This document shows positions 1-64,000 of a DNA stretch of 64,000 nt, in pieces. The notes under the pieces are model-generated. The model saw only the letters and a list, made by a program, of their open reading frames with translations. It had not been told where the DNA came from and made no database searches. Position numbers and translations under genes: made by a program. The stretch covers positions 1 to 64,000 of the forward strand of contig JAPOVI010000370.1 in assembly GCA_026708265.1 (NCBI GenBank), in the 5' to 3' direction. Position 1 is the stretch's first letter, and every line of letters begins with the position of its first letter. The stretch comes from Acidobacteriota bacterium. GTDB taxonomy: Bacteria; Acidobacteriota; Vicinamibacteria; Vicinamibacterales; UBA8438.

Positions 1-933
1 CTGGTAGAACTCGTGCCCGGACACGCGGCCCTCGCGGGTTACCCGCATATCGCACACCATGGCCAGCCGGTCCTCGCGGGGCACCAGCGAGCAGATCCCG
101 TTGGACAGTCTCTCCGGCAGCATCGGTACGACGCGGTCGGGCAGATAGACGCTATTGCCCCGCTCGCGGGCTTCCCGGTCCAGTGCGGAGCCGGTCTTGA
201 CGTAGTGGGCCACGTCCGCGATGGCGACCACGAGCCGCCAGCCGTTGCGGCGCGGTACCGCGAACACCGCATCATCGAAATCTCGCGCGTCGGCCCCGTC
301 GATCGTCACCAGGGGCATGCCGCGGAGGTCCTTCCGCGCCTTGGCGACGTCCCGCGGCACGGATGCAGGCACATCGACCCGGTCTACCGCCACAGGCCAA
401 GTCGTGGGGATGCGGTAGGCGGCCAGCATCGCGGCAGCCGCTCGGGCCGACTCGCCGCCGGCTTCGACAAGGCGTTTGACCCGTCCGGTCACCCCGGCAA
501 ACGACGTGGCGAGAACCTCCACTTCAACCACCGCGCCGGATGGGGCGTGGGGTTCCTCCACGAGGTCGATGCGCTGTCTGTACTCCGGGTCAAGGGATTC
601 GACGAACCAGGACCGCGGTCTGCCGTCCAGCCGTCCGACCACCGAGGACGGCGGCTTCGACACGGCCTCTTCGCCCTCGTCGGTAAGCCTATATCGCCCT
701 TTCTTCGACAGCGCGACGTCGCCGCTGGCGACAAGTCCGTCGACAACCCGGCGCAATGTCCGCGATGCCGGACCCCGGGGTAGGCGCAAGTGCCGGATCA
801 ACTCCGACCAACTCGCCTCGCCGATGGCGCCGATCGCGTCGCGAACCGCACCGGGCGCCAATCGGGTAGCCGATGGCCGCCGCTGACGGTCCCCACCCGA
901 GTGATCATGCCGCAGTAAACGGCCCTTGGGCAT
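1..933 (-). CDS. rnr: RNase R, 5' part (runs off the left edge)
   Basis: Processive 3'-5' exoribonuclease of the RNB family, which degrades structured RNA in the cytoplasm. Only the first 311 codons are in the window. The start ATG at 933-931 opens an N-terminal basic segment and a winged-helix-like stretch (about residues 24-75). Near residue 205 the RNB catalytic signature TIDGADARDFDDAV appears, with the aspartates that bind the catalytic metal, followed by VAIADVAHYV and SVYLPDRVVPMLPERLSNG, as in RNase R/RNase II. The reading frame is open to position 1. RNase R is favoured over RNase II by the N-terminal winged-helix region, but the S1 domain and C-terminal tail lie outside the window. 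It diverges from the Uma2 gene at 1152 and is the clearest chromosomal gene here. Confidence 0.88.
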   Translation of the reverse strand, partial: MPKGRLLRHDHSGGDRQRRPSATRLAPGAVRDAIGAIGEASWSELIRHLRLPRGPASRTLRRVVDGLVASGDVALSKKGRYRLTDEGEEAVSKPPSSVVGRLDGRPRSWFVESLDPEYRQRIDLVEEPHAPSGAVVEVEVLATSFAGVTGRVKRLVEAGGESARAAAAMLAAYRIPTTWPVAVDRVDVPASVPRDVAKARKDLRGMPLVTIDGADARDFDDAVFAVPRRNGWRLVVAIADVAHYVKTGSALDREARERGNSVYLPDRVVPMLPERLSNGICSLVPREDRLAMVCDMRVTREGRVSGHEFYQ

Positions 934-1151
934 TGCGGCGGTCTCTGTGCAACAACAAGACGGCAGCGTAAGCGACCGGCGCCGCGAGTGCCATGAACAA
1001 TCGATTTTTCCGTCCGACAACGGTTCGCCGGCCCCGCAGATTTCAGCGATGTCGCACGCGAATCCGGGCCGATGTCTGTAACGCCCGCGGTCAGGGGCGG
1101 GCCATGCTTGCACGCCCATCGCTGCGCCGGGAACACCTGTGGTACTTTCCA

Positions 1152-1952
1152 ATGATGCCTACCGAATCCCCTCCCCCCGCAACGCACGCTGCCGCAACGG
1201 CAGCCGTGCCACCATCCGTCGCGCGGCAGCCGTCGTTGGCCGCACGCCATGCCCGGGCGCTTTACCGACCGGTGCCGCCGGTCGGCTATGACGACGAAGG
1301 CCATCCCGAGAGCGACTCCGCAACCGTGGAAAGCCTCACCCACGACGACATCCGGGCGTACGCGATCCGCGCGCTGCGGATCCGATACGCGGCGCACCCG
1401 GGTTTCTTCGCCGGAGGGGACCTCGGGCTGCTGTTCGAGCGCGGCAATCCGGCTGCGGTCATGGCGCCCGACCTCCTCGTGTCGTTCGGGGCCGGCGGCC
1501 ACGCGCGCTCATCCTACAAGCTGTGGCAGGAGCCGGTGCCAGACCTGGTGATGGAACTGCTGTCGCCGAAAACCTGGCGACGCGACGTCGAGGCGAAGCC
1601 GGGCCTCTACGAGGAGCTTGGCGTGCGCGAGTTCTGGCTGTTCGATCCGATCGGCAAGCTGCCGCGCCCGGTCAACGGCTGGCGCCTCGATGCCGACGTC
1701 TATGCGCCCATGCCTAGCCTGCCCGACGGCGGCTACCGCAGCACCGTGCTGAATCTCGACCTAGTGGCGGACGGCGACGGCTTCCGGTTCCGAGATCCGG
1801 CGACCGGCGAGCTCTTACCGGACCATGCGGAGACCGCCACGGCGCTCCGGGTGTCGGAGACCGCGCGCCGCCAGGCGGAGTCGGCACGGCGGGTGGCGGA
1901 GGCACGCGTGGCCGAGCTTGAGGCGTTGCTGCGGCGATCCGACCATCCTTGA
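1152..1952 (+). CDS. Uma2-family (DUF820) PD-(D/E)XK nuclease-like protein
   Basis: Member of the Uma2 family of putative restriction-endonuclease-fold proteins; their cellular role is unknown. About 266 residues. The fold signature is visible: APDLLVSF, then PDLVMELLSPKTWRRD with the acidic residue of the E-x-K type motif, KPGLYEELGVREFWLFDP, which is the typical Uma2 core. The C-terminal 35 residues form an Arg/Ala/Glu-rich helix, probably a coiled coil. Two adjacent in-frame ATGs at 1152 and 1155 fit the family start; an upstream ATG at 993 would add 53 Arg-rich residues without similarity to the family. The gene lies 68 bp before the tRNA and belongs to the chromosome, not the ICE. Confidence 0.8.
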   Translation: MMPTESPPPATHAAATAAVPPSVARQPSLAARHARALYRPVPPVGYDDEGHPESDSATVESLTHDDIRAYAIRALRIRYAAHPGFFAGGDLGLLFERGNPAAVMAPDLLVSFGAGGHARSSYKLWQEPVPDLVMELLSPKTWRRDVEAKPGLYEELGVREFWLFDPIGKLPRPVNGWRLDADVYAPMPSLPDGGYRSTVLNLDLVADGDGFRFRDPATGELLPDHAETATALRVSETARRQAESARRVAEARVAELEALLRRSDHP

Positions 1953-2020
1953 ATTGCTTTTGCCGGCGCCGCCCGATGTGTGTTCAACCGCAGCCCGCTG
2001 TAGTAAAGTCGCGCGCCCAC

Positions 2021-2107
2021 GCCGAGGTGGTGAAATTGGTAGACACGCTAGCTTCAGGTGCTAGTGGGGGTAACCCCGTGGAGGTTCAAGTCCTCTCCTC
2101 GGCACCA
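2021..2107 (+). tRNA. tRNA-Leu (anticodon CAG), ICE insertion site
   Basis: The cloverleaf is complete: acceptor GCCGAGG pairs with CCTCGGC, the anticodon stem CTAGC/GCTAG encloses the loop TTCAGGT (anticodon CAG), there is a long variable arm as expected for Leu, the T-loop is GTTCAAGTC, and CCA is encoded at 2105-2107. Its intact 3' end next to an excisionase gene marks it as the probable attachment site of the ICE that follows. Confidence 0.95.
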
Positions 2108-2273
2108 CACACGTCACATAAGCACTTGATTTGAAAAGATTTTTCAGATTCTTCGGAGTTGCGTAGCACTTTTCGTAGCACTTGTCGGTCTAGCTGCCCA
2201 CCCGGGCTATTGTAACCCCGTGAAATCCGTGTATATGGAAGTGCCAGTTCCCGCTAGCTGAAGGGATTCTGGC
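2088..2273. other. Probable left attachment (att) region of the ICE
   Basis: This 186-bp stretch starts in the tRNA 3' end and ends at the AlpA gene. It is more AT-rich than its surroundings. The 7-mer AGCACTT occurs three times in the same orientation (2121, 2165, 2177), the last two inside a 10-bp direct repeat CGTAGCACTT (2162-2171 and 2174-2183). Short direct repeats beside a core site suit arm-type binding sites for integrase or excisionase. The matching right end is not in the window, so the exact core cannot be fixed. Confidence 0.5.
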
Positions 2274-2504
2274 ATGACCACGAACCACACCTCCCTCTCT
2301 CCGTCCCGCCGCGGCGTCGAGCCCCGCGTCCTCCGGATCGCGGACCTCGAAGAGATGCTGCGGGTCTCCAAGCGCACGATCTACTACTGGATCGCCAACG
2401 GGAGATTCCCCCGCTCCGACGTGGAGCTGGGGTCGCAGTTGCGCGCGTGGCGCACGGAGACTGTGGCGGCCTGGCTCGAGTCCAGAACCGTCGATCCGGC
2501 CTAG
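2274..2504 (+). CDS. AlpA-family excisionase/transcription regulator
   Basis: Small DNA-binding protein of the AlpA/MerR-like helix-turn-helix type that directs excision of prophages and ICEs or activates their integrase. 76 residues: LRIADLEEMLRVSKRTIYYWIANGRFPRS is the winged-helix DNA-binding unit (about residues 20-49), followed by LRAWRTETVAAWLESR, the usual C-terminal helix. The length is normal for the family. It is the first ICE gene after the tRNA, 166 bp past its CCA end, which fits a recombination directionality factor. The integrase is not beside it but about 6 kb away. Confidence 0.8.
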   Translation: MTTNHTSLSPSRRGVEPRVLRIADLEEMLRVSKRTIYYWIANGRFPRSDVELGSQLRAWRTETVAAWLESRTVDPA

Positions 2505-2886
2505 GGGCGGATTGTCAGGGGACGTGGGCCCGACGTTGAGTCGGTCGACGTCCCGATAGGGGTTCTGACGGGGAGGTCGCATGCGGGCAACGGACGGAGG
2601 TATTCAAGCCGCATGGCGGCGCGTCTCCCTGAGCTTTTCGGCTAGCGGTATCGCGTGTTGGGGGCGGCCGGCTCGTCCGGGCGCCCGTCGTGACGGGCCT
2701 TCACCGATCGGAACGAGGCGGGCCCGGAGTCCTTGGATTCCGGGCCATGGGCGCGCTCGTGCCGGTGAACGTTGCCGGCGGCCAACGCCGCCGGGGCCCG
2801 CGGATCAAGGGGCACGCGTCGGTCGGACGGGGCGCAGGACCGGCGAACGTCGGCCCAGGCGGGCCTCGTCGTCGGGGAGGTGAGCG
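2505..2886 (+). other. Leader/intergenic region with nested hairpins
   Basis: No convincing gene. It is GC-rich and full of inverted repeats: GCCCGTC/GACGGGC around 2682-2697, GGCCCGGA/TTCCGGGCC around 2730-2755, TTCACCG (2700-2706) pairing with CGGTGAA (2761-2767), and GGCGGC/GCCGCC near 2777-2792. These nest into one branched structure just upstream of the winged-helix gene. The architecture recalls the eleven minus-strand leader elements but the arm sequences differ, so it is not counted among them. A GGAGG ribosome site lies just before 2887. Confidence 0.4.
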
Positions 2887-4254
2887 ATGTGCGACTGCGG
2901 CGCGAACGGGCCACAGCGAGTGGCAATGGCAACGGTGGTGGAGGGATGCGGGAACCTGGGCGTCGGGACGCCCACGCAGTACGTGGCCCGCTGGACGGAA
3001 GTGGCGGTCGTTGCGCGCGAGCGCGGCTACCTCGCTCCGGACTCGGTGGTGTCGTTCGACGACGCAGCGGCCGTGGACGCCGCCCGTCCCGGCATCGAGA
3101 ACGCGCTTTGGGCGGCGATCGCGCGCGAGGAGGACTGCGGCGAGGCGCAGGCCCGGGAGAGGACGGCTGGACTCCTGAGGAGGCTCGACCGGCCGAAGCG
3201 GTCGGCGGGAGACGGCGGGCGGGGCAAGCGGCGTCACGTGGCGTGTCCGACGGCCTTGCGGGAGGTGCTGGACGGGTCGATCGAGCACGAGGAGCGCTGG
3301 AACCGTTGCGCGGAGCTCGTCGCCGAACGCGGTCTGTCCATGAAGGCCGCGTCGCTGCTGTTCGCCACGACGATGTTCTGCTTCACGAGGGACCTGGTGT
3401 GCACCAAGACGCGGTCGGAGCTCATGTCCATGACCGGCATTCGCACGCCGGCTTCGTTCGCGGCGGCGGTGCGGGAACTGATGGGACAGTCGCTGTTGTC
3501 GCCGAAGGACGGCGCGCCGCGGACGTCGTGGTACCTGGGCGATGGGTTCTGGGGCGGGCTGCTGGCGGACGAGGATCTCGACACCCCGGTGGCGACGCTG
3601 GTGCGGAGCCGGAAGGCGGCGGCGAGTGGTCGGAACCGGGTGCGGGAGAGCACTGGTACGGAAAACCGAACCAGTGCGAAGAGTGCGCAGGGCGAGACAC
3701 CGTCTACTGGTGTCGAAAACCGGACCAGCGGAACGGCGGCGCGGGAAGATGCGCCGAGCGGGGATGCCCCGAGGGGCGCAGGTGCTGGCGTGGACGTCGG
3801 GACGGCCACTGGTATCGAAAACCGAACCAGTGAAATGCGCAGCAACGGGAGGGCGAAAGTGACGGTGGCGACGTTCGCGGCGCAGGAACTGGCGCAGGAT
3901 CCGGTCGGGAACATGATCGCGGAGCGCTTGGCGGAATACTACGGGAAGCGCGGCGAGTACCGCGTCGCGCGGGCGCGCCTACGGGGCCTGGCGGGCCGGA
4001 TTCGGGAGGACATCGAAGGCAGCGGGGCGCCGGACGGAAGTCGCGGCCAGCCGGAGCGCCGGGACGCGGCGTCGGTCGCGCGGTCGCGCTGCCGCTGGTG
4101 CAACAGTCCGTTCGACCACGCCGCGGCTCGCGGGGACCGGGGCGACGGGGTCTGCAGGGGCTGCGACGGGAGACGGTCGCGGGACGGGCCGGTTCCAGTG
4201 GGGTTCGTTGCCGATGATCTTTCCCGGCGGCTGGGGCGGGGCGCGGGCCGGTGA
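2887..4254 (+). CDS. Winged-helix protein, candidate replication initiator, with TGxENRTS repeats
   Basis: Not assigned to a named family. 455 residues. Residues about 140-215 form a helix-turn-helix/winged-helix region (SMKAASLLFATTMFCF, then RSELMSMTGIRTPASFAAAV). Three repeats TGxENRTS follow (residues about 255, 274 and 308), encoded by near-identical 26-bp palindromes. The C-terminus has a CxxC...CxxC zinc-ribbon-like motif (CRWCNSPF...CRGC). Position next to the att end, the winged helix, iteron-like palindromes inside the gene, and a DnaA-box-like site with an A-rich tract downstream together suggest a plasmid-type replication initiator; a regulator is the main alternative. The start is set by GGAGG shortly before the ATG. 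Confidence 0.5.
   Translation: MCDCGANGPQRVAMATVVEGCGNLGVGTPTQYVARWTEVAVVARERGYLAPDSVVSFDDAAAVDAARPGIENALWAAIAREEDCGEAQARERTAGLLRRLDRPKRSAGDGGRGKRRHVACPTALREVLDGSIEHEERWNRCAELVAERGLSMKAASLLFATTMFCFTRDLVCTKTRSELMSMTGIRTPASFAAAVRELMGQSLLSPKDGAPRTSWYLGDGFWGGLLADEDLDTPVATLVRSRKAAASGRNRVRESTGTENRTSAKSAQGETPSTGVENRTSGTAAREDAPSGDAPRGAGAGVDVGTATGIENRTSEMRSNGRAKVTVATFAAQELAQDPVGNMIAERLAEYYGKRGEYRVARARLRGLAGRIREDIEGSGAPDGSRGQPERRDAASVARSRCRWCNSPFDHAAARGDRGDGVCRGCDGRRSRDGPVPVGFVADDLSRRLGRGAGR
3651..3832. repeat. Three iteron-like 26-bp palindromes inside the initiator-like gene
   Basis: Copies at 3651-3676, 3705-3730 and 3807-3832 share the consensus ACTGGTRYSGAAAACCGR followed by ACCAGY. Each is an inverted repeat (CACTGGT/ACCAGTG) around GAAAAC. 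The first copy extends to a 10-bp stem with an AAAA loop and one A-A mismatch. Start-to-start distances are 54 and 102 bp, multiples of three, so each encodes TGxENRTS. Third-position changes fall mainly in the centre while the arms are kept, as expected if the DNA is under selection. Confidence 0.75.
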
Positions 4255-4337
4255 CACCGACTCGGACCGGGCACGCCATGCTCCGGCCAGGAGCGCTGTC
4301 TGTCTAGCGACTAGCGGTAGAGAAGCGCCACGATACC

Positions 4338-4346
4338 TGTGGACAA
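4338..4346. promoter_or_regulatory. DnaA-box-like site
   Basis: TGTGGACAA matches the reverse of the DnaA box TTATCCACA at 8 of 9 positions. It lies 84 bp past the initiator-like gene. A single site of this quality can arise by chance; its value is its company: palindromic repeats upstream and an A-rich tract downstream. Confidence 0.4.
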
Positions 4347-4357
4347 CTTGTGAACAG

Positions 4358-4379
4358 ACGGCCCTTCGGGGCCGTTTTT
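4358..4379 (+). terminator. Rho-independent terminator after the initiator-like gene
   Basis: A perfect stem ACGGCCC/GGGCCGT with a TTCG loop is followed by TTTTT. Oriented for the plus strand, 104 bp past the stop of the winged-helix gene. The opposite direction lacks a T-tract. Confidence 0.9.
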
Positions 4380-4458
4380 CATGGGCGGAAGGTTCGCAAA
4401 GCGACACTTGCCAAGTGCGCGTTGCCGCACCGTCCCGGTTCGGCCATTGCGATCACCC

Positions 4459-4499
4459 AAGCAAAAGCAAAAGAAAAGAGAAAAAAGAAAGCAAAAGCA
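4459..4499. other. A-rich purine tract, possible DNA-unwinding element
   Basis: Forty-one bases made almost only of A and G with a few C (repeats of GCAAAA and GAAAA), in surroundings of over 65% GC. It lies 80 bp past the terminator and 115 bp past the DnaA-box-like site. Such tracts occur at replication origins, but no function is shown here; the flanking 4255-4705 contains no convincing gene. Confidence 0.4.
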
Positions 4500-4705
4500 G
4501 CCGACGCTGGCGCGGCGGGCGGGGCGGCGGGGTCGACGTCGCCGCTACGCGGACTCAAGCGGGCGGTAGCGGCGAGCGTTCTTTGCGCTCAGGGGATGGG
4601 TGACCGCGCACCTCGGTGTCGGGTCGGGAGAAGCCGCCGGGACGCGTCCGCGCGCAGAGGAGGGACACGCGGACGCGCCGGCGGCACGGGGTGGGAGAGA
4701 CCCCG

Positions 4706-4984
4706 TCAGAACGGAATGTCGTCGTCGAAGTCGTCGAAGCCGTTGCCGGACTCCGCGGCGGCCCGGGGCTCGGGTCGGGTGCGCTCGGGGCGCGGGTTGC
4801 GGTCGTCGTCGAACGGCGGGAACAGGACGATCTCGCCGCCCACGCTCAGGTTGTCGTCGATGAGGATGGTGTAGCCGTCGGCGCGCTTGTGCGGGAAGGC
4901 GACGCCGACGCGGGTGCGGAACACGCGCTCCTCGCCGTCGATCTCGCGCCTGCTCGAGGTGAAGGCGATGAGTCGGTTGTCCAT
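4706..4984 (-). CDS. Small protein with an SSB-type acidic C-terminal tip
   Basis: 92 residues, not recognisable as an OB-fold SSB. The body has VGVAFPHKRADGYTILID and LSVGGEIVLFPPFDDD, shared with the paralogue at 28343-28594 (VGAAFPHK..., LSVHGELVLFPP). The last residues, FDDFDDDIPF, equal the canonical tip by which bacterial SSB recruits PriA, RecG, RecQ and other partners; the paralogue lacks it. The start at 4984 is chosen because AGGAG precedes it by 7 bases; the longer reading frame adds 12 residues without a ribosome site. Leader element copy 1 lies 63 bp upstream. Inferred role: acts on ICE single-stranded DNA, or recruits or mimics host SSB partners. Confidence 0.6.
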   Translation of the reverse strand: MDNRLIAFTSSRREIDGEERVFRTRVGVAFPHKRADGYTILIDDNLSVGGEIVLFPPFDDDRNPRPERTRPEPRAAAESGNGFDDFDDDIPF

Positions 4985-5047
4985 GGGGTTGCTCCTGTGG
5001 ATGGACGGAAAGCTCGCCACACGGACCGCGCCGGACGCGGGCGGTCG

Positions 5048-5088
5048 GTCAAGGCCGCCGCCAGGCGCCCCGAAGGGGTTGCCTTGAC
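5048..5088 (-). promoter_or_regulatory. Structured leader element, copy 1
   Basis: Outer stem GTCAAGGC (5048-5055) / GCCTTGAC (5081-5088). Inside are two hairpins on the plus strand: CGCC-GCCA-GGCG and CCCC-GAA-GGGG. It lies upstream of the SSB-tipped gene on the minus strand. Confidence 0.8.
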
Positions 5089-5146
5089 GGCCGCCGCGAC
5101 CGGCGCGAGGGTGGCAGGCGGCTTTTCGTCTGCGGCTGGTCGAGCG

Positions 5147-5956
5147 TCAGGCGTCGGCCAGATTCTCGATGTGGCGGCAACGCGGAAAGGTCTCGCAGCC
5201 CAGGAACCTGCGACCGGCGTGGTCGCCGCGCTTCGCCGTGCGGACGACCAGTCGTCCGCCGCATCGCGGGCACAAGGGCCTGGTATCGGTCCGATCGGCA
5301 AGGTCGGGATCGGGCGAGGGCGTGGCCGCGCCGCTGGCCGGGCGGACGCCTTGGACAAGGGCGAGCTGGGCCTCGCCGTCCACGAGCCGGATCGGCTTGC
5401 CGGCGGCGAACCGCCGAGCGTCCTCCGTGAAGTCGCCGGAGCAGACGATGACGGCCTGCTGCGCGCGCTCGGCCGCGAGGACGCCGTAGACCTCGCGAAC
5501 CACGCGTACGCCGACGCGGCGGGTGAGCCAGTTCTTGCATTGGACGAGATGGAGCGCGCCGTTGCGGCGAAGCCGGATGTCTACCCCGCCGTCGGGCCCG
5601 GGCTCGTCGTTCTCGACGACGCGGTAGCCGTCCCGGCGGTACGCTTCGGCGACGAGCTCCTCGAACTCGCGCCACGAAAGCGCGCGTATGGAGGCGAGGC
5701 CCGTCTGGCGGTCGAGAAGGCGGCGCTTGCGGCGGGCGGCGAAGAACGAAAGCACGGCGCCGAGGACGAACAGGGCGCCGACGACGATGCCGAGGAAGCC
5801 GAAGGCGGGCCCGAACAGGGGCGCGAGGAGATTGTCGCCGAGGATGGCGGGAACGCCCCGGGACAGGAAGACGTAGGCCAGCGGAGCCAGCAGGAGGTTC
5901 GCCCACCAGGGCAGGAGCGTGAGCAACGGGAACAGGTCGTCGTTCTTCCTGGGCAT
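5147..5956 (-). CDS. Membrane-anchored Mrr-like restriction endonuclease with zinc-ribbon
   Basis: 269 residues. Two hydrophobic spans (about residues 10-30 and 40-68) anchor the protein. An Mrr/PD-(D/E)XK domain follows: LSWREFEELVAEAYRRDGY, then GPDGGVDIRL (catalytic D), LHLVQCKNW (Q-x-K catalytic pair), then VREVYGVLAAERAQQAVIV. The C-terminus is a topoisomerase-type zinc ribbon, CPRCGG...FLGCETFPRC. The order TM-TM-nuclease-C4 ribbon is common among bacterial restriction-endonuclease-like membrane proteins. The start at 5956 gives MPRKNDD, right before the first membrane span; the longer frame adds 43 low-complexity residues. It probably cleaves foreign or modified DNA, but its target is unknown. 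Confidence 0.75.
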   Translation of the reverse strand: MPRKNDDLFPLLTLLPWWANLLLAPLAYVFLSRGVPAILGDNLLAPLFGPAFGFLGIVVGALFVLGAVLSFFAARRKRRLLDRQTGLASIRALSWREFEELVAEAYRRDGYRVVENDEPGPDGGVDIRLRRNGALHLVQCKNWLTRRVGVRVVREVYGVLAAERAQQAVIVCSGDFTEDARRFAAGKPIRLVDGEAQLALVQGVRPASGAATPSPDPDLADRTDTRPLCPRCGGRLVVRTAKRGDHAGRRFLGCETFPRCRHIENLADA

Positions 5957-6056
5957 CGGATCCTGCAGAGACGAGCGGGGTAGCCCGGATCGTATTGCAC
6001 GGGGTCGCGCGCGAACAGAGGGCATCCGCGGCGCGGGTCCACGGTCGGGGAAGGCG

Positions 6057-6464
6057 CTAGGGTGCTGCGCGCCGTTCGTTGGCAACCGTTCGGCAGACGT
6101 GCGCCAGGGACGGGAAGCGATGCGCGAGTGCGCGCAACGCGCGGGTGCGAAGAACTGCGATCACGTCGTCGCGGCGTCCGTGGCCGTAGTGCGCGGCGAT
6201 GTCGGCCACGAGCTCCTCGTAGTTCGTGCACGAATGGCGCAGATCGTTCACGGCGTCCCGGCGCACGGCGTCGGCAGCTTGCCGACCGCTGGCTTGCTCG
6301 ACTTGCCGCGCATGGCGCTCTGCGCGCGCCGCGAGGGGGGCCGCGTGGCGGTCGTAGACGAGAAGGGTCGCGCGGCGCGCCCAGTTGAGGGGATCGGACG
6401 CGAGCAACGCGGCGTGGGGCGGTGCGTCCGGGTCGATGGCGCTATCGGCCGGGACGGCGGTCAT
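6057..6464 (-). CDS. Hypothetical ICE protein coupled to the PFL_4669-family gene
   Basis: 135 residues, mostly helical and Arg/Ala-rich; no family recognised. The ATG at 6464 overlaps the stop of the upstream gene as ATGA, so the two are translationally coupled and probably work together. Recognisable stretches are NWARRATLLVYDRHAAP and RRDAVNDLRHSCTNYEELVADIAAHYG. Nothing suggests a catalytic site or membrane segment. The coupling makes it a credible gene even without a family match. Confidence 0.6.
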   Translation of the reverse strand: MTAVPADSAIDPDAPPHAALLASDPLNWARRATLLVYDRHAAPLAARAERHARQVEQASGRQAADAVRRDAVNDLRHSCTNYEELVADIAAHYGHGRRDDVIAVLRTRALRALAHRFPSLAHVCRTVANERRAAP

Positions 6465-7042
6465 GACGAAAGCGCCGGCTGCTGCGCGCCGCCGAGACGG
6501 TTGGCCACGGCGACGGCGGACCGGGGAATGTTGGCGATGGCGATGCGGATTTCCCGGGACAGGTGTCGCGCGCCGTTCGACGGCAGGTCGCGGCGGTTCA
6601 GGTACGTCGACGTGGCGAACGCGGCGCGGACGCAGGCGTCGTAGTCGAGGAGCAGTTCGGCGTAGGCGGTGACCAGCGGGTCCGAGTGGGGATTGAGGCG
6701 CGGGGACGTCCAGGGGCGCGGCGGCAGGCCGCGCAGGAAGGCGTCGCGCATCGCGTTGTCGGCATGGCGCCAGGACCGGACGCCGCTGAGGGCGGCGCCG
6801 AGGCGTTCGCGGGTCTCGGCGAGCCACCAGGCGGCGTCGGGATCGTCGGCGTGCGCCCGGACGGTGGCGATCGCGGTGGCGTAGTCGACGATGGAAGGGA
6901 TCGAGTGCTTGCGGCTGCGGTCGCCTGAATGGCCCCACCAGAGTTGCTGGGCCTCGGGGGAGCGGATCGGGTGGCGTCGAGGCGCGTCGGGTGGGCGGGA
7001 AGCGTTGGGGCGTCGGGGAGCGGTCGAGCTAGGGCGGCGCAT
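6461..7042 (-). CDS. Integrating conjugative element protein, PFL_4669 (TIGR03761/DUF1845) family
   Basis: 193 residues of the family found in most genomic-island ICEs, related to AcaB-type regulators; the exact role in this element is unknown. Family-like features are QQLWWGHSGDRSRKHSIPSI, the DDPDAAWWLAETRERL motif, LNPHSDPLVTAYAELLLDYD, and a C-terminal helical segment. The first 25 residues are Pro/Arg-rich. ATG at 7042 is used; a GTG two codons upstream is an alternative. It is followed by the coupled 135-residue gene. Confidence 0.65.
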   Translation of the reverse strand: MRRPSSTAPRRPNASRPPDAPRRHPIRSPEAQQLWWGHSGDRSRKHSIPSIVDYATAIATVRAHADDPDAAWWLAETRERLGAALSGVRSWRHADNAMRDAFLRGLPPRPWTSPRLNPHSDPLVTAYAELLLDYDACVRAAFATSTYLNRRDLPSNGARHLSREIRIAIANIPRSAVAVANRLGGAQQPALSS

Positions 7043-8560
7043 GGCCACGGTAGTCTAAGGGTGAAACGCGTGGTTGTGGAAGTCGCCGCTAGGGCGTCGC
7101 GGGTATGCGTTGGTTGGCTGTAGGAAACGGAGCGTGTTCGGTGTTGCTGGCGGAGAGATTCGTGCCCGAAAAGCAATGGGGCGGGTCGAGGATTTCGAGG
7201 GCACGGACCGCCAGCGTTCACCCGGTGGTGCTTCTGGACCGAGGTGTGCTTCGGCAGCGCCGCGGAGGTCGCGTCGCCGGCGTGGGGGGTGTCAACATGC
7301 TTGGCGCTGCGCGATGGGCCACTCGATGAGCGTGCCGATGCGCTGCCGCAGGCGGTTGGTGGACCAGATGGGCGTTACGGGATCGAGTGCGTGTGGCGGT
7401 CGGGGCTCGCGGTGCTGGGTGAGTGGGAACGTTGGGCTCTGTGATTGCGGTTGTCGACGCCGTCGAGCGCGACGGCGTGTTGCGCGCGCTCAACACGCCG
7501 GCACGAGCGGTGACGGGGCGGGTCGCGCCCGTTGCCTTGGGAGCGTAGGTGGAGCAAGTACGGGTGGCGCCGGGCCGAAGGCGCGGCGACGCCCGGGCGA
7601 CGGCGTTCCGACGGCGGAACGGCGGCGCCTCCTGGGCGCGGGTGCGGGCGTGGGCGGGCGGCTGCGGGGACGGCCCCTGTCACTAATTTCGCGAAGCCGG
7701 AAATTAGTGACAGGGGCCGCGACGCCGTGCGTGGTGCGATGTTCCGGGGCGATGTGTCGCGTGACGGGCTCGTGACGAAGCGCCCCGGCGTGTGGTAGCG
7801 TCGCTTCACTCCATGGCGAGTAGTGGCGCGAGAAGGCGTCCCGTCCTCGGTGCGACGGCGAGGATGCGCGGCGTCGAAGCGGGCGATGCGTGGCAACGCA
7901 TCGGGCGGTTCGAACGTCGTTCGGGGGTGCGAGAACCCCTGTAGGGCTCGGTGAGAGTCAAGCGCCGGACACGGCGCGTCCGTCGGCGACGGCGGACGAA
8001 GCCTGGAGACAGGCGGGCGACGGGCGACCGTCGCTGTGGCGCAAGGAGCGTGGGAACGGCTCCGCGCCGCGTTTCGCGCCGATCGGACGCGCGACTGAAC
8101 CCGGAGGGCACGGTATGTGACGCGTGCCGCGTACGGGGGATGCGCGCGGGAGCGGCCAGCGCGCACGGACACGTGCCGCGGGTCGGCGGACCGATCGCCG
8201 CGGAGGTGAAGCGCTCAAGGGTCGGCGCCTTCGATGTGACGGGGGTGCCGGGCGTCTCCGACGGGGACGCGCAGCGCGGATGAGGCCGGGTGGAGGAATG
8301 GGTGCGCGCGCAATGGCGACGCACGCGACGGGACCGACAGGACCGCGCCCGGTGGCCTAGGAGAGGCAGTTCCATTGGTTTGCTTCGGGGATGCCCGGAG
8401 TTCCGCAGGAGGATGTCGACGACGTCCTTCGTGCCGCGTCGCACGCCTGACATGGCTGCGGCGAAAACCGTAACGTTGAGCAGAAAGACAGGAAAGACGG
8501 CGGACGCCCGCGGCCGGGCGCCCGCCGTCGGCTGTTGGGGTTCGGAGCGGAAGGAGGTCG
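7043..8560. other. 1.5-kb gap without a convincing gene
   Basis: Open frames exist on both strands but are Arg/Pro/Ser-rich and match no family, as expected of high-GC noncoding DNA. The region holds a strong inverted repeat (7671-7719) and, at its right end, a good AGGAGGT ribosome site serving the recombinase at 8561. Confidence 0.5.
7671..7719. repeat. Perfect 20-bp inverted repeat
   Basis: CGGCCCCTGTCACTAATTTC at 7671-7690, a 9-base spacer, and its exact reverse complement at 7700-7719. There is no T-tract, so it is not a classical terminator. A weaker relative with the same CTGTCACTA core occurs at 32158-32220. Confidence 0.9.
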
Positions 8561-9538
8561 ATGGCCCGAGGCAGGAGGCGTTCTCGCGGCGGCCGGGACG
8601 GTGTCCGGCGGGGGCGCGGGAATGCGCCCGTGGCGAAGGGCGGCGGAGGCGGGAATCGCGGCACCGGCGAGGGCGACCGCCTCTACCGGGATCTTTGCGA
8701 CCTGGTGCGCCGCAACCCGTCGGGTTCGGAGGTGCGCATGCGGCAGCGCCGCGCGGGGTTGCGCACGATCAGCGCGCGCCTCGAGACGCTGGGTTTCCGC
8801 GGGATGCGGCCGCGCTCGCTCGGGGGCAGGCACGTCTGGGCCCTGGTCGGCGACTGGCACGCCCGCGGCCTGTCTCCCGGAACGATGAAGAACCTGATGG
8901 TGCACCTGCGGTGGTGGGCCGGCGCGGTCGGCAAGGGCTCGGTGGTGATGCGCGACAACGACCGCTACGGGATCGAGGACCGCAAGGCCGCGCGCGGCTA
9001 CCGCGACGGGCTGGTTCTCGAAGCGGCGAAGCTGGCGCAGGTCCGGGACGAGCGCGTGCGGCTGTCGCTGGAGCTGCAGGCGGCTTTCGGCCTGCGGCGC
9101 GAGGAGGCGATCAAGTTCCGCGTCGCCGAGGCGGACCGGGGCGACCGCATCGTGCTGCGGGCGAGCTGGTGCAAGGGGGGGCGCGCGCGGGCGGTGCCGG
9201 TCCTGGAAGTCGCCCAGCGGGAACTGCTCGACCGGGTGCACGCGTTCGCCGGCAAGGATTCGCTGATCCGGCCCGACGAGAAGTACGTGCAGCAGATGGG
9301 GCGGTTCGAGCGGGACACGCGCCGCGCCGGGATTCCGAAGTCGCACCGGCTGCGGCATGGCTACGCGCAGCGCCGGTACCGGGAGCTCGCCGGCTTTCCG
9401 TGCGCGGCGGCGGGTGGAAAGTCTGTGCGCGGCATGACGCGCGAGGAGCGGCGGCTGGACGCGCTCGCCCGGCGGATGATCGCCGGCGAACTCGGCCATG
9501 GCCGCATCGACGTCGTGGCGGTTTACTGCGCGAGGTAG
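8561..9538 (+). CDS. Tyrosine recombinase (Integrase_1-like)
   Basis: Site-specific recombinase likely to act on ICE DNA. 325 residues with a basic, Gly/Arg-rich N-terminus, a SAM-like core-binding region (about residues 40-120) and a complete catalytic set: Arg in GLRREEAIKFR, Lys in SWCKGGRARAVPV, HRLRH (His and Arg), GHGRIDVV (His) and the C-terminal Tyr in VVAVYCAR. The start follows AGGAGGT at ideal spacing. It resembles the integrase-domain proteins carried inside PFGI-1-like islands more than the classical integrase adjacent to the tRNA, so another integrase may lie at the unseen right end. Confidence 0.75.
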   Translation: MARGRRRSRGGRDGVRRGRGNAPVAKGGGGGNRGTGEGDRLYRDLCDLVRRNPSGSEVRMRQRRAGLRTISARLETLGFRGMRPRSLGGRHVWALVGDWHARGLSPGTMKNLMVHLRWWAGAVGKGSVVMRDNDRYGIEDRKAARGYRDGLVLEAAKLAQVRDERVRLSLELQAAFGLRREEAIKFRVAEADRGDRIVLRASWCKGGRARAVPVLEVAQRELLDRVHAFAGKDSLIRPDEKYVQQMGRFERDTRRAGIPKSHRLRHGYAQRRYRELAGFPCAAAGGKSVRGMTREERRLDALARRMIAGELGHGRIDVVAVYCAR

Positions 9539-9655
9539 GCCGCGTCCGCGGGGGCGCAGGCGTGCTTGATTTAGCGGTTTGCTAACAACGCGGCGCGTGA
9601 CGCGCGTACGTTCGGGGCGTAGGGTCTGCACCGGGCCGTATCCCGGAGCTGCGCG

Positions 9656-9943
9656 ATGCAAAGCCGAACCGTTTCGATGTCCGGCGCGGACGCGTTCATG
9701 TTCGCCGTGACGGACTGCGTGCGGGAGTGCATGGACTGGCCGGGCGCCCGCCGGTGTTCGGTGGCGGTGTTCGGCGAGCTGCTGGCGTTCCACATGGAGG
9801 AGGCGTACGCGCTTACCACGACGCCGGACGAGCGGCTGGCGTTCCTGGCGACGGCGACCGCGTTCGACCGGACCTTCGGGGAGCCAGCGGTGTCCGGCTG
9901 GATCGAGGACCGGCGGGACCGGCTGTTCGAGAAGGGCTACTGA
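9656..9943 (+). CDS. Hypothetical protein
   Basis: 95 residues, no family recognised. Composition is balanced (FMFAVTDCVRECMDWPGARR, FGELLAFHMEEAYALTT), unlike the Arg-rich shadow frames around it. The 3' end overlaps the convergent DUF4326 gene by 7 bp. A weak GGAGC ribosome site precedes the ATG. It lies 117 bp after the recombinase and could share its transcript. Confidence 0.5.
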   Translation: MQSRTVSMSGADAFMFAVTDCVRECMDWPGARRCSVAVFGELLAFHMEEAYALTTTPDERLAFLATATAFDRTFGEPAVSGWIEDRRDRLFEKGY

Positions 9944-10251
9944 GCGTCGCGCCGCGCGGCCCAGGCGGCAGCGCGGGCGAGCACGTCCGCGTGGCACTGG
10001 AGGGGTGCACACCAACAGCAGAGGTCCATCCGGTCGAGCGCCGCGAGTTCGTCGAGGTCCACTTCGCTCGCGCGGATGCGCCGCCACAGGTCGCGGCGGT
10101 ATCGTTCGATGACGTCGGCTCTCGTGCCGTTGCGTCCTATGCGGAACTCGTTTCCCCACTTCGTCTTGCGGTCCACGCGGACGATGCCCCGGGCAAGCAG
10201 GGCCTCGGCGCTGGTGTCGCCTTCGATGCGGCGCAGGTTCAGAACGGCCAT
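9937..10251 (-). CDS. DUF4326 domain protein
   Basis: 104 residues of a small family found in phages and mobile elements, biochemical role unknown. The family core is clear: ARGIVRVDRKTKWGNEF (WGN motif), VIERYRRDL, and CCWCAPLQCHADVLARAA, where the Cys and His cluster may bind metal. Length is typical. Leader element copy 2 lies 57 bp upstream of the start. Confidence 0.75.
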   Translation of the reverse strand: MAVLNLRRIEGDTSAEALLARGIVRVDRKTKWGNEFRIGRNGTRADVIERYRRDLWRRIRASEVDLDELAALDRMDLCCWCAPLQCHADVLARAAAWAARRDAQ

Positions 10252-10286
10252 GGTCAGTCTCCGGCTTGCCGATGGCCCCGTTCGGC

Positions 10287-10367
10287 GGTCCGCGCCGAGA
10301 GCCGCCGGTCAAGGCTGCCGCAGGCACCCGGCACGGGCCCGGCCTTGACGGGCGGCGGGCGCGGATC
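10287..10367 (-). promoter_or_regulatory. Structured leader element, copy 2
   Basis: Core stem GTCAAGGC (10308-10315) / GCCTTGAC (10342-10349). Inner hairpins on the plus strand: TGCC-GCA-GGCA and CCCG-GCA-CGGG. An outer arm GGTCCGCGCC (10287-10296) pairs with 10358-10367 with one G-T pair. Upstream of the DUF4326 gene. Confidence 0.8.
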
Positions 10368-10403
10368 AGGCTCGGGCGGACTCGGCAACGCACCCGGCGG
10401 CGC

Positions 10404-10961
10404 TCAGGGGATCGCAACCGGCTGGACGGGGGCCGGCGGGAACTGCTTCATGCGCCAGAGCACGACCGACCAGCGCGCCGGGTCGGCGTTGATGACGCGG
10501 TGCTGGTGCTTGCAGTCGAACGCGACCACGTCGCCCGGAGACAGGTCCAGCCAGAGGGGGTTCCCCGGACGGCCGTTCGCTGAGTCGCGTTCGGCGTCGA
10601 TCTCGAACGTGGCGAAGCCGAGGTTGACGATGAGGGCGGCGTTCATGGCGTAGGCCGCGTCGCGGTGCCAGGCGATGCCGACGTCCCCCCGGATTGCCAG
10701 CCCGACCTGGGGCCGGGTGGCGGGATGGAAGCGCTGCCAGACGCGGGTGAGCCAGGGCCAGAGGCGCTTGGAGGCGAGGCCGGGACGCCAGGGCTGGGTG
10801 GGGCCGAGGGGCGCCTCGATCTCGAGCCAGGCGCGCTGCCGGCCCTTGGCGTAGTTCGAGACGTCCGGCGCGAGGTGCGGCGCGACGTGGCGGTCGAGGT
10901 GGGCGACGACGTCGCGCACGGTGCCGTCGCCGAGCCGGAAGGGCGGGCGGATGCAGGTCAT
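10404..10961 (-). CDS. 2-oxoglutarate/Fe(II) dioxygenase-like protein
   Basis: 185 residues. The iron site HxD...H is seen as IAWHRDAAY and CKHQHRV, followed by an Arg in RWSVVLWRM that would hold 2-oxoglutarate; this is the double-stranded beta-helix layout of AlkB-like and prolyl-hydroxylase-like enzymes. The substrate cannot be told; DNA repair or base modification is a plausible guess in an ICE. The start at 10961 follows GAGGAG; the longer frame adds 138 residues of shadow sequence. Leader element copy 3 lies upstream. The WLDLSPGDVVAFDCKHQHRV stretch is typical of the metal-binding strand. Confidence 0.75.
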   Translation of the reverse strand: MTCIRPPFRLGDGTVRDVVAHLDRHVAPHLAPDVSNYAKGRQRAWLEIEAPLGPTQPWRPGLASKRLWPWLTRVWQRFHPATRPQVGLAIRGDVGIAWHRDAAYAMNAALIVNLGFATFEIDAERDSANGRPGNPLWLDLSPGDVVAFDCKHQHRVINADPARWSVVLWRMKQFPPAPVQPVAIP

Positions 10962-11000
10962 GGGGATCTCCTCTGTCCGTTGCGGATGCCGCGACGCCCC

Positions 11001-11099
11001 GGTCCGCAGGGGAAGCCGCGGGTCAAGGCCGCCGCCGACCGCGGACGCGGTCGCAAGGCGCCCGGCAGGGCCCGGCCTTGACGCGCGGCGCCGCGGACC
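11001..11099 (-). promoter_or_regulatory. Structured leader element, copy 3
   Basis: Core stem GTCAAGGC (11022-11029) / GCCTTGAC (11075-11082). Inner hairpins: GACCGC-GGAC-GCGGTC and GCCC-GGCA-GGGC. Outer arms GGTCCGC (11001) / GCGGACC (11093). Upstream of the dioxygenase gene. Confidence 0.75.
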
Positions 11100-11181
11100 A
11101 TGCTGGCGGCGGTCCGCACCGGACGGCGGCTTGTTGAGCGCGCGCAACAACGTGGTTTTCCGGGGGTTGCGCGGGTCCGCA

Positions 11182-11228
11182 GTGCCGTCGAAACAACGCG
11201 GAAAAACGGCGCTTCGACGGCACTTTTT
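11182..11228 (+). terminator. Terminator-like hairpin just upstream of the transfer operon
   Basis: Perfect 11-bp arms GTGCCGTCGAA (11182-11192) and TTCGACGGCAC (11213-11223) around a 20-base loop, then TTTTT. Plus-strand oriented, 68 bp before the first transfer gene, with no plus-strand gene close upstream. It could attenuate the operon or insulate it; a weak -10-like TACATT at 11247-11252 lies after it. Confidence 0.75.
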
Positions 11229-11295
11229 CGAGTCAAAACAGGCTGCTACATTCCGCGCGGTCCAGTGAGTCGAACCCCGTTCCGGGGGCCTGCAG

Positions 11296-11988
11296 ATGTC
11301 AGCATCCAGGTGGTTCGGCGCGGGCGCGGGTGCGCTCGCCGCCGTAGCGATCGCCAGCGCCGCGACCGTCGTCACGAGCGCCGAGATCGACGCAACAGAC
11401 GTCCGCGCCAGCGCGGTCGAAGAGACCGCCGCGCGCGTCTGGAACCTCGACGAGACCGACCGGGCCCGCTACGAGACGCTGATGGCCGGCCGCCGGGGCC
11501 TCTGGACGCCCGACGCCGATCCCCTCCTCGTCCTCGGCGCCCACGCCCGCACCCCCGCCGAGCGCCGCCGTTTCGCGGAGGCGTACGTGGCGGCCGAATG
11601 GGAGCGCGTCGAGGGCGAGCTGGCGTTCGAGCGCGCCGTGGGGGAAGCCTGGGCGCGCCTCTACGGCGACGAGGCGATGTTCGCAGGGGCCGCCGCGCCC
11701 GGTACGGATCGAAGCGCGGCGCTGCGCTACGCGGTCGCGCTCGACGCGGACTGCGTGCCCTGCCGGACGCTGGCGGAGCGGTACTGGCACGCGGGGACGC
11801 CGGTGGACTTCCACGTCCTCGGCACGGGCGGCCGGGACGAGGCGCTGGTGGACTGGGTGCGAGCGCTCGACGTGGACGTCTCCCGCACCGGGATCACGGT
11901 GAACCACGGCGACCGCTTCGAGGGCGAGGCGGTGCCGCTGGTGCTCGGGCAGGCGCTGGACGGCACCTGGCGCGAGCTGGGGCGGTAG
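11296..11988 (+). CDS. Integrating conjugative element protein, TIGR03759 family
   Basis: First gene of the transfer operon. 230 residues with an N-terminal signal or membrane segment (GAGALAAVAIASAATVV). The family core is VWNLDETDRARYETLMAGRR, GLWTPDADPLLVLG, ARTPAERRRFAEAYVAAEWER, LAFERAVGEAWARLYG. The C-terminal half includes DADCVPCRTL (a CxxC pair) and resembles a thioredoxin-like layout, as in periplasmic conjugation accessory proteins. The stop is 3 bp before traD. Exact role in pilus assembly unknown. Confidence 0.75.
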   Translation: MSASRWFGAGAGALAAVAIASAATVVTSAEIDATDVRASAVEETAARVWNLDETDRARYETLMAGRRGLWTPDADPLLVLGAHARTPAERRRFAEAYVAAEWERVEGELAFERAVGEAWARLYGDEAMFAGAAAPGTDRSAALRYAVALDADCVPCRTLAERYWHAGTPVDFHVLGTGGRDEALVDWVRALDVDVSRTGITVNHGDRFEGEAVPLVLGQALDGTWRELGR

Positions 11989-11991
11989 GCG

Positions 11992-14061
11992 ATGCTCGGC
12001 GACCACCCGGTCGAGGCGCTGCTGCGGCCGCCCGTGGAACTGACCGTGTGCGCGGTGAGCTGGCTCTGCGGCGCGCTGCTCGTGCTGGCGCCGGCGACCT
12101 TCATGGTGACTCCGGACGTGGCGTACGTGACGGCGGGCCTCTTCTCCGTCTACGGGCTCTGGTGGGGCCGTCGCGGGTGGCGCGTGGTGCGCTATCGGCG
12201 GAACCTCCGTCGGCGGCGCTCCTGGACGCTGGGGCACGGGGACGTGCCGGTGTCGGAGCGCGGGCTCTTCCTCGGCCGCGGCTTCGAGTGGGGCGCCCGG
12301 CACACCCAGCGCTACGCCGACACGCAGAAGGCGCGCTTCCGCCGCTTCGTCGAGCCCGCCGCGCTGGTGCGCCGCGTGCGCGCCGCCGAGGACGTCTGGG
12401 CCGAATGGCCCCTCGCCCGGCTCCTGCGCTGGGACTCGGCGCTGAACCCGTTCCGGCCCGAGCCGGACGTCGGCGGCGACGCCGCCCTGCACGGCGTCGA
12501 GCTCGCCGAGCGCGACATCGCGATCCCGATGGCCGACCGCAACGGCCACACGCTGGTGCTCGGCACTACGCGCGTCGGCAAGACCCGGGCGCTCGAGATC
12601 GCGGTCGCCCAGGACATCCGCCGCGGCGACGTGGTGGTGGTGTTCGACCCCAAGGGCGACGCGGACCTCCTGCGCGCGGTCGCCGAAGTGTGCCGGGACT
12701 GCGGCCGCGACGACGACTTCATGCTCTTCCACCTCGGCTACCCGGAGGTCAGCTCCCGCTACAACGGGGTCGGCGACTTCCGCCGCGTCACCGAAGTCGC
12801 CTCGCGCGTCGCGGGGCAGGTCTCCGGCGAGGGCCAGAGCGCGGTCTTCCGCGAGTTCGTCTGGCGCTTCGTGAACATCGTCGCGCGGGCGCTGACCGCG
12901 CTCGGCGAGCGTCCCGACTACGGCACGATCCACGGCCACGTGGTGAACATCGACGGGCTGGTGGTGCGCTACGCCGACGCGTTCTTCGCGGCGCGCCCGG
13001 ACGTCGTGAAGAAGGTGGACGCCGAGGAGGCGGCGCTCAACGCCTCGCGCACGAAGCTGGAGCGCCACCTCGAGGGCCGGCCGAAGCGGCTGGTCGCCTG
13101 GGAGCGCGTGCTCGGCCGCGCCGAGATGGCGGGGCGCACGGACGACGTGCTCACCGGCCTGCGCTCGGCGCTGCGCTACGAGCGCAGCTACTTCGACAAG
13201 CTGGTGGCCTCGCTGCTGCCGCTGCTGGAGAAACTGACCTCCGGCAAGAGCGCGGAGCTGCTCGCCCCGGACTATCTCGACCTCGACGACGAGCGCCCGG
13301 TGTGGGACTGGCAGAAGGTGGTGAACCAGAAGCTGGTGGTCTACGTCGGCCTCGACGCGCTCTCCGACGCGGCGGTGGCGGGCGCGGTCGGCAACTCGAT
13401 GTTCGCCGACCTCGTCGGCTACGCGGGCGAGCGCTACAAGCACGGCGACGGCCACGGCCACCCGGACGGCGGCGCCGGCCGGGAGCAGGCGCGCATCGCC
13501 GTGCACATGGACGAGTTCTCCGAACTCATGGGCGACGAGTTCGTGCCGATGGTGAACAAGGGCGGCGCGGCGGGGCTGATGGTCACCGCCTCCCGCCAGG
13601 CGCTGGCGGCCACCGAGGTGAAGCGGGGCGGCGCCGGGGCGCCCCAGGAGGAGACGGGCAACTTCAACAACCTGGTGATGTTCCGGGTGAAGGGCCTGGA
13701 GACGGCGCGGATCATGTCCGAGCAGCTGCCCGAGGTGACGGTCACCGAGATCACGCAGATCGCGGGCTACACCGATTCGAGCGACCCGGACTCGGACAGG
13801 ACCTTCACCTCGCGCCAGGAGGACCGGGTGAGCACGTCGCGGGTGCCCATGCTCGACGCCCACGCGCTCACGAAGCTGCCCAAGGGCGAGTGCTTCGCCA
13901 TGCTGCGCGGCGGCAGGTTCTACAAGCTGCGCCTGCCCCTGCCGACGCCGAGCGGACGGTCGGCCGGCGAGGCCTTCGAGGCGCTCGCCGCGGACATGCG
14001 GCGCCGCTACGAGGCCGCCGGCACGCTCGGCGGGGGCGCGTTGTCGGATGTCGCGGCGTGA
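11992..14061 (+). CDS. traD: Conjugative coupling ATPase TraD (SXT/TOL subfamily)
   Basis: Type IV coupling protein (VirD4/TraD) that brings the relaxosome to the secretion channel and pumps DNA by ATP hydrolysis at the inner membrane. 689 residues: two membrane spans near residues 20-60, Walker A GTTRVGKTR at about 189-197, Walker B VVVVFDPKGD about 30 residues later, and HMDEFSELMGDEFVPMVNKGG and TASRQALAATEVKRGG in the ATPase core. Length fits the TIGR03743 subfamily. It overlaps the next gene by 14 bp. Confidence 0.9.
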   Translation: MLGDHPVEALLRPPVELTVCAVSWLCGALLVLAPATFMVTPDVAYVTAGLFSVYGLWWGRRGWRVVRYRRNLRRRRSWTLGHGDVPVSERGLFLGRGFEWGARHTQRYADTQKARFRRFVEPAALVRRVRAAEDVWAEWPLARLLRWDSALNPFRPEPDVGGDAALHGVELAERDIAIPMADRNGHTLVLGTTRVGKTRALEIAVAQDIRRGDVVVVFDPKGDADLLRAVAEVCRDCGRDDDFMLFHLGYPEVSSRYNGVGDFRRVTEVASRVAGQVSGEGQSAVFREFVWRFVNIVARALTALGERPDYGTIHGHVVNIDGLVVRYADAFFAARPDVVKKVDAEEAALNASRTKLERHLEGRPKRLVAWERVLGRAEMAGRTDDVLTGLRSALRYERSYFDKLVASLLPLLEKLTSGKSAELLAPDYLDLDDERPVWDWQKVVNQKLVVYVGLDALSDAAVAGAVGNSMFADLVGYAGERYKHGDGHGHPDGGAGREQARIAVHMDEFSELMGDEFVPMVNKGGAAGLMVTASRQALAATEVKRGGAGAPQEETGNFNNLVMFRVKGLETARIMSEQLPEVTVTEITQIAGYTDSSDPDSDRTFTSRQEDRVSTSRVPMLDAHALTKLPKGECFAMLRGGRFYKLRLPLPTPSGRSAGEAFEALAADMRRRYEAAGTLGGGALSDVAA

Positions 14062-14725
14062 GGCGGTCCGCGAGCGGGCGGGAGAGGCCCCCCGGCGGCG
14101 CGCGCGTCGCGGGCGGCTGCTGCCGATGCTCGCCGGCAGCGCGGTGGCGGCGGTGGTGATCGAGTGGATCGGGATGCTGTTCTGGTGGCCGGGCGAGGGC
14201 GCCGGCCACTCGGCGCGGATGCTCGCGATCGAGACCGGCTACCTCAACCGCGACTTCGTCGAGGCGGCGTTCGTCGCGCGCCCGGCGGAGACGATGGCGC
14301 GGGCGCGGGACTGGGTGTGGCGCTGGACGATGGAATGGACCGGCGCGGCCGCCGCGCTCGGCTGGGTCGGCGAACGGTCGGGCCTCGGCGGGTTCGCGCG
14401 CGCGGCGCTGACGACGCTGCAGCTCTTCGCCGTGCGCCTGACGGTGCTCGCGTTCTCGCTGCCAGTGTTCGCGGTGTTCGTGCTCGCGGGGCTCGCGACC
14501 GGACTCTCGATGCGCGACATCCGCCGCTGGTCGGCGGGGCGCGAGTTCGGCGGCGTGCACCACGTCGTGCGGCGGCTGCCGGGGCGGGTGCTGGCGCTCG
14601 GGTGCTTCGCGTACCTGTCGCTGCCGTTCGCGATCCATCCGACGGCGGCGGTGCTGCCCGCGGCGGCGCTGCTCGGGGTCGTGTGCGCGCTCGCCGCCGG
14701 CACGTTCAAGAAGTACCTGACGTGA
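14048..14725 (+). CDS. Integrating conjugative element membrane protein, TIGR03747 family
   Basis: 225 residues of the DUF4400-type membrane protein that regularly follows traD in G-type ICEs. Four hydrophobic segments are visible, including AVAAVVIEWIGMLFWWPG, FAVRLTVLAFSLPVFAVFVLAGL and PFAIHPTAAVLPAAALLG. The family feature MRDIRRWSAGREFGGVHH sits between spans. An Arg-rich N-terminus precedes the first span. It overlaps traD by 14 bp and the next gene by GTGA, so it is translated as part of the operon. Function in transfer unknown. Confidence 0.8.
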   Translation: MSRREAVRERAGEAPRRRARRGRLLPMLAGSAVAAVVIEWIGMLFWWPGEGAGHSARMLAIETGYLNRDFVEAAFVARPAETMARARDWVWRWTMEWTGAAAALGWVGERSGLGGFARAALTTLQLFAVRLTVLAFSLPVFAVFVLAGLATGLSMRDIRRWSAGREFGGVHHVVRRLPGRVLALGCFAYLSLPFAIHPTAAVLPAAALLGVVCALAAGTFKKYLT

Positions 14726-14967
14726 CGCCGGCGCAGGTGGCGGCCTTCGAGGCGGCGAACCTGACGGGCGCCGCACCGCTCGCGCCGGGCGCGGTGCTGG
14801 CGCTGGTCGCGGGGCTCGTGTTCGGGGCCGTGCTGCTGTGGTTCGCGTGGGTGCTGTACCGCTCCTACGAGGCGTGGGGCCGCGGGCGCATGGACGCCTT
14901 CGACGCCGGCGGCAAGCTCTTGCGTGCGACGTTCGTGCTGGTGCTCGTCGGCTGGCTTGTCACGTGA
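14722..14967 (+). CDS. Small conjugative membrane protein, TIGR03758 (DUF3262) family
   Basis: 81 residues. VTPAQVAAFEAANLTG leads into two membrane spans (LALVAGLVFGAVLLWFAWVLY and ATFVLVLVGWLVT) joined by RSYEAWGRGRMDAF, as in DUF3262 proteins of this operon. GTG at 14722 overlaps the previous stop as GTGA, which fixes the start. In this conserved order it precedes the pilin-like gene. Confidence 0.8.
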   Translation: MTPAQVAAFEAANLTGAAPLAPGAVLALVAGLVFGAVLLWFAWVLYRSYEAWGRGRMDAFDAGGKLLRATFVLVLVGWLVT

Positions 14968-15019
14968 ACCGGCTTGCCGCGTGGGGCGGCTTGTCGGGAA
15001 CCCAATGGTGGAGAAGACA

Positions 15020-15418
15020 ATGAAAAAGCAAGGAAGGAAGGCGCGGCGCGCGGTTCGCGCCGCGCTGCGGAGGGTACGGGCGTGGCGCGCATGGAGCGCC
15101 GGCCTGGCCGCGCTCGCGGCGTCGCGCGCCGCCGCGCAGCTGCCGGACGTGGCGACGCCGGACGGGATCGACGAGGACTCCGGCGACTACATCGCCGTGT
15201 TCCAGGCGTACGCGCTGCAGATCGTGGTGCTGGGCGGGCTGATCGTGGCGGTGGCGGCGCTCTTCATCGTCGCCAAGAACATGCTCTCGAAGTATTCGGA
15301 GATCGCGAGCGGCCGCGCCACCTGGGGCGAGCTCGGCATGCACGCCGCCGCCGGGGTGGTGCTGCTGGTGATCGTGGTGTTCCTCATGACGCAGGCGGCC
15401 GGCGTGCTGGACGACTGA
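15020..15418 (+). CDS. Pilin-like conjugative protein, TIGR03745 (DUF2976) family
   Basis: 132 residues with a signal peptide (basic start, then AGLAALAASRAAAQ, likely cleaved after AQ) and two membrane segments (ALQIVVLGGLIVAVAALFIV and GVVLLVIVVFLMTQAAG), the layout of VirB2/TraA-like pilin subunits. The start at 15020 is preceded by GGAG at good spacing; an in-frame ATG at 15005 is an alternative. Two bases separate it from the next gene. Confidence 0.8.
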   Translation: MKKQGRKARRAVRAALRRVRAWRAWSAGLAALAASRAAAQLPDVATPDGIDEDSGDYIAVFQAYALQIVVLGGLIVAVAALFIVAKNMLSKYSEIASGRATWGELGMHAAAGVVLLVIVVFLMTQAAGVLDD

Positions 15419-15420
15419 CC

Positions 15421-15816
15421 GTGGCCGAGCGCGAGATCGCCTACCTGCCGGAGTGCCTGAACGAGGAGCCGGTGGTCGTGCTGGGGCTGACGGACGCGGA
15501 GTTGCGCTACGCGGCGGCCGCCGGGTTCGGGGTCCTGGTCCCGGCCTGCGCGCTCGGCGGCGCCGCGTTCGGCCAGGCGGTGGTCGGCGCGGGCGCCGGC
15601 GCGGTGCTCGCGATCGGCGCGGTCTACGTGGTCGGGAACGTGCTGCGGCGGATGAAGCGGGGGAAGCCCGCGGGCTACCACGCCGACCGGGTCCGCGCCT
15701 GGCTCGAGGACCGGGGCCTGGGCGGCGACTCGATGCTGCGCGCGAGCGCGGTGTGGGAGCCGGTGCGCATCCGCACGGCGCGGCCGGCCGCCCGGCGGGA
15801 CGACGCCGATGGTTAG
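15421..15816 (+). CDS. Conjugative transfer protein, TIGR03750 (DUF3487) family
   Basis: 131 residues. Family signature EIAYLPECLNEEPVVVLGLTDAEL, then two membrane spans around GFGVLVPACALGGAAFG and GAVLAIGAVYVVGN, then RRMKRGKPAGY and a cytoplasmic tail. It resembles TraL/VirB3-like inner-membrane proteins. The GTG start is two bases after the previous stop. Overlaps the next gene by 8 bp. Confidence 0.8.
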   Translation: MAEREIAYLPECLNEEPVVVLGLTDAELRYAAAAGFGVLVPACALGGAAFGQAVVGAGAGAVLAIGAVYVVGNVLRRMKRGKPAGYHADRVRAWLEDRGLGGDSMLRASAVWEPVRIRTARPAARRDDADG

Positions 15817-16435
15817 GGACTCGGCCTACACCTCGGCGCTGGCCGGGCGCGGCCAGGTGATCCGCTCGCTGTACGCGGCGCTCGGCATCGCGGGCCTCGC
15901 GGTGGCGGTGCTGGGGTGGGGCTGGATGCGCGCCGCGGACGAGGTGCGCGTGTTCGTGCCGCCGGACCTGACGGAGGGCGTGGTGGTGCGCGCCGACGAG
16001 CCGCATCCCGCGCACGTCTATGCGTTCGCGTTCCACATCTGGCAGCAGCTCTACCGCTGGCCCACCGACGGCGCCGCGGACTACCCGATGCGGATCGACG
16101 CGTTCGCGGCGCTGCTGACCCCGGCGTGCCGGACCGAGCTCGCCGAGGACGCCCGCGCCCGCGCCAACGAGGTGCGCGGGCGGGAGCGGGCGGTGTGGGC
16201 GATCCCCGGCCGCGGCTACCGGGCGGAGAAGGTGATCCGGCGCGGCCCCGGCGCCTGGGTGGCGTACCTCGACCTGCACATCGAGGAGACGCTCGATGGC
16301 ACGCTGGTCAAGGAGCGCCTCGTGCGCTACCCGGTGCGGGTCGCGCGCTACGACGTGGACCGGCAGCGGAACGCCTGGGGACTGGCGATCGCGTGCCTCG
16401 ACGGGGTCGCCACGGCGATCGCGGACCGGCACTGA
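15809..16435 (+). CDS. Conjugative transfer protein, TIGR03746 (DUF2895, TraE/VirB8-like) family
   Basis: 208 residues with one N-terminal membrane span (LYAALGIAGLAVAVLGWGWM, about residues 21-41) and a periplasmic domain, the topology of VirB8/TraE scaffold proteins. Features of the ICE family: VYAFAFHIWQQLYRWPTDGA, MRIDAFAALLTPACR and LDLHIEETLDGTLVKERLVRYPVRV. It probably links the inner-membrane platform to the outer core of the secretion channel. Confidence 0.8.
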   Translation: MVRDSAYTSALAGRGQVIRSLYAALGIAGLAVAVLGWGWMRAADEVRVFVPPDLTEGVVVRADEPHPAHVYAFAFHIWQQLYRWPTDGAADYPMRIDAFAALLTPACRTELAEDARARANEVRGRERAVWAIPGRGYRAEKVIRRGPGAWVAYLDLHIEETLDGTLVKERLVRYPVRVARYDVDRQRNAWGLAIACLDGVATAIADRH

Positions 16436-16446
16436 AGGAGACGCGG

Positions 16447-17265
16447 ATGAAAGGCATGGGGATGCGGGGGCTGGCGACGGCGGCGTGCCTTCTGGGCTTG
16501 GCGGCGCACGCGGAGACCGTGCGCTGGGAGCGCGCGCCGATACCGCTGCAACTGGAGGTCGGCCGCGAGCGGATGGTGGCGTTTCCCCTGGGCGGCGACG
16601 TCGGCCTGCCGGGCGCGCTGGTGGACGCGGGGGCGCTGCGCGTGGACTTCGTCAACGACACCGCCTACTGGAACGCCTACGCGCCGTTCGAGAGCCATCG
16701 CGTTCCCGTGCGGCTCGCGGACGGCACGACCGTGCTGTTCGACGTCTCGGCCGGTCCGCCGCGGGCCGGCGGCTCTACACCGGGCCTGCTGCGCGTGGCG
16801 CTTGCCGGCGACGAGGCCGCGCCCGAGCCCGGCGATGCGGGTCCCTCGGAGGGCGAGCGGGTGCTGCGCCTGATCCGCTTCGCGGTGCAGCAGGACTACG
16901 CCCCGGCGCGGGTCGCGGGGACCCTGCCCGGGGCCGTGCGCGGGACGGTCGAGGTGGACGGGGATCTCGCGCGCCTGTATCGGCACGCGGACGCGGCGCG
17001 GCTGGAGGTGCTGCCGCGCGGCGCGTGGGCCGCGTACGGCCTGCACGTGACCGGCCTCGAGTTCGTCAACGCGGGCGATGCGCCGGTGACCCTCGACCCG
17101 CGCCTTCTGCAGCACGCGGCTCGGGTCGCCGTGAACGGGCATTCGAGGCGCTTCGTGGCCGCCAGCTGGCTGGCCGCCGAACTGGCGCCCGCCGGGCGGG
17201 CGGGGTCGTCGACGATGGTCTACGTGGTGACGCGGCGGCCGTTCGCGGAGGTCGTCCGCCTCTAG
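16447..17265 (+). CDS. Conjugative transfer protein, TIGR03749 (DUF3438, TraK-like) family
   Basis: 272 residues, secreted: signal peptide MRGLATAACLLGLAAHAE. The mature part begins WERAPIPLQLEVGRERMVAFP, as in TraK/VirB9-like outer-core proteins of G-type systems, and contains LRLIRFAVQQDYAPARV and LRFVNA-like beta regions. ATG at 16447 follows a GGAG site; 11 bp separate it from the upstream gene. Expected in the periplasm as part of the outer-membrane core complex. Confidence 0.8.
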   Translation: MKGMGMRGLATAACLLGLAAHAETVRWERAPIPLQLEVGRERMVAFPLGGDVGLPGALVDAGALRVDFVNDTAYWNAYAPFESHRVPVRLADGTTVLFDVSAGPPRAGGSTPGLLRVALAGDEAAPEPGDAGPSEGERVLRLIRFAVQQDYAPARVAGTLPGAVRGTVEVDGDLARLYRHADAARLEVLPRGAWAAYGLHVTGLEFVNAGDAPVTLDPRLLQHAARVAVNGHSRRFVAASWLAAELAPAGRAGSSTMVYVVTRRPFAEVVRL

Positions 17266-17283
17266 GGCGGACGGGCGGGAACC

Positions 17284-18648
17284 GTGAGCGCGAACCTGCT
17301 GGTGCGCATCGGCGCCGTGGCGCTGCTGGCCGCGGTGGTGCTGGTGGTGGTCGTGCGCTGCGGCGCGGGAACGTCCGGGCGCGTCGACCGGACGCCGCCC
17401 CCGGCGGAGGCGCTCTCGGCCGAGTCGGCGCGGCTGGCCGGCGTCGAGGGCGACACGGCCGAGGACACCCTGCGCACGCTGGTCGCGGAGGTGCGGCGCT
17501 TCCAGGGCGAGCTGGCGGAACTGAAGACGGAGAACGAGCGCGTGCTCGCGCGCAACCGGGAGCTCGCCGGCATGGAGACGCGCATCCTGCGCGAGGTGGA
17601 CCGCACCGCCGAGACGCGGGGGCGGACGGTGGACGAGCGCGTGCGCGAGCAGCTCGCCCGCCAGCGCGACGAGTTCGCCCGCGCCCGCACGGCGGTCGAG
17701 GGGCTGGTGGAACGCATCCCGGTATCGGCGCGCTCGCCGGCGGACGCCGGCGGCGCGTACGTGTGGACGGCGGGCGGGTTCGGCACGCCGCCGGGCGAGG
17801 GGCGCCTGGAGCAGTTGCTGTCGGCCGAGCAGAACCTGATCGTGACGGACGAGACGAGGGACGGGGGCTGCCCCGAGGACGCGCGCTGCCCGGAGAAGGT
17901 CTACACCGTGCCGCGCAACGCCGTGCTCACCGGGGCGACGGTGCTGTCGGGGCTGATCGGGCGGGTGCCGAACGGCGAGGCGGTGGTGGACCCGTACCCG
18001 TTCAAGCTGATGGTGGGGCCGCGCAACCTCGTCGCCAACGGCTGGGAGATCCCGGAGGTGCGCCACGCGGTGGTGTCCGGCATCGCCATGGGCGACTGGA
18101 CGCTGTCGTGCGTGCGCGGGTCGGTCACCAGCATGACGTTCGTGTTCGCCGACGGGCGCATCGTGACCTTGCCGGAGCCCGGCACGCCGGACGCGGTGGC
18201 CGAGCGCCCCGCCGAGTGGGCGTGGCTGTCCGACGAGGTCGGCCACCCGTGCGTGCCCGGCGAGCGGGTGACGAACGCGCGCCGCTACCTGCTGCAGATG
18301 ATGGGCGCCGAGACGGTCGGCGCGGTCGGCGCCGCGTTCGCCGAGGCGCAGACCGTGCGCCACCGCGTCGTCGGCCCGCAGGGCGCGGCGAGCGTGGCGG
18401 AGGTGAAGGACGGCGCCGCCGCCGACTACGCGTTGGGCCGCGCCGCGACCAGCGTGATAGGCGAGTTCACGCGCTACATGCGCGCGCGCCTCGACCGCGA
18501 GGTGGACGTGGTCTACGTCGCCCCCGGCACGGGGGTGAGCGTGCATCTCGAGACGGAGCTGCGGATCGACTACCGCTACGACGCGCGCCGGGTGCGCTAC
18601 GCGGCTGCGGACCGGTTCGGCGGCGCGCCGATCCGGGACCTCGACTGA
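17284..18648 (+). CDS. Conjugative transfer protein, TIGR03752 (TraB/VirB10-like) family
   Basis: 454 residues. N-terminal membrane span (GAVALLAAVVLVVVVRC region), a coiled-coil stretch rich in Glu/Leu (about residues 55-140, ELAELKTENERVLARNRELAG), then a periplasmic TraB/VirB10-like domain with YTVPRNAVLTGATVLSGLIGR and DEVGHPCVPGERVTNARRYL. VirB10-like proteins span both membranes and transmit ATP energy to the outer core. GTG start, 18 bp after the preceding gene. Confidence 0.85.
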   Translation: MSANLLVRIGAVALLAAVVLVVVVRCGAGTSGRVDRTPPPAEALSAESARLAGVEGDTAEDTLRTLVAEVRRFQGELAELKTENERVLARNRELAGMETRILREVDRTAETRGRTVDERVREQLARQRDEFARARTAVEGLVERIPVSARSPADAGGAYVWTAGGFGTPPGEGRLEQLLSAEQNLIVTDETRDGGCPEDARCPEKVYTVPRNAVLTGATVLSGLIGRVPNGEAVVDPYPFKLMVGPRNLVANGWEIPEVRHAVVSGIAMGDWTLSCVRGSVTSMTFVFADGRIVTLPEPGTPDAVAERPAEWAWLSDEVGHPCVPGERVTNARRYLLQMMGAETVGAVGAAFAEAQTVRHRVVGPQGAASVAEVKDGAAADYALGRAATSVIGEFTRYMRARLDREVDVVYVAPGTGVSVHLETELRIDYRYDARRVRYAAADRFGGAPIRDLD

Positions 18649-18651
18649 CCG

Positions 18652-18915
18652 TGGCGGCGGGCTGCGGAAGGCCCCGGCGCGTGCGCGGCGCGCACCGGAC
18701 GGCGAACGGAACCGCCGTCGATCGCGCACGGCGGCGCTGGCGAGTTCGGGCTGGCGGCGCTCGTCGCGGCCGTCGCGCTCGCCTGCCTGGCGCTGTCCGG
18801 AACGGCGGCGCTGTGCCCGTTCGCGGCCGGCGTGCTGGCCGGGAAGCTGCTCGAGGGCCTGCGGCATCCGCCGCGGCGTGGAGGGATTGGTTTGCTGGGA
18901 AGGAGAAGGACGTGA
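18652..18915 (+). other. Possible small membrane-protein frame without a normal start codon
   Basis: In the frame ending with TGA at 18913-18915 there is a clear hydrophobic segment, GEFGLAALVAAVALACLALS then GTAALCPFAAGVLAGKLLEG. The TGA overlaps the GTG start of the lipoprotein gene as GTGA, the coupling used repeatedly in this operon. Upstream, no ATG, GTG or TTG occurs before the previous stop, so it is either frameshifted (from a GTG at 18651 in another frame), started at a rare codon, or noncoding. Confidence 0.35.
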
Positions 18916-19586
18916 GGGTCTGGATTGGACGTGCGGTCGGGTGCGTGCTTGTCGCCGCGGTCGCGGGCTGCGTGGGCGGCGGGCGGGTGCTGCCCCTGGA
19001 GGACACCGACATGCGGGAGTTGTACGCCCGCGCCTACGGCGGCGAGGCGGGCCCGCCCGCGTCGGGGCCGATGGACGTGCGCATCGCGCGGTTTTGCGAA
19101 CGGCTCGCGGAGCGGGTGCGGTTCGGCTCGCGCCGGGCGCGCCTCGAGGGCTGCCTGGCGGCCGCCGCCGAGGAGGGGTTGCTGACGGGGCTCGTCGAGC
19201 GGCCGGGCTGCGCGGGCCCCGGGTGCCGCGCCGGGCTCGCCGTCGAGGCGCGCCTGCCGCCGCCGCTGAACCCGGACTGGTCCGCCGCGGCCGCCGCCGG
19301 CGTCGAGCGGACCTTCCCGCGGCTCGCGAACCCCGACGTGCTGGTCTACGTCTACCCGCACGTGGCGACGCCGCTCGGCGTGGGCGTGCCCGGCTACCTG
19401 ACCGCCCTGCCGCTGTTCGAGCGCATCGAGTACGCGCTGCCCGGCGAGCGGGTCTCCAGCCTGCCGCCGGCGGAGTGGCCGGCCTGGGAGGCGGACGGCG
19501 CGGACGGATCCGGCCGGTCGCCATTGCCGGAGGCCGAAGGCGCACCCGGCGCGGCAGACGGACCCGACGGTCCGCAGGAGGAGTAG
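18912..19586 (+). CDS. Conjugative transfer lipoprotein, TIGR03751 family
   Basis: 224 residues. Lipobox signal CVLVAAVAGCVGGG (lipidated Cys near residue 20) places it in the outer membrane. The family motif LPLEDTDMRELYARAYGG follows. The C-terminal part includes PRLANPDVLVYVYPHVA and VPGYLTALPLFERIEYALPG, conserved in these proteins. It corresponds to the VirB7/TraV-like lipoprotein of the outer core. The GTG start is supported by the GTGA overlap and AAGGAGAAGG upstream. Four bases separate it from traC. Confidence 0.85.
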   Translation: MRVWIGRAVGCVLVAAVAGCVGGGRVLPLEDTDMRELYARAYGGEAGPPASGPMDVRIARFCERLAERVRFGSRRARLEGCLAAAAEEGLLTGLVERPGCAGPGCRAGLAVEARLPPPLNPDWSAAAAAGVERTFPRLANPDVLVYVYPHVATPLGVGVPGYLTALPLFERIEYALPGERVSSLPPAEWPAWEADGADGSGRSPLPEAEGAPGAADGPDGPQEE

Positions 19587-19590
19587 CGGA

Positions 19591-22452
19591 ATGGGACTGG
19601 GCAGCGCATTGCGGGACGCGCTCGCCGTGCGGCCGGCGAAGGCCGGCGGCGACCGCAGGGACGCGGGCCCGTCCGTCGAAGTGGCGGACATGAAAGACCC
19701 GGCGCCGCGGCCCGCGGTGCGGCGGCGCGGGATCGCGGAGGCCGAGGCCCGCGCGCTCTACCGGCCGGACCGCTCGTTCGTGGACCTGCTGCCGTGGGTG
19801 GAGGCGGTGAAGGATCGGGAGTCCGGGCTCGAGGCGATCCTGCTGGAGGACGGCGAGAGCCTGGGGGCCGCGTGGGAGATCGTGCCGCTCGGCACCGAGG
19901 GCCGCTCGGCCGCGTTCCTGGCGGAGATCCGCGACGGCGTGCAGGACGTCATCCAGGACGCCTTCGAGGAGCGCGACGCGAACCCTTGGGTGGTGCAGAC
20001 CTACACCTGGCGCGACCTCGACATGCGCCGGGAGGCCGCGCGCCTCAAGCGCTACGTCGGCCGCGGCGCCCGGAACACCGCGTACACCGCCGCCTACCTC
20101 GACCTCGCCGAGCGCCACCTGACGGGCGCGGCGAAGGACGGCGGCCTGTTCCGCGACGAGGAGGTCACGCGCGAGCGCTGGGGCGGCGCGACGGAGCGCA
20201 CGCACCTGGTGCTGTCGCGCCGGCGCGGAACCGGCAAGCTCGCCGCCAGCGAGCCCGACGACATGATGGAGGCGCTGGTCGAGACCGGGGACCGGCTGGT
20301 CAAGGCGTTCGAAGGGCTCGGCATCCGCGCCCGCCCGCTCACCGGCGCCGCGTTCCACGGCTGGATGCGCGCGTGGTTCAACACGTTCACGGATCTCACC
20401 CCCGAGGACCCGATGGCGTTCGAGCGGGAGCTCGTCGGCGAGGCGGACGGGCTGCCGGTCGAGGCCGTCGCCGGGGACGCCTTCGTCGAGTCGATGTTCT
20501 ACTGCCACCCGCGCTCGGACTTCGCGCGCCGCTGCTGGTGGTTCGAGGGCTGCTGCGCGCGGGTGCTGACGATCGAGGGCCTGCGCCGCGCGCCGTGGAT
20601 CGGGCAGGTGACCGGCGAGAACCGCCATGGCGACGCGGTCAACACGCTGCTGGACCGGCTGCCGCCGGGCACCGTCTACCAGACGACGCTGGTGCCGCTG
20701 CCGCAGGACCTCGTCGACGCCCACATCGACCGCGTGGCGGCGAGCGCCAAGGGCTCGTCGGTGGCGGCGCTGCGTGCCCGCGAGGGCTGCGAGGCGGCCA
20801 AGGCGGCGATGTCGTCGCGGCAGCGGATGTTCCGCTCCGGCGCGGCCTTCTACCTGCGCGCGCGCTCGGCGACGGAACTCGACCGGGCGACGGACCGGGC
20901 GCGCACGCTGCTCCTGCGCTACGGGTTCCGGGTGGTGGCGCCGTTCGACAACCTGCGCGCGCTGGACGCCTATCTCGCGCACCTGCCGATGGCCTACGAC
21001 CCGGAGCGGGACCGGAGGAACGGCTGGCGCTACGCCAAGATCAACATGGCGCAGCACATCGCGAACCTGCTGCCCGTGTTCGGCCGCAGCGTCGGCACGG
21101 GCAACCCCGGAATGCTGTTCTGGAACCGGGGCGGCCAGCCGCTCGCCTTCGACCCGCTGAACCGCTACGACCGGCGCAAGAACGCGCACATGCTGCTGAT
21201 CGGCCCGACCGGGGCCGGCAAGTCGGCGACGCTGGCCGCGGTGTTCGCGCACCTGGTCGCCGTGCACCGCCCGCGGCTCTTCGTCGTCGAGGCCGGCAAC
21301 TCGTTCGGCCTGCTGGCCGACTGGTTCGCCTCGCTCGGGGTGACCGTGAACCGGGTCAGCATCCGCCCCGGCTCCGGGGCGCGGCTGTCGCCGTTCCGCG
21401 ACGCCGCGTCCCTCGCCGAGCTCGGCGGCGACCGCGGCGACCTGCTCGACGAGGAGCTCGAGCGGGTGGCCGAGCGCGAGGGCGACGACGACACCCTCGA
21501 CGTCGAGCGCGACGTGCTGCAGGAGATGGAGACGGTGGCGGTGCTCATGACCACCGGCGGCGAGGCGAAGGAGCTCGACCGCATGACGCGCGCGGACCGC
21601 CGGGCGCTGCGCGACGCGGTGATCGCCGCCGCCCGCGCGGCGCGGGAGAAGGCCGAGCAGGTCCGCCCCGACCACGTCCGCGACGCGCTCTACGACCTCG
21701 CCCGCGAGCGGCCGAGCAACGACCGGGACGCCGCGGAGCGGGCCCGGCTGCGCGAGCTCGGCGACGGCATCGGGCTCTTCTGCGACGGTTTCGGCGGCGA
21801 GGTGTTCAACCGCGAGGGGGAGCCGTGGCCCGAGGCGGACGTGACGCTGGTGGACCTCGCGCACTTCGCGCGCGAGGGCTACGAGGCGCATCTCGCGCTG
21901 TCCTGCGTGTCCATGATGAACATGGTCAACAACCTCGCCGAGCGCGACCAGCACGACGCGCGCGAGATCGTCTTCGCCATCGACGAGGCGCACATCGTGA
22001 CCACCCACCCGCAGCTCGCGCCCTATCTCGTCAAGATCGTGAAGATGTGGCGGAAGCTCGGTGCCTGGCTGTGGCTCGCGACGCAGAACCTCGAGGACTT
22101 CCCCGACGTCGCCAAGAAGCTCCTGAACATGATCGAGTGGTGGATCGCGCTGGTCTGCCCCAAGGAGGAGGTGGAGGAGATGCGGCGCTTCCGCGAGCTC
22201 TCCGACGAGCAGGTCGAGATGCTGCTGTCCGCGCGCAAGGCGCACCGCCAGTACACGGAAGGGGTGGCGATGGGCGCCGCCGGCATGAACCTGTTCCGCG
22301 CGGTGCCGCCCTCGGCGTTGCTCGCGCTCGCCGCCACCGAGCGCCACGAGAAGGCCGAGCGGGCGGCGATCATGGCCCGCGACGGCGTGACCGAGGTTGA
22401 GGCGGCGCTGGCCGTGGCGGCCGACATCGACCGCGCCCGGGGCCTCGCGTGA
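19591..22452 (+). CDS. traC: Conjugative transfer ATPase TraC (PFL_4706/TIGR03744, VirB4 family)
   Basis: 953 residues. VirB4/TraC ATPase energises pilus assembly and substrate transfer at the inner membrane. Walker A LLIGPTGAGKSATLAAVF at about residues 534-551; Walker B REIVFAIDEAHIVTT; a C-terminal WLATQNLEDFPDVAKKLLNM motif as in VirB4. The N-terminal 400 residues match the TraC-type non-catalytic domain. ATG follows a GAGGAG site. Overlaps the next gene by GTGA. Confidence 0.9.
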   Translation: MGLGSALRDALAVRPAKAGGDRRDAGPSVEVADMKDPAPRPAVRRRGIAEAEARALYRPDRSFVDLLPWVEAVKDRESGLEAILLEDGESLGAAWEIVPLGTEGRSAAFLAEIRDGVQDVIQDAFEERDANPWVVQTYTWRDLDMRREAARLKRYVGRGARNTAYTAAYLDLAERHLTGAAKDGGLFRDEEVTRERWGGATERTHLVLSRRRGTGKLAASEPDDMMEALVETGDRLVKAFEGLGIRARPLTGAAFHGWMRAWFNTFTDLTPEDPMAFERELVGEADGLPVEAVAGDAFVESMFYCHPRSDFARRCWWFEGCCARVLTIEGLRRAPWIGQVTGENRHGDAVNTLLDRLPPGTVYQTTLVPLPQDLVDAHIDRVAASAKGSSVAALRAREGCEAAKAAMSSRQRMFRSGAAFYLRARSATELDRATDRARTLLLRYGFRVVAPFDNLRALDAYLAHLPMAYDPERDRRNGWRYAKINMAQHIANLLPVFGRSVGTGNPGMLFWNRGGQPLAFDPLNRYDRRKNAHMLLIGPTGAGKSATLAAVFAHLVAVHRPRLFVVEAGNSFGLLADWFASLGVTVNRVSIRPGSGARLSPFRDAASLAELGGDRGDLLDEELERVAEREGDDDTLDVERDVLQEMETVAVLMTTGGEAKELDRMTRADRRALRDAVIAAARAAREKAEQVRPDHVRDALYDLARERPSNDRDAAERARLRELGDGIGLFCDGFGGEVFNREGEPWPEADVTLVDLAHFAREGYEAHLALSCVSMMNMVNNLAERDQHDAREIVFAIDEAHIVTTHPQLAPYLVKIVKMWRKLGAWLWLATQNLEDFPDVAKKLLNMIEWWIALVCPKEEVEEMRRFRELSDEQVEMLLSARKAHRQYTEGVAMGAAGMNLFRAVPPSALLALAATERHEKAERAAIMARDGVTEVEAALAVAADIDRARGLA

Positions 22453-23693
22453 GGCGCGGTACGGACCCGCTCGAATGGGCGGTGGCGCTCCTGATCGCGC
22501 TGGTGGTGTGCCTGGCCGTCGCGGCGGCCGCGGGAATCCTGTGGGCGGTGGCGGTCCACGCAGGCGAGCGGGGCTTCACCACCGCAGACCTGCTCGCGGC
22601 CACGGCCGCCGAGACCGCAGATCCGTTCGGCGGCTGCATGGAATGGGAACCGGTCGGCTCCTGCGAGTGGGTGTGCCTCGACCCGCCCTACCTGCCCGGC
22701 GCCGGAACGTCGGTGGAGACGACGCCGCTGGTGCGGCATTTCGTGCCCGCGGCGATCGTCACAGTGCACACCGGCACGTGTCCCTGGACCGAAGGCCGCG
22801 TCGCGGCCGCGGCCCTTGCGGCGGCCTCGCCGTTCCGGGGCGGCGCGCGCTTCGCCGGCGGCAGCGGCGCGCGCGGCGGCGGACGCCCGGAGACGCGGGG
22901 CGAGACGCTGCGCCCCGGCGCGGAACTGAGCTTCTACGAGGCGGAGGTGTTCGGCTCGGTGAGCGGCGCGCTGATGGCGCGGCTGCCGCTCGACCTGGTC
23001 TGCCCGTCCGCGACGCTGCCCGTGCCGTACTACGCGAGTTCCGTGGACCCGCCTTGGCGCTTCGGGGAACTGGACATGGCCGGGGGGCTCGCCGACATCG
23101 CGGCGCATCCGCCGACCGGCCGCGGCCTCCGCGAGCCGCCCTGGCCGCTGCCGCCGGGGGTGGAATGGGGGACGCTGTTTCCCGTGACGGGCTGGCAGGA
23201 CGCCGGCCACGACTACCGCAACGCCGCCAACGTCGCCCAGCGCGCCGCGTTCGTGGCGACCAACCGCGGGATCGGGCTGCCCGGGGCGCTCGGCGCCAAT
23301 CTCCATGTGCGGGCGGCGCTGGGCAGCCTGCCCGCCGCGCCGGGAATCCCGGACCTCCCGGATCTGCCGGGCCTGCCGACGCCGCCGGTGGACGTGCTGG
23401 AGCGGTCGGGGCGGTACCGGTTCGGCGACTGGGGCGTGCTCTGGCTGCCGGACGGGGTGGAGCCCGGCGGGGCCGGGTTCAAGTGGCGGCAGGTGCTGCC
23501 CGACGTGCCGGGCTGCCACCGGTTCGCCGAGGCGGGGACGTCGGGCGCCCTGCCCTTTCCGGCGGATCCGCTCGCCGGGCGGACGAACAGGGACGGCGGC
23601 TACGGCTGGCAGCTGTGGCGCCGCTACGAGTGCTGCGCGAACCCGTGCCGGGTCCGGATCGCCGGGCCGCTGCGGATCGCGCTCGGGGGATAG
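22449..23693 (+). CDS. Conjugative transfer protein, TIGR03756 (TraU-like) family
   Basis: 414 residues with an N-terminal membrane or signal segment (VALLIALVVCLAVAAAAGI). TraU-like features: GGCMEWEPVGSCEWVCLDPPY, VRHFVPAAIVTVHTGTCPW, and a Cys-rich C-terminus (RRYECCANPCRV) for periplasmic disulfides. TraU-type proteins are needed for DNA transfer rather than pilus growth. GTG start overlapping the traC stop. Confidence 0.75.
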   Translation: MRRGTDPLEWAVALLIALVVCLAVAAAAGILWAVAVHAGERGFTTADLLAATAAETADPFGGCMEWEPVGSCEWVCLDPPYLPGAGTSVETTPLVRHFVPAAIVTVHTGTCPWTEGRVAAAALAAASPFRGGARFAGGSGARGGGRPETRGETLRPGAELSFYEAEVFGSVSGALMARLPLDLVCPSATLPVPYYASSVDPPWRFGELDMAGGLADIAAHPPTGRGLREPPWPLPPGVEWGTLFPVTGWQDAGHDYRNAANVAQRAAFVATNRGIGLPGALGANLHVRAALGSLPAAPGIPDLPDLPGLPTPPVDVLERSGRYRFGDWGVLWLPDGVEPGGAGFKWRQVLPDVPGCHRFAEAGTSGALPFPADPLAGRTNRDGGYGWQLWRRYECCANPCRVRIAGPLRIALGG

Positions 23694-23703
23694 GAGAAGG
23701 CGG

Positions 23704-25149
23704 ATGAAGGACTGGATGCGGCCGTTTCTCGGGGGATTCGCGGCGACGGCGCTGCTGCTCGCGGGTGGCGCGTCGCCGCCCGCGGCGGGGCAGGAGTACG
23801 GCGCCGGGATCGGGTTCGGCGAGACGGCGGTCTACGAGCTCGGCGGCGCCGTGCCGATCAAGGCGTTCCAGGGGTTCACCGGGCGCACGGTGGAGGCGCG
23901 CCTGCGTTTCGGCTGGACCGGCGACCTGCAGTGCGGCAGCTTCGACATCGCGTCCTCGATCACCGACCAGCTCGGCAGCGCCGAGAGCGCGGCGCGGCAG
24001 ATGATGGGCAACATCGTCGACTCCGCCCAGGGCGTCGTGGCCTCGCTGCCTGGCCTGGTCCTGCAGCGTCTCAACCCGTCGCTCTACGACATGCTGACCG
24101 GCATGATGGCCGAGGCCGGCATCGGGTTCCGCATGGCGCGCGCGAACTGTGAGCGCACGGTGGAGGCGATGCGCGGCCGCACGGCGGCCGGGGGCTGGCG
24201 GACGCTCGCCGACGGCGAGTTCTGGAAGCGCCAGCTCGGCGCGGAGGCGGAGCCGACCGCCGCCGCCCGGGCGGCGGCGGCCAACGGGGGCGGCGAGGCC
24301 GGCGTGACCTGGATCGGCGGCGTCGCGGCCGGCGGCGCCGGACAGGCGCCGATCCGCCCGGTCACCGATACCGCCCGGGCCGGATTCGCGGGGCTGCAGG
24401 GGCGGGACTCCTCCACGGTCGCCGGCGGCGCCGTGCTGGACTGCACCGACCCCGCCGAGCGACTGTGCGCCCTGTTCGCCGACTCGGCCGCGGCGGCGGC
24501 GTTCGTGCGCGACGTGGTCGGCGACGTGGCGGTGACGACCTGCTCGGAGTCGGCGTCGGGCTGCGTGCCGGTGGCCGCGGAGCCCGGCGAGGGACTGCGC
24601 CCGGCGCTGGTCGCGGAGATCGAGGCGCTCTACGGCGACGGCGAGACCTTGGGACCGGTGCTCGCGGCGGTGATGGGCGAGGCGGACCTGGATCAGGATC
24701 TGCTCGACGCGATGCGCGGCGCCGGCGGCCACGGCGTCGACCCGACCGTGCTGGCCGCCATCCGCGAGGATCCGAGCCCGTCGCGGCGGCGCGCGCTCGC
24801 CGGGCGCCTCGCGGCCGAGATCGCGGTGGAGCGGACCATGGAGCGGGCGTTCGTCGCCCGGCGGCTGCTGCGCGCGGGGCTGCGCGACCCGGCGGTGGCG
24901 CAGAACGAACCGGCGCGGGCGGCCGTGCGCGACGCGCTCGACGAGCTGAACCGCGAGATCGACGAGCTCGACCAGGAGATGCGCTTCGGCGAGTCCCGCG
25001 CGCGCAACCTGCCGCTCTCCGTGCTGGACCGGACCGCCGGCCGCACGGCCGCTGGCGTGCCGTCGTTCACGCTGCCGCAGGCGCAGCCGACGCGGGGCGC
25101 TGTCGGCACGGACGCCGATGCCGAGCGCGAAGCGGCGGACGGCGGCTAG
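23704..25149 (+). CDS. Integrating conjugative element protein, TIGR03755 family
   Basis: 481 residues, secreted: MKDWMRPFLGGFAATALLLA then an AxA-type cleavage region. Family features are YELGGAVPIKAFQGFTGR, LRFGWTGDLQCGSFD, SITDQLGSAESAARQMMGNI and a long helical C-terminus with DELNREIDELDQEM. Found next to the TraU-like gene in PFGI-1-type ICEs and thought to act in the periplasm in mating-pair formation (family knowledge). GGAG lies just before the ATG. Confidence 0.8.
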   Translation: MKDWMRPFLGGFAATALLLAGGASPPAAGQEYGAGIGFGETAVYELGGAVPIKAFQGFTGRTVEARLRFGWTGDLQCGSFDIASSITDQLGSAESAARQMMGNIVDSAQGVVASLPGLVLQRLNPSLYDMLTGMMAEAGIGFRMARANCERTVEAMRGRTAAGGWRTLADGEFWKRQLGAEAEPTAAARAAAANGGGEAGVTWIGGVAAGGAGQAPIRPVTDTARAGFAGLQGRDSSTVAGGAVLDCTDPAERLCALFADSAAAAAFVRDVVGDVAVTTCSESASGCVPVAAEPGEGLRPALVAEIEALYGDGETLGPVLAAVMGEADLDQDLLDAMRGAGGHGVDPTVLAAIREDPSPSRRRALAGRLAAEIAVERTMERAFVARRLLRAGLRDPAVAQNEPARAAVRDALDELNREIDELDQEMRFGESRARNLPLSVLDRTAGRTAAGVPSFTLPQAQPTRGAVGTDADAEREAADGG

Positions 25150-25158
25150 GCGGGAACG

Positions 25159-25536
25159 GTGGGCCGGTCGGTAAACCCGGCGGGCGGGCGCGGCGCCCGG
25201 TTCGGGCTGCGCCTCGGGATCGCGGCCGGCACCGCGGCGGCGATGGCCGGCGGGCTGCTGCTGGCCGCCGCTATCGGCGGCGGGGGCGGCGCGGGTCTGG
25301 ACGCCGCCGCGCGCTGGCTCGCCGACGGCGGACGCTGGTGGCTGCTCGCCGGCCGCGTGTCGCTGGCCGGTCTCGTCTGGTGGCGGTGGGCGTGGCTGGT
25401 GCGCCGGTGCGGCGCCCGCGACGAGCGGGCGCGGACGCTCGCCGCGCGTCGGCACGCCTACCTCGCGGCGTACCTGGTCGTGGAGGCTATGGGCCCGGGC
25501 GGCGGCATGGCGTTGCTCGTGGGTCTCGCGGGCTGA
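25159..25536 (+). CDS. Small membrane protein of the transfer operon
   Basis: 125 residues, no named family recognised with confidence. Two to three hydrophobic segments (GIAAGTAAAMAGGLLLAAAI, WWLLAGRVSLAGLVWWRWAW, AYLVVEAMGPGGGMALLVGL). It sits in the conserved slot between the TIGR03755 gene and traG with 9- and 4-bp spacers, so it is surely part of the operon. Start GTG at 25159. Confidence 0.65.
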   Translation: MGRSVNPAGGRGARFGLRLGIAAGTAAAMAGGLLLAAAIGGGGGAGLDAAARWLADGGRWWLLAGRVSLAGLVWWRWAWLVRRCGARDERARTLAARRHAYLAAYLVVEAMGPGGGMALLVGLAG

Positions 25537-25540
25537 TCGG

Positions 25541-27304
25541 ATGGGCGTCGGCAGCTACTTCGAGTTCGTGGTCCTGGCGTTCGGCTGGATCGTCTACGAC
25601 GGCGTCTGGGCCGTGCTGAACGACACCGGCATCGTCTACCTCCCGTTCCTCGGCATCGTCGTGAAGAACGTCCTCGAGTCGAAGAAGGCGGGCGACGACG
25701 AGGGCTCGGCGGCGGTGCAGAGCCTGAAGAAGATCGAGGTGGACACGGTGGTCGCGGTGGCGGTGGTGTTCCTCGCCGCGGTGCCGTCGTTCCCGCTCGA
25801 CATGGCGCAGATGCGCTACGTGCGCCCGGGCCTCGAGTGCGGCGCCGGGGGCGGCGGCATCGTCACCGCCGGGGACGCCGCGGCGCCCTATGGGCCGATC
25901 CGCGCGCAGCTCTCCGGGACGACGGCGGAGATCCCGCTCTGGTGGGCGGCGATGCACCAGCTCGGCAAGGCGGTGGCCGCCGGCGCCATGGCCGCCATCC
26001 CCTGCTCGTCGGACGTGCGCGGCCTGCACATGCGCGTCGGGCGGGCCGCCATCGACGACCCGGAGGCGCTCGAGAGCATGCGGCGCTTCGCCGGCGAGTG
26101 CCACCGCCGCGCGGTGGCGCTGTGGGCCGAGGGGCACGGGCTCGCCGGGAGCGCGGACTGCGCCGCCGTGGGCGAGCTGCCGACGCCGGGCGGCTGCGTG
26201 CCCCGGCTGCCCGGCGGCGCCTCGACCGTGCGCCCGGAGGTCTCCCGCGCCGACGAGATCAAGGCGTCGTTCGATTACGCGGGCTCGGCGTGGCTCGCGC
26301 AGACGATCTACCCCGCGCTGCAGTCGACGGTGGACCTGTCCGGCCTCGGCTGGGCGCGCACGCTGCCGCGCGACGCGCTGCGCCCGAGCGGCGCCTACCC
26401 CGTGTGCGCCGACTGGTGGGGGTCGCTGCGCCCGCGGCTGCTCGGGGGCCTGGACGCGGACATGGTGGACGACGCCACCGACCCGACCCCGGGCCCGGAC
26501 GGCCGTGCGCTCGGCTGGTACGCCCGGGCGGAGAACATGTGGCCGCACGGGACGGCCGAGGACGCGGCGCTGGCGGCGGTGCTGGACGGCCGGTTCCGGG
26601 GCGTCGCCGACTCGGGCGACGGGTTCGGACGGACGGTGAGCTACAACGCGGCCCTGCGCGAGCGCGGGCGCGCGCACGACATCCGCGTGCAGCGCGAGAT
26701 CGACGACGGGAACTTCGGCACCGCCGCGAAGAAGCTCCTGCAGGGCGGCGGCACGCTGGTCGGCGGCGCGGTGGCCGACGCGGTCGCCGTGGCGGGCGCG
26801 GGGATCAAGTCGCTGGCCTGGGCGGCCGAGGGCGTGGCGATCCGCGAGACGGTGACGATGCTGCAGGGCCTCGCCCAGCTCATCTTCGTAGTCGGGCTGC
26901 CGTTCATGCTGGTGTTCTCCGGCTACAGCGCCGCCAAGCTCGTGCTGTTCACGGTGGTGCACTTCGGCCTCAACTTCCTCTCCGCGCTTTGGGGCGTCGC
27001 GTTCTGGCTCGACAACAACCTCGCCGGCATGCTCGACATGCGCCACCAGGGGCCGATCCAGTCCGTGATGATCCACAACGTGACCAAGACCGTGTTCGTG
27101 GTCATGCCTTCGGTCTGGGTGGCGATGATGGGTTGGGCGGGATGGCACGCGCAGGGGCTGGTCGTGGCCGGCATGAGCCAGCTCGCGGCGGCGTCGCGTA
27201 GCGCCGCCGACACTGGGGTCGGCGTGGCCGTCTCCGCACCCCGCGCGGTGCCGGGCCCGGTGGGCAAGGCGGCAGCGGTCGTGGGCCGCGGCCGGGGCGG
27301 CTAG
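25541..27304 (+). CDS. traG: TraG-like mating-pair stabilisation protein
   Basis: 587 residues of the TraG N-terminal-domain family, which forms inner-membrane spans, stabilises mating pairs and takes part in entry exclusion. Membrane segments: FVVLAFGWIVYDGVWAVL, VDTVVAVAVVFLAAVPSFPL, LIFVVGLPFMLVFSGYSAA and MPSVWVAMMGWAGWHAQG. Family motif SKKAGDDEGSAAVQSLKKIE lies near the start. The C-terminus is Pro/Ala/Gly-rich. It is shorter than F-plasmid TraG, as is usual in ICEs, and closes the operon. Confidence 0.85.
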   Translation: MGVGSYFEFVVLAFGWIVYDGVWAVLNDTGIVYLPFLGIVVKNVLESKKAGDDEGSAAVQSLKKIEVDTVVAVAVVFLAAVPSFPLDMAQMRYVRPGLECGAGGGGIVTAGDAAAPYGPIRAQLSGTTAEIPLWWAAMHQLGKAVAAGAMAAIPCSSDVRGLHMRVGRAAIDDPEALESMRRFAGECHRRAVALWAEGHGLAGSADCAAVGELPTPGGCVPRLPGGASTVRPEVSRADEIKASFDYAGSAWLAQTIYPALQSTVDLSGLGWARTLPRDALRPSGAYPVCADWWGSLRPRLLGGLDADMVDDATDPTPGPDGRALGWYARAENMWPHGTAEDAALAAVLDGRFRGVADSGDGFGRTVSYNAALRERGRAHDIRVQREIDDGNFGTAAKKLLQGGGTLVGGAVADAVAVAGAGIKSLAWAAEGVAIRETVTMLQGLAQLIFVVGLPFMLVFSGYSAAKLVLFTVVHFGLNFLSALWGVAFWLDNNLAGMLDMRHQGPIQSVMIHNVTKTVFVVMPSVWVAMMGWAGWHAQGLVVAGMSQLAAASRSAADTGVGVAVSAPRAVPGPVGKAAAVVGRGRGG

Positions 27305-27580
27305 CCGTCGACTGGCCCGCGGGCCGCGGGCGGTGTGCGCGACGCGCGCAAGACGGGATCCTGCAGATCGGCAACGCGCTGTCCTACGCGGCGGACGAGT
27401 CGGCGGATCGGCGGGATGAAGAGACGGCGAGGTCGTACGTGACGCTCCGGTATCCGCGGGAGGATCCGAGGGTGCAGGAGATACCGGCGACGCCCGGTAC
27501 CGGGGCGGGCGCGACGATCAGGGTCAGGCCAGTGGCCGCCGAGTCGGTGCACGTCTGTCCAGACTATTGGATGTTTCAGC

Positions 27581-28132
27581 ATGTCGAGGACCTTGTCGCG
27601 GGACTTGCTGGAGCGGTTCGGGGGCAACTGCTGCATCGAGGTCGGGAGCGACCCGGCGTTCTGGCGGTCGTTCCTGCTGGAGGTGGCGAAGGAGCTTGCG
27701 GGCAGGAAGTTCGTGGCCAGGGTCCCGGACGGGCGCGGCGAGGCCGTCGCGCTGCCGCCGAAGGTCGCCATGATGCGGGACGTTACGTACAGGGGCGCGC
27801 CATCGCGGCTCGACCCGGGTTCGAGCGACTGGGGGCAATGGATGGAGCACGCGCGCGGCGACGCGCTCGACCAGATGTTCAAGAAGCACGACGCGTACGC
27901 ACACCAGGACGAGTTCAAGTTCGTCTGGACGCCCTTCGACGACGACGACGTCAGGGAATGGCATCACCACTGGCGGTTCACGGCGGAGGACATCGACACC
28001 GGCAGTCGTCACGAGCTGATCGAGGCTCTCGAAGACGACGCCGATGCCCCCTGGATCTGGGACGTGGTCCTGCCGAAGGTCAAGGTCCGGGTGTCGCCGC
28101 CGCCGGACGCGATCAAGCCGACGCTGCGGTAG
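27581..28132 (+). CDS. Hypothetical protein
   Basis: 183 residues, acidic with balanced composition (DQMFKKHDAYAHQDEFKFVW, REWHHHWRFTAEDIDT, DDADAPWIWDVVLPKVKV). No family recognised and no membrane segment. It lies 276 bp past traG; the interval 27305-27580 shows nothing clear. Probably a separate transcription unit. Confidence 0.55.
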   Translation: MSRTLSRDLLERFGGNCCIEVGSDPAFWRSFLLEVAKELAGRKFVARVPDGRGEAVALPPKVAMMRDVTYRGAPSRLDPGSSDWGQWMEHARGDALDQMFKKHDAYAHQDEFKFVWTPFDDDDVREWHHHWRFTAEDIDTGSRHELIEALEDDADAPWIWDVVLPKVKVRVSPPPDAIKPTLR

Positions 28133-28342
28133 TCCCCGGTCCGGGCGGTCCGGTCGGGAGGCGGCGAACGGGCGTCGGTCGGGAGGGGAGGCGCGCCGCG
28201 CGCCGGGCCGGGGAAGGGGAAGCCACCTGTCCGCTTGTCGCGCGACGGCCCCGGCGGGGGCGCTTGTGTCTCGATGTCCGACTCGGCTGGCCCCGGTCCC
28301 GAAGGACGGGGTCGGCCGGTGGCAAGAGCGAAGGACCGCGTC

Positions 28343-28594
28343 CTAGGACTTGGCCTTGCTCGTGCGGCGACGCGCGGGTGTCTTCGCTGCGGGCTGGGTG
28401 TTGCGTTCCCGTGGGGGAAACAGCACCAGCTCGCCGTGGACGCTGAGCCCCTGGCGAATGAGGACGGTCATACCGCCGCCATTCTTGTGGGGGAATGCAG
28501 CGCCGACGTTCGTGAAGAACTTGCGCGGCGTGCCGTCGTCGTTGGTCAGCGTTTCGCTTTCCTCGATGACTACGGCATCGTAGCGCTCGGGCAT
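28343..28594 (-). CDS. Paralogue of the SSB-tipped protein, without the tip
   Basis: 83 residues. The core KFFTNVGAAFPHKNGGGMTV and LSVHGELVLFPP match the protein at 4706-4984, so the two are paralogues. Here the C-terminus is basic (PARRRTSKAKS) instead of the acidic DDDIPF tip, which would suit nucleic-acid binding rather than partner recruitment. The start at 28594 is preceded by AGAGGAGC; the longer frame adds 27 residues. No leader element of the recurring type lies upstream. Confidence 0.65.
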   Translation of the reverse strand: MPERYDAVVIEESETLTNDDGTPRKFFTNVGAAFPHKNGGGMTVLIRQGLSVHGELVLFPPRERNTQPAAKTPARRRTSKAKS

Positions 28595-28878
28595 AGAGCA
28601 TGCTCCTCTGGTTGAAACTAGCCGTCCGGGGACCCGGGCGGCAACGGTTGCACCCGACGTTCGTCGGGACTGCAAGCGAGGGTGTTTTACCGTCGAAAAC
28701 GCCGTGCTGTCAATGGTTTCCGGTCGATGCGGCTATGGGGAATCCGCAGGTGCGGGACGGCTCGCACGGCCTCGCGCCGGGCTGCGCGGGAAGGCACCCC
28801 GCGCCGCCGGGAGCGGATTCGCGACGAAAAACGGGGCGACGCGCGTTCGGGAGAGCGGGCGCCCTCCGGCGGCGCGGA

Positions 28879-29118
28879 TCAGGCGACGGCGCGCGCCTGT
28901 TCCCGCGCGAGGTCGTGGCTCGCCTAGTGCTCTGCGTCGGACCTGCCCGGGCCTTCGAGGCGCAGCGCGGTGGCGGCGGTGATGCCGGCGTGGCCGTGGA
29001 GGATGCGCGAGAGGAAGGCCCGGGTGACGCCCATGCGCTCGGCCGCGTGGGTCACCGTCCAGCCTGCCGGTTCGATGGCGCGCGTGATTAGCCGACCGGG
29101 GTGGACGGGATACTTCAC
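28879..29118 (-). pseudogene. higA: HigA-family antitoxin, interrupted by an amber codon
   Basis: XRE-type antitoxin of HigBA modules: VHPGRLITRAIEPAGWTVTH, AAERMGVTRAFLSRILHGHA and GITAATALRLE match HigA. At 28924-28926 a TAG stands where the family has Trp (SDAEHW); in the same frame the typical tail (ASHDLAREQARAVA) continues to TGA at 28879. So a nearly full-length gene carries a nonsense change, leaving a product about 15 residues short. No higB toxin gene is visible. The GTG start at 29118 lacks a good ribosome site. Confidence 0.6.
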
Positions 29119-29354
29119 GGGCGTGTTTGGGGGGAGCGCATGCGGCGCACGGCGGCGTCGAGTTCGGGGAGGTTCTGCGGCGACCCCGGCGTGTCCTGCG
29201 ACATGGGCCGGTGGCCTCTGGTTTGGCGTGCTGGCGTCGCGAGTCTCCGTTTCCGGCAGGCCAAGGATGCCTCCCCGGCCCCGCGACCACCTCGGTCGCC
29301 TCGACAGCGTCGGCTTCGTAAGCGGCCATTCTGGGCCGTTTGCAGCAAGCCCCT

Positions 29355-30962
29355 TCAGCGAGTCGGCGAATCGCGAGCGCGGTCCAGGTCGGACCTGAGC
29401 GGGTCGTCGGCGAACAGCGTCTTCCACACCCGCGGGGTGAGTTCGATTACGCGCGCCGCAGGATGCTCGCCGACGCGCTGCAGGACGTCCACCAGGTACG
29501 TGTACGGGTCCACGCCGTGCAGCTCACAGGTCGCGAGCAGGCTCTGGATCACGCCTATGCGCTCCGCGCCCAGCTCCGACCAGGCGAATAACCAGTTGCG
29601 ACGCCCCGTCGGAATACGCCTAAGGCCGCGCTCCAGATGATTGGTATCTATCGGCACGCGCGGGTCGGAGAGGAACACCGACAGCCCGTCCTGGCGGTGC
29701 AATGTGTAGTTCAGCGCCTTCGCCAGCGGGCTCTTCGGCAGCAGGTCGGCGCGCTCGGTCTGTCTGCGGCACCAGGCGAAGAACTCCTTCGCGATCGGCG
29801 CGCTCTGCGACTCGCGGATCGCCCGTTTCGCCGCCCCTTCCACCCGCGCCCGGCGGATCTCCCGCTCGATGCTGTAAAGGCCGCCGATCAGCGCCAGCGC
29901 CGATGCGGCCGCGTCCGGGTCGCTCTCCTTCGCCTGTTCATAGAGCCGTCGAGTATGGCTCCAGCACTGAGCGTTCACCGCCCCGCGGCGCCTCGCATAC
30001 GACGCGTACGCCTCGTAGCCGTCGCTCAGGAGCTTGCCGTCGAAGCCGCGCAGGAACGCATCCACATGCCGGTGCTCGCGCGTCGGCGCGTAGTGGAAGA
30101 CGATCTCGTCGTCCTCGCCGTACACCGGCCAGAAGTACGCCTGGCGCATCTTCCCCGGCGCCACCCGGCCCGCCTTCACCGGCGTCTCGTCCATCGCCAG
30201 CACACCGCCCTCGAGCACATGCGCGCTCTGCGCATCCACGATCGGCTTCACCAGGTCGATGGCCTGTCCGGCCCAGTTGGTCAGGCTCGAACGGCTCACC
30301 ACGATACCGGTATCGCCCATGCGCCGGTGCTGGCGATGCAGCGGCAGGTGGTAGGTGAACTTGTCCACCAGCATGCCGGCGAGCAGGCTCACGTCGGCCA
30401 AGGTGCGCTCCAGAACGTTCGACGGCATGCGCGCCGTCAGCAGCTCGCCGGTGTCACGGCGCTTGACCACCGGACGCACGTACTTCAGCACCTCGTAGCT
30501 TGCCGGCCGCTGCGCCAGCCGGTGCGTGACCTTCTCGCCGATGCGCTCGCGCTCGGTCTCCGGAATCGCCTCCACCGCCGGGTCGACCACCTCGATGGTG
30601 GTCACCGGCACCGACTCGTCGAAGCGCAGACCCGTCTCCGTGGCGGCGTTCCCGCGCGGCTTGTTCTTCCGGCGCCGGTAGCTGATCTCCTCGACGGGAA
30701 CCGGCGCTGTTGCGGGTTCGACGCCGAGCGCCTCGAACAGGCTCGCCTGTTGCACGGGATCGAAGGGAATCTGCTTCTCGGAGCGGCGCCCGAACAGTTG
30801 CCGCCTGAACCAGTCCAGCTGCTGCTTCAGCCCCTCGTAGTCGGCCTTGAGCGCCTCGTGCGCGGTGGTCAGCGCGTCGTGGGCGGTGGTCAGTGAACCG
30901 AGCCGCTCAGCGAGATCCGCATTCTCCGTTCGCAGGGCCGCCAGGGGCGCGGGGTTCGGCAA
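29355..30962 (-). CDS. tnpC: IS66 transposase TnpC
   Basis: 535 residues. N-terminal coiled coil (ENADLAERLGSLTTAHDAL), LDWFRRQLFGRRSEK, zinc-binding-like region, then the IS66 DDE catalytic domain with GGVLAMDETPVK (first Asp), LLSDGYEAYASY (second Asp) and TNHLERGLRRIPTGRRNWLF (Glu), and the C-terminal LHGVDPYTYLVDVLQRV. Full length for the family. Confidence 0.95.
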   Translation of the reverse strand: MPNPAPLAALRTENADLAERLGSLTTAHDALTTAHEALKADYEGLKQQLDWFRRQLFGRRSEKQIPFDPVQQASLFEALGVEPATAPVPVEEISYRRRKNKPRGNAATETGLRFDESVPVTTIEVVDPAVEAIPETERERIGEKVTHRLAQRPASYEVLKYVRPVVKRRDTGELLTARMPSNVLERTLADVSLLAGMLVDKFTYHLPLHRQHRRMGDTGIVVSRSSLTNWAGQAIDLVKPIVDAQSAHVLEGGVLAMDETPVKAGRVAPGKMRQAYFWPVYGEDDEIVFHYAPTREHRHVDAFLRGFDGKLLSDGYEAYASYARRRGAVNAQCWSHTRRLYEQAKESDPDAAASALALIGGLYSIEREIRRARVEGAAKRAIRESQSAPIAKEFFAWCRRQTERADLLPKSPLAKALNYTLHRQDGLSVFLSDPRVPIDTNHLERGLRRIPTGRRNWLFAWSELGAERIGVIQSLLATCELHGVDPYTYLVDVLQRVGEHPAARVIELTPRVWKTLFADDPLRSDLDRARDSPTR

Positions 30963-31093
30963 GAATCAGCTTCCATGCTGGCAATACATACAGTATACCC
31001 GGAAGCCACCTCCGGCGCACCGTCCGGTGCCCCTGGAAACGTCATTGCCCGGCCAGCGTCAATCAGGATGAGAAGCGTGACAGCGCCCCGGCG

Positions 31094-31459
31094 TCAGTCC
31101 GCCGCAGCCCCACCCGCGCGCTTGCGGTAACGCTTGCGCCGGCGCCGGACATTGACCTCGACGCCCTCCAGCAGCGCCAGCAGCCCGGTGCGGGTCAGCG
31201 GCTTCTTGCCGTCCCCGGTCAACGCCTCAAAGCGGCCCAGTTCCAGACGCTTGCTCCAGATCCAGTAGCCGTCGCGGTCGAACGACAGGATCTTCATCAT
31301 CGTGCGCCTGCGGTTGACGAAGACGTACCAGTCGCCGTTGGTCGGGTCCGACCGCAGATGGTTGTGCACCAGCGCGGACAGCCCGTCGAACGAGCGCGTC
31401 AGGCTGGTCGGACGCAGGCAGAACCAGATGCGGTTCTCCGGACCGAGCGTGGTCAGCAT
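31094..31459 (-). CDS. tnpB: IS66 accessory protein TnpB
   Basis: 121 residues of the IS66 Orf2 family: IWFCLRPTSLTRSFDGLSAL, DPTNGDWYVFVNRRRTMMKI, WIWSKRLELGRFE. Required for IS66 transposition together with TnpA, mechanism unclear. ATG at 31459 overlaps the end of tnpA by 7 bp. Confidence 0.9.
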   Translation of the reverse strand: MLTTLGPENRIWFCLRPTSLTRSFDGLSALVHNHLRSDPTNGDWYVFVNRRRTMMKILSFDRDGYWIWSKRLELGRFEALTGDGKKPLTRTGLLALLEGVEVNVRRRRKRYRKRAGGAAAD

Positions 31460-31944
31460 CGCCAGCCGCCCTGCACGCGCATCACGATCCGCCCGGTGGT
31501 CACCAGGCCGATCTCCAGTTCCCACTCGCCCTCGCCAGGCTGGCGCTCGCGCAACTCGGGCAACTGCGGCCAGCCGCGGCCTTGCTCCAGTCCGTAGCGG
31601 CTCCGCGGATCGGTGACCATCGCACCGGTCTGGGTTACCTCCGCGAACAGGCCCGAGCCGCGGGGCGGGGGCGCCTCGTCGCCGTCGTCCTCGACTTCGA
31701 CGAACCACTCCTCAGGCGAGGTCGGCGTGCTGCCGTCGTCGCCCGCCGCCAGCCGCCGCTCCCACAGGATGAGCGTGCTGCGCGCGATCGCGTTCTGCTC
31801 GCAGAACTTCGTCTTCGACTGGCCGCTGGCGCGGAACCGCGCCAGGATCTCGCGCCACTCCGTCGGCGTGCGATGCACGCGCTGGACAACGCCCGGGATC
31901 CGCTTCCACTCCCGAAACCCAGGCTTCCTGGGCGGTGAGCGCAT
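31453..31944 (-). CDS. tnpA: IS66 accessory protein TnpA
   Basis: 163 residues. N-terminal helix-turn-helix WREILARFRASGQSKTKFCE then NAIARSTLILWERRL, the DNA-binding part of IS66 TnpA. An acidic linker and a basic C-terminal domain ending in IVMRVQGGWRC follow. The longer linker is within the range of the family. Confidence 0.85.
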   Translation of the reverse strand: MRSPPRKPGFREWKRIPGVVQRVHRTPTEWREILARFRASGQSKTKFCEQNAIARSTLILWERRLAAGDDGSTPTSPEEWFVEVEDDGDEAPPPRGSGLFAEVTQTGAMVTDPRSRYGLEQGRGWPQLPELRERQPGEGEWELEIGLVTTGRIVMRVQGGWRC

Positions 31945-32036
31945 AAGTTGAACTCCGCAAACTTCAGCGGCCCATAGCGGAACTCATCCGCACGCGGAGT
32001 GGAACAACGGCCTGGAATGGCCGCTTACTCGGCTTC

Positions 32037-32460
32037 GGTCAAGGACTCATCGGCAGCATCAAGATGGCCGGGAGAATACACTTGGCACCAAGCCGGAACC
32101 AGCGCCGCGTGCTTAGCGCCCTGCGCCGCTGCTGCGCTTCAGCGCCGTTTTTGCGCGCTGTCACTACCGGACTCCGTCATGCCTCCTCGTCGCTACGCTG
32201 GCCGACCAGACGGTAGTGACGGGCGTCGCTACAGCGGGGTTGCGCCCCTCGTTTCAATGCAGGCCGACTAGGATACTCGAGCTTCCCGATCCGCCTTCGT
32301 GGGAACTTGGCCCCGTTTTTCGGCGTATCGACACTTGCCCCCCAGCCCCCCAGAGCCACCTAAGGCAGCCCTCATCGTCATGGATCTGTGCACTCCGGTC
32401 TTCGTTGTCGGACGGTCGCGCTTTTGATAGTGTCCCTCGATACGTTGGAATGAGACTACC
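32037..32460. other. Intergenic region with a second CTGTCACTA inverted repeat
   Basis: No convincing gene between the IS66 element and the LRR gene. Arms GTCACTACCG (32160-32169) and CGGTAGTGAC (32211-32220) are perfectly complementary, 41 bp apart. The GTCACTA core is shared with the repeat at 7671-7719, so both may belong to one repeat family. Confidence 0.5.
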
Positions 32461-33759
32461 GTGACAAAGAAGCTCAATCTCCTCTTCGCGCTCGCGCTGG
32501 CCGTCCCCGCTTGGGCGGGAGATCGCGCAACCCTAGAGATCTTCTACGCCACTTTGGGGGGATCCACATGGGAACGGTCGGACAACTGGCTGACCGCGAG
32601 CCCTCTTTCCGACTGGCACGGTGTAGTCGCGGTCGACGGCCGTGTCGTGGAAATCGTCCTACCCGACAACGGCCTAAACGGCTACTTGCCACATGACCTG
32701 AGTGGGCTCGTCAAGCTTGCCAAACTGGATCTTCGCTGGAACGAAATCTCTGGCGGGATTCCGCAAGAATTCGAGGCCATGTCCGCCCTGCAAGTCCTCC
32801 TGCTGACCGGCAATCGACTGACCGGGCAATTGCCCTCGGCAATCGGGGGCTTGTCCGCCCTACAGGGAGTGGAATTGTCCTACAGCGCCCTCACCGGGGC
32901 CATCCCCGCCCAGCTCGGCAATCTCTCGGCGTTGGAAGCGTTGGGCCTGCATAGCAATCAGTTGATCGGAGCGATCCCGCCAGAACTGAGCCGTGCCTCC
33001 AACCTCAAGCGCCTTGTGCTCAACGACAATCGGCTGGTTGGTGCGCTACCCAGCGAGTTTGCCCGAATGCGCAGACTGAATCACATCAACATCGACGGTA
33101 ACCCCATGAGCGCCAACGAGTTGGGCGGTCGCTTGTCCAACAAGCGTATCGACCACCAGATTGACGGGGCGATCACCGGTGCTCACATCTTGGACCAGAC
33201 GACGCACATTGTTGGGGACCCCGAGGCTGAGCAATTCATGAGGGCAGTGCTACGTTCGCTAGAACTCTACAACGGTCGAGTGTACTTCAACGCCACATCT
33301 CTCCCGCCCGGTGTGAGCGCGACCACCGTCGGAGCCCTACTAGTGCATGGCGTCAATCAGGAGCTCATGAATCGCGAGGAATGGGTGGACTCGTTGCTCG
33401 ACTTTGAGCGAGCCTTGGAACTCTATGGCCGCGGGGGGTTGCAAGTACCGGATGGCCCAATCACTCAGACGGACCTTACGACGTCGACCGTGTCAGCCAC
33501 GTCCGCAGCAAGCAGTTACACGCCAAGAGGCGGATCGACCCTGCGTAGCGCGGAACGAGCCCGAATCAGTTGTAGAGAGACGAAGTCGGGATTCAACCTC
33601 AACCCCTCCTGGGAGCAGCGTGAACTCGTCGCAAGAACTCCTTGCACTACTGCCACCTTCCGTACCCGGCTTGCCATGTACATCAGCGGTTCAGTGTCCG
33701 GACCCTTCTTTCCGCACCTTGGGCTCTATTCCTCATCCGCGAGACGCGTCTCTTGCTAG
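32461..33759 (+). CDS. Secreted plant-type leucine-rich-repeat protein
   Basis: 432 residues. Signal peptide MTKKLNLLFALALAVPAWAG. An N-terminal cap as in plant-type LRR proteins (LEIFYATLGGSTWERSDNWL, SDWHGV) is followed by six 24-residue repeats of the LxxLxLxxNxLxGxIP type (about residues 60-205), e.g. LQVLLLTGNRLTGQLPSAIG. The remaining 200 residues are not repeated. Start GTG at 32461; an overlapping ATG at 32451 stops after four codons. GC is clearly lower than the ICE backbone, so it was acquired separately. Such proteins usually bind proteins outside the cell. Confidence 0.8.
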   Translation: MTKKLNLLFALALAVPAWAGDRATLEIFYATLGGSTWERSDNWLTASPLSDWHGVVAVDGRVVEIVLPDNGLNGYLPHDLSGLVKLAKLDLRWNEISGGIPQEFEAMSALQVLLLTGNRLTGQLPSAIGGLSALQGVELSYSALTGAIPAQLGNLSALEALGLHSNQLIGAIPPELSRASNLKRLVLNDNRLVGALPSEFARMRRLNHINIDGNPMSANELGGRLSNKRIDHQIDGAITGAHILDQTTHIVGDPEAEQFMRAVLRSLELYNGRVYFNATSLPPGVSATTVGALLVHGVNQELMNREEWVDSLLDFERALELYGRGGLQVPDGPITQTDLTTSTVSATSAASSYTPRGGSTLRSAERARISCRETKSGFNLNPSWEQRELVARTPCTTATFRTRLAMYISGSVSGPFFPHLGLYSSSARRVSC

Positions 33760-34280
33760 AGCCCTGCACGGACCGAAAGGTCGCACAATGGGTCGTGGAG
33801 GACTTGGCGCCATTCAAGACCTTTACCGTTGCGTCGCATGTCCCTCGACGGTTCGAGTGTTACGTTCGCCTCTCCCATCCAGACAACGATGGCTGGCTAC
33901 CGCGTTATGTGGCGGTTCCCCTCAAGGAAATCCTCGGGGCTCATACGCCCCGTGACTCGAACTGTTGGTTCGGCGTTTGGCGCGGATGGGGCCTGACCTA
34001 TCGCCCGGAGGTTCCAAAGACCATCTATCTCGACACCGGGTCTCGGGAATGGGATCTCTTCAAAGGCCCGCTCGCGGCCCTGGACCGTTCCTTTTTCCTG
34101 GGCATGGACATTAGAGCCAACTTGGTGTGGTCGGAAGACACGTCATGGTTTCTCGCGACCTGCATCGATCTCGACCGGACATTCGTCGGGTGCACCCGTA
34201 CAGTGCTCTCAGATATTCTCAATGATCGTCGGCTCGATGCAGTCGAGGTTCGTAGCGACGACAGCAGCATTGCCGAATGA
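33642..34280 (+). CDS. Hypothetical protein, widespread in actinobacteria-type families
   Basis: Up to 212 residues; unnamed family. Recognisable pattern: QWVVEDLAPF near the start, ECYVRLSHP, CWFGVWRGWG, YLDTGSREWDLFKGPL and FLATCIDLDRTFVGCTRTVLSDILNDRRLDAVEV, resembling hypothetical proteins common in Streptomyces. No known function. The start is uncertain: ATG at 33642 would overlap the LRR gene by 118 bp; GTG at 33795 fits the family better. Lower GC, like the LRR gene, with which it may have arrived. Confidence 0.6.
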   Translation: MHYCHLPYPACHVHQRFSVRTLLSAPWALFLIRETRLLLEPCTDRKVAQWVVEDLAPFKTFTVASHVPRRFECYVRLSHPDNDGWLPRYVAVPLKEILGAHTPRDSNCWFGVWRGWGLTYRPEVPKTIYLDTGSREWDLFKGPLAALDRSFFLGMDIRANLVWSEDTSWFLATCIDLDRTFVGCTRTVLSDILNDRRLDAVEVRSDDSSIAE

Positions 34281-34701
34281 CCAGCGTAGTCGGCGCGACA
34301 ACAGGCAGGTGATGCCGAGATTGCACTCGGGCCGTCGATTGACCTGCTACGATCTCTAGCGAGAACTCGCCCGAACCCGCAAGCCTCTCCTCGACTCGCC
34401 GTCCGCACCGCCTGCGTCCATCGAGCCCCGCCCCGCCCCGTCCAAGACATCGGCAGCCGACGCGTCGTCGTGCGCTGCTGCTCCGCGCACCAACCCACCA
34501 ACCACCAACACAACCCACAAGCCCACAAGCCCACAAGAGCGGAGGGCCGGAGCGGCGGAGGCCGGAGGGCGGAGAGAGCGGAGGTTCCGAGAGGTCGCAA
34601 ATCCCGCACCAGAGCACATACCGAAAGCAGTAACTCCTGCTGGACAAGTATTAGAAAGTATAGTTAAATCAATATGTTGATGTCGTCTTGTCGCCGAGGC
34701 G
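34281..34701. other. Low-complexity, strand-biased intergenic region
   Basis: No gene supported. From about 34480 to 34540 the plus strand is made of C and A, with CCCACAAG three times in tandem (34514-34537); then about 50 bases of G and A with some C (GGAGGGCCGGAGCGGCGG type). An AT-rich stretch follows at 34650-34685 just before the transposase remnant. Confidence 0.6.
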
Positions 34702-35750
34702 GTGGACGCGATCGACTTCGCGCGATTCGAGGTCAAGGTGCGGGATCAGGCGCTGCGGTTGGCGGCGCGTCTGGTCGAGCAGCGGTTGAACCGGGACCGC
34801 GACGACCACGCGGGAGCGACGCTGGCGTGCGTCCGCTGCGGCGGGGACGCCGGGTACGAGGGCCGCCGCGAGAAGACGGTGGTCACGGTGCTGGGAACGA
34901 TGCAGCTCACGCGCGCCTACTATCGGTGCGCGACGTGCCGGAAGAGGTTTTGTTCGCGCGACCGGGCACTGGCCGTGGTGGGCACGTCGTTGTCGCCGGG
35001 GGTCGTTCGGATGACGGGTTCGGCGGCGGCGCGGGTGAGCTTTGCGGAAACGAGCGCGTTGCTGCACGACCTGGCGGGGGTGCGGATCGAGGCGAAACAG
35101 GCGGAGCGGGTGGCCGAGGCCTTGGGGGAAGCGATCGGCACGGATGAGCAAGTCCATGTCGGGTCGAGCCGGGCAATGCGCCGACGATGTATCTGGGCAT
35201 GGACGGCACCGGGGTGCCCGTACGCGCATCGGAGACTCGGGGGCGTGCCGGCAAGCAGGCGGACGGTTCGGCCAGGACGCGGGAAATGAAGCTGGTCGCG
35301 GTCCGCGCCGCAGCGCCCGATGCCCATGGGCGCGAACTGCCCGATCGCGAACCCGGCTCGGTCAGCTACACGGCCGCCATCGAGAGCGCCGCGAGTCGCG
35401 GCACCGACACGGCGCTCTCCCCCGTGGCCGAGCGGGTCGTGCGGGAGGCCGCGCGCCGCCGCTTCGATCACGCGCGGCGTTAGGTGGTGCTCGGCGACGG
35501 CGCGGCGTGGATATGGAATCTCGCCGACGAGTTGTTCCCCGAGGCCATTCAAATCGTCGATCTGTTCCACGCCAAGGAGCACCTGTGGGATGTGGCCAAG
35601 GCCATCTACGGCACCGGCACCCGACTGAAACGTGCCAGCATGCACTGGACCAAGGATAGCGCCAACGCCATCCTCGCGCTTCGCTGCGCCGTCCTCAGCA
35701 ATCGATACGATGGCTTCTGGCAGCGGCGTCGAGCCAACATCGCCGCCTAA
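34702..35750 (+). pseudogene. ISKra4-family transposase remnant
   Basis: First part (34702 to about 35160): VRCGGDAGYEGRREKTVVTV and RAYYRCATCRKRFCSRD zinc motifs, as in ISKra4/UPF0236 transposases. The frame then shifts; YLGMDGTGVPVRASETRGR continues from 35187 in another frame. A TAG at 35481-35483 replaces the expected Gln before VVLGDGAAWIWN, and the C-terminal catalytic part (IVDLFHAKEHLWDVAK) runs to TAA at 35750. Two lesions make it inactive. Its end abuts the stop of the next, convergent gene with no spacing. Confidence 0.8.
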
Positions 35751-36215
35751 TCAAACAAATTTGTCGTGCACCCGCGGACGGCAGTGGATGCTCTCGTGCA
35801 CGGGCAGCGAGAGGAGCGCCGCGGCGGGAGGCGCGGGTTGGGGCGTGCAGAACTCGCCGTTGTCGGCGACCCGGAGGACGACGGCGCCGCCGGGCGCGGC
35901 GACGACCTCGGCGGCAAGGATGTGGTTGGGCACCACCACCAGGTGGACGCCCGTCACCGCACTCGCCGCCCAGGCGGCGAATGTGGGCGCCGGTTGGTGG
36001 CGCTCGAGGACGTGGCGAAAGCCGAGGTCGTCGAGGCTCGTCAGGACGCCGGGCGTGACGGCGCTGTCGAGCGGGCAGCGCCCGTGGTTGCGCGCGAGCA
36101 CGCGGTGGCAGTAGGCGACGGTGCGGCCCGTGAGCGACGACAGCGCCGCCGCAGCGCAGGGCGCCGGCAGGTCGCCGCGGACGGGCCCGATGCGGTGGGG
36201 AGCGGGACGCTTCAT
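35751..36215 (-). CDS. C39-peptidase-like (papain-fold) hypothetical protein
   Basis: 154 residues. Paralogue-like to the protein at 42407-42838: both begin with a Cys in a helix-start context (here PCAAAALSSLTGRTVAYCHR), have a central GHD/TFAAWAAS segment, a His in VPNHILA and an end with ES(T)I.CRP. The layout (Cys near the start, His and polar residue later) resembles C39-like cysteine peptidases, but this is inference. The transposase remnant ends directly at its 3' end and may have replaced its last residues. Confidence 0.5.
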   Translation of the reverse strand: MKRPAPHRIGPVRGDLPAPCAAAALSSLTGRTVAYCHRVLARNHGRCPLDSAVTPGVLTSLDDLGFRHVLERHQPAPTFAAWAASAVTGVHLVVVPNHILAAEVVAAPGGAVVLRVADNGEFCTPQPAPPAAALLSLPVHESIHCRPRVHDKFV

Positions 36216-36230
36216 GGGATCGTCGCCAGT

Positions 36231-36947
36231 CTACTCGTCGACGATGTAGCGCGCGCGTCCGTCGCACGGGTCGAACTTGTCGGGGTCGAGCTGCGCCATG
36301 GACACCGTGGCCGCGCCGGCGCAGACGAGGTGGTCGAACAGGCTCGCATGCAGGGTGGCGAGCGCGTCGCGCACCGCCTCGGTCAGCGCCCAGTCCGAGT
36401 GCGACGGTGTCGGGTCGCCGCTGGGGTGGCCGTGGTAGAGGATGATGCCGGGGGTCGGGTGGTCGAGCACGAGCCGCGCCACCTCGCGCACGTAGACGGC
36501 AGCGCGGTCGTAGGTGCCCTCGGCAAGCACGACGTCGCGCATGAGGTGCAGACGCGTGGTCAGCACCAGCGCGCCGAGAACCTCGCGGTCGCGGTTTCCG
36601 ACCGCGGTCGCGACGAACCGGCGCGCGGTCTCGACGCTAGTAAACGCCTGGCCGGTGTAGAGCGGCGTCGACACGAGCTCCGCGCGGAGCAACGCGCCGT
36701 GCAGGTCGGCGAATTCGCGGAAGCGCGGCGCAGCGGCGTCGAGCGCGGGGTCGCAGGCGGCGAGGTGCGCCGGCGAGGCGTGGACGGCCCGTGCGAGGGA
36801 GCCGAAGGACGCCAGCAGCGCCGCCGCCGAGGCGGCGGGGTTCGGCAGGTCGCGCAGGAGCGGAAGGAGCAGACGCACGTCGTCGAGGCTGTCGACGGGG
36901 CGGTGTCCGTCGTCGGCGTGCGTCGTGTCGGGAGCTGGGTGGCGCAT
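36231..36947 (-). CDS. radC: RadC family (JAB/MPN domain) protein
   Basis: 238 residues. The JAMM-type metal motif is seen as ILYHGHPSGDPTPSHSD (His, His, Asp). N-terminal helix-hairpin-like part PAASAAALLASFGSLARAV. RadC-like proteins are common in plasmids and ICEs; the historical DNA repair role is not supported and the function is unknown. The 3' part LFDHLVCAGAATVSMAQ is typical. 15 bp separate it from the downstream gene. Confidence 0.85.
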   Translation of the reverse strand: MRHPAPDTTHADDGHRPVDSLDDVRLLLPLLRDLPNPAASAAALLASFGSLARAVHASPAHLAACDPALDAAAPRFREFADLHGALLRAELVSTPLYTGQAFTSVETARRFVATAVGNRDREVLGALVLTTRLHLMRDVVLAEGTYDRAAVYVREVARLVLDHPTPGIILYHGHPSGDPTPSHSDWALTEAVRDALATLHASLFDHLVCAGAATVSMAQLDPDKFDPCDGRARYIVDE

Positions 36948-37029
36948 GGCGGATTCCTGGCGTGCGTTCGAAGCCGGGAGGAAGGCGCGGCGACCGGAGG
37001 AGCGCGGCCGCCGCGCCGGCGAGGCGCCC

Positions 37030-37803
37030 CTAGGGCCGCGTCTCGTCGAAGATGCGGACCGGCTCGCCGCGGGAGATGCGCGCCGCCCAGTGATCCCAGT
37101 CCTGGGCCAGGGCGATGGGCTCGATGTTCGTGCCGAGGTCCTCGCGCGGCGTGTCGGCCAGCGGGATGTCGCCGAACTCCTCGGGGTGGTGCTCCGGCGA
37201 CAGCGCGCAGCGGCCGGTGGCGTCCGAGTCGCAGGCGGTGCTGCCGCAGGCGGGGCACGGTTCGCCGGCGTTGCGGGCGTCGTCGTCGGGGCGGTGGCGT
37301 CCGTCGTCGCGCCGGACGATCGCCGCGACGGCCTGGCGGTCGCCGAACTCGTTCTCGACGATGTCCGTGACGCGGGCGGTGACGTGGGCGACGCGACCCG
37401 AGCGGGCGGTGACGGCCACGTCCACGGTGTCGCCGCGCCGCGCCCGGCGGGAGGCGGCGACGTGCAGGCGCACGCCCCAGGTGCCGTCGGGCAGCATGGC
37501 GAACGTGTTGCGCTCGTCGTTCGCGCGTCCCGCGCGGAACGCCTCGATGGTGGCGAGCGCGCGTTTCGTGCCGTCGGGAGCGGTGCCGGTGCGGACCACC
37601 GTGCCGGAGCGGGGATAGCGCTTGCCGGACTTGGTTTCGACGTCGCAGGTGACGGCGGTGCCGATCTGGACGATGGCGGCCATCTGCGGCGCGAGCGACA
37701 TGTGCCACTCGCCCTTGACGTTCACGTAGCGCGCGTAGGTGCCGTCGGAGACGAACTCGTCCGGCACCCGGAGCTTGTTGGATGGGTGGTTTTGGTAAGG
37801 CAT
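37030..37803 (-). CDS. Hypothetical ICE protein behind leader copy 4
   Basis: 257 residues, no named family. The N-terminal half is beta-rich (MAAIVQIGTAVTCDVETKSG, GTWGVRLHVAAS, GDTVDVAVTAR). A Cys cluster CPACGSTACDSDATGRC in the last third could bind zinc. The C-terminus is acidic. ATG at 37803 follows AGAGGAGG. Leader element copy 4 begins 46 bp upstream. 82 bp separate it from radC, which may be co-transcribed. Confidence 0.6.
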   Translation of the reverse strand: MPYQNHPSNKLRVPDEFVSDGTYARYVNVKGEWHMSLAPQMAAIVQIGTAVTCDVETKSGKRYPRSGTVVRTGTAPDGTKRALATIEAFRAGRANDERNTFAMLPDGTWGVRLHVAASRRARRGDTVDVAVTARSGRVAHVTARVTDIVENEFGDRQAVAAIVRRDDGRHRPDDDARNAGEPCPACGSTACDSDATGRCALSPEHHPEEFGDIPLADTPREDLGTNIEPIALAQDWDHWAARISRGEPVRIFDETRP

Positions 37804-38537
37804 GTGCGACCTCCTCTGCTGGTCTGTTGTCGATGCCTCGACCCCGACGGTCCGCGCCCGGCCGCCTGTCAAGGCTCGCGGAACGCGACCGCGAAGCGGC
37901 CCGGCCTTGACTGGCGGTTGCGCGGACCAGGCTGAAGAGGAATCGGCAACAGGCGGAAGACCCCGCGCTTCGGGTTCGGCCGTTCCGGCTCGGCGGCCCG
38001 GACGGTCGAACGCGGTTTCGTGGGATGCCCGGGCGGTCGCCGACGACCGCCTTGCCTCCGAGCGCCCGGCTGATGCGCGGCGGGCAGGCCGTTCACGGCG
38101 GGAACCGACGGGAGGCTGGAATTGCGGCGGGTTGGTCGTTCCGGCTCGTGTCGGATGGCGGGAGGGGGTGCGGAGAATGCGGGGAGTACGGTCTGCGGAG
38201 CGGAACTCCGGCGACCGCGTACCGGCGGTGGAATCCGACACGGTACGGGGGACGTGGGGCGGTTCTTCCGGTGCAGCGGACCAGCGGTCCAGACGCAAGC
38301 TATAGCCAGACTCGAAAACGCGGTCGCCAACGGTTATGGTCCCGAGTCGCCGCACCGGCGGTGATCGGCACCTCGATCGAGGCTGCGGGGATTCCACCGC
38401 TTCGGCCCATCCGCTCGGTAGCGCCGCTCCGACTCCGTGCCCGGCGCGGCGTGCCGGCCGTCTCGGCCTATTCCGTGGAACTGGCTGGCGGGGACGCCGG
38501 CCCCGCGCCGGGGCGGAACCAGCGCTTGGACCGCGCC
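37804..38537. other. 734-bp intergenic region containing leader copy 4
   Basis: Apart from the structured leader element near its left end, I see no supported gene. Open frames on both strands are Arg-rich and match nothing. The part 37930-38537 is unexplained; it could hold a promoter for the 37803 gene. Confidence 0.5.
37849..37928 (-). promoter_or_regulatory. Structured leader element, copy 4 (clearest example)
   Basis: Outer arms GGTCCGCGC (37849-37857) / GCGCGGACC (37920-37928), core stem GTCAAGGC (37868-37875) / GCCTTGAC (37904-37911), and two hairpins on the plus strand: TCGCG-GAA-CGCGA and CCGC-GAA-GCGG. Confidence 0.85.
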
Positions 38538-39371
38538 TTACTCGCGCCGGTCGCGATGCCGCCGGGCCGCAAGCACATCGGCCCAGTCGGTGCGGTGGCG
38601 CGCCGGCAACGCGATGCGCACCGAGATCCCGGCCTCTCTCGCGCGCTGCTCGAGCTGCTCGGCGGCCGTGAGGCCGGCGCCGTCGAAGTCGGCGGCGACG
38701 ACCAGGCGCTCGAGGCCCTCCGGCAGCGGCGCCTGGCGCATCCCGGCGGCGGACAGGGCCGCCCAGGCGGGCGTGCCCGTGAGCGCCGTGTAGGCGAGTG
38801 CCGTCTCGATGCCCTCGGCCACGGCGAGGGTGCCGTCGCGCATGGCGGCCAGCCGCACCGCGGCGCCCTTGACCGGCCCGTGCGCCTTGCGCTCGCGCCC
38901 GGGGAGGCGGGTGGCGTGCAGGCCGCGCAGCGCGCCGTCGCGGACCGCGGGCGCGATCATGCGCGAACGCGACGCGTCCCAGCGCAGGGCCTTCGGCCAC
39001 GGCGGCGCGAGGCCGCGCGCCCGCAGGTACGTGGCGGCAGGGGTGGCGTCGATGGGCGCGGCGCCATCCCAGACGCGGCGGATCCATGGGGGCGGCGCTT
39101 GCGTCGCCGTCGCGGTCGGGTTTGTCGCGGGGCGCGGGTCGGGCGTGGTGGCGCGGCGGAGGATTCCGGCGTCGAGGAGGGCGTCGCGGACGGCGCCGGG
39201 TTCGCAGCCGGCGTGGCAGTGCCAGACGGCCGCGGTGCGTCCGCGCCGCAGCGCGAGGGTCTCGGGTGAGCTGTCGTGGACGGGACAGGGCATGCGGAGT
39301 TCGGCGCCGCGCGGGACGGCGCCGGCGCGGCGCGCCGCCGCCTCGTCGAGTTCGTAGATCGTGCGGGGCAC
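38538..39371 (-). CDS. Primase-like protein with CHC2 zinc and Toprim domains
   Basis: 277 residues. An N-terminal zinc-binding CPVH...CHAGC unit resembles the CHC2 domain of DnaG; then a Toprim domain with TLAVAEGIETALAYTAL (catalytic Glu) and VVAADFDGAGLTAAEQL (DxD). It is shorter than full primases, as are many plasmid-encoded DUF7146/Toprim proteins. GTG at 39371 is 5 bp after the upstream stop (TAG), so the two genes form an operon. Probably primes the complementary strand after transfer or during ICE replication. Confidence 0.75.
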   Translation of the reverse strand: MPRTIYELDEAAARRAGAVPRGAELRMPCPVHDSSPETLALRRGRTAAVWHCHAGCEPGAVRDALLDAGILRRATTPDPRPATNPTATATQAPPPWIRRVWDGAAPIDATPAATYLRARGLAPPWPKALRWDASRSRMIAPAVRDGALRGLHATRLPGRERKAHGPVKGAAVRLAAMRDGTLAVAEGIETALAYTALTGTPAWAALSAAGMRQAPLPEGLERLVVAADFDGAGLTAAEQLEQRAREAGISVRIALPARHRTDWADVLAARRHRDRRE

Positions 39372-39375
39372 CGCC

Positions 39376-40032
39376 CTACCCCGGCAGCGCGGGGAAATGC
39401 CGCAGGAGCGCCGCGCGCAGCGTTTCGGGCGCCCGGTCGAGCGCGGCCGCGTTGTCCGCCGGCACCGCGCGCGGCGAGACGTTGACGGCGGGGATGCCGA
39501 GTTCGCGGGCGACGCGCAGCCCGTGCCCGGTGCCGCCCGCGTCGCGTCCGGTGGCCAGGCCGTTGGGGGTGTAGGCGACCACGGCGAGCACGGGCGCCGC
39601 ATCGCCGTCCTCCCCCACCGCGCCGGCCAGGATCGCGACGTTGCGCACGAACAGCGCCCGGGCACCGCGGCCGCAGCGCTCCCAGGCCGGATGGTGGCGC
39701 CGGGCGAGGTCCATGTAGCTGCTGCCCCGGACCGTTTCGCCCGGGTCGGGAACGCGCACGTCGATGTCGGAGTCCGCCTCGCGTCCCGGGCGGTAGCCGT
39801 TGTAGCCGGACCAGGGCGCGTGCACGGTGACCGGCGCCTCGGTACGCAGCGCGCCTGTCTCGAACGCCCGGTCCGCGCCGTCCGCGCCGCCGGTGGACAT
39901 GACGCAGCCGGCGCCCCCGAGGGTTTCGGCGAGGTCCGCCATGGCCGCGAGCAAGGCATCCGGTGTGCGGCGGGAACCGATGCCGGCGTAGGCGAAGGCG
40001 ACTTCGGCGGCTGGGGGATTCGGGTCGGTCAT
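39376..40032 (-). CDS. SLOG/DprA-like Rossmann-fold protein
   Basis: 218 residues. AYAGIGSRRTPDALLAAM at the start and MSTGGADGADRAFETGAL are the nucleotide-binding features of the SLOG superfamily (DprA, LOG, TIR-associated sensors). APWSGYNGYRP and VVAYTPNGLATGRDAGGTGH follow. The ligand is unknown; related proteins occur in phages and ICEs and may bind nucleotide derivatives. Leader element copy 5 lies upstream. It is followed by the primase-like gene at 5-bp distance. Confidence 0.75.
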   Translation of the reverse strand: MTDPNPPAAEVAFAYAGIGSRRTPDALLAAMADLAETLGGAGCVMSTGGADGADRAFETGALRTEAPVTVHAPWSGYNGYRPGREADSDIDVRVPDPGETVRGSSYMDLARRHHPAWERCGRGARALFVRNVAILAGAVGEDGDAAPVLAVVAYTPNGLATGRDAGGTGHGLRVARELGIPAVNVSPRAVPADNAAALDRAPETLRAALLRHFPALPG

Positions 40033-40072
40033 GGTCTGCTCCTCGGACGTGCTGTCGTTTCCCGTCCCGTCC

Positions 40073-40193
40073 GGTTCGCGCCCGGGCCGCCGGTCAAGGC
40101 TGCCGCCGCTGGCGCGTCCCGGCGCGGGAACGGTGCCCGGGAGCCGGCGGCGGCACCCGCAGGGCGTGGCCTTGACGGGCGGCTGCGCGGACC
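40073..40193 (-). promoter_or_regulatory. Structured leader element, copy 5
   Basis: Outer arms GGTTCGCGC (40073) / GCGCGGACC (40185), core GTCAAGGC (40093-40100) / GCCTTGAC (40169-40176). The first inner hairpin is enlarged (TGCCGCCG...CGGCGGCA); the second is CCC-GCA-GGG. Upstream of the SLOG gene. Confidence 0.75.
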
Positions 40194-40590
40194 GAGGCTC
40201 GAAGGAAACGACGGCGCGCCAGCCGGCGTCGGTCTCGAATCGTGTCGGCCCGCCCGCGGGTCCGGGTAGTCGCGCATGCTGTCCGTGTCTGTCGCGACGC
40301 GGCGCGTACCGCCGAGACGTCGCCCGCCCGCCCCCGCCCTCGCGCCGAGCGAAACGGGGAAGGACCGTCGAACGAGGGTCCCGCCCCGGACGGGGGGCAT
40401 ACGGGGGTGACGCCCCGTCGGATACGGCGTGGAATCGACGTTGCCGCCCGCGCGGGCGCGGCTCGGAGTTCGAGGCGCGCGGTTGCAGGCGGCTTGCGCG
40501 GCGGGTAGGTTTGCGCGTGATTCGTCCTTCGTTCCGAAGGCGACGTGTCGGCGGTTCCGCCGGCAGTTTGCAACCAAGAGGAGAAAGACC
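40194..40590. other. Divergent intergenic region
   Basis: Between leader copy 5 and the small plus-strand gene at 40591. No supported gene. Its right end has the strong ribosome site AGAGGAGA. A plus-strand promoter must lie here if the small gene is expressed alone. Confidence 0.4.
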
Positions 40591-40824
40591 ATGCATGTGG
40601 ACATGCGTGTGGCCGCCGGCGTGCGGCACGGAAGGGTCGTCCGGGCCGCGTACGCGGCGAGGGCGAGCGGGCATCGGCAGGTCGTGCGTCGCATCGACGG
40701 CGACCTGGTGAAGATCGAGGTGGCGGCGAGCGGCAGGACCGCGAGCGCCACGTCGCTGGAGCACCGGCCGAAGCTGCTCGGCGCGGCGGCGGGCGCGAGC
40801 CTGCGCGCGGCGCTCGGGCGGTGA
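40591..40824 (+). CDS. Small basic protein, lone plus-strand gene in the minus-strand block
   Basis: 77 residues (MHVDMRVAAGVRHGRVV, RRIDGDLVKIEVAASGR). Basic and beta-rich; no family recognised. Start fixed by AGAGGAGA 9 bases before the ATG. The longer frame upstream is low-complexity. It is the only convincing plus-strand gene between 35.8 and 57 kb. Confidence 0.55.
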   Translation: MHVDMRVAAGVRHGRVVRAAYAARASGHRQVVRRIDGDLVKIEVAASGRTASATSLEHRPKLLGAAAGASLRAALGR

Positions 40825-40948
40825 GCCCCGGACGCCGGGAACGGGACTTCGGTTCCGTGTCCCGGCACTCTCCGCGCGGGCCGACGCACGGCGTTCTCTC
40901 CTCGATGCGGTGCGGCGGCTCGAACGGGCATTCGCCCCGGGGACGGCG

Positions 40949-41215
40949 TCAGCGGCGCCGGGCCCATTGCGGGCGGGACGGCCCGGCGGCCTCGTCGACG
41001 CGCAGCGCCCGCCCGTCGAGGCTCCGGCCATTGAGCGCCGCGATGGCGGCACGGGCGGCGGCCTCGTCCGGCATCGTGACGAACGCGAACCCGCGCGAGC
41101 GGCCGGTGGCGCGGTCGGTCATGAGGTTCACCTCGGGGGCGCCGAACGGCTCGAACAGCGCCGCGACGTCCGTCGCAGTGGCGGCGTAGGGCAGGTTGCC
41201 GACATAGATCTCCAC
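40949..41215 (-). CDS. RRM-type RNA-binding protein
   Basis: 88 residues forming one RNA-recognition motif: RNP2 EIYVGNLPYAATATDVAALF, RNP1 GRSRGFAFVTM, and AIAALNGRSLDGRALRVDEA. It is close to the single-RRM proteins of cyanobacteria and proteobacteria. Binds single-stranded RNA; target here unknown. GTG start. 22 bp downstream of the 41600 gene, so probably co-transcribed. Confidence 0.9.
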   Translation of the reverse strand: MEIYVGNLPYAATATDVAALFEPFGAPEVNLMTDRATGRSRGFAFVTMPDEAAARAAIAALNGRSLDGRALRVDEAAGPSRPQWARRR

Positions 41216-41237
41216 GGGTCGCGGGCGGGGCGAGGCG

Positions 41238-41600
41238 CTACGAGGCGAGCAGGCCGAGGCGCGCGAGCACGGCGGCGCCGCGCCGGGCGGCGTCGCTCAT
41301 GCGCGCGTCGTTGACCCCTGGAAGCCGTCCGCGGCGCCATTCGTTGTGGAGGACGCGGTACAGCCAGCCGGGCAGCTCCGAGGGTCGGATCAGCCGCGTC
41401 TCCTGGCAGAACACCAGCAGCCCCGCGCACTCGGAGATGTCCGAGAGCGCGGCGCGGCGTTCGCGGTCCACGATCTCGCACGGCGGGCACCCCCGGGAGG
41501 CGCGGCCGGGGCGGAACACGCGGTCGAGTTCGCAGGCCGCCGGATGCTCGCCGGGGTAGTCGTCCAGCAGCCGCTCGATAGTCTGCCGGCGCAGCGTCAT
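41238..41600 (-). CDS. Hypothetical protein upstream of the RRM gene
   Basis: 120 residues, no family recognised. Contains CPPCEIVDRERRAALSDISE and CAGLLVFCQETRLIRPSELPGWLYRVLHN, with several Cys that may bind metal. The start at 41600 (MTLRRQTIERLLDDYPGEH) is the first sensible Met; the region 41601-41866 upstream shows no gene. Confidence 0.5.
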   Translation of the reverse strand: MTLRRQTIERLLDDYPGEHPAACELDRVFRPGRASRGCPPCEIVDRERRAALSDISECAGLLVFCQETRLIRPSELPGWLYRVLHNEWRRGRLPGVNDARMSDAARRGAAVLARLGLLAS

Positions 41601-41866
41601 CCAGCCCGGTCGCGGGGGCGCCGGCGGCGTTTTGGGAGTCGTCGGCGGCAAATGGGGCGCCCTGCCGGCGGGACGCGGCGAACGGCTTGCGGCGAGGTGT
41701 CGGGGCGGCATGGGGATGCTTGTCGGGGCCGTGATGGGACCGATCGTCACACTCGGAAAACGGGCGGTCAACGCCGCGAACCGGGCTGCGCGGGATTGCC
41801 CGGAATCGCGCCAGTGGTTTTCGGACGGCGGCGCGGCGCCCGCCCGGACATGTCTCAGCCGGGGCT

Positions 41867-42235
41867 TCAGCCGGCGTCCCCCTCGTCGTCGCTGAACCAG
41901 TGGATATCGAGCCCGGAAGGCAGCGGTTCGCGGGCCTCGAGCCGGCTTGCCAGGCTCCTCAGCTGGTCGACCAGCATGGTGATGTAGGGGTCCTTGGCGG
42001 CGGCGCCGGACGGGAGTTCGTCGAACTCCTCCAGCAGCGTGACGCACCACGAGAAGACGTCCTCGCCCGGCAGGGACGGACGGCTGCCGGGCTTGTCGGC
42101 GACGGTCTCGAAGTCGGCGTGGACCCGGGCGAGGAATCCGGCGAGGTCGGCGCGCCCCGCGATGCCGGGGCCGGCGGTCGTCGCGATCTCCAGCAGGGTC
42201 GGGGTGTGCCGCTCGAGGAAGGCTTGTGCTTGCAT
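41867..42235 (-). CDS. Hypothetical ICE protein behind leader copy 6
   Basis: 122 residues, acidic and helical (AFLERHTPTLLEIATTAG, DPYITMLVDQLRSLASRLEA), no family recognised. AAGGAGCACACGCC precedes the ATG. Leader element copy 6 lies 88 bp upstream. Acidic small proteins in this position of mobile elements are sometimes DNA mimics, but nothing specific supports this. Confidence 0.55.
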   Translation of the reverse strand: MQAQAFLERHTPTLLEIATTAGPGIAGRADLAGFLARVHADFETVADKPGSRPSLPGEDVFSWCVTLLEEFDELPSGAAAKDPYITMLVDQLRSLASRLEAREPLPSGLDIHWFSDDEGDAG

Positions 42236-42322
42236 GGCGTGTGCTCCTTGGTCGGATGGGTCCCGGTCCGGGGGACGAAACAGCTCGGACGGGGCCAGGA
42301 CGGGCGCGGAGCGGACGCCCGC

Positions 42323-42366
42323 TCAAGGCCGGCGCGCAAGCGCCGCCCGCTAGGGCGTGGCCTTGA
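42323..42366 (-). promoter_or_regulatory. Structured leader element, copy 6
   Basis: Core TCAAGGCC (42323-42330) / GGCCTTGA (42359-42366). Inner hairpins: GGCGC-GCAA-GCGCC and GCCC-GCTA-GGGC. Upstream of the 122-residue gene. Confidence 0.8.
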
Positions 42367-42406
42367 ACCGGGGGGCCGCGCCGCGCGAGGATGAACGCGG
42401 GCCGAG

Positions 42407-42838
42407 CTATGTGCGTCTGGCGGCGTCGGCGGGGCGGCAGGCGATCGTTTCGCGCACCCGGACTCGGCGGTGCGGCGCGCCGGCGACGGGCATGGGACGG
42501 CGGCGGTAGAGCCAGCCGCTGTCCGCGACCTCGCCGCCGCCGAGCGCCACGTAGTGGTTGCGCACGACGAGAATGAACGGGTGCGCGAAGGTGTCGTGGC
42601 CGCGCAGCCAGGCGGCGAGCGTAGGGCGCGCGCTCCGCGGATGGGCCGCGCGTTCGCAGTGCCACCCGGCGAGCGCCATCGCCGCGACGAGGTCGTCCTG
42701 GCGAACGCCGTGGATCTGGCTCGAGCCCGTGACCTCGCGCAGCAGCGCGGCGCAGTCGTGGGTGGGCAGACCGGTGACGGCGGCCATGGCGCTCGGGCCG
42801 CACTTGCGGGCGCGCCCGACGATGCGGTGCAGCTTCAC
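42407..42838 (-). CDS. C39-peptidase-like (papain-fold) hypothetical protein
   Basis: 143 residues. KCGPSAMAAVTGLPTHDCAALL places a Cys before a helix as in C39-like peptidases (GPSAM/CGPAA pattern), and HPFILVVRNHYVALGGGEVADSG offers the His and Asp/Asn of the triad. It has a shorter relative at 35751-36215. Natural substrate unknown; candidates are transfer proteins or peptides. The GTG start overlaps the upstream stop as GTGA. Confidence 0.6.
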   Translation of the reverse strand: MKLHRIVGRARKCGPSAMAAVTGLPTHDCAALLREVTGSSQIHGVRQDDLVAAMALAGWHCERAAHPRSARPTLAAWLRGHDTFAHPFILVVRNHYVALGGGEVADSGWLYRRRPMPVAGAPHRRVRVRETIACRPADAARRT

Positions 42839-43527
42839 GGCGCGCCCCCTGTGGAAGCGGGGTCCGCGGCGGCGTTGAGCGCCGCGTCGAGCGGGGCGTC
42901 CAGCGGATAGCCGAGGCGGACGCTCTCGGCCACCGCGGCGGCGATGTCGTCCTCGACGGCGAACAGGGTGCCGATCGTCGCGGCGAAGAGACCCGGATCG
43001 CGCCCGGCGAGGCGGCGCAGGGTCGCGGTGGCGGCGGGTAGCCGGCCGTCCTCGCGCAGCCGCTCGCAGGCGGACTCCATGGCGTGCTCGTAGCCCCACC
43101 GGTAGCCCTCTTCCTGCGCGGCGTCGAGCTGGGCGGCGATCAGCGCGTGCGGGAACTCGACGACGTCGTAGTCGGTGCGCGCCACGCCGCGCGGACGCGG
43201 AATGGGCGAGGCGGCGGCGAGGAGGTCGCGGTCGGTCTCGGCGGCGGCGCGCGCGGGGTGCAGCGAGAGCACGACGGGCGGGCGGTCGCCGGGCGGCCAC
43301 GTCGAGGCGACGACGCCGAAGCTCTGCTGGTCCTCGAGGACCGGCTCGGGCACGAATCCCGACGGCCGGTGCGGGCACTGCCGCCAGGGGCAGGTGTCGG
43401 CGTCGGTGCGTTCGGCGGGGCGGCCGAGGTCGGCGCGGTCCAGGCGGCGCGTGACGCGGCCGCGGCGGCTGGACAGGCAGGTCTGGCCGCACAGGTGGCA
43501 GGGGGCGGGAAGCGGGAAGCGGGTCAT
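42835..43527 (-). CDS. Hypothetical zinc-ribbon-containing ICE protein
   Basis: 230 residues, no named family. The N-terminal CHLCGQTCLSSRRGRVTRR and DTCPWRQCPHRPSGF carry Cys pairs that could form a zinc site. The rest is helical with SACERLREDGRLPAATATLRRLAGRDPG. Coupled to the downstream peptidase-like gene by GTGA. GGAGAAACCC precedes the ATG. Confidence 0.55.
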   Translation of the reverse strand: MTRFPLPAPCHLCGQTCLSSRRGRVTRRLDRADLGRPAERTDADTCPWRQCPHRPSGFVPEPVLEDQQSFGVVASTWPPGDRPPVVLSLHPARAAAETDRDLLAAASPIPRPRGVARTDYDVVEFPHALIAAQLDAAQEEGYRWGYEHAMESACERLREDGRLPAATATLRRLAGRDPGLFAATIGTLFAVEDDIAAAVAESVRLGYPLDAPLDAALNAAADPASTGGAP

Positions 43528-43546
43528 GGGTTTCTCCTCCGGTGGC

Positions 43547-44206
43547 TCAGCGGTCGTTGGCGTCGGGACGGTCCGCGTCGGCGCGCTCGAGGCGGCGCAG
43601 GATCTCGAGGGGGACGCAAGACGGGGCGCCTTCGCTGTCGTGGCGCCACCCGCTCCGCCTACGGCAGATCTCGCGGTCGCAGCGCCCGGTGCGCCCGACC
43701 TCGCAGCGCCCGCGCAGCCAGGCGGCGTGCTGGGCGTCCATGGCCGCGCCGGCGCGGCGGCGGATGTCGTCGCGGATGCGCATGAGCGTGCGGCCGAGCT
43801 GGTTGCGGCCGCGGCCGCCGCAGACGCCCCAGTAGACGTCGCCCCAGGTGTTGCCCTCGACGAGTTCGGCGTCGCCGGTGGCGAGCAGCGCGTCGCGGAG
43901 TTCCGGGACGGCGAACTTGGCGTCGAGGACGGCGCGCATGACGTCGTCCTTGACGTGCTCCCAGTCGCTGCGCAGATCGACGCGGCGGCCGAGGCGCTTG
44001 GCGGCGGCCGGGGACGGGGCGGCGCGGATGCACTCGCGCTCGCCCTCGTCGCGGCTCTTCGCGGCCTGGTAGGCGGCCTCGCTGGAGTGCCAGGTCTTGC
44101 CGCGCCACGGGAACGGCGCGCGGTGGAAGTTGGACAGGAACACGTGTTCGCCGCGGAAGCGGTCGATGCGTTCGGGCGCCGGGCCCGGGGTGTTGGACGG
44201 TGGCAT
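43547..44206 (-). CDS. NADAR-family N-glycosidase-like protein
   Basis: 219 residues. The NADAR/YbiA signature is complete: GEHVFLSNFHRAPFPWRGKT, WHSSEAAYQAAKSRDEGE, AAKRLGRRVDLRSDWEHVK, VMRAVLDAKF, ALLATGDAELVEGN and WGDVYWGVCGGRGRNQLGRTLM. NADAR proteins cleave ADP-ribosyl-type N-glycosides; some remove ADP-ribose from DNA or act in NAD-based defence. Its place beside ArdC-type genes suggests counter-defence (inference). A C-terminal Cys/Arg-rich extension is unusual. Leader copy 7 lies upstream. Confidence 0.85.
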   Translation of the reverse strand: MPPSNTPGPAPERIDRFRGEHVFLSNFHRAPFPWRGKTWHSSEAAYQAAKSRDEGERECIRAAPSPAAAKRLGRRVDLRSDWEHVKDDVMRAVLDAKFAVPELRDALLATGDAELVEGNTWGDVYWGVCGGRGRNQLGRTLMRIRDDIRRRAGAAMDAQHAAWLRGRCEVGRTGRCDREICRRRSGWRHDSEGAPSCVPLEILRRLERADADRPDANDR

Positions 44207-44274
44207 GGGTTCCTCTTGCGGTGGCTGGGCCGAAGCCCGATGGCCGCGCGGCCGCCGCGCCCAAAGACCGGCCG

Positions 44275-44327
44275 GTCAAGGCCGCCGCCGACCGACGGGA
44301 GGCGGTGCCCGGCAGGGCTGCCTTGAC
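44275..44327 (-). promoter_or_regulatory. Structured leader element, copy 7
   Basis: Core GTCAAGGC (44275-44282) / GCCTTGAC (44320-44327). The first inner hairpin has a longer loop (CCGCC...GGCGG); the second is GCCC-GGCA-GGGC. Upstream of the NADAR gene. Confidence 0.75.
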
Positions 44328-44387
44328 GGGCCGGTCGGGCGCGGCAGGCTCCCGGCAAGGGATTCGGGCGGCTTCAGTGGGCCGGCG

Positions 44388-44873
44388 TCAGCGGCTCGGC
44401 GAGGTGTCCGGGTGGCGGGGAGGTCCGGCGGGCAGCAGCAGGCCGATGGCGTCGAGGCCGAACTCGAGGACGAATTCGGGCGAGCGCGCGGCGAGCGCGG
44501 CGTCCACCCACTCGAGCGGCACGGCCTCGGCGAAGTCGTCGCCGCCGACGGCGTCGCGGGCCCGGTCCCAGACCGCGAGGCGGTCGTCGCGGGTCGGGTC
44601 GAAGCCGTCGGCCTAGGCGACGGGCGGCCGGGTCGGGCGGTCGCCGGGTCCCGGGTCGGGATGGATGCCGGGGGACATGAGGTAGATGCCTTCGTCCTTG
44701 ACGAGCCACAGGCACGGGGGCGCGAGGCGCTCTTCGCCGGGCTGCAGCGTCGCGCAGCGGTCCTCGCCGTAGATCTCGGCGCGTTGCGCGATGGTCATGC
44801 GGCGTTCGGGCGCGGCGCGGGAGTGCCGGGCGAGGCCGGCGACCTGTTCCATGTCGAAGCGCAGGCGGGTCAT
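44388..44873 (-). pseudogene. DUF3085 protein gene interrupted by an amber codon
   Basis: The first 86 codons give RFDMEQVAGLARHSRAAPE, YGEDRCATLQPGEERLAPP, LWLVKDEGIYLMSPGIHP, typical of DUF3085. TAG at 44613-44615 interrupts the frame exactly where the family has Tyr (VAYADG type), and the same frame continues with ADGFDPTRDDRLAVW, GGDDFAEAVPLEWVD to TGA at 44388. The product is therefore truncated, or the stop is read through. Function of DUF3085 unknown. Confidence 0.6.
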
Positions 44874-44897
44874 TGCGGGTCTCCGTCGGGTTGCGGG

Positions 44898-45599
44898 TCA
44901 GGCGGACGCGCCGCAGTCCCAACCGTCGCGCCAGGCGTCGGCCAGGCATTCGTCGCGCGTGGCGGTGTGCTGCGGGTCGAAACGGCGCGAGCGCGGCGGT
45001 GGGCGGTTGTCGTCGATGATGCGGAACGCCCGGCGGCGTCCCGCGAGTCCCTGCTTCCACAGGCGCGCGAACGCCGGGCCGAGGGACTGGGCGTCGGCGG
45101 GGCAGGCGCGGACGTGGCGCAGGATGGCGAGCGCCTCGCCGCGGACGCGGTTGGCCTCGGCCAGTTCCGACCGCGCCCGGGCCGCGCGGTTGCGGATGGT
45201 GTCGCACTCGCGCTCGAGCTCCGCGATGAGCTCCGCCATGCGGTCGGCGGCGTGGGCGGCCGTCACCGGATCGTCGTAGGCGTCCGGGTCGAGGTAGTGG
45301 CAGTCGGTGTCGTTGGACTCGACCAGCGCGTAGTAGGTCGCGGGCGGATCGTCGTCTTCGTCGTTGGGCTCGTCGGCGCAGGCGTACACGAACCCGGTGA
45401 GGATCTCGAACTGGCCCTCGTCGGCGTACCAGCCGCTGTGGCGCGCGCGGCTGAGCCTGTCGTGGCGGTCGAATCGCAGCGCTCGGGCGGGCTCGATGTG
45501 CGAGGGATCGACGAGGTGGGCGGTGATGCCGCAGCACAGCGGGCGTGCCTCGGGCAGGTCGTGGAACGCCTCGACGACGGACGTGAGGGTGGCTTGCAT
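44898..45599 (-). CDS. Hypothetical ICE protein
   Basis: 233 residues, no named family. N-terminal part: LTSVVEAFHDLPEARPLCCG, YADEGQFEILTGFVYACADE. A helical middle with AELIAELERECDTIRNRAAR may be a coiled coil; the end has DAWRDGWDCGASA. 24 bp separate it from the DUF3085 gene and 35 bp from the 401-residue gene upstream, so the three form a probable operon behind leader copy 8. Confidence 0.55.
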   Translation of the reverse strand: MQATLTSVVEAFHDLPEARPLCCGITAHLVDPSHIEPARALRFDRHDRLSRARHSGWYADEGQFEILTGFVYACADEPNDEDDDPPATYYALVESNDTDCHYLDPDAYDDPVTAAHAADRMAELIAELERECDTIRNRAARARSELAEANRVRGEALAILRHVRACPADAQSLGPAFARLWKQGLAGRRRAFRIIDDNRPPPRSRRFDPQHTATRDECLADAWRDGWDCGASA

Positions 45600-45634
45600 G
45601 GGGTTGTCTCCTGTGCCTTGGATGGGAAGTGGGG

Positions 45635-46840
45635 TCAGGCGGCCTTCGGGACGCGCGTCGGGCGTTTGAAGAACGCGAACGCGGGGTTGTCGGGGGACGG
45701 CTCCACGTCGGCTCGGAAGGCGACGTCGTCGCCCTCCTTCGCGTGATGGAGGAAGCGCGGCTGGGTGCCCCAGAACTTCCGGCCGTGGCCGTCCTGGACG
45801 GTCATGACCTCGCGGCAGAAGTTGCGGCAGGTGCGGATGTCGAGCTTGAGGATGCGGCCCTGGACGACCTGGCGGCCGGTCTCGATGGGCGGGGCGCCGG
45901 CCGCGGCGTCGCGTTCGAGCCGCTTCGCGTTCCAGCGGATGTGCAGGGTGATCGCGCTGCACCAGAGCGCCCGGTCCCTGACGTGGACGGCGGGCGCGGC
46001 GGCGATGGCCTTGAGCTTGACCAGGTACTCGGAGTCGGGCGGGGCGGCGCGGACCAGTTCGATGGTCCTGCGGGCGGCGGCGTAGTGGTCGGCGGTCGGC
46101 GCGCACGCGGTCCGCTCCGCGTGCCACAGGGCCGCGAGCTTCGGGTTGGGGCGGTTCATGAGGAACGCGAGCCGGGACGCGGTGGCGGCGTGGTCGGCGT
46201 CGGACCTGGCGACCGAGCGCCAGCCGTAGCGGGCGACGATGCCGGCGGTCCAGGCGAGTTCCTCGACCGCGTCGAGGTAGCCGCCGCCGTAGCCCGGCGC
46301 GGCGGGATCGCGGAACGCGTATCGGCCGGCGAGGTCGTCCGGGACGAGGCTGTCGAACAGCGTGGCGAGCCGGTCGGGGTCGGGGTGGTCGAGGAACGCG
46401 CGGAGGCAGGTGCGGCCGACCAGCAGATGGCGGCCGTCGGCGTGGGAAAGCAGGAACACCGCGCGGCGGTCGCGGACGGTGTTGCAATGCTCGCAGACGG
46501 GATCGCCGAGGGTCCAGTAGCGGCGCGGGAGTTCGCCGCCGGGCACGGTCCGGGGGACGGCGGCGGTCATGCCCAGCGGGTCGATGTCGTAGCGCGCCGC
46601 CAGCGACCAGCCGCGCACCGCCGGCGGGCGGGACAGGATCGTGACCCACTGGTGCAGGTCGCCGTCGCGCAGGACCTGGGGCTGCGGTTCGAGACGCCAC
46701 CTGAGGTTGCACTCGACGCCGGCCTTGCGGGCCCGTTCGAGAAGGTTGCCGGCGTGGCGCATCAGGGCCGCGACGTTGTCGACGGGGATCAGGTAGCTGG
46801 CGCCGCGGAGCGCTGCGTCGGGCGCGTCGAAGCCGGTCAC
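45635..46840 (-). CDS. Hypothetical ICE protein with a zinc-finger-like motif
   Basis: 401 residues, no named family. CEHCNTVRDRRAVFLLSHAD and LLVGRTCLRAFLDHPDP form a treble-clef-like motif (CxxC...C). The C-terminal part is beta-rich (GRILKLDIRTCRNFCREVMT, VQDGHGRKFWGTQPRFLHH, KEGDDVAFRADVEPS). Large proteins of this type recur in plasmid leading or cargo regions. GTG start. Leader copy 8 lies 62 bp upstream. Confidence 0.6.
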   Translation of the reverse strand: MTGFDAPDAALRGASYLIPVDNVAALMRHAGNLLERARKAGVECNLRWRLEPQPQVLRDGDLHQWVTILSRPPAVRGWSLAARYDIDPLGMTAAVPRTVPGGELPRRYWTLGDPVCEHCNTVRDRRAVFLLSHADGRHLLVGRTCLRAFLDHPDPDRLATLFDSLVPDDLAGRYAFRDPAAPGYGGGYLDAVEELAWTAGIVARYGWRSVARSDADHAATASRLAFLMNRPNPKLAALWHAERTACAPTADHYAAARRTIELVRAAPPDSEYLVKLKAIAAAPAVHVRDRALWCSAITLHIRWNAKRLERDAAAGAPPIETGRQVVQGRILKLDIRTCRNFCREVMTVQDGHGRKFWGTQPRFLHHAKEGDDVAFRADVEPSPDNPAFAFFKRPTRVPKAA

Positions 46841-46902
46841 GATGTTCCTCCCAGCGTGGATTGCTCGGACGCCGACCGCAAGGCGCGGACGCCGCGCACG
46901 CG

Positions 46903-46949
46903 GTCAGGGCCGGCGCGTTAGCGCCGCCCGGCAGGGCCCCGGCCTTGAC
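46903..46949 (-). promoter_or_regulatory. Structured leader element, copy 8
   Basis: Core GTCAGGGC (46903-46910) / GCCTTGAC (46942-46949), in which one pair is G-T on the plus strand. Inner hairpins: GGCGC-GTTA-GCGCC and GCCC-GGCA-GGGC. Confidence 0.8.
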
Positions 46950-47700
46950 CGCGCGCGGCGCCGCGCCAGGCTTGTTCGCGGCCGAGCTCCGCACGTTGGA
47001 CGGCTCCGGCGGCAGGTGGCGGAGTCGCGGCCCGGCGGACGCCGCATGGTCGAAATCGCACGCCGCGGGGGGGGGGGCGCTGTCCGGTTGACCGGTCGCG
47101 ACGCCCGTGGCGTCATGGTTCGCGCGGAAGCGCTCGGGGAGGCCGGGCGCCGAAGGAAGGGGGAAGGGAAATGGCCAAGCCGAGGATGCCCACCACGCTG
47201 CCGAGCCCGGCGGACCGGGGCGAGTTCCGGTTCGTGGCGGTGGATGCCGCGGGACGCGCCTGGCGGTGGATCGACGAGGAAACGGTGTGGGCGCGCGTGG
47301 AGGACGGTGGCGAGGCCGACGCGGACGGGGACGCCGCCGGCGGTGGCGGGGATCCTTCGCCCCGCCCGGCCGTTCGGGCCCGAGCGTCCACGGAGGACGT
47401 TGCGGAGGATTGTCGCGCTCGGTGGCGCCGGGGGCGGTGCGTCCGCGGGACCGGCGATGGACGCGAAGGAACGGGTCGCGGGGGGATTTGGGTGTCGCCG
47501 GGTGGGCCTTCGCGCCGAGTGGCGGCTCCACGTGGGGCCGCCGTATCACGGCCTTTCGACGCGGCGCGGCCATCGCCGCGCCGCGGATCGGCGGATGTGA
47601 CGGGGCGTTCCGGCGTCCGCCGGCGACGGGGGCAGTGTCGGCTAAGGCGGCGCGGTCGTCAAACCGGGAACGGAGCGGGCTGCCGGATCGAGCGCGACCG
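46950..47700. other. 750-bp gap without a firmly supported gene
   Basis: A run of eleven G at 47067-47077 interrupts it. On the plus strand an ATG at 47171 with a purine-rich ribosome site opens a plausible beginning (GEFRFVAVDAAGRAWRWIDE, TVWARVEDGG), but after about 50 residues the frame degrades to Arg-rich sequence, so it may be a gene remnant. Nothing else is supported. Confidence 0.4.
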
Positions 47701-47922
47701 TCAGGAGGAGCCGGCGCGCCGGAGCATGGGGGCGAGCGCGCGCAGGGCGTCGTCCACGGACTTCGCGTCGGGGAAGACGTCGAGCAGATCCGGCGCAACC
47801 ACGACGACGTTGGCGCCCTCGGCGTAGCGGCGCGCGGTGGCGCCGCGCACCGCGCCGGAAAAGTCGTACTCGGGGCGCATGGTGTCCCGGTCCTCGGGGG
47901 GTGTGCTAGGTGCCTTGCTCAT
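47701..47922 (-). CDS. Antitoxin paired with the BrnT-like toxin
   Basis: 73 residues. RPEYDFSGAVRGATARRYAE then GANVVVVAPDLLDVFPDAKS, SVDDALRALAPMLRR is the BrnA/CopG-like antitoxin pattern: a toxin-binding N-terminus and a ribbon-helix-helix-like end. It overlaps the toxin gene by 17 bp, toxin first, as is usual for this type. Expected to neutralise BrnT and repress the operon. Confidence 0.75.
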   Translation of the reverse strand: MSKAPSTPPEDRDTMRPEYDFSGAVRGATARRYAEGANVVVVAPDLLDVFPDAKSVDDALRALAPMLRRAGSS

Positions 47923-48187
47923 ATTGTTGCCTTTCGTTCCGCGTTGCCGGGCGCACGCTGATGAGTCGGGTGCGGGGCGGTCGTTCGGCGTGGCTCACCA
48001 CGAGCAGCCGCCCCGCGGCCGACGTGCCGAGAACGAGATGGCGCTCCTCGCCCACGGAGTGGTCCGGATCCGGCATCAGCATGGCCAGCGGATCGGCGAA
48101 GACGGTGCAGGCTTCGTTGAAGGAGACCCGGTGCTTGCGGAGGTTGTCCTCGGCCTTGGCTGCATTCCACTCGAACTCGTAGCTCAC
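47906..48187 (-). CDS. brnT: BrnT-family toxin
   Basis: 93 residues of the BrnT ribonuclease toxin family: FEWNAAKAEDNLRKHRVSFN, EACTVFADPLAMLMPDPDHS, GEERHLVLGTSAAGRLLVVS and TRLISVRPATRNERQQYE. All hallmark segments are present, so it should be functional. Together with the overlapping antitoxin gene it forms a type II toxin-antitoxin module that would stabilise the ICE. GTG start. Confidence 0.85.
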   Translation of the reverse strand: MSYEFEWNAAKAEDNLRKHRVSFNEACTVFADPLAMLMPDPDHSVGEERHLVLGTSAAGRLLVVSHAERPPRTRLISVRPATRNERQQYEQGT

Positions 48188-48302
48188 GGGTCAACCGTAA
48201 GCCTTTTGCGGGCGGATGCCAACATTTCAAGCGCTCGTCGGGGCGACCCCGGCGCGACCCTGAAGGGGGTGGCGTGGATTCGTCACGGTTCGCGGCGCGC
48301 GA

Positions 48303-49196
48303 TCAGGCCGCCTCGGCGCGGTCGGCGTCCCGCAGGCCGTGCAGGAAGTCCACCGCGCGCTGCGCCTGGGTAGCCGCCGCGGCCACGGCCCGCGGGTCGC
48401 CGTCGAGCGCCTTCAGCCAGGAGGCGATGTAGGGCGCGTGGTCGGCGCGGGGCTCCGGGGCGAGGCCGAGGTCGGCGCACAGGAACGCGGAGCCGAGTTC
48501 CGCCACGAGCTCCTCGCGCGCGACGGACGCCTCGTCGCGCTTGAACATGTCGCGGTCGAGGCGGTGTTTTGCGCCGGTCAGATGCACGCACTCGTGGGCG
48601 AGCACGGCGTAGTACGCCTCCGGCGAGCGGAACGTGGCGAAGGGCGGCATGCGGATGTAGTCGTCGGCCGGGGCGTAGAACGCGCGTTCGCCGCCGTGGC
48701 GGATGTCGACGCTCAAGTTCGCGAACCAGGTCTCGCACCGCTCCAGCCGCTCGCCGGGGTTCACTTCGGGGATCTCGACGCGGTAGCGCTCCGGCAGGTC
48801 GTCGATCTGGTCGACGTTGAACACCGCGTAGGCGCGGCGCACGTGCAGCACGTCCGGCTCGTCGTCGACGGCGGGACCGCCCTCGGAGCCGTCCGGGCGC
48901 TTCTTCACGGTCTTGGCGAAGAACACGTGCGAGGCGCGCTCGCCGCGGCGCACCTGGCCGCCGAGTTCGCTGGCCTGGCGGTAGGTCATCCAGTGCGGCG
49001 AGACGTAGCCGCGGTCGATGGCGGCGCACCAGAGCAGCAGGATGTTGACGCCCTGGTAGGGGACGTCGTTGTGGCGCAGCGGCACCGCGGCGCGCCCGGC
49101 GGTCGCCCACGGGCGCCGCCAGGTGGGCGTGCCGTCGCGCAGGTCCTCGATGATGCGCTGCGTGATCTTCTCGTAGATGTCGTCGGGTCGGGGCAT
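48303..49196 (-). CDS. ardC: ArdC-like antirestriction protein
   Basis: 297 residues. N-terminal ssDNA-binding ArdC domain (DUF1738): DDIYEKITQRIIEDLRDGTP, WRRPWAT, GVNILLLW, WMTYRQASELGGQVRRGE. The C-terminal zincin-like metallopeptidase has YAVLAHECVHLTGAKHRLDR (HExxH-type). ArdC binds single-stranded DNA and shields the incoming strand from host restriction in the recipient. Sits 67 bp downstream of the methyltransferase-helicase gene and probably shares its transcript. Confidence 0.9.
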   Translation of the reverse strand: MPRPDDIYEKITQRIIEDLRDGTPTWRRPWATAGRAAVPLRHNDVPYQGVNILLLWCAAIDRGYVSPHWMTYRQASELGGQVRRGERASHVFFAKTVKKRPDGSEGGPAVDDEPDVLHVRRAYAVFNVDQIDDLPERYRVEIPEVNPGERLERCETWFANLSVDIRHGGERAFYAPADDYIRMPPFATFRSPEAYYAVLAHECVHLTGAKHRLDRDMFKRDEASVAREELVAELGSAFLCADLGLAPEPRADHAPYIASWLKALDGDPRAVAAAATQAQRAVDFLHGLRDADRAEAA

Positions 49197-49263
49197 GTCG
49201 GTTCTCCTTGGGGTTTCGTTGAGGCGAGGGCGGGCCGGCAGCCGCCTGGCGGCTCGCGGGGTC

Positions 49264-52200
49264 TCAGGGGGATGCGGGGTCGTCGGGCTTGAGCGGATGG
49301 CGCGCCAGGATGCGCTCCAGCACGCGGGGCTCGTCGGCGAACACCACGGTCTGCCAGGCGACGATCTCGGTCTCCGCGCCGAGGCGCTTCAGGCCCGCGA
49401 TGTCGCGGGGACCGGGGCCGCGGATCTCGACGCGCGCGCGGCCGAGCACGAGACGGCGCACGAGTTCCCAGCCGTTGGCCAAGGCGAACCGGGCGTGCCG
49501 CTCGCGCACGGCGCGCGCGACGTCCTCGGCGGGCAGCTCGAAGGCGACTGCGGCGTCGGCCATGCGGCGCAGGCGCATCGCCTCCTCGGGCTCCAGCACG
49601 CGCCCGATCAGGCGCTCGCCGTCGTCGGTGGCGAGGCGCCGGATGCGCAGGTTGTCGTCCGGCAGCAGGTGCCAGGCGCGCAGCAGCATGCCGGTGGCGA
49701 GATGGAAGGTGCGCTCGCGGTGCGTCGGCAGGTCGGCGACCTCGGCGTCCCACAGCGCCCGCCAGCGGTCCTCGGCGGCGTCGCGCCAGTGCGACTGCGC
49801 GAACTGGGTCTCGGCAACGATGGTCGCGTCGTTCGGGCGGCGCAGCCGGATGCGGCGCTCCAGCGAGCCGTCGTCGCGCACCGCGGACGGGGCCGGGAGC
49901 GCCACGGCGGGGCGTCCGGAACTGCCGTTGACGAGCAGGCCGATGGATTCCGTCCGGTTGCCGGAGGCGTCGCGGGCGCGCCGCACGGCGTCGAGCGCGG
50001 CGTCGGACGTGAAGGGCTTCAGCGCGTCGCGTCGGGCGATCTCGACGATCTCGGTGCCCTCGGGGCCGGGATGGCGGCGCCTGACGGCGAGCGAGTCCGC
50101 GGCGATGGCCTCGACGCCCTGGTTGTAGACCCCGGCGTCCTTGGCCGCCTGGATCACGGCGTCGAGGCGCGCCTGGAAGTGGCCGAAAAGGTCGTTCTGC
50201 TCGTCGATCGGCAGCGCGAGCAGGCGGTTCAGGAATCGGGGCATCGGCGGCAGGGAGTCCTTCAGGCCGCCCTCGGAATCCGACAGGACGAGTCCCGTCG
50301 CCTCCTCGAAGTGCTTTTCCGGCCAGCCGGGAACGTGGTCGTTGTGGATGGAGAGGTACATCAGTCGGAGCGCCGAGAGCGCGTGCGGGCTCTCCAGGTT
50401 GTCCTCGGCGCGGAACAGCGCGTCGTCGCCCATGGACGCCTGGCCGTCGCGCTGGCCGCGGGTGATGGCGCCCAGCGAGTCGAGGCGCCGCGCGATGGTG
50501 GCGATGAACCGCCGTTCGCCCTTGACGTCGGTGGTGACGGGCCGGAAGAGCGGCGCGCTGGCCTGCCGGGTGCGGTGCGTGCGCCCGAGCCCCTGGATCG
50601 CGACATCCGCGCGCCAGCCGGGCTCGAGGAGGTAGTGGACGCGGCGCGCCTGGTTCGCGCAGGCGGTGTCGGCGTGGTAGCTGCGCCCGGTGCCCCCGGC
50701 GGTGGAGAAGACCAGGATCTTCTTCGTGCCGTCCATGAACGCGGCGGCTTCCGAGAGGTTCGCGCTCGGCGGCCGGTTCGACACCGCATGCCGCGTGCCG
50801 CCCGGGGCGGGCAGCGCGAGGATGCGCCGCGAGCGGCCGGTCACTTCGGCGATCGCGTCGTGCCCGAACCGGTGCGTCAGGATGTCGATGGCCGACGGCA
50901 TGGCCGGCAGGGCGCCGAGCTCGGCGATCAGGAGGTCGCGCGCCTCGACGGCCTCCTGGGACTCGACGGGGCGGCCCTCGTCGTCGCGCACGGGCACCGC
51001 GACCACGTTGCCCTCGTCGTTGACGGTCTCCTCGTGCAGGGTCGTGGGGAACGAGCGGACGAGGTATTCCATGACGTACTCGCGCGGCGTGAGGTCGATG
51101 GATAGGTCGGCGTGCTCGGCCGGCGGCAGTTCGGCGAGGCGGCGGTCCAGCAGGGCCTCGCCGGTGGAGACGAGCTGGACGACCGGGGCGCGTCCGGCGT
51201 CGAGGTCCGTCTCCATCGCCTTGATGAGCGTCGGGCACTTCATGGCGGCGAGCAGATGGCCGAAGAAGCGCTGTTTGGCCTGCTCGAACGCCGACATCGC
51301 GGCGGACTTCGCGCCGGGAGAGAGCGTCTCGCCGTTCTGCGTCACGCCGGTCGCTTCCAGCGCAGCGTGGATGTTCTCGTGGATGATCCGGAACGCGCCG
51401 GCGTAGCGGTCCCAGATCTCGCGCTGGGGCTCGGTCAGCGCATGCTCCAGGATGTCGATCTCGACGCCGTGGTAGGCGAGCGCCCGCGCCTGGTAGAGGC
51501 CGAGGGCCTTGAGGTCCCGGGCGACGATCTCCATGGCGGCGACCCCGCCCCGCTCCATCGCCGAGACGAAGTCCGGCCGGTCGTTGAACGCCGTGGCGTC
51601 GCCGCCCCAAAGTCCCAGCCTGGGTGCGTAGGCGAGGCCGTGGACGGTGGTGGCGCCGGTCGCGGAGGCGTACACGATTCGCGCGTTCGGCAGTGCGTGC
51701 TGCAGGCGCAAGCCCGCGAGCCCCTGCTGGGACGGCTTCGCCTCGCCTCGCTGCTTGGTCGCCGACCCGGCGGCGTTCGCCATCGCGTGCGCCTCGTCGA
51801 ACACGATGACGCCGTCGAAGGCGTGGCGCGACTCCTCGTCCATGCCGTCGGCGAGCCATGCGACCAGCTGGTCGAGCCGCGCCGGGGCGTCGCCGCGGGC
51901 CGGGGTGCGCAGCGTCGCGTAGGTGGTGAACAGGATGCCGCGGCGGCGGTGGATCGGCTGCGCGGGTCGGTAGTCGGCGAGCGGGAAGACGTCGCGTTCG
52001 TCGCGACCGATCTCGCGCCAGTCGCGCCGGGCGTCCTCCAGCAGGCGCGCGGACTGGCTGATCCAGAGCGCCCGGTCGGCGCCGCGCAGCCAGCGGTCGA
52101 GGACGATGGCGGCGGCCTGGCGTCCCTTGCCGCAGCCGGTGCCGTCGCCGAGCATCCAGCCTTGGCGGAACCGGACCGGCTCGGAGAGGGGTCCGTCGAC

Positions 52201-53616
52201 GATCGCGCCGCCGTCCAGGAGTTCGCCGTCCTCGTCCACCGGCATGGCGCGCGTCCAGTCCGGGTCGATGCGGTAGCGGGTCGGCAGCAGGCGGTCGTGC
52301 GCCTCGCCGGCGAGCACGACGCTCTCGAGCTGGGCGTCTGACAGAAGGCCGTCGGCGACCAGGGCGGGCGGCAGCAGGGGGCGGTAGCCGGGTGCCGGGG
52401 GCGCGATGTCGGCCATCGCGGCGGACTCGACCAGCGGCGTCGGGTGCTCCGTCGCGCCCGGCACGCGGAACGAGACCGGCGACCAAGGGGACCAGGAGCC
52501 GTCGGCGCGCCCGGCGTCGTCGCGGGAGACGGGCTCGACGGCGAGGTCCTTCGGCTCGGGATCGAGCGCCAGGCGGGGCGGCAGGGCGGCGAGGCGGCGC
52601 ACCAGGTCCGCCGCGTCCTCGGCGACGGCGAAGGGGTCGAGGGCGGGATAGCGGTCGGCGGGCGCCGCCGGGGCGCGCTCGAGGACGACGAGGCGGGTCT
52701 CGACGCCGGTGCCGCGCCGCTGGTAGACCCGGCGCGGAACCCGGACCGCGAACAGGATGCGCGGCGCGGTCGCGCCGGAGCCGAAGGCGTCGCGCCAGGC
52801 GGTGGACTCGGGGATGCAGTTGGCGCCGGTGACGGCGACCAGCCGCCCGCACGGCGCGAGCGCCGCGTAGGCCGACCTGAGGTGCTTGAGGTCCACGTGG
52901 CGTTGCCGCTTGCCGACGGTCGGCCGCGCGGCGAACGGCGGGTTCATCAGCACGACGTCGGGACGGACGCGCGGCAGGCGGTCGCGGATGTGCTCGGCGT
53001 TGTGCTTCGAGACGGACGCGTCCGGGTAGATCGCGGCCAGCAGGGCGTGCCGCACCGGGGAGAGCTCGTTCAGGAACAGGCGCGCCGGGTCGTCGAGCAC
53101 GGCGGCGGGGAGCGCCGCGAGCACGCCGGTCCCGGCGGAGGGTTCGAGCACGGTGGCGTCCGGGCGGACGTCCGCCGCCAGGAACGCGGCGCAGGCGAGC
53201 GCGAGCGGCGTCGAGAACTGGTCGAAGGCGACCTGGTGCTCGCTGCGGTGCGAGTGCGTGGGCTCCAGCGCCGCGACCCGCTCGACCATGGCGAGGAGCG
53301 CCTCCGGGGTTGCCGCCTGGTCGCGCATCGCGCGTCCGTAGCGGCGCAGGAACAGCACGGTGGCGGCCTCGGCGGCGTCGTAGCAGAGCTTGGAGTTCCA
53401 TGAACGTCCGGAGGGCTCGAGGCGGCGCCACGCGTCGTGCAGGGCCGTGGTGACGATGGGCGCGGCGAGTGGGCGGCCGGCCTCCAGGACGGATACGAGG
53501 TTGCGGGCGGCTTCGGCGACGGCCCGGCCCGGCTCGGGTCTCGGGGGCGGGGCCGGTTCGGCGGCGGGATCGCCGATCAGGTCGAACAGGGACTGGGCGG
53601 GGTCTTGCGGGGTCAT
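49264..53616 (-). CDS. Strawberry-notch-like helicase with N-terminal adenine methyltransferase domain
   Basis: 1450 residues, one of the largest plasmid-borne proteins. N-terminal methyltransferase part: VLEPSAGTGVLAALPAAVLD (SAM-binding motif I) and VVLMNPPFA (NPPF catalytic motif), about residues 155-250. Helicase part: Walker A MLGDGTGCGKGRQAAA, DEAH box VIVFDEAHAMANAAG, YASATGATT, and later IQGLGRTHRTRQASAPLFRP. The C-terminal third is the strawberry-notch C-terminal type. Such genes travel with ardC and parB on large plasmids and may modify or remodel incoming DNA to escape restriction (inference). ATG at 53616 follows GAGGAGCCC; leader copy 9 lies upstream. Confidence 0.85.
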   Translation of the reverse strand: MTPQDPAQSLFDLIGDPAAEPAPPPRPEPGRAVAEAARNLVSVLEAGRPLAAPIVTTALHDAWRRLEPSGRSWNSKLCYDAAEAATVLFLRRYGRAMRDQAATPEALLAMVERVAALEPTHSHRSEHQVAFDQFSTPLALACAAFLAADVRPDATVLEPSAGTGVLAALPAAVLDDPARLFLNELSPVRHALLAAIYPDASVSKHNAEHIRDRLPRVRPDVVLMNPPFAARPTVGKRQRHVDLKHLRSAYAALAPCGRLVAVTGANCIPESTAWRDAFGSGATAPRILFAVRVPRRVYQRRGTGVETRLVVLERAPAAPADRYPALDPFAVAEDAADLVRRLAALPPRLALDPEPKDLAVEPVSRDDAGRADGSWSPWSPVSFRVPGATEHPTPLVESAAMADIAPPAPGYRPLLPPALVADGLLSDAQLESVVLAGEAHDRLLPTRYRIDPDWTRAMPVDEDGELLDGGAIVDGPLSEPVRFRQGWMLGDGTGCGKGRQAAAIVLDRWLRGADRALWISQSARLLEDARRDWREIGRDERDVFPLADYRPAQPIHRRRGILFTTYATLRTPARGDAPARLDQLVAWLADGMDEESRHAFDGVIVFDEAHAMANAAGSATKQRGEAKPSQQGLAGLRLQHALPNARIVYASATGATTVHGLAYAPRLGLWGGDATAFNDRPDFVSAMERGGVAAMEIVARDLKALGLYQARALAYHGVEIDILEHALTEPQREIWDRYAGAFRIIHENIHAALEATGVTQNGETLSPGAKSAAMSAFEQAKQRFFGHLLAAMKCPTLIKAMETDLDAGRAPVVQLVSTGEALLDRRLAELPPAEHADLSIDLTPREYVMEYLVRSFPTTLHEETVNDEGNVVAVPVRDDEGRPVESQEAVEARDLLIAELGALPAMPSAIDILTHRFGHDAIAEVTGRSRRILALPAPGGTRHAVSNRPPSANLSEAAAFMDGTKKILVFSTAGGTGRSYHADTACANQARRVHYLLEPGWRADVAIQGLGRTHRTRQASAPLFRPVTTDVKGERRFIATIARRLDSLGAITRGQRDGQASMGDDALFRAEDNLESPHALSALRLMYLSIHNDHVPGWPEKHFEEATGLVLSDSEGGLKDSLPPMPRFLNRLLALPIDEQNDLFGHFQARLDAVIQAAKDAGVYNQGVEAIAADSLAVRRRHPGPEGTEIVEIARRDALKPFTSDAALDAVRRARDASGNRTESIGLLVNGSSGRPAVALPAPSAVRDDGSLERRIRLRRPNDATIVAETQFAQSHWRDAAEDRWRALWDAEVADLPTHRERTFHLATGMLLRAWHLLPDDNLRIRRLATDDGERLIGRVLEPEEAMRLRRMADAAVAFELPAEDVARAVRERHARFALANGWELVRRLVLGRARVEIRGPGPRDIAGLKRLGAETEIVAWQTVVFADEPRVLERILARHPLKPDDPASP

Positions 53617-53976
53617 GGGCTCCTCGGTGTCGTCACCACAGCGGTGGGGTCGCGCCCCAACAGGCGCGGCGACCGGCGGCCCGCAAGGCAGGCGCGTCAG
53701 CGCCTCCCGCCAGGGCTCCGGCCTTGCGGGACGGCGGGCGTACGCGCAACGATCCGGCGCGCGCCCGCCGCGCGGCGGGCAAGGCCCGCCGGGGGTGCCG
53801 GGGATAGGTGAAGTCCGGGAAAGCCGCGCGGGACGCCGCGAGCGTCCCCTTGGGTTCTGCGGCGGGCGGCGGCGGACCGGGAGCGGTTCGGGCGGGGAGG
53901 ACAAGGGGCCCGGCGCGCCGTCCGTGGCGGCCGGGCCGAGGGGATCCGCGCCTTCCCTGGCGCGGAGGGAGGAGCG
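53617..53976. other. Intergenic region with leader copy 9
   Basis: No supported gene. It contains the structured element at 53680-53730. The rest is GC-rich with short inverted repeats and ends at the parB stop. Confidence 0.5.
53680..53730 (-). promoter_or_regulatory. Structured leader element, copy 9 (compensated variant)
   Basis: Core CCCGCAAGGC (53680-53689) / GCCTTGCGGG (53721-53730). Relative to the common GTCAAGGC/GCCTTGAC, both sides are changed so that pairing is kept. Inner hairpins: AGGCGC-GTCA-GCGCCT and CCC-GCCA-GGG. Confidence 0.85.
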
Positions 53977-56205
53977 TCAGGAGGAGGCGAGGAACGCGGG
54001 CAGCGCGCCGTTGCCGTCGCTGCCGGCGGCGGGATCGTCGTCCGCCGTCGGCGTGTCCGGCGCGGTCGCGGAAGCCGGTGCTTCCGGGGAGGCGTCGCCC
54101 GTCCCGGGCTCGGTTTCGGCTGCGGCCTGGCCGGGCTCCGGGTCGTTGTCGGCGTCCTTGTCGGCCGGAGCCGCGGCGGTCGGCTGGGCCGCCTCGTGGC
54201 CGTCTGCATCGACCGGCGCGAATCCGGGCGGGAGCCAGCGCACGGCGGCGGCGTCCACGTCGGGGTCGCGGGTCGGATCGCGGCGGAACGCCTCCGCTGC
54301 CGCGCCCGCGAGGTCCTTCTTCTTCAGCCCGTTGTGCTTGGCAGCCCAGTCGTCGCCGAGCGCGGCCGCGGCGGCGCCGAGGATGAGGCCCTTGTTCATG
54401 CGGTTCCAGACCAGATCCGCATCGAACGGCGCCGCGCCGACGGCGGCGAGTTCGACCGGGAAGTCGAGGCCGAGGTTGCGCACCGCCTCCTCGTGCGCGG
54501 CGGAGGCGTCGGCGTCGTCGGCCAGGCGCGGCACCGTGAGCGAGGCGACCGCATGCGCGAGCACGCTGGCGCGGTCGTCGTCGGGCAGCGCGCGGTAGGC
54601 GCGGAACGACGCGGCGGCGTCCTCTTCGGCCAGCCAGCCGAGGTCCACCGCGGGCACCGGCTCGAGGTGCTTCATGGTCTCGCTCGCCTTCATGGCGTCG
54701 GAGGCGTAGACGCCCTGGTACTCGCCGCGGATGGCGAGGATCGGCGTCTCGTAGCCGGCGCGGCGGCGGCCGAACCCGACGAGGCGGGCCAGCACGAACC
54801 CGATCAGGTCCGCGGCGACCGCCGGATCGCGGGCGAGCGCGCGGCGCACGGCCGCGGTGCGCATGATGCGCAGGTCGTTCCGGAGCGCGTCGGTCCAGCC
54901 GCCGTGCTTCTTGGCGGGGGTCGCGGCGTCGGTGCCGTTGGGCACGCCGGGCGCGGCGACGCTGCCGTTGGCGCCGTTGCGCGCCTCTCCGGCGCGTGCG
55001 GCGCGGTAGGCGGCGGCGTCCTCGGCGCGGACCAGTCCGCGGTGGATCTCGAGGTTGCCTTCGCGGTCGAGCGCGACGACCACGCCGCTCAGTGCGCGGA
55101 CGGTTTTCGAGTACGCGTCGCGGTCGGCCCGGGCGCGCTCGATCTCGGCGTAGCGGTTCTGCTCGCGGGTGACGATGGACCAGAGCTCCCGGCGCCCGTC
55201 GGCGTCGATCTGGCTGTCGAAGGTGTCGAGCTGGCCGCTCGCCTGCTCGATGTGCTCCTCGGCCTCGGTGAGCGCCGCGGTCTCCGCGTGGGTGAACTCG
55301 GCGCGCTCGTCGGCGTCGGCGATCAGGTGGTCCTGCTGGTCCATCCAGGTGAACTCGGTCCGTGCCGCGGTCCACTTCCAGGCGTCGGCGTAGGTCGCGG
55401 CGACCGCGTTCAGCTTCTGCAGGGCGAGCTCCTCCATGAGGTCCGGGTCGAGGATGGCGACGTAGTCGTCCTCGAACAGCGGATCCTCGATCGTGCCCCC
55501 GGCGGCGCGGTAGGCGTCGAGGCCGACGTAACGGGCCATGGGCGCGTCGGAGCGGGTGCGGCGCTGGCCGATGGCGTGGCGCACGGCGTGGCCGTACAGC
55601 TGCCCGGAGTCCTCGAGCGCCTTGAAGATGTTGCGCTGGAACTCGGTGTCCGCCGTGACGGCGAAGGCTTCGGCCGTGTCGGTGTTGATGCGGCCCTGGC
55701 GGTAGGCCGCGATGATCTCGTCGGGCAGGCCGCCGAGGCGGACGCGCTTCTGCACGGTGCGCTCGGCGACGCCGAAGCGGGCGGCGATCTGCTCGCTCGT
55801 GGCGCCCTCGCGCGCGAGGCGGCTGAACGCCACGACCTGGTCCGCCGGGTGCATGGCGATGCGCACGGCGTTCTCGGCGAGCGAGGACTCGGCGGCGGCG
55901 TCGCCGTCGATGACGAGGCAGGGCACCGGGTGGTTCTTGGGGATGTGCTTGTCGGCCGCGAGCGCGTTCAGGGCGCGGAGTCGGCGCGCGCCGGCCGCGA
56001 CGCCGAACAGTGTCTTGCTGCGCGGCGTGACCACGAGGTTCTCGAGCAGCCCGTGGGCGCGGATCGAGGCGACGAGCTCGGCGTCGGCCTGGGCCGTTGC
56101 CGGGTCGGCGGCTTCCCCGCGCACGTTGCGGTCGTCGTGGCGCAGCTTGCTGAGCGGAATGAGCCGCGTCTCGGGCGTGGCGGCGGTGTCGGTTGCCTTC
56201 TGCAT
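53977..56205 (-). CDS. parB: Large ParB/RepB/Spo0J-family protein
   Basis: 742 residues. The ParB N-terminal domain shows IPLSKLRHDDRNVRGE, LVASIRAHGLLENLVV and AGARRLRALNAL (CTPase box region), then AENAVRIAMHPADQVVAF and the helix-turn-helix ATSEQIAARFGVAERTVQKR. The long C-terminal part (about 500 residues) is acidic at the end and lacks known domains. No parA is adjacent, as with other orphan ParB proteins of ICE leading regions. It could act in stability, gene control or anti-restriction. ATG at 56205 has AAGGAGA upstream; leader copy 10 lies 62 bp away. Confidence 0.85.
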   Translation of the reverse strand: MQKATDTAATPETRLIPLSKLRHDDRNVRGEAADPATAQADAELVASIRAHGLLENLVVTPRSKTLFGVAAGARRLRALNALAADKHIPKNHPVPCLVIDGDAAAESSLAENAVRIAMHPADQVVAFSRLAREGATSEQIAARFGVAERTVQKRVRLGGLPDEIIAAYRQGRINTDTAEAFAVTADTEFQRNIFKALEDSGQLYGHAVRHAIGQRRTRSDAPMARYVGLDAYRAAGGTIEDPLFEDDYVAILDPDLMEELALQKLNAVAATYADAWKWTAARTEFTWMDQQDHLIADADERAEFTHAETAALTEAEEHIEQASGQLDTFDSQIDADGRRELWSIVTREQNRYAEIERARADRDAYSKTVRALSGVVVALDREGNLEIHRGLVRAEDAAAYRAARAGEARNGANGSVAAPGVPNGTDAATPAKKHGGWTDALRNDLRIMRTAAVRRALARDPAVAADLIGFVLARLVGFGRRRAGYETPILAIRGEYQGVYASDAMKASETMKHLEPVPAVDLGWLAEEDAAASFRAYRALPDDDRASVLAHAVASLTVPRLADDADASAAHEEAVRNLGLDFPVELAAVGAAPFDADLVWNRMNKGLILGAAAAALGDDWAAKHNGLKKKDLAGAAAEAFRRDPTRDPDVDAAAVRWLPPGFAPVDADGHEAAQPTAAAPADKDADNDPEPGQAAAETEPGTGDASPEAPASATAPDTPTADDDPAAGSDGNGALPAFLASS

Positions 56206-56266
56206 GGAATCTCCTTGGTTGCATAGCGGATGGCTCGGACAAACGCGCACGCGACCGGCGGCGGGA

Positions 56267-56318
56267 GCGTCAAGGTCGGCGCGACGCGCCGCCCCCGAAG
56301 GGGGCCTGACCTTGACGC
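56267..56318 (-). promoter_or_regulatory. Structured leader element, copy 10 (compensated variant)
   Basis: Core GCGTCAAGGTC (56267-56277) / GACCTTGACGC (56308-56318), an 11-bp perfect stem in which one G-C pair of the usual core is replaced by T-A on both sides. Inner hairpins: GGCGC-GAC-GCGCC and GCCCCC-GAA-GGGGGC. Confidence 0.9.
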
Positions 56319-56394
56319 CGCGCGTCCGACGGGCGCGAGGGTGGCGGCGAGCCGTTCGCGGCGCCCGGCGCGTGTCGCGGTGCGATCGGGGGAC

Positions 56395-56622
56395 TCAGTC
56401 GAGTTCCACGACGTCGCCGTTTCTGTCCACGGCGACGAAGCGGAGTTCGCCGAGCTTGCGAGCCGGGCCGCCGTCGGGGTTGTCGGACCAGAGCTCGATG
56501 TCGCTGGGCAGGGCGTAGTCCTCGGCGATCTGCCTGGCGGCCGCCTTCGCGCCCTCCCCGGCGTTCTCGACGTGGATGAAGGCTTCGGTGATGCCACCTG
56601 CGCTTTTCACTGCGATTCGCAT
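56395..56622 (-). CDS. Small hypothetical ICE protein
   Basis: 75 residues (RIAVKSAGGITEAFIHVENA, GELRFVAVDRNGDVVELD), alpha/beta with an acidic end; no family recognised. GGAGAAACC precedes the ATG. It shares the GEFRFVAVDAAG-like C-terminal motif with the possible remnant at 47171 (plus strand), hinting at an old duplication. Confidence 0.5.
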   Translation of the reverse strand: MRIAVKSAGGITEAFIHVENAGEGAKAAARQIAEDYALPSDIELWSDNPDGGPARKLGELRFVAVDRNGDVVELD

Positions 56623-56700
56623 GGTTTCTCCTTTGGTTGGGGCGCCGGTGCGCCCGGAACGGGCTATTGGGTGGACGGTCCATTCGTCCGGAAAGCCGGG

Positions 56701-56940
56701 TCATCGCGCGTAGCACGCCCGGGGCATGGTGCGCGCCGCCCACGGGAACTGCGCGACGAGCCAGCCGTTGGCGAAGCGCGCCGCCTCGGCGCGGGCGTGG
56801 CCTCCCGAGGCGCACCACAGGCAGCCCCTGTCGACGCGGTACACGCCGAGGCACTCGGGGCAGCGCCGGTGCGTGACGGGCAGTTCGTGTGGCGCCCAGA
56901 GTTCGAGCTGGGCGCGGCGGGCCGCGTTGCGCGAAGGCAT
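56701..56940 (-). CDS. Small zinc-ribbon hypothetical protein
   Basis: 79 residues. RRCPECLGVYRVDRGCLWCA gives two CxxC pairs, a probable zinc ribbon. Basic ends. No family recognised. Leader copy 11 lies 67 bp upstream of the ATG, and a GGAGGGA ribosome site is present. Confidence 0.55.
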   Translation of the reverse strand: MPSRNAARRAQLELWAPHELPVTHRRCPECLGVYRVDRGCLWCASGGHARAEAARFANGWLVAQFPWAARTMPRACYAR

Positions 56941-57007
56941 GGTGCGGGTTCCCTCCTGCAGGGCGAATGGACACGCGTTCGCCGTGGCGCCGGTTCCGGC
57001 GCCGGCG

Positions 57008-57050
57008 TCAAGGCCGGCGCGCTAGCGCCGCCCGCAGGGCATGGCCTTGA
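57008..57050 (-). promoter_or_regulatory. Structured leader element, copy 11
   Basis: Core TCAAGGCC (57008-57015) / GGCCTTGA (57043-57050). Inner hairpins: GGCGC-GCTA-GCGCC and GCCC-GCA-GGGC. Upstream of the zinc-ribbon gene. Confidence 0.85.
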
Positions 57051-57421
57051 GCGCCGTCGCCGGGAGGCGCCATGCTCCCTGCGCTGTCCGTTCGCCGGGT
57101 GGGGCTGGAGGTGGAGACTCCTGAGCTGGGCGTTGTGGGCAGTCAGGTGCGCTGTACGTCGAGGTGTCGATTGGCGGGGGTGTGACCGGGACTTCCGATT
57201 GGGGCGGGCAAGCGGAGCGCGCCAGGCGCCAGCGATCGTGACCCGAACGGGCCGAGACCGCTAGCGGGCTCGGGTCGGCGAAGCCGACTAGAGCGCGTGC
57301 CGAAGGCGGCGCACCCCAAAGGAAGACGGCGGGGGATCTTCAAGCCGGCATGGCCGCGCAGCGGCTGAGCGCCCGGACTCCCGGGCGCGGACCCTCGCGC
57401 TCCGATCAGGCATTGCTCTAT

Positions 57422-57441
57422 CTAACTGGCTTTATGTACAG
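57422..57441. promoter_or_regulatory. LexA-box-like site
   Basis: AACTGGCTTTATGTACAGTA contains CTG-N10-CAG with an AT-rich centre and a perfect right half (TACAGTA) of the gammaproteobacterial LexA consensus. It overlaps a weak promoter (TTGCTC, 16 bp, TACAGT) 37 bp before the gene at 57478. Would put the cargo under SOS control if real. Confidence 0.45.
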
Positions 57442-57477
57442 TATCCGAATCAGCGACTGGACAACGGAGCGACGAGC

Positions 57478-57822
57478 ATGGCTGACGACCGCGAAGAGGC
57501 CGTCCTGGCCTCGCCGAGCGTGGAGGCGACGGTCGCGGGCAAGACTTGGCGGGGTACGGCGGAAGTGCTCCTAGAACGAGGCGTGCACCCCAACGTGGTG
57601 GCCGAGTGCCTTTTCGATCAAGGGGTCGAGGCGGGCCCTGCGGCGATGGTGGCGCGGGAACCGGAGCGGGTGACAGGAGTGCGCCTTGCCGGCAGGGCCG
57701 TTCCCGGTCGCGGGACCAGAGCCACGTTCTTTGACGACAACGACGGCGCCAAGCTGCTCGTGACGTGGCAGAGTGATTCAGCCAATGGCCGAGGTGGAAG
57801 AACGTGTACGATATGCCCGTGA
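57478..57822 (+). CDS. Hypothetical protein at the start of the cargo
   Basis: 114 residues: SPSVEATVAGKTWRGTAEVL, LERGVHPNVVAECLFDQGVE then VTGVRLAGRAV. No family recognised. The sequence NVVAECLFDQGVEAGPAAM looks helical and could bind DNA. It overlaps the dndB-like gene by 38 bp, so it may be its partner or regulator. Confidence 0.5.
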   Translation: MADDREEAVLASPSVEATVAGKTWRGTAEVLLERGVHPNVVAECLFDQGVEAGPAAMVAREPERVTGVRLAGRAVPGRGTRATFFDDNDGAKLLVTWQSDSANGRGGRTCTICP

Positions 57823-58865
57823 ATTGCATTCCAACGAGCGACTAAGCGACCGCATACAACGCGAGCTGCAGGACACAGGACCTGGGCGAAGGAATCGCGC
57901 CGTCGCCATCGCAGCCTATCTACGCGATAACCAAAGGCGGTTTTTCAACTCGATCGTGGTCGGCATACACGGAGGTGAACCGGTCTGGCACCCGTTTGAC
58001 GGGGATACGCAGAGCCTTGGCGGAAGGTGACGAAATCGGTGATGACATTATGACAGTTCTATTCGTGCCACACGCGAATGACGCGGCAGGGGTGTCTCGA
58101 ACCAGGCGACTGTTCGTAGACCTCAAAAAGCGCGCGGTTCCCGTGGCCACCAACGACATAATCATACTCGACGAGGTGAACCTTGCCGCCATTTTGTCAC
58201 GCCGCCTGGTAGACGAACATGCTTGGTTTTCGCGAGGTCAGATCGATGTTGAGCAGTTCAACAACACCATCGCGGGGAACGCGAGTGCGCTTTGTTCAAT
58301 AGGTACGCTTTACGACGTAATCCGAAGAATCTTGTCGAAGGCGCTCGCGCAGACGTCAGAGGAACGGGCAGAACTGAAGGACGCAGCAAGCGTGCGGTTG
58401 CCAGAGCCTAGGATTGACTACTACTACCGGAGGACGGTGGCGTACTTCGAAGGGCTGGCGCGGGCGAACGCCCGGCTGGGGGAATATCTGGAGGGCGGGG
58501 CCGCAAGCGGGATCGCCCAGCTGGCACGCAGCTCGGAGGAGCGGAACGTTCTGGTTCGACCCGTGGGACAGCAGGTGTATGCGAACGCTATAGCAGCCAT
58601 AGCAAGCGCAGGTGGCATGGATGCAGCGTTGGACTTAGCCCGGCAATTGCCATTCGATCTTGCAGCACCGCCTTACGCAGACGTGATTTGGGATACTCGG
58701 CGGCAGACGATGCGAGGGAAGGGGCTTGGCTTGGCGACCCGTTTGCTGAAACACATGTTCGGCTTTGGAGAAGAGGACTCGGAGAGGCTGCGACAGGAGT
58801 ATGGACTATCCGTAGGTCGGCCACGCGCGAGGCTTCCAGACAGCATTGTGCGTGCGCAATCCTAG
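57785..58865 (+). pseudogene. dndB: dndB-like DGQHR-domain gene, frameshifted
   Basis: DndB-type regulators of DNA phosphorothioation carry a DGQHR domain. First frame: RNRAVAIAAYLRDNQRRFFN, VVGIHGGEPVWHPFD, ending at TGA 58028-58030. A second frame takes over at about 57990: TRLTGIRRALAEGDEIGDDI, VLFVPHANDAAGVSRTRRLF, LKKRAVPVATNDIIILDEVN. The DGQHR motif expected right before RLTGIRRAL is missing at the junction, so a deletion with frameshift is likely. The C-terminal 230 residues are intact and may be expressed alone. Confidence 0.65.
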
Positions 58866-58903
58866 CCTCGTAATGGATCGTGAGGACCTTGGTCACTAGG
58901 GGA

Positions 58904-60229
58904 CTACCGCTGGTAGAACTCAGACGGATCCTCTGAGAGCGGTTGTGGTTCGTGTTCCCCAACGTAATCGTAGAAGTCTACGCTGAGGCGCGGCAAGTCG
59001 ACCTTTACGCGCTCAACTAGGAGCGGGGTCGAAGCGCGGAAGTCGTCATAGACGAGGAAGGTGACCTTGTCTGATTGGAGGTGAACCTTGATGAGATCAA
59101 CCGATCCAGCATCTCCGAAGAGCTGAAGGGCGCAACCCACGTAGACGCGGATTAGGGGCAGGCAGTCAGACAGGACGGATTGGTGGAAGGTGAAATCATG
59201 GTCGTTGAGCCGCCCGATATTGAGCTGGTGGTGGCAATACTCGGCGGCCTCAGTGACGCGTTTGGCGTCGCCGGCGGCGAATAGCGCCCGCTTGCCAGCC
59301 GATCGCGCCTTGGTGATGTTGCCAAAGAAGACCTGGACGTCGCGTTTTAGCCGGTCGGGGAACTGGCGGTATATTGCTCGACGACGGAAGTGGCCGAGTG
59401 CGAAGTAGACCAGAAGGTCCTCCTGCCTAGCGATTGCGGCGGCTTCGAGTTCGGAAGGGTCGAAGAACCGCGAAACCCAGCCGTGGACGCGGCGCCATGG
59501 GCCAACTAGGCGCACGAGAGGCTCGGCTTGAGGACACTCTACGGGTGATGGCGGACGACCGAGTTCGAGTGCGGTCAGCCAATAGGTGTCGATCTGTTCA
59601 CGGTGGCGGTCGATCATGGCAGCAACGGCGTCGCTGGCGGGGGCGCGTCGCAGAAGGCGCCACTGGCGCCTCACCTGTTGTCGGGCGAGTAGGAACAACT
59701 GCTCGTCGACCGGATCGCGGAAGACTAGGCAAACGCCAGGTGCCACGGGGATGGCATGGGCGTCCAGAGCGCTTTCGAGGTATGAGCGAAACTCGTCCTG
59801 CGTATAGTACTTCTGGAAGGTGTTGCGCTGTGTGCGGATACCGTCTTGGTAGGCGGCGAATTGTTCGCGCCGACTCTGGTAACCGAGCATGACGCTGGCA
59901 ATGAGGAACTCTCGCGCTAGCGAGAAGGAGTCTGTCAAGGTCCGGCGGCGCTCGTCGGGACTCTCGATCACATTGAGCACGAAGCCAAGATTCACGATAT
60001 CGGCGGCACGTTTGGGTCCGCTGGGCCGATAGACGGGATCCCACCCGTCGGCGGAGATACCCATGTCGGCGAGCATACGAAGATCGTCGCCACGACCACA
60101 GCCATAGTCGAAGACAGAGTGGGTGCCGTCGAGAAACCCGAGCCGCAGAAGGGCTTGAAGGGGGCGGGAGAGGGTTGAACGGCGGAGCGCCGTGCGCTGA
60201 CGCTCGATAGTCGGTCGCGATGTAGTCAT
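58904..60229 (-). CDS. DNA phosphorothioation-associated putative methyltransferase
   Basis: 441 residues. IERQRTALRRSTLSRPLQAL, SVFDYGCGRGDDLRMLADMG (SAM-binding motif I), DGWDPVYRP, IVNLGFVLNVIESPDERR match the family found beside dnd genes (TIGR04096 type). Its modification target is unknown. ATG at 60229 overlaps the upstream stop as ATGA. It faces the dndB-like gene, 38 bp away. Confidence 0.8.
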   Translation of the reverse strand: MTTSRPTIERQRTALRRSTLSRPLQALLRLGFLDGTHSVFDYGCGRGDDLRMLADMGISADGWDPVYRPSGPKRAADIVNLGFVLNVIESPDERRRTLTDSFSLAREFLIASVMLGYQSRREQFAAYQDGIRTQRNTFQKYYTQDEFRSYLESALDAHAIPVAPGVCLVFRDPVDEQLFLLARQQVRRQWRLLRRAPASDAVAAMIDRHREQIDTYWLTALELGRPPSPVECPQAEPLVRLVGPWRRVHGWVSRFFDPSELEAAAIARQEDLLVYFALGHFRRRAIYRQFPDRLKRDVQVFFGNITKARSAGKRALFAAGDAKRVTEAAEYCHHQLNIGRLNDHDFTFHQSVLSDCLPLIRVYVGCALQLFGDAGSVDLIKVHLQSDKVTFLVYDDFRASTPLLVERVKVDLPRLSVDFYDYVGEHEPQPLSEDPSEFYQR

Positions 60230-60741
60230 GGTTCTTGCAGGGGCAAATGGAGCCCGAGGGCGGCGAGCGTGGTCGTCCAACCGTCGCGCGTGCCGATGCG
60301 GCTCGTGTCTGCGAAGGCACCCCGGCTTTCAAGGGACGCGGTGAGTCGAACGGCATCGGGAACGAGTGGGTGGTCGGTGGGGAGGAGGAGCTCCTTGCGG
60401 TGCAGGACGGGTGGGTTGCCGGTGGAGGCGTAAATGATGTGACGGGCGGTCATCCTGTCGAGGTCGCACGTTAAGGCTGAGCGGAGCGTAGGGAACGTTG
60501 CGGAGAACTCCTCGTAGTCGAGGAAACTGACGCGAGATTGCCTGTTGAGCTTGAGCACGTTGTAGCGTGTTGGTTGGGCGCGGAGTCGGTCGCACACGTC
60601 CAAGAGAGAAGCGGTGACGCCGGGACAGCGATCCACCAGCGAGACGTGGTAGTAGCTGTAGCTACCGACGTGTTTGCCGCGACCGGTGGCTCGGAGGCAC
60701 GCGTACACCCACGCGAGGCTTTGGTAGCAAGGTGCCGTCAT
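60226..60741 (-). CDS. Hypothetical protein of the phosphorothioation locus
   Basis: 171 residues: CYQSLAWVYACLRATGRGKH, YYHVSLVDRCPGV, YNVLKLNRQSRVSFLDYEEF, LTCDLDRMTARHIIYASTGN PPVLHRKELLLP. No named domain recognised, but its ATGA coupling to the methyltransferase indicates joint action. ATG at 60741 is preferred; the longer frame adds 63 Arg/Pro-rich residues. Confidence 0.65.
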   Translation of the reverse strand: MTAPCYQSLAWVYACLRATGRGKHVGSYSYYHVSLVDRCPGVTASLLDVCDRLRAQPTRYNVLKLNRQSRVSFLDYEEFSATFPTLRSALTCDLDRMTARHIIYASTGNPPVLHRKELLLPTDHPLVPDAVRLTASLESRGAFADTSRIGTRDGWTTTLAALGLHLPLQEP

Positions 60742-60874
60742 GGCGCCGAGACGTTGCCGGGGCGACCACGGGGACGCTCGCCTGTCGCGCGCTCGGGAGG
60801 GTTGTCGTTCATGTGACCTCCGGCGATGTACGGCCGTTAAGGGGCAGAGCGGAACGTCGCCCCGGGGCGAGAAC

Positions 60875-62650
60875 CTACGCCCTTCGGGGCGGTTGGGAGA
60901 AGGACCAAACCCGCGCTGCGGCTCCCGCAAGTTGCTTGGAACGCGCGACTATGCGGTCGGGCGTCCACTGTTCGATAGGCGCGAGTTTGCGCGTGATCAG
61001 GAACGGACTATCAGCGAACACGTTGCGCTTGGCGTCGAAGCTTGCGTTGAACTGCCGGCGGGCGAAATTGTCGCTGTCCCCGAGGAGCGTGAGGTTGCCG
61101 ACTCGGTTCACCCAATTACCGATGTCGGTGTCGACGTCCGCGAAGCCCTGCCACCCGGGCCAGTACGAGTCAGACTGCGGGAGGATGTGCTCGACGCTGC
61201 ATCCGTCGAAGTCGAGGGCGCGCGCTTCGCGATCTTGGATGGCGTTCACGCCGAAAAGCAGGCGCTTGGCGCGCTTGGGGTCCTTGAGCTCGACCTCGGC
61301 AAGCTGCGACGCGAAACGGGTGTCGTCCATGACGCGGCGCTCGTCACACTCGCCGAGGTCGGGGCTTATGTCGAGCGCCGAAGCCGACGAGGCGCCGGTG
61401 ATTCGGTTCGCGCAGTTAGCGAACGCGGTTTCGAACTTTGAAGGTTCGAATTTCGCTTCGCAGAACGAGACGCGGACTACGAAAGAGGCGAGGTCCCCAA
61501 TGCAGCGGTGTGCGGCCCGAGCAATGACCCGCCGCCGTTCGCCGTTGGCTTCGACGAACTTGCGAAGCAGGGCGAACACGAGGGGGTGAGCCACTTTGTA
61601 GCCTCGCAGTTCGCCGAGCAGCACGGGAAGGTTCCGCTTGTTCTGGGTTGTTGACGACGCCCGCATGAACGAAGAGAGGAACTCCGGGCTGGGGTTGGTG
61701 GCGGTAATCGTGCGAAATAACTCCACGAAGCGGCGATCGGCGAGGTCGTTGACCAGCGCATAAACGTAGTCGCCGGTATTGGCGCGTCCTCGGCGTCGGC
61801 GGATCTTCTGTCGGGTCTCGCGGTAGAAGCGGTTCTTCTGGAGATATCCGAAGCGGCACTGGAAGTAGCAGCGGAAGTAGTCCTGCGTGCGTCTCGGGGT
61901 GCGATTGCTGAGGATCACAGCCTCAAGGTTTTCGTGAACCGTCGAGCGCCGTTCGGCGTCGGACGGGTCGGTAAAGTAGGAGTAGAGGTGGTTGCGGATG
62001 AGATCGACGGCGTCCAGTTGCTTGCCCCTGCCGTTGAGTGCTTCGAACACAGCGTTGGCGTCCTCCGTCCGTGGCACGTAGAGCACGCCAATCTCGACGT
62101 TGTTCGTGAGGAATTCGAAGAACTTGCGCGCGGTTGGTTGGTTCAAGGCGGTGACGAAGATGTCGATTTCATTCCAAGCAGACGTCATCTTGCCGTTTGT
62201 GCCGATGTCGTGGCCGCGGATGATCTGCGTGAAGCGAGACCGGTCTTGGCGGGGCGGGCGGATGCGCGGCGTATCTCTGGCAGTGTCGGCGAGGTCGGTA
62301 ACGGCGGTATCTGGACGGTCGAACAGCAAGCGCAGCGCGAGTTGCTCGCGCGCGGCGTCTGTCCTACGACGAGCTGCGAACCGGCGGCAAAGGGAGGCGA
62401 TGAGGAGCGACAGAGTGATCAGACGCTGCTGGCCGTCATTGATCTGCCAGTGCGCGTTGTCTGGGACCAGCATGATGGATCCAAGGAAGTAGCTTGAGCG
62501 GTCTTCGTCAAGGGCCTCCTTTAGGTCGATGAGAAGCTCGCCGACTTGCTCGGTGGTCCAGTCGTAGTAACGCTGGTGCCAGGGCACGGCGAACCTACCC
62601 GTGCTAAAGAGCTCCGAGACAAGGAGCACCTCCGCGGTGACTTGGGTCAT
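60875..62650 (-). CDS. SspE-like DUF262/DUF1524 (HNH) restriction protein
   Basis: 591 residues of the GmrSD/SspE architecture. N-terminal DUF262 NTPase with VPWHQRYYDWTTEQVGELL and the signature INDGQQRLITLSLLIAS (DGQQR). C-terminal DUF1524 HNH-type nuclease: CSVEHILPQSDSYWPGW, NWVNRVGNLTLLGDSDN. In Ssp systems SspE senses phosphorothioated DNA and nicks or cuts unmodified phage DNA. Position inside the dnd operon (ATGA overlap with dndC) supports that role here. Confidence 0.85.
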   Translation of the reverse strand: MTQVTAEVLLVSELFSTGRFAVPWHQRYYDWTTEQVGELLIDLKEALDEDRSSYFLGSIMLVPDNAHWQINDGQQRLITLSLLIASLCRRFAARRRTDAAREQLALRLLFDRPDTAVTDLADTARDTPRIRPPRQDRSRFTQIIRGHDIGTNGKMTSAWNEIDIFVTALNQPTARKFFEFLTNNVEIGVLYVPRTEDANAVFEALNGRGKQLDAVDLIRNHLYSYFTDPSDAERRSTVHENLEAVILSNRTPRRTQDYFRCYFQCRFGYLQKNRFYRETRQKIRRRRGRANTGDYVYALVNDLADRRFVELFRTITATNPSPEFLSSFMRASSTTQNKRNLPVLLGELRGYKVAHPLVFALLRKFVEANGERRRVIARAAHRCIGDLASFVVRVSFCEAKFEPSKFETAFANCANRITGASSASALDISPDLGECDERRVMDDTRFASQLAEVELKDPKRAKRLLFGVNAIQDREARALDFDGCSVEHILPQSDSYWPGWQGFADVDTDIGNWVNRVGNLTLLGDSDNFARRQFNASFDAKRNVFADSPFLITRKLAPIEQWTPDRIVARSKQLAGAAARVWSFSQPPRRA

Positions 62651-63837
62651 GCGTCGGCGACGGACTGTTGGAGTGCCAGTCGTCCTGCCTCAGTTATCTC
62701 GTCACGCCACCAGACGTCTTCGATACTTTCGACTTCCGCGGGACTGATCAGGGAGACGTCGAGTTCTTTCTGGAGGGCAAGAAGTCGGTCCAGAATCTCG
62801 CGGCGAACCGGGAGCGAAAACGGACCGAAGACTTGGGAGCCGTCGGCTCGACGGCGTGGATTGCCGTCGCGCCTGACGGGGAGGCGATTGGTATCGTCCT
62901 CGCGAAGTGCGATAAGCCACTCACGGAAATCGTAGAGGCTTGTGAGGTAGATTGCCTCATCGTGACCGGAGTCAATGAGTCCACGTAGGCTGCGGTCCTT
63001 GGCGACGACCGTGCAAGTCCAGCATCCGAACCGTGGCGACGAACTTCCGCAGGATGGCGCGTCTTCGCTCGACATCACGAGAGGACACTCGCCCCCGCCG
63101 GCCTGCCGGTACAGCGATATGAGCTTCCGGTGGGTGTCTCCCCAGGGGGGAGGTCGTTGCATCAGTACCATCCACACGTCGTCGTCGGCTAGGTCAGCGA
63201 GGGGAGCAAACATGCGGCAGCCCTCGACGGAGGAGTGGGCATTCAGTTTCGCAGCGGAGACCTTGCGTCGATCCATACCGCGCCTTCGGTTCTGTGATTC
63301 GCTGCGCCGCGTCCCGACCAAAAGGATCGTACCGCCATGTTCGCGTACGATCTGCTGAAGGAGTCGACTGGTCGGGAGAATCTTCATCCTGTCTGTACAC
63401 CAGCGGAAGTTCCGCGTCGGGGGAATGTAGCCCCGGCCGATGACGTTGACCCAGAAGGTCTGGTCGATCGCAGGTGTGGTGACTTGGAACTCCATCGGCA
63501 AGCCGAATCGGGTTGCGGCGTCCTTGACGGCGGCCAAGGAGGTGTGGAGGTGCCGGATGACCAAGGGTGACTCCACGAGGGTGTCGTTGCCAAGGACGAC
63601 TATTCGCCTGCGACGTTCGGCGGGGTCCAGCGCGGCAACGACCTCCCAGGAGAGTTGCAGGAGCAGGGTGGAGTCCTTGCCACCTGAGTAGGCGATCACC
63701 CAAGGGTGACGGTGTTTGCGGCAGTATTCGCGTCTGAGGACGTCCTTGATGCCGTCGAGCCGAGTTGGAAGTGACCGCAGCCGCTTCGAATCGACGGTAT
63801 CGGACGCCGGCACGACGTTGATGAGTTGCGAAGTCAA
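62647..63837 (-). CDS. dndC: DNA phosphorothioation sulfurtransferase DndC/SspD-like
   Basis: 396 residues. PP-loop ATP pyrophosphatase of the PAPS-reductase type: VIAYSGGKDSTLLLQLSWEV (SGGKDST). A Cys cluster (ECPLVMSSEDAPSCG, FGCWTCTVVAKDRS) could hold the iron-sulfur cluster used by DndC; RSLRGLIDSGHDE follows. It activates DNA and transfers sulfur from the desulfurase to the backbone. The TTG start overlaps the dndA stop (TTGA), the best available start. It is shorter than classical DndC, closer to SspD. Confidence 0.8.
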   Translation of the reverse strand: MTSQLINVVPASDTVDSKRLRSLPTRLDGIKDVLRREYCRKHRHPWVIAYSGGKDSTLLLQLSWEVVAALDPAERRRRIVVLGNDTLVESPLVIRHLHTSLAAVKDAATRFGLPMEFQVTTPAIDQTFWVNVIGRGYIPPTRNFRWCTDRMKILPTSRLLQQIVREHGGTILLVGTRRSESQNRRRGMDRRKVSAAKLNAHSSVEGCRMFAPLADLADDDVWMVLMQRPPPWGDTHRKLISLYRQAGGGECPLVMSSEDAPSCGSSSPRFGCWTCTVVAKDRSLRGLIDSGHDEAIYLTSLYDFREWLIALREDDTNRLPVRRDGNPRRRADGSQVFGPFSLPVRREILDRLLALQKELDVSLISPAEVESIEDVWWRDEITEAGRLALQQSVADA

Positions 63838-64000
63838 GCGGCGATACTCCGTAGGGCGGTGACAGCTTCGATCAGGCGGCGCCCAACTGCATCGATTTCG
63901 CGGGCGGTAGTGTGGCGACCGGGACTGAATCGTACGGATGACAGTGCATCGGACTCGGAGAGGCCCAATGCCAGGAGGACGTGCGAGGGCTCGACCAGCG
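63834..64000 (-). CDS. dndA: Cysteine desulfurase DndA/IscS-like, C-terminal part
   Basis: The last 55 codons before the right edge, ending at TGA 63836-63834: HVLLALGLSESDALSSVRFS PGRHTTAREID and RRLIEAVTALRSIA. This is the conserved C-terminus of NifS/IscS-type desulfurases (SSxRFSxGRxTT), which supply sulfur for phosphorothioation. Its stop overlaps the dndC start, the usual dndA-dndC order. Confidence 0.85.
   Translation of the reverse strand, partial: LVEPSHVLLALGLSESDALSSVRFSPGRHTTAREIDAVGRRLIEAVTALRSIAA

Follow-up and report, generated by a model that had tools for sequence, protein, structure and literature searches.

Which function is served by a structured element that recurs eleven times, always in one orientation, in front of the genes of an ICE? 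The question is raised by the window analysed here, a stretch of 64,000 nucleotides from an Acidobacteriota bacterium, and the elements could act in it as DNA, as RNA, or as repeats that are only tolerated.

Elements and the Genes behind Them

All eleven elements claimed by the earlier note were found at their places in the window. For the covariance-model check proposed there, the model R1 was built from these eleven window elements; it scores 11/11 of them, with E from 6e-6 to 5e-12. Among the other matches in the window, the top one reaches E 0.16, and the strongest of the weak matches come from the reverse strand of the elements themselves. In the whole 6.55 Mb genome, the same eleven are the only matches at E<=1, all of them on this contig and on the + strand. 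As had been claimed, none lies on the other strand (11/11 on +; p=0.001 for the strand bias alone), a minus-strand gene lies behind every copy (11/11, ORFs with a Shine-Dalgarno-like sequence), and no element stands in front of the + strand transfer operon or the IS66, LRR, and Dnd genes. Measured from where the 5' arm ends on its inner side, the start codon follows at 63-75 nt for ten copies and at 93 nt for the remaining one. A further hairpin-like candidate, at 14917, was dropped on inspection, being without a -10 and without the usual spacing. The elements, with the putative boxes of their 3' arms, and the genes are as follows.

Element 1: 5026..5117, + strand; -35 TTGACG 5084-5089, -10-like GAGGGT 5107-5112, spacer 17
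Gene behind element 1: 4706..4984, - strand; 92 aa, C-terminus DDDIPF (SSB-like tip), no Pfam family found
Element 2: 10286..10377, + strand; -35 TTGACG 10345-10350, -10-like CAGGCT 10367-10372, spacer 16
Gene behind element 2: 9937..10251, - strand; 104 aa, DUF4326
Element 3: 11000..11109, + strand; -35 TTGACG 11078-11083, -10-like CATGCT 11099-11104, spacer 15
Gene behind element 3: 10404..10961, - strand; 185 aa, uncharacterised, sub-threshold cupin match
Element 4: 37846..37938, + strand; -35 TTGACT 37907-37912, -10-like CAGGCT 37928-37933, spacer 15
Gene behind element 4: 37030..37803, - strand; 257 aa, uncharacterised
RadC/JAB gene: 36231-36947; comes after the 257 aa gene behind element 4
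Element 5: 40071..40204, + strand; -35 TTGACG 40172-40177, -10-like GAGGCT 40194-40199, spacer 16
Gene behind element 5: 39376..40032, - strand; 218 aa, sub-threshold DprA/SLOG-like match
Element 6: 42300..42397, + strand; -35 TTGAAC 42363-42368, -10-like GAGGAT 42387-42392, spacer 18
Gene behind element 6: 41867..42235, - strand; 122 aa, uncharacterised
Element 7: 44253..44355, + strand; -35 TTGACG 44323-44328, -10-like CAGGCT 44345-44350, spacer 16
Gene behind element 7: 43547..44206, - strand; 219 aa, NADAR
Element 8: 46881..46977, + strand; -35 TTGACC 46945-46950, -10-like CAGGCT 46967-46972, spacer 16
Gene behind element 8: 45635..46840, - strand; 401 aa, uncharacterised
Element 9: 53674..53758, + strand; -35 TTGCGG 53724-53729, weak -10-like AACGAT 53748-53753, spacer 18
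Gene behind element 9: 49264..53616, - strand; 1450 aa, Strawberry-notch-type helicase, ArdC gene next
ArdC anti-restriction gene: 48303..49196, - strand; apparently within the element 9 operon
Element 10: 56262..56347, + strand; -35 TTGACG 56312-56317, -10-like GAGGGT 56337-56342, spacer 19
Gene behind element 10: 53977..56205, - strand; 742 aa, ParB-domain protein
Element 11: 56985..57081, + strand; -35 TTGAGC 57047-57052, -10-like CATGCT 57071-57076, spacer 18
Gene behind element 11: 56701..56940, - strand; 79 aa, uncharacterised

Fold and Its Conservation

The elements measure ~90-130 nt, are very GC-rich, and end in a twin-hairpin tip. The two inner hairpins described before are present in every copy; the tip hairpins occupy 27 to 77 nt between the arms, varying by copy. 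The earlier description of the stems stood in part. The core GTCAAGGC/GCCTTGAC is present, but it is not identical throughout, since the copies at 42343, 46923, 53700, and 57007 deviate from it. Likewise, the outer arm GGTCCGCGC/GCGCGGACC is real, but it represents only one of the sequences in which a general outer stem occurs; the copies that do not have this arm keep the stem with different letters. A third stem, more distal than the outer stem, goes beyond what had been described.

In the inner stem, 159 of 198 cells are Watson-Crick pairs, as against a mean of 100 and at most 128 after arms have been exchanged among the copies. The covariance-model alignment contains two-sided changes at 14 of 18 pairs (covariation 0.329 versus 0.097 shuffled), and the distal flanks reach -19.7 kcal/mol with their own partner versus -14.5 kcal/mol, a result seen in 0/5000 permutations. 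The compensatory changes keep the fold, and the structure is under selection. In the predicted fold, the flanking arms pair again past the -10, so that a pre-opened bubble results. Because the elements are very GC-rich, alternative folds exist; the minimum-energy fold of element 2 breaks up the outer stem.

An inverted repeat of this kind could also be the double-stranded binding site of a dimeric regulator at conventional promoters, and a palindromic core that is conserved in presumably co-regulated genes would suit such an operator. Its arms, however, are separated by 27-77 nt that contain hairpins, the letters of the outer and distal stems covary, which is not needed by a sequence-specific binder, and a search of 37.7-57.2 kb gave no conventional promoter match nearby. 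An operator is judged highly improbable.

Promoter-like Boxes on the 3' Arm

When the + strand is folded, TTGAC (-35) lies on its 3' arm and is followed after 15-19 nt by a -10-like hexamer of the form [C/G/T]A(G)G(C)T; the pair is conserved nowhere but on this arm. The search for the -10 motif covered 29 non-redundant copies, which were oriented by the gene alone, at 14-19 nt past the -35. CAGGCT was recovered 12 times, together with GAGGCT, GAGGGT, TAGGCT, and similar hexamers, positions 2 and 6 being A and T in 28/29 copies; the motif score is 235.6 versus 85.5 (sd 5.4) in shuffles. The same search read on the gene strand returned stem letters only. Owing to the palindromic core, TTGACC occurs also in the gene-strand reading of most copies.

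At spacers of 15-19 nt, pairing with the 5' arm averages 0.90 at -13, 0.79 at -12, and 0.07 at -11, and a separate determination gave a similar profile. In the predicted fold, pairing stops after -12 and leaves the critical A-11 as the first open base, despite the variable spacer; opposite -11, a T occurs in only 1/33. The predicted leader is 23-39 nt long in 30/31 copies, with a full range of 23-58 nt. On this model, the boxes in double-stranded DNA would fire away from the gene, whereas on the folded single strand they would fire into it. Some features of the boxes depart from common promoters: CAGGCT is far from TATAAT, agreeing with it at A-11 and T-7 only, spacers of 15-19 nt exceed the usual width range, and the boxes of element 9 are weak (TTGCGG/AACGAT).

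The hairpins might instead work in the RNA, as attenuator, antiterminator, or translation control, if the elements were structured 5' leaders transcribed from an upstream double-strand promoter. A fixed distance to the start codon and strong covariation would be expected of such leaders, the distal arm of the ArdC family extends to the ribosome-binding site, and there is a precedent in the structured EGeRS1 repeats, which precede the establishment genes of pLS20, may act in this way, and are no ssDNA promoters (PMC8708921). This explanation, however, accounts neither for the sequence conservation of the paired TTGAC nor for an A....T hexamer that is confined to one side, keeps promoter spacing, and has A-11 as the first unpaired base. 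A search of both strands at 37.7-57.2 kb gave no conventional sigma-70-like match, upstream of the elements in this range or elsewhere in it, and a tip varying from 27 to 77 nt would be unusual for a ligand-binding or antiterminator RNA. The mismatches on the + strand at positions 0-13 comprise, in small numbers, 3 A.C versus 6 G.T, that is, few A.C, although minus-strand RNA would accept these as G.U. RNA leaders are considered unlikely.

Copies in Relatives and Inheritance with Genes

Five related genomes contain >20 further non-redundant copies. One more was detected in a 56% GC genome, in which TTGACG, a 16 nt spacer, and TACGCT are kept and the outer-stem letters differ; no obvious ORF was found at the usual distance from this copy. 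The copies track gene families, among them ArdC, RadC, NADAR, and ParB, element identity being 0.81 within a gene family versus 0.68 between families of one locus. ArdC and RadC in relatives are each preceded by their own element, and fifteen gene families carry elements across the relatives, compared with eleven operons here. Wider covariance-model searches returned the element in 3/193 genomes of the class, 2/396 of the phylum, and 1/369 of the group of a gammaproteobacterial relative; with so few positive genomes, the element family is rare. The pattern was found in none of the viral contigs searched, and 72,556 plasmids gave no sizeable match to element 2. Regions upstream of homologous genes in alphaproteobacterial plasmids, folded and compared by eye, contain hairpins, among which no common motif was established.

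Several similar palindromic copies within one element would also be left by a REP/BIME-like or other mobile repeat that is tolerated in leaders only. The divergence of the copies, however, tracks gene families, a single distance and a single orientation are kept, and the rest of the 6.5 Mb genome is without copies, which are confined to the ICE contig. A mobile repeat is disfavoured and very improbable.

Priming of second-strand synthesis by RNA polymerase or primase, with gene expression as a secondary effect, is what ssi/sso sites would provide. F's Frpo and many sso sites fold into a promoter and prime DNA synthesis (PMC4595007), and eleven sites along the strand would hasten conversion. 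Start codons need not matter to priming sites, yet each copy precedes an operon with a predicted leader of 23-58 nt and tracks its gene family. Priming as the main role is judged quite unlikely. The priming and promoter roles are compatible with each other.

ICE Context and Transferred Strand

The gene content of the ICE fits an establishment/anti-defence set, comprising ArdC, NADAR, ParB, and the SSB-like tip. In two complete plasmids, a homologous ParB/helicase/ArdC block is located upstream of the relaxase gene on the same strand; by analogy, this would be the geometry of a leading region and would agree with the proposed polarity. No MOBH relaxase (PF07514) was found in the own genome or in six relatives, and an oriT was likewise not located. 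The uncharacterised ORF 2887-4254 has no relatives among plasmids. For the phage-integrase-like gene at 8561-9538, a role as MpsA/MobK-like relaxase was weighed and set aside, as the gene is not separable from an ordinary recombinase. The other end of the ICE would be marked by a directly repeated tRNA-Leu 3' end, which was not found on the contig.

Proposed Mechanism

The interpretation as single-strand promoters of the Frpo/ssi type, which the earlier note had offered, is supported by the one-sided -35/-10 pair, the -12/-11 boundary, the covariation, the leader length, and the gene-linked inheritance. According to the model, the elements are quite probably RNA-polymerase promoters that would be active only on the transferred single + strand. 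From the tip downward, two small hairpins would be followed by the duplex with the -35 (TTGAC) on its 3' arm; the spacer of 15-19 nt would be mostly paired, with the final pair at -12. The bubble would then show A-11 to T-7 as single-stranded non-template DNA, and the downstream duplex would come next. This pre-opened fork would be the binding site of RNA polymerase holoenzyme, with the 5' arm as template, and transcription would start 23-39 nt ahead of the start codon of the minus-strand gene. Since A-11 to T-7 would already be single-stranded in the proposed fork, little melting would be required and a near-consensus -10 would be unnecessary.

If the + strand is the conjugatively transferred strand, the eleven operons would be switched on upon entry into the recipient and would constitute a zygotic-induction regulon. 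Second-strand synthesis would remove the hairpins, and expression would stop, because the -35/-10 pair points away from the gene once the DNA is double-stranded. In this scheme, the elements with their fold, covariation, one-sided boxes, stem boundary, leader length, and link to genes can be read from the sequence; we infer the transcription, the identity of the transferred strand, and the timing.

Comparison with Known Systems

As in Frpo1/Frpo2 of F and ssi of ColIb-P9, the template strand of the gene would fold so that a stem-loop rebuilds -35 and -10, this would occur upstream of leading-region genes (SSB, ParB-domain, anti-restriction), and activity, here by prediction, would be limited to the period before second-strand synthesis (PMC9849209). 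In contrast to the two copies in F, eleven are spread across an MPF_G-type ICE, and their size, high GC content, twin-hairpin tip, and bubble from -11 set them apart. To have a reference for orientation, the F region ahead of ssb was folded too, and no base-by-base likeness to Frpo is claimed; across 22 kb of F that include its leading region, R1 gave no match.

The Frpo-like anti-defence island candidates of Samuel et al. 2024 (PMC11541004) are alike in that T-strand hairpins with -35/-10 are predicted ahead of anti-defence genes. They were derived from known Frpo/ssi sequences or from canonical -35, -10, and A+T-rich UP elements, and the elements that contain them have an identified relaxase and oriT (PMC11541004), whereas here the -10 is GC-rich and no canonical relaxase was found nearby. 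EGeRS1 of the pLS20 family likewise consists of repeated structured sequences before establishment genes including ardC, but these are ~325-600 nt long, fold without a promoter, and have the transferred strand as the non-template strand (PMC8708921); the present elements are ~100 nt long and contain boxes. Searching the window against Rfam 15 gave only a tRNA, with no RNA family matching the elements above gathering score. At sso sites of rolling-circle plasmids and ICEs, a folded single strand is also bound by RNA polymerase, but for DNA priming. The hairpin promoters of the phage N4 virion RNA polymerase are folded single strands that serve a phage polymerase. Neither of the two is known to form a gene regulon with many copies in a conjugative element.

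Implications

Experimental evidence for single-strand promoters comes from a few enterobacterial plasmids (F, ColIb-P9), and many others have been predicted by similarity. On balance, the elements described here would represent a new, unrelated family of such promoters, built as a pre-opened fork and ruling the whole establishment programme of the ICE. If this is true, each element would be a strict sensor of the single-stranded state, and single-strand promoters would extend to an MPF_G-type ICE of an unrelated phylum, in which the sequence solution would be independent. Because the putative switch is common to ArdC, NADAR, ParB, and RadC, the uncharacterised genes behind the elements are candidates for establishment or anti-defence functions. 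The natural variants would supply a rule, namely, a stem to -12, an open region from -11, and a distal duplex, which can be examined base by base and applied in finding promoters without similarity to Frpo.

Structured Elements of the ICE

The eleven hairpin elements which the earlier note had located upstream of minus-strand ICE genes are all present, and each precedes an ORF on the minus strand that has a sequence resembling a Shine-Dalgarno site. A search with a covariance model built from them recovered 11/11, all on the plus strand, with E-values of 6e-6 to 5e-12, and gave no further element at E<=1 in the whole 6.55 Mb genome; Rfam holds no corresponding family. The transfer genes of the surrounding ICE (TraD, DUF4400, DUF2895, DUF3438, TraC, TraU, and TraG) are of the SXT/PFGI-1 (MPF_G) kind and lie on the plus strand. 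Host assignment is insecure for this ICE, its source genome being a bin of metagenome type with 446 contigs and 9.4% contamination. The genes behind the elements and their neighbours are as follows.

Behind element 1: 92-aa protein with the C-terminus DDDIPF (SSB-type tip)
Behind element 9: Strawberry-notch helicase, then ArdC
Behind one element each: DUF4326 protein; NADAR protein; DprA/SLOG-like protein (sub-threshold match); ParB-domain protein
Behind further elements: several genes with no identity assigned
2021-2107: tRNA-Leu, adjoining the ICE
5147-5956, minus strand: zinc-ribbon restriction endonuclease of the Mrr type, immediately upstream of element 1
28343-28594, minus strand: 83-aa protein resembling the 92-aa protein of element 1, lacking both the DDDIPF tip and an element, adjoining the IS66 insertion
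57478-63837: Dnd cargo, with no element before any of its genes
57975-58865: DndB-like fragment of the Dnd cargo
60875-62473: GmrSD/SspE-like nuclease of the Dnd cargo
62647-63837: DndC of the Dnd cargo

Promoter-like Motif on the 3' Arm

In 29 non-redundant copies, oriented by the adjacent gene only, TTGAC is found on the 3' arm of the plus strand, that is, complementary to the coding strand. It is followed after 15-19 nt by CAGGCT (12 copies), GAGGCT (3), GAGGGT (3), TAGGCT, GAGGTT, or a similar hexamer, with A at position 2 and T at position 6 in 28/29. The motif on this arm scores 235.6 versus 85.5 (sd 5.4) for shuffles; the best motif in the gene-strand reading reaches 128.9 versus 89.1 (sd 6.3) and is made up of letters of the outer stem itself (GGACCG, GGCCCG); it lacks the A....T pattern. 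By textbook standards the -10 is poor, and element 9 is weak in both boxes. Sigma-70 flips out and holds two -10 bases, A-11 and T-7, and these are the bases kept in this family. In two copies, which have AGTCC/GGACT arms, the -12 pair has changed from C:G to T:A. Since the -35 and -10 are conserved on the 3' arm of the plus strand, they are directed away from the gene in double-stranded DNA. With the plus strand folded on itself, the 5' arm would become the template and the promoter would face the gene, and it would do so only in the folded state.

Fold and Its Conservation

According to calculations with DNA energy parameters, with which a run with shorter flanks agrees, pairing to the 5' arm averages 0.95 across the -35 region, 0.90 at -13, and 0.79 at -12, and falls to 0.07 at -11; it is 0.3-0.5 up to -7 and about 0.6-0.7 at -2 to +12. 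The stem end tracks the -10 despite a spacer varying by four bases. The base opposite the sixth -35 base is unpaired in 26/33 elements, a conserved mismatch that is mostly G.G. This mismatch (G.G in 22/33, T.T in 2) interrupts an otherwise paired stem where the -35 hexamer ends on its downstream side. For element 2, the minimum-energy fold differs from the consensus fold.

Selection acts on the fold: Watson-Crick pairs fill 159/198 cells of the inner stem, versus a mean of 100 and a maximum of 128 with arms exchanged between copies. In the covariance-model alignment, which itself leans to the structure, two-sided changes occur in 14/18 pairs, and covariation scores 0.329 versus 0.097 when shuffled and <=0.052 when slid. 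Past the -10, each flank pairs with its own partner at -19.7 kcal/mol versus -14.5 for swapped flanks (0/5000 permutations as strong); thus, a downstream duplex is added and the -10 lies inside an internal bubble. Nearly every copy has a tip of two adjacent hairpins, 27-77 nt long. In the ArdC family (L061 7279-8243, outside the window, and ArdC relatives), the distal arm also spans the ribosome-binding site, so that this site would be masked in any RNA read through from the double-stranded form, possibly as a second lock.

Copies in Relatives

The element 9 helicase has relatives in gammaproteobacterial and Vicinamibacteraceae metagenome-assembled genomes, and the same elements are present there. 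Copies were found by the hairpin core alone, the -10 not being used, and their orientation was taken solely from the adjacent gene. The start codon and the arm's inner end are 62-77 nt apart in nearly all copies with an adjacent gene; the predicted leader, its start derived from the pairing partner of -12, measures 23-39 nt in 30/31 copies and 58 nt in the remaining one. Element likeness has a median of 0.81 for the same gene family across different ICEs versus 0.68 for different genes within one locus. Fifteen gene families are served; among them, ArdC (four loci) and RadC are each preceded by an element of their own in relatives, but follow inside operons in the window.

In a 56% GC genome from another family of the phylum, TTGACG-16-TACGCT is kept while the outer-stem letters differ (GCCCAACC/GGTTGGGC). 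This lone diverged element (L085 13915-14007) has no evident ORF at the distance seen elsewhere and is possibly a relic or a copy before a short gene. Another genome, G121, contains weak model matches at L071 3949-4057, L072 1594-1693, and L073 10174-10273; two of them have another hairpin in common (GCGGAGGGCAT side), lack a clear gene at the usual spacing, and are possibly a different repeat.

Relaxase and Strand Polarity

A TraI relaxase of MOBH, the family expected here, was detected neither in this genome nor in six relatives, and no oriT was located. The transfer operon (region 11100-12046) has TraD followed by other genes typical of SXT/PFGI-1; with no TraI detected, the ICE may have lost its relaxase or use one of an unrecognised type. 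Near this operon a phage-integrase-like tyrosine recombinase is encoded, with relatives on many plasmids, whose role may be that of an MpsA/MobK-like relaxase or simply of a recombinase.

8561-9538, plus strand: tyrosine recombinase (PF12834/PF12835)

On plasmids pTHAF40_b and pBAR4, a homologous ArdC/ParB/helicase block lies upstream of the relaxase gene on the same strand. Relaxase genes are usually the last to enter (PMC11541004); therefore, this would be a leading-region arrangement with the transferred strand as template. Its geometry agrees with the hairpin polarity in the window, by analogy rather than proof.

Comparison with Known Systems

The earlier note had proposed single-strand promoters of the Frpo/ssi type. 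Frpo1 and Frpo2 of the F plasmid are stem-loop folds with -10 and -35 boxes, required for the early, transient expression of the F leading genes (PMC9849209); according to Samuel et al., homologues of Frpo and candidate elements are widespread in leading regions (PMC11541004). Comparable to the ICE gene set, genes for an SSB and a ParB-domain protein, and psiB, lie behind Frpo2 in the F leading region. Architecture and gene context are common to both, whereas the sequences differ. A caution comes from EGeRS1 of pLS20, a repeated structured leader before establishment genes, which is not an ssDNA promoter because boxes are absent and the strand is wrong (PMC8708921); its lack of boxes is an objection inapplicable to the ICE elements, which have them, whereas the objection of the strand may apply. 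No description of ICE-borne single-strand promoters was found in open-licence papers.

Summarizing, the elements are a real, structurally constrained, multi-copy cis-element. Judged from sequence, they are best explained as a candidate family of GC-rich single-strand promoters whose sequence differs from that of Frpo; this reading provides a sharp model, testable at base level.
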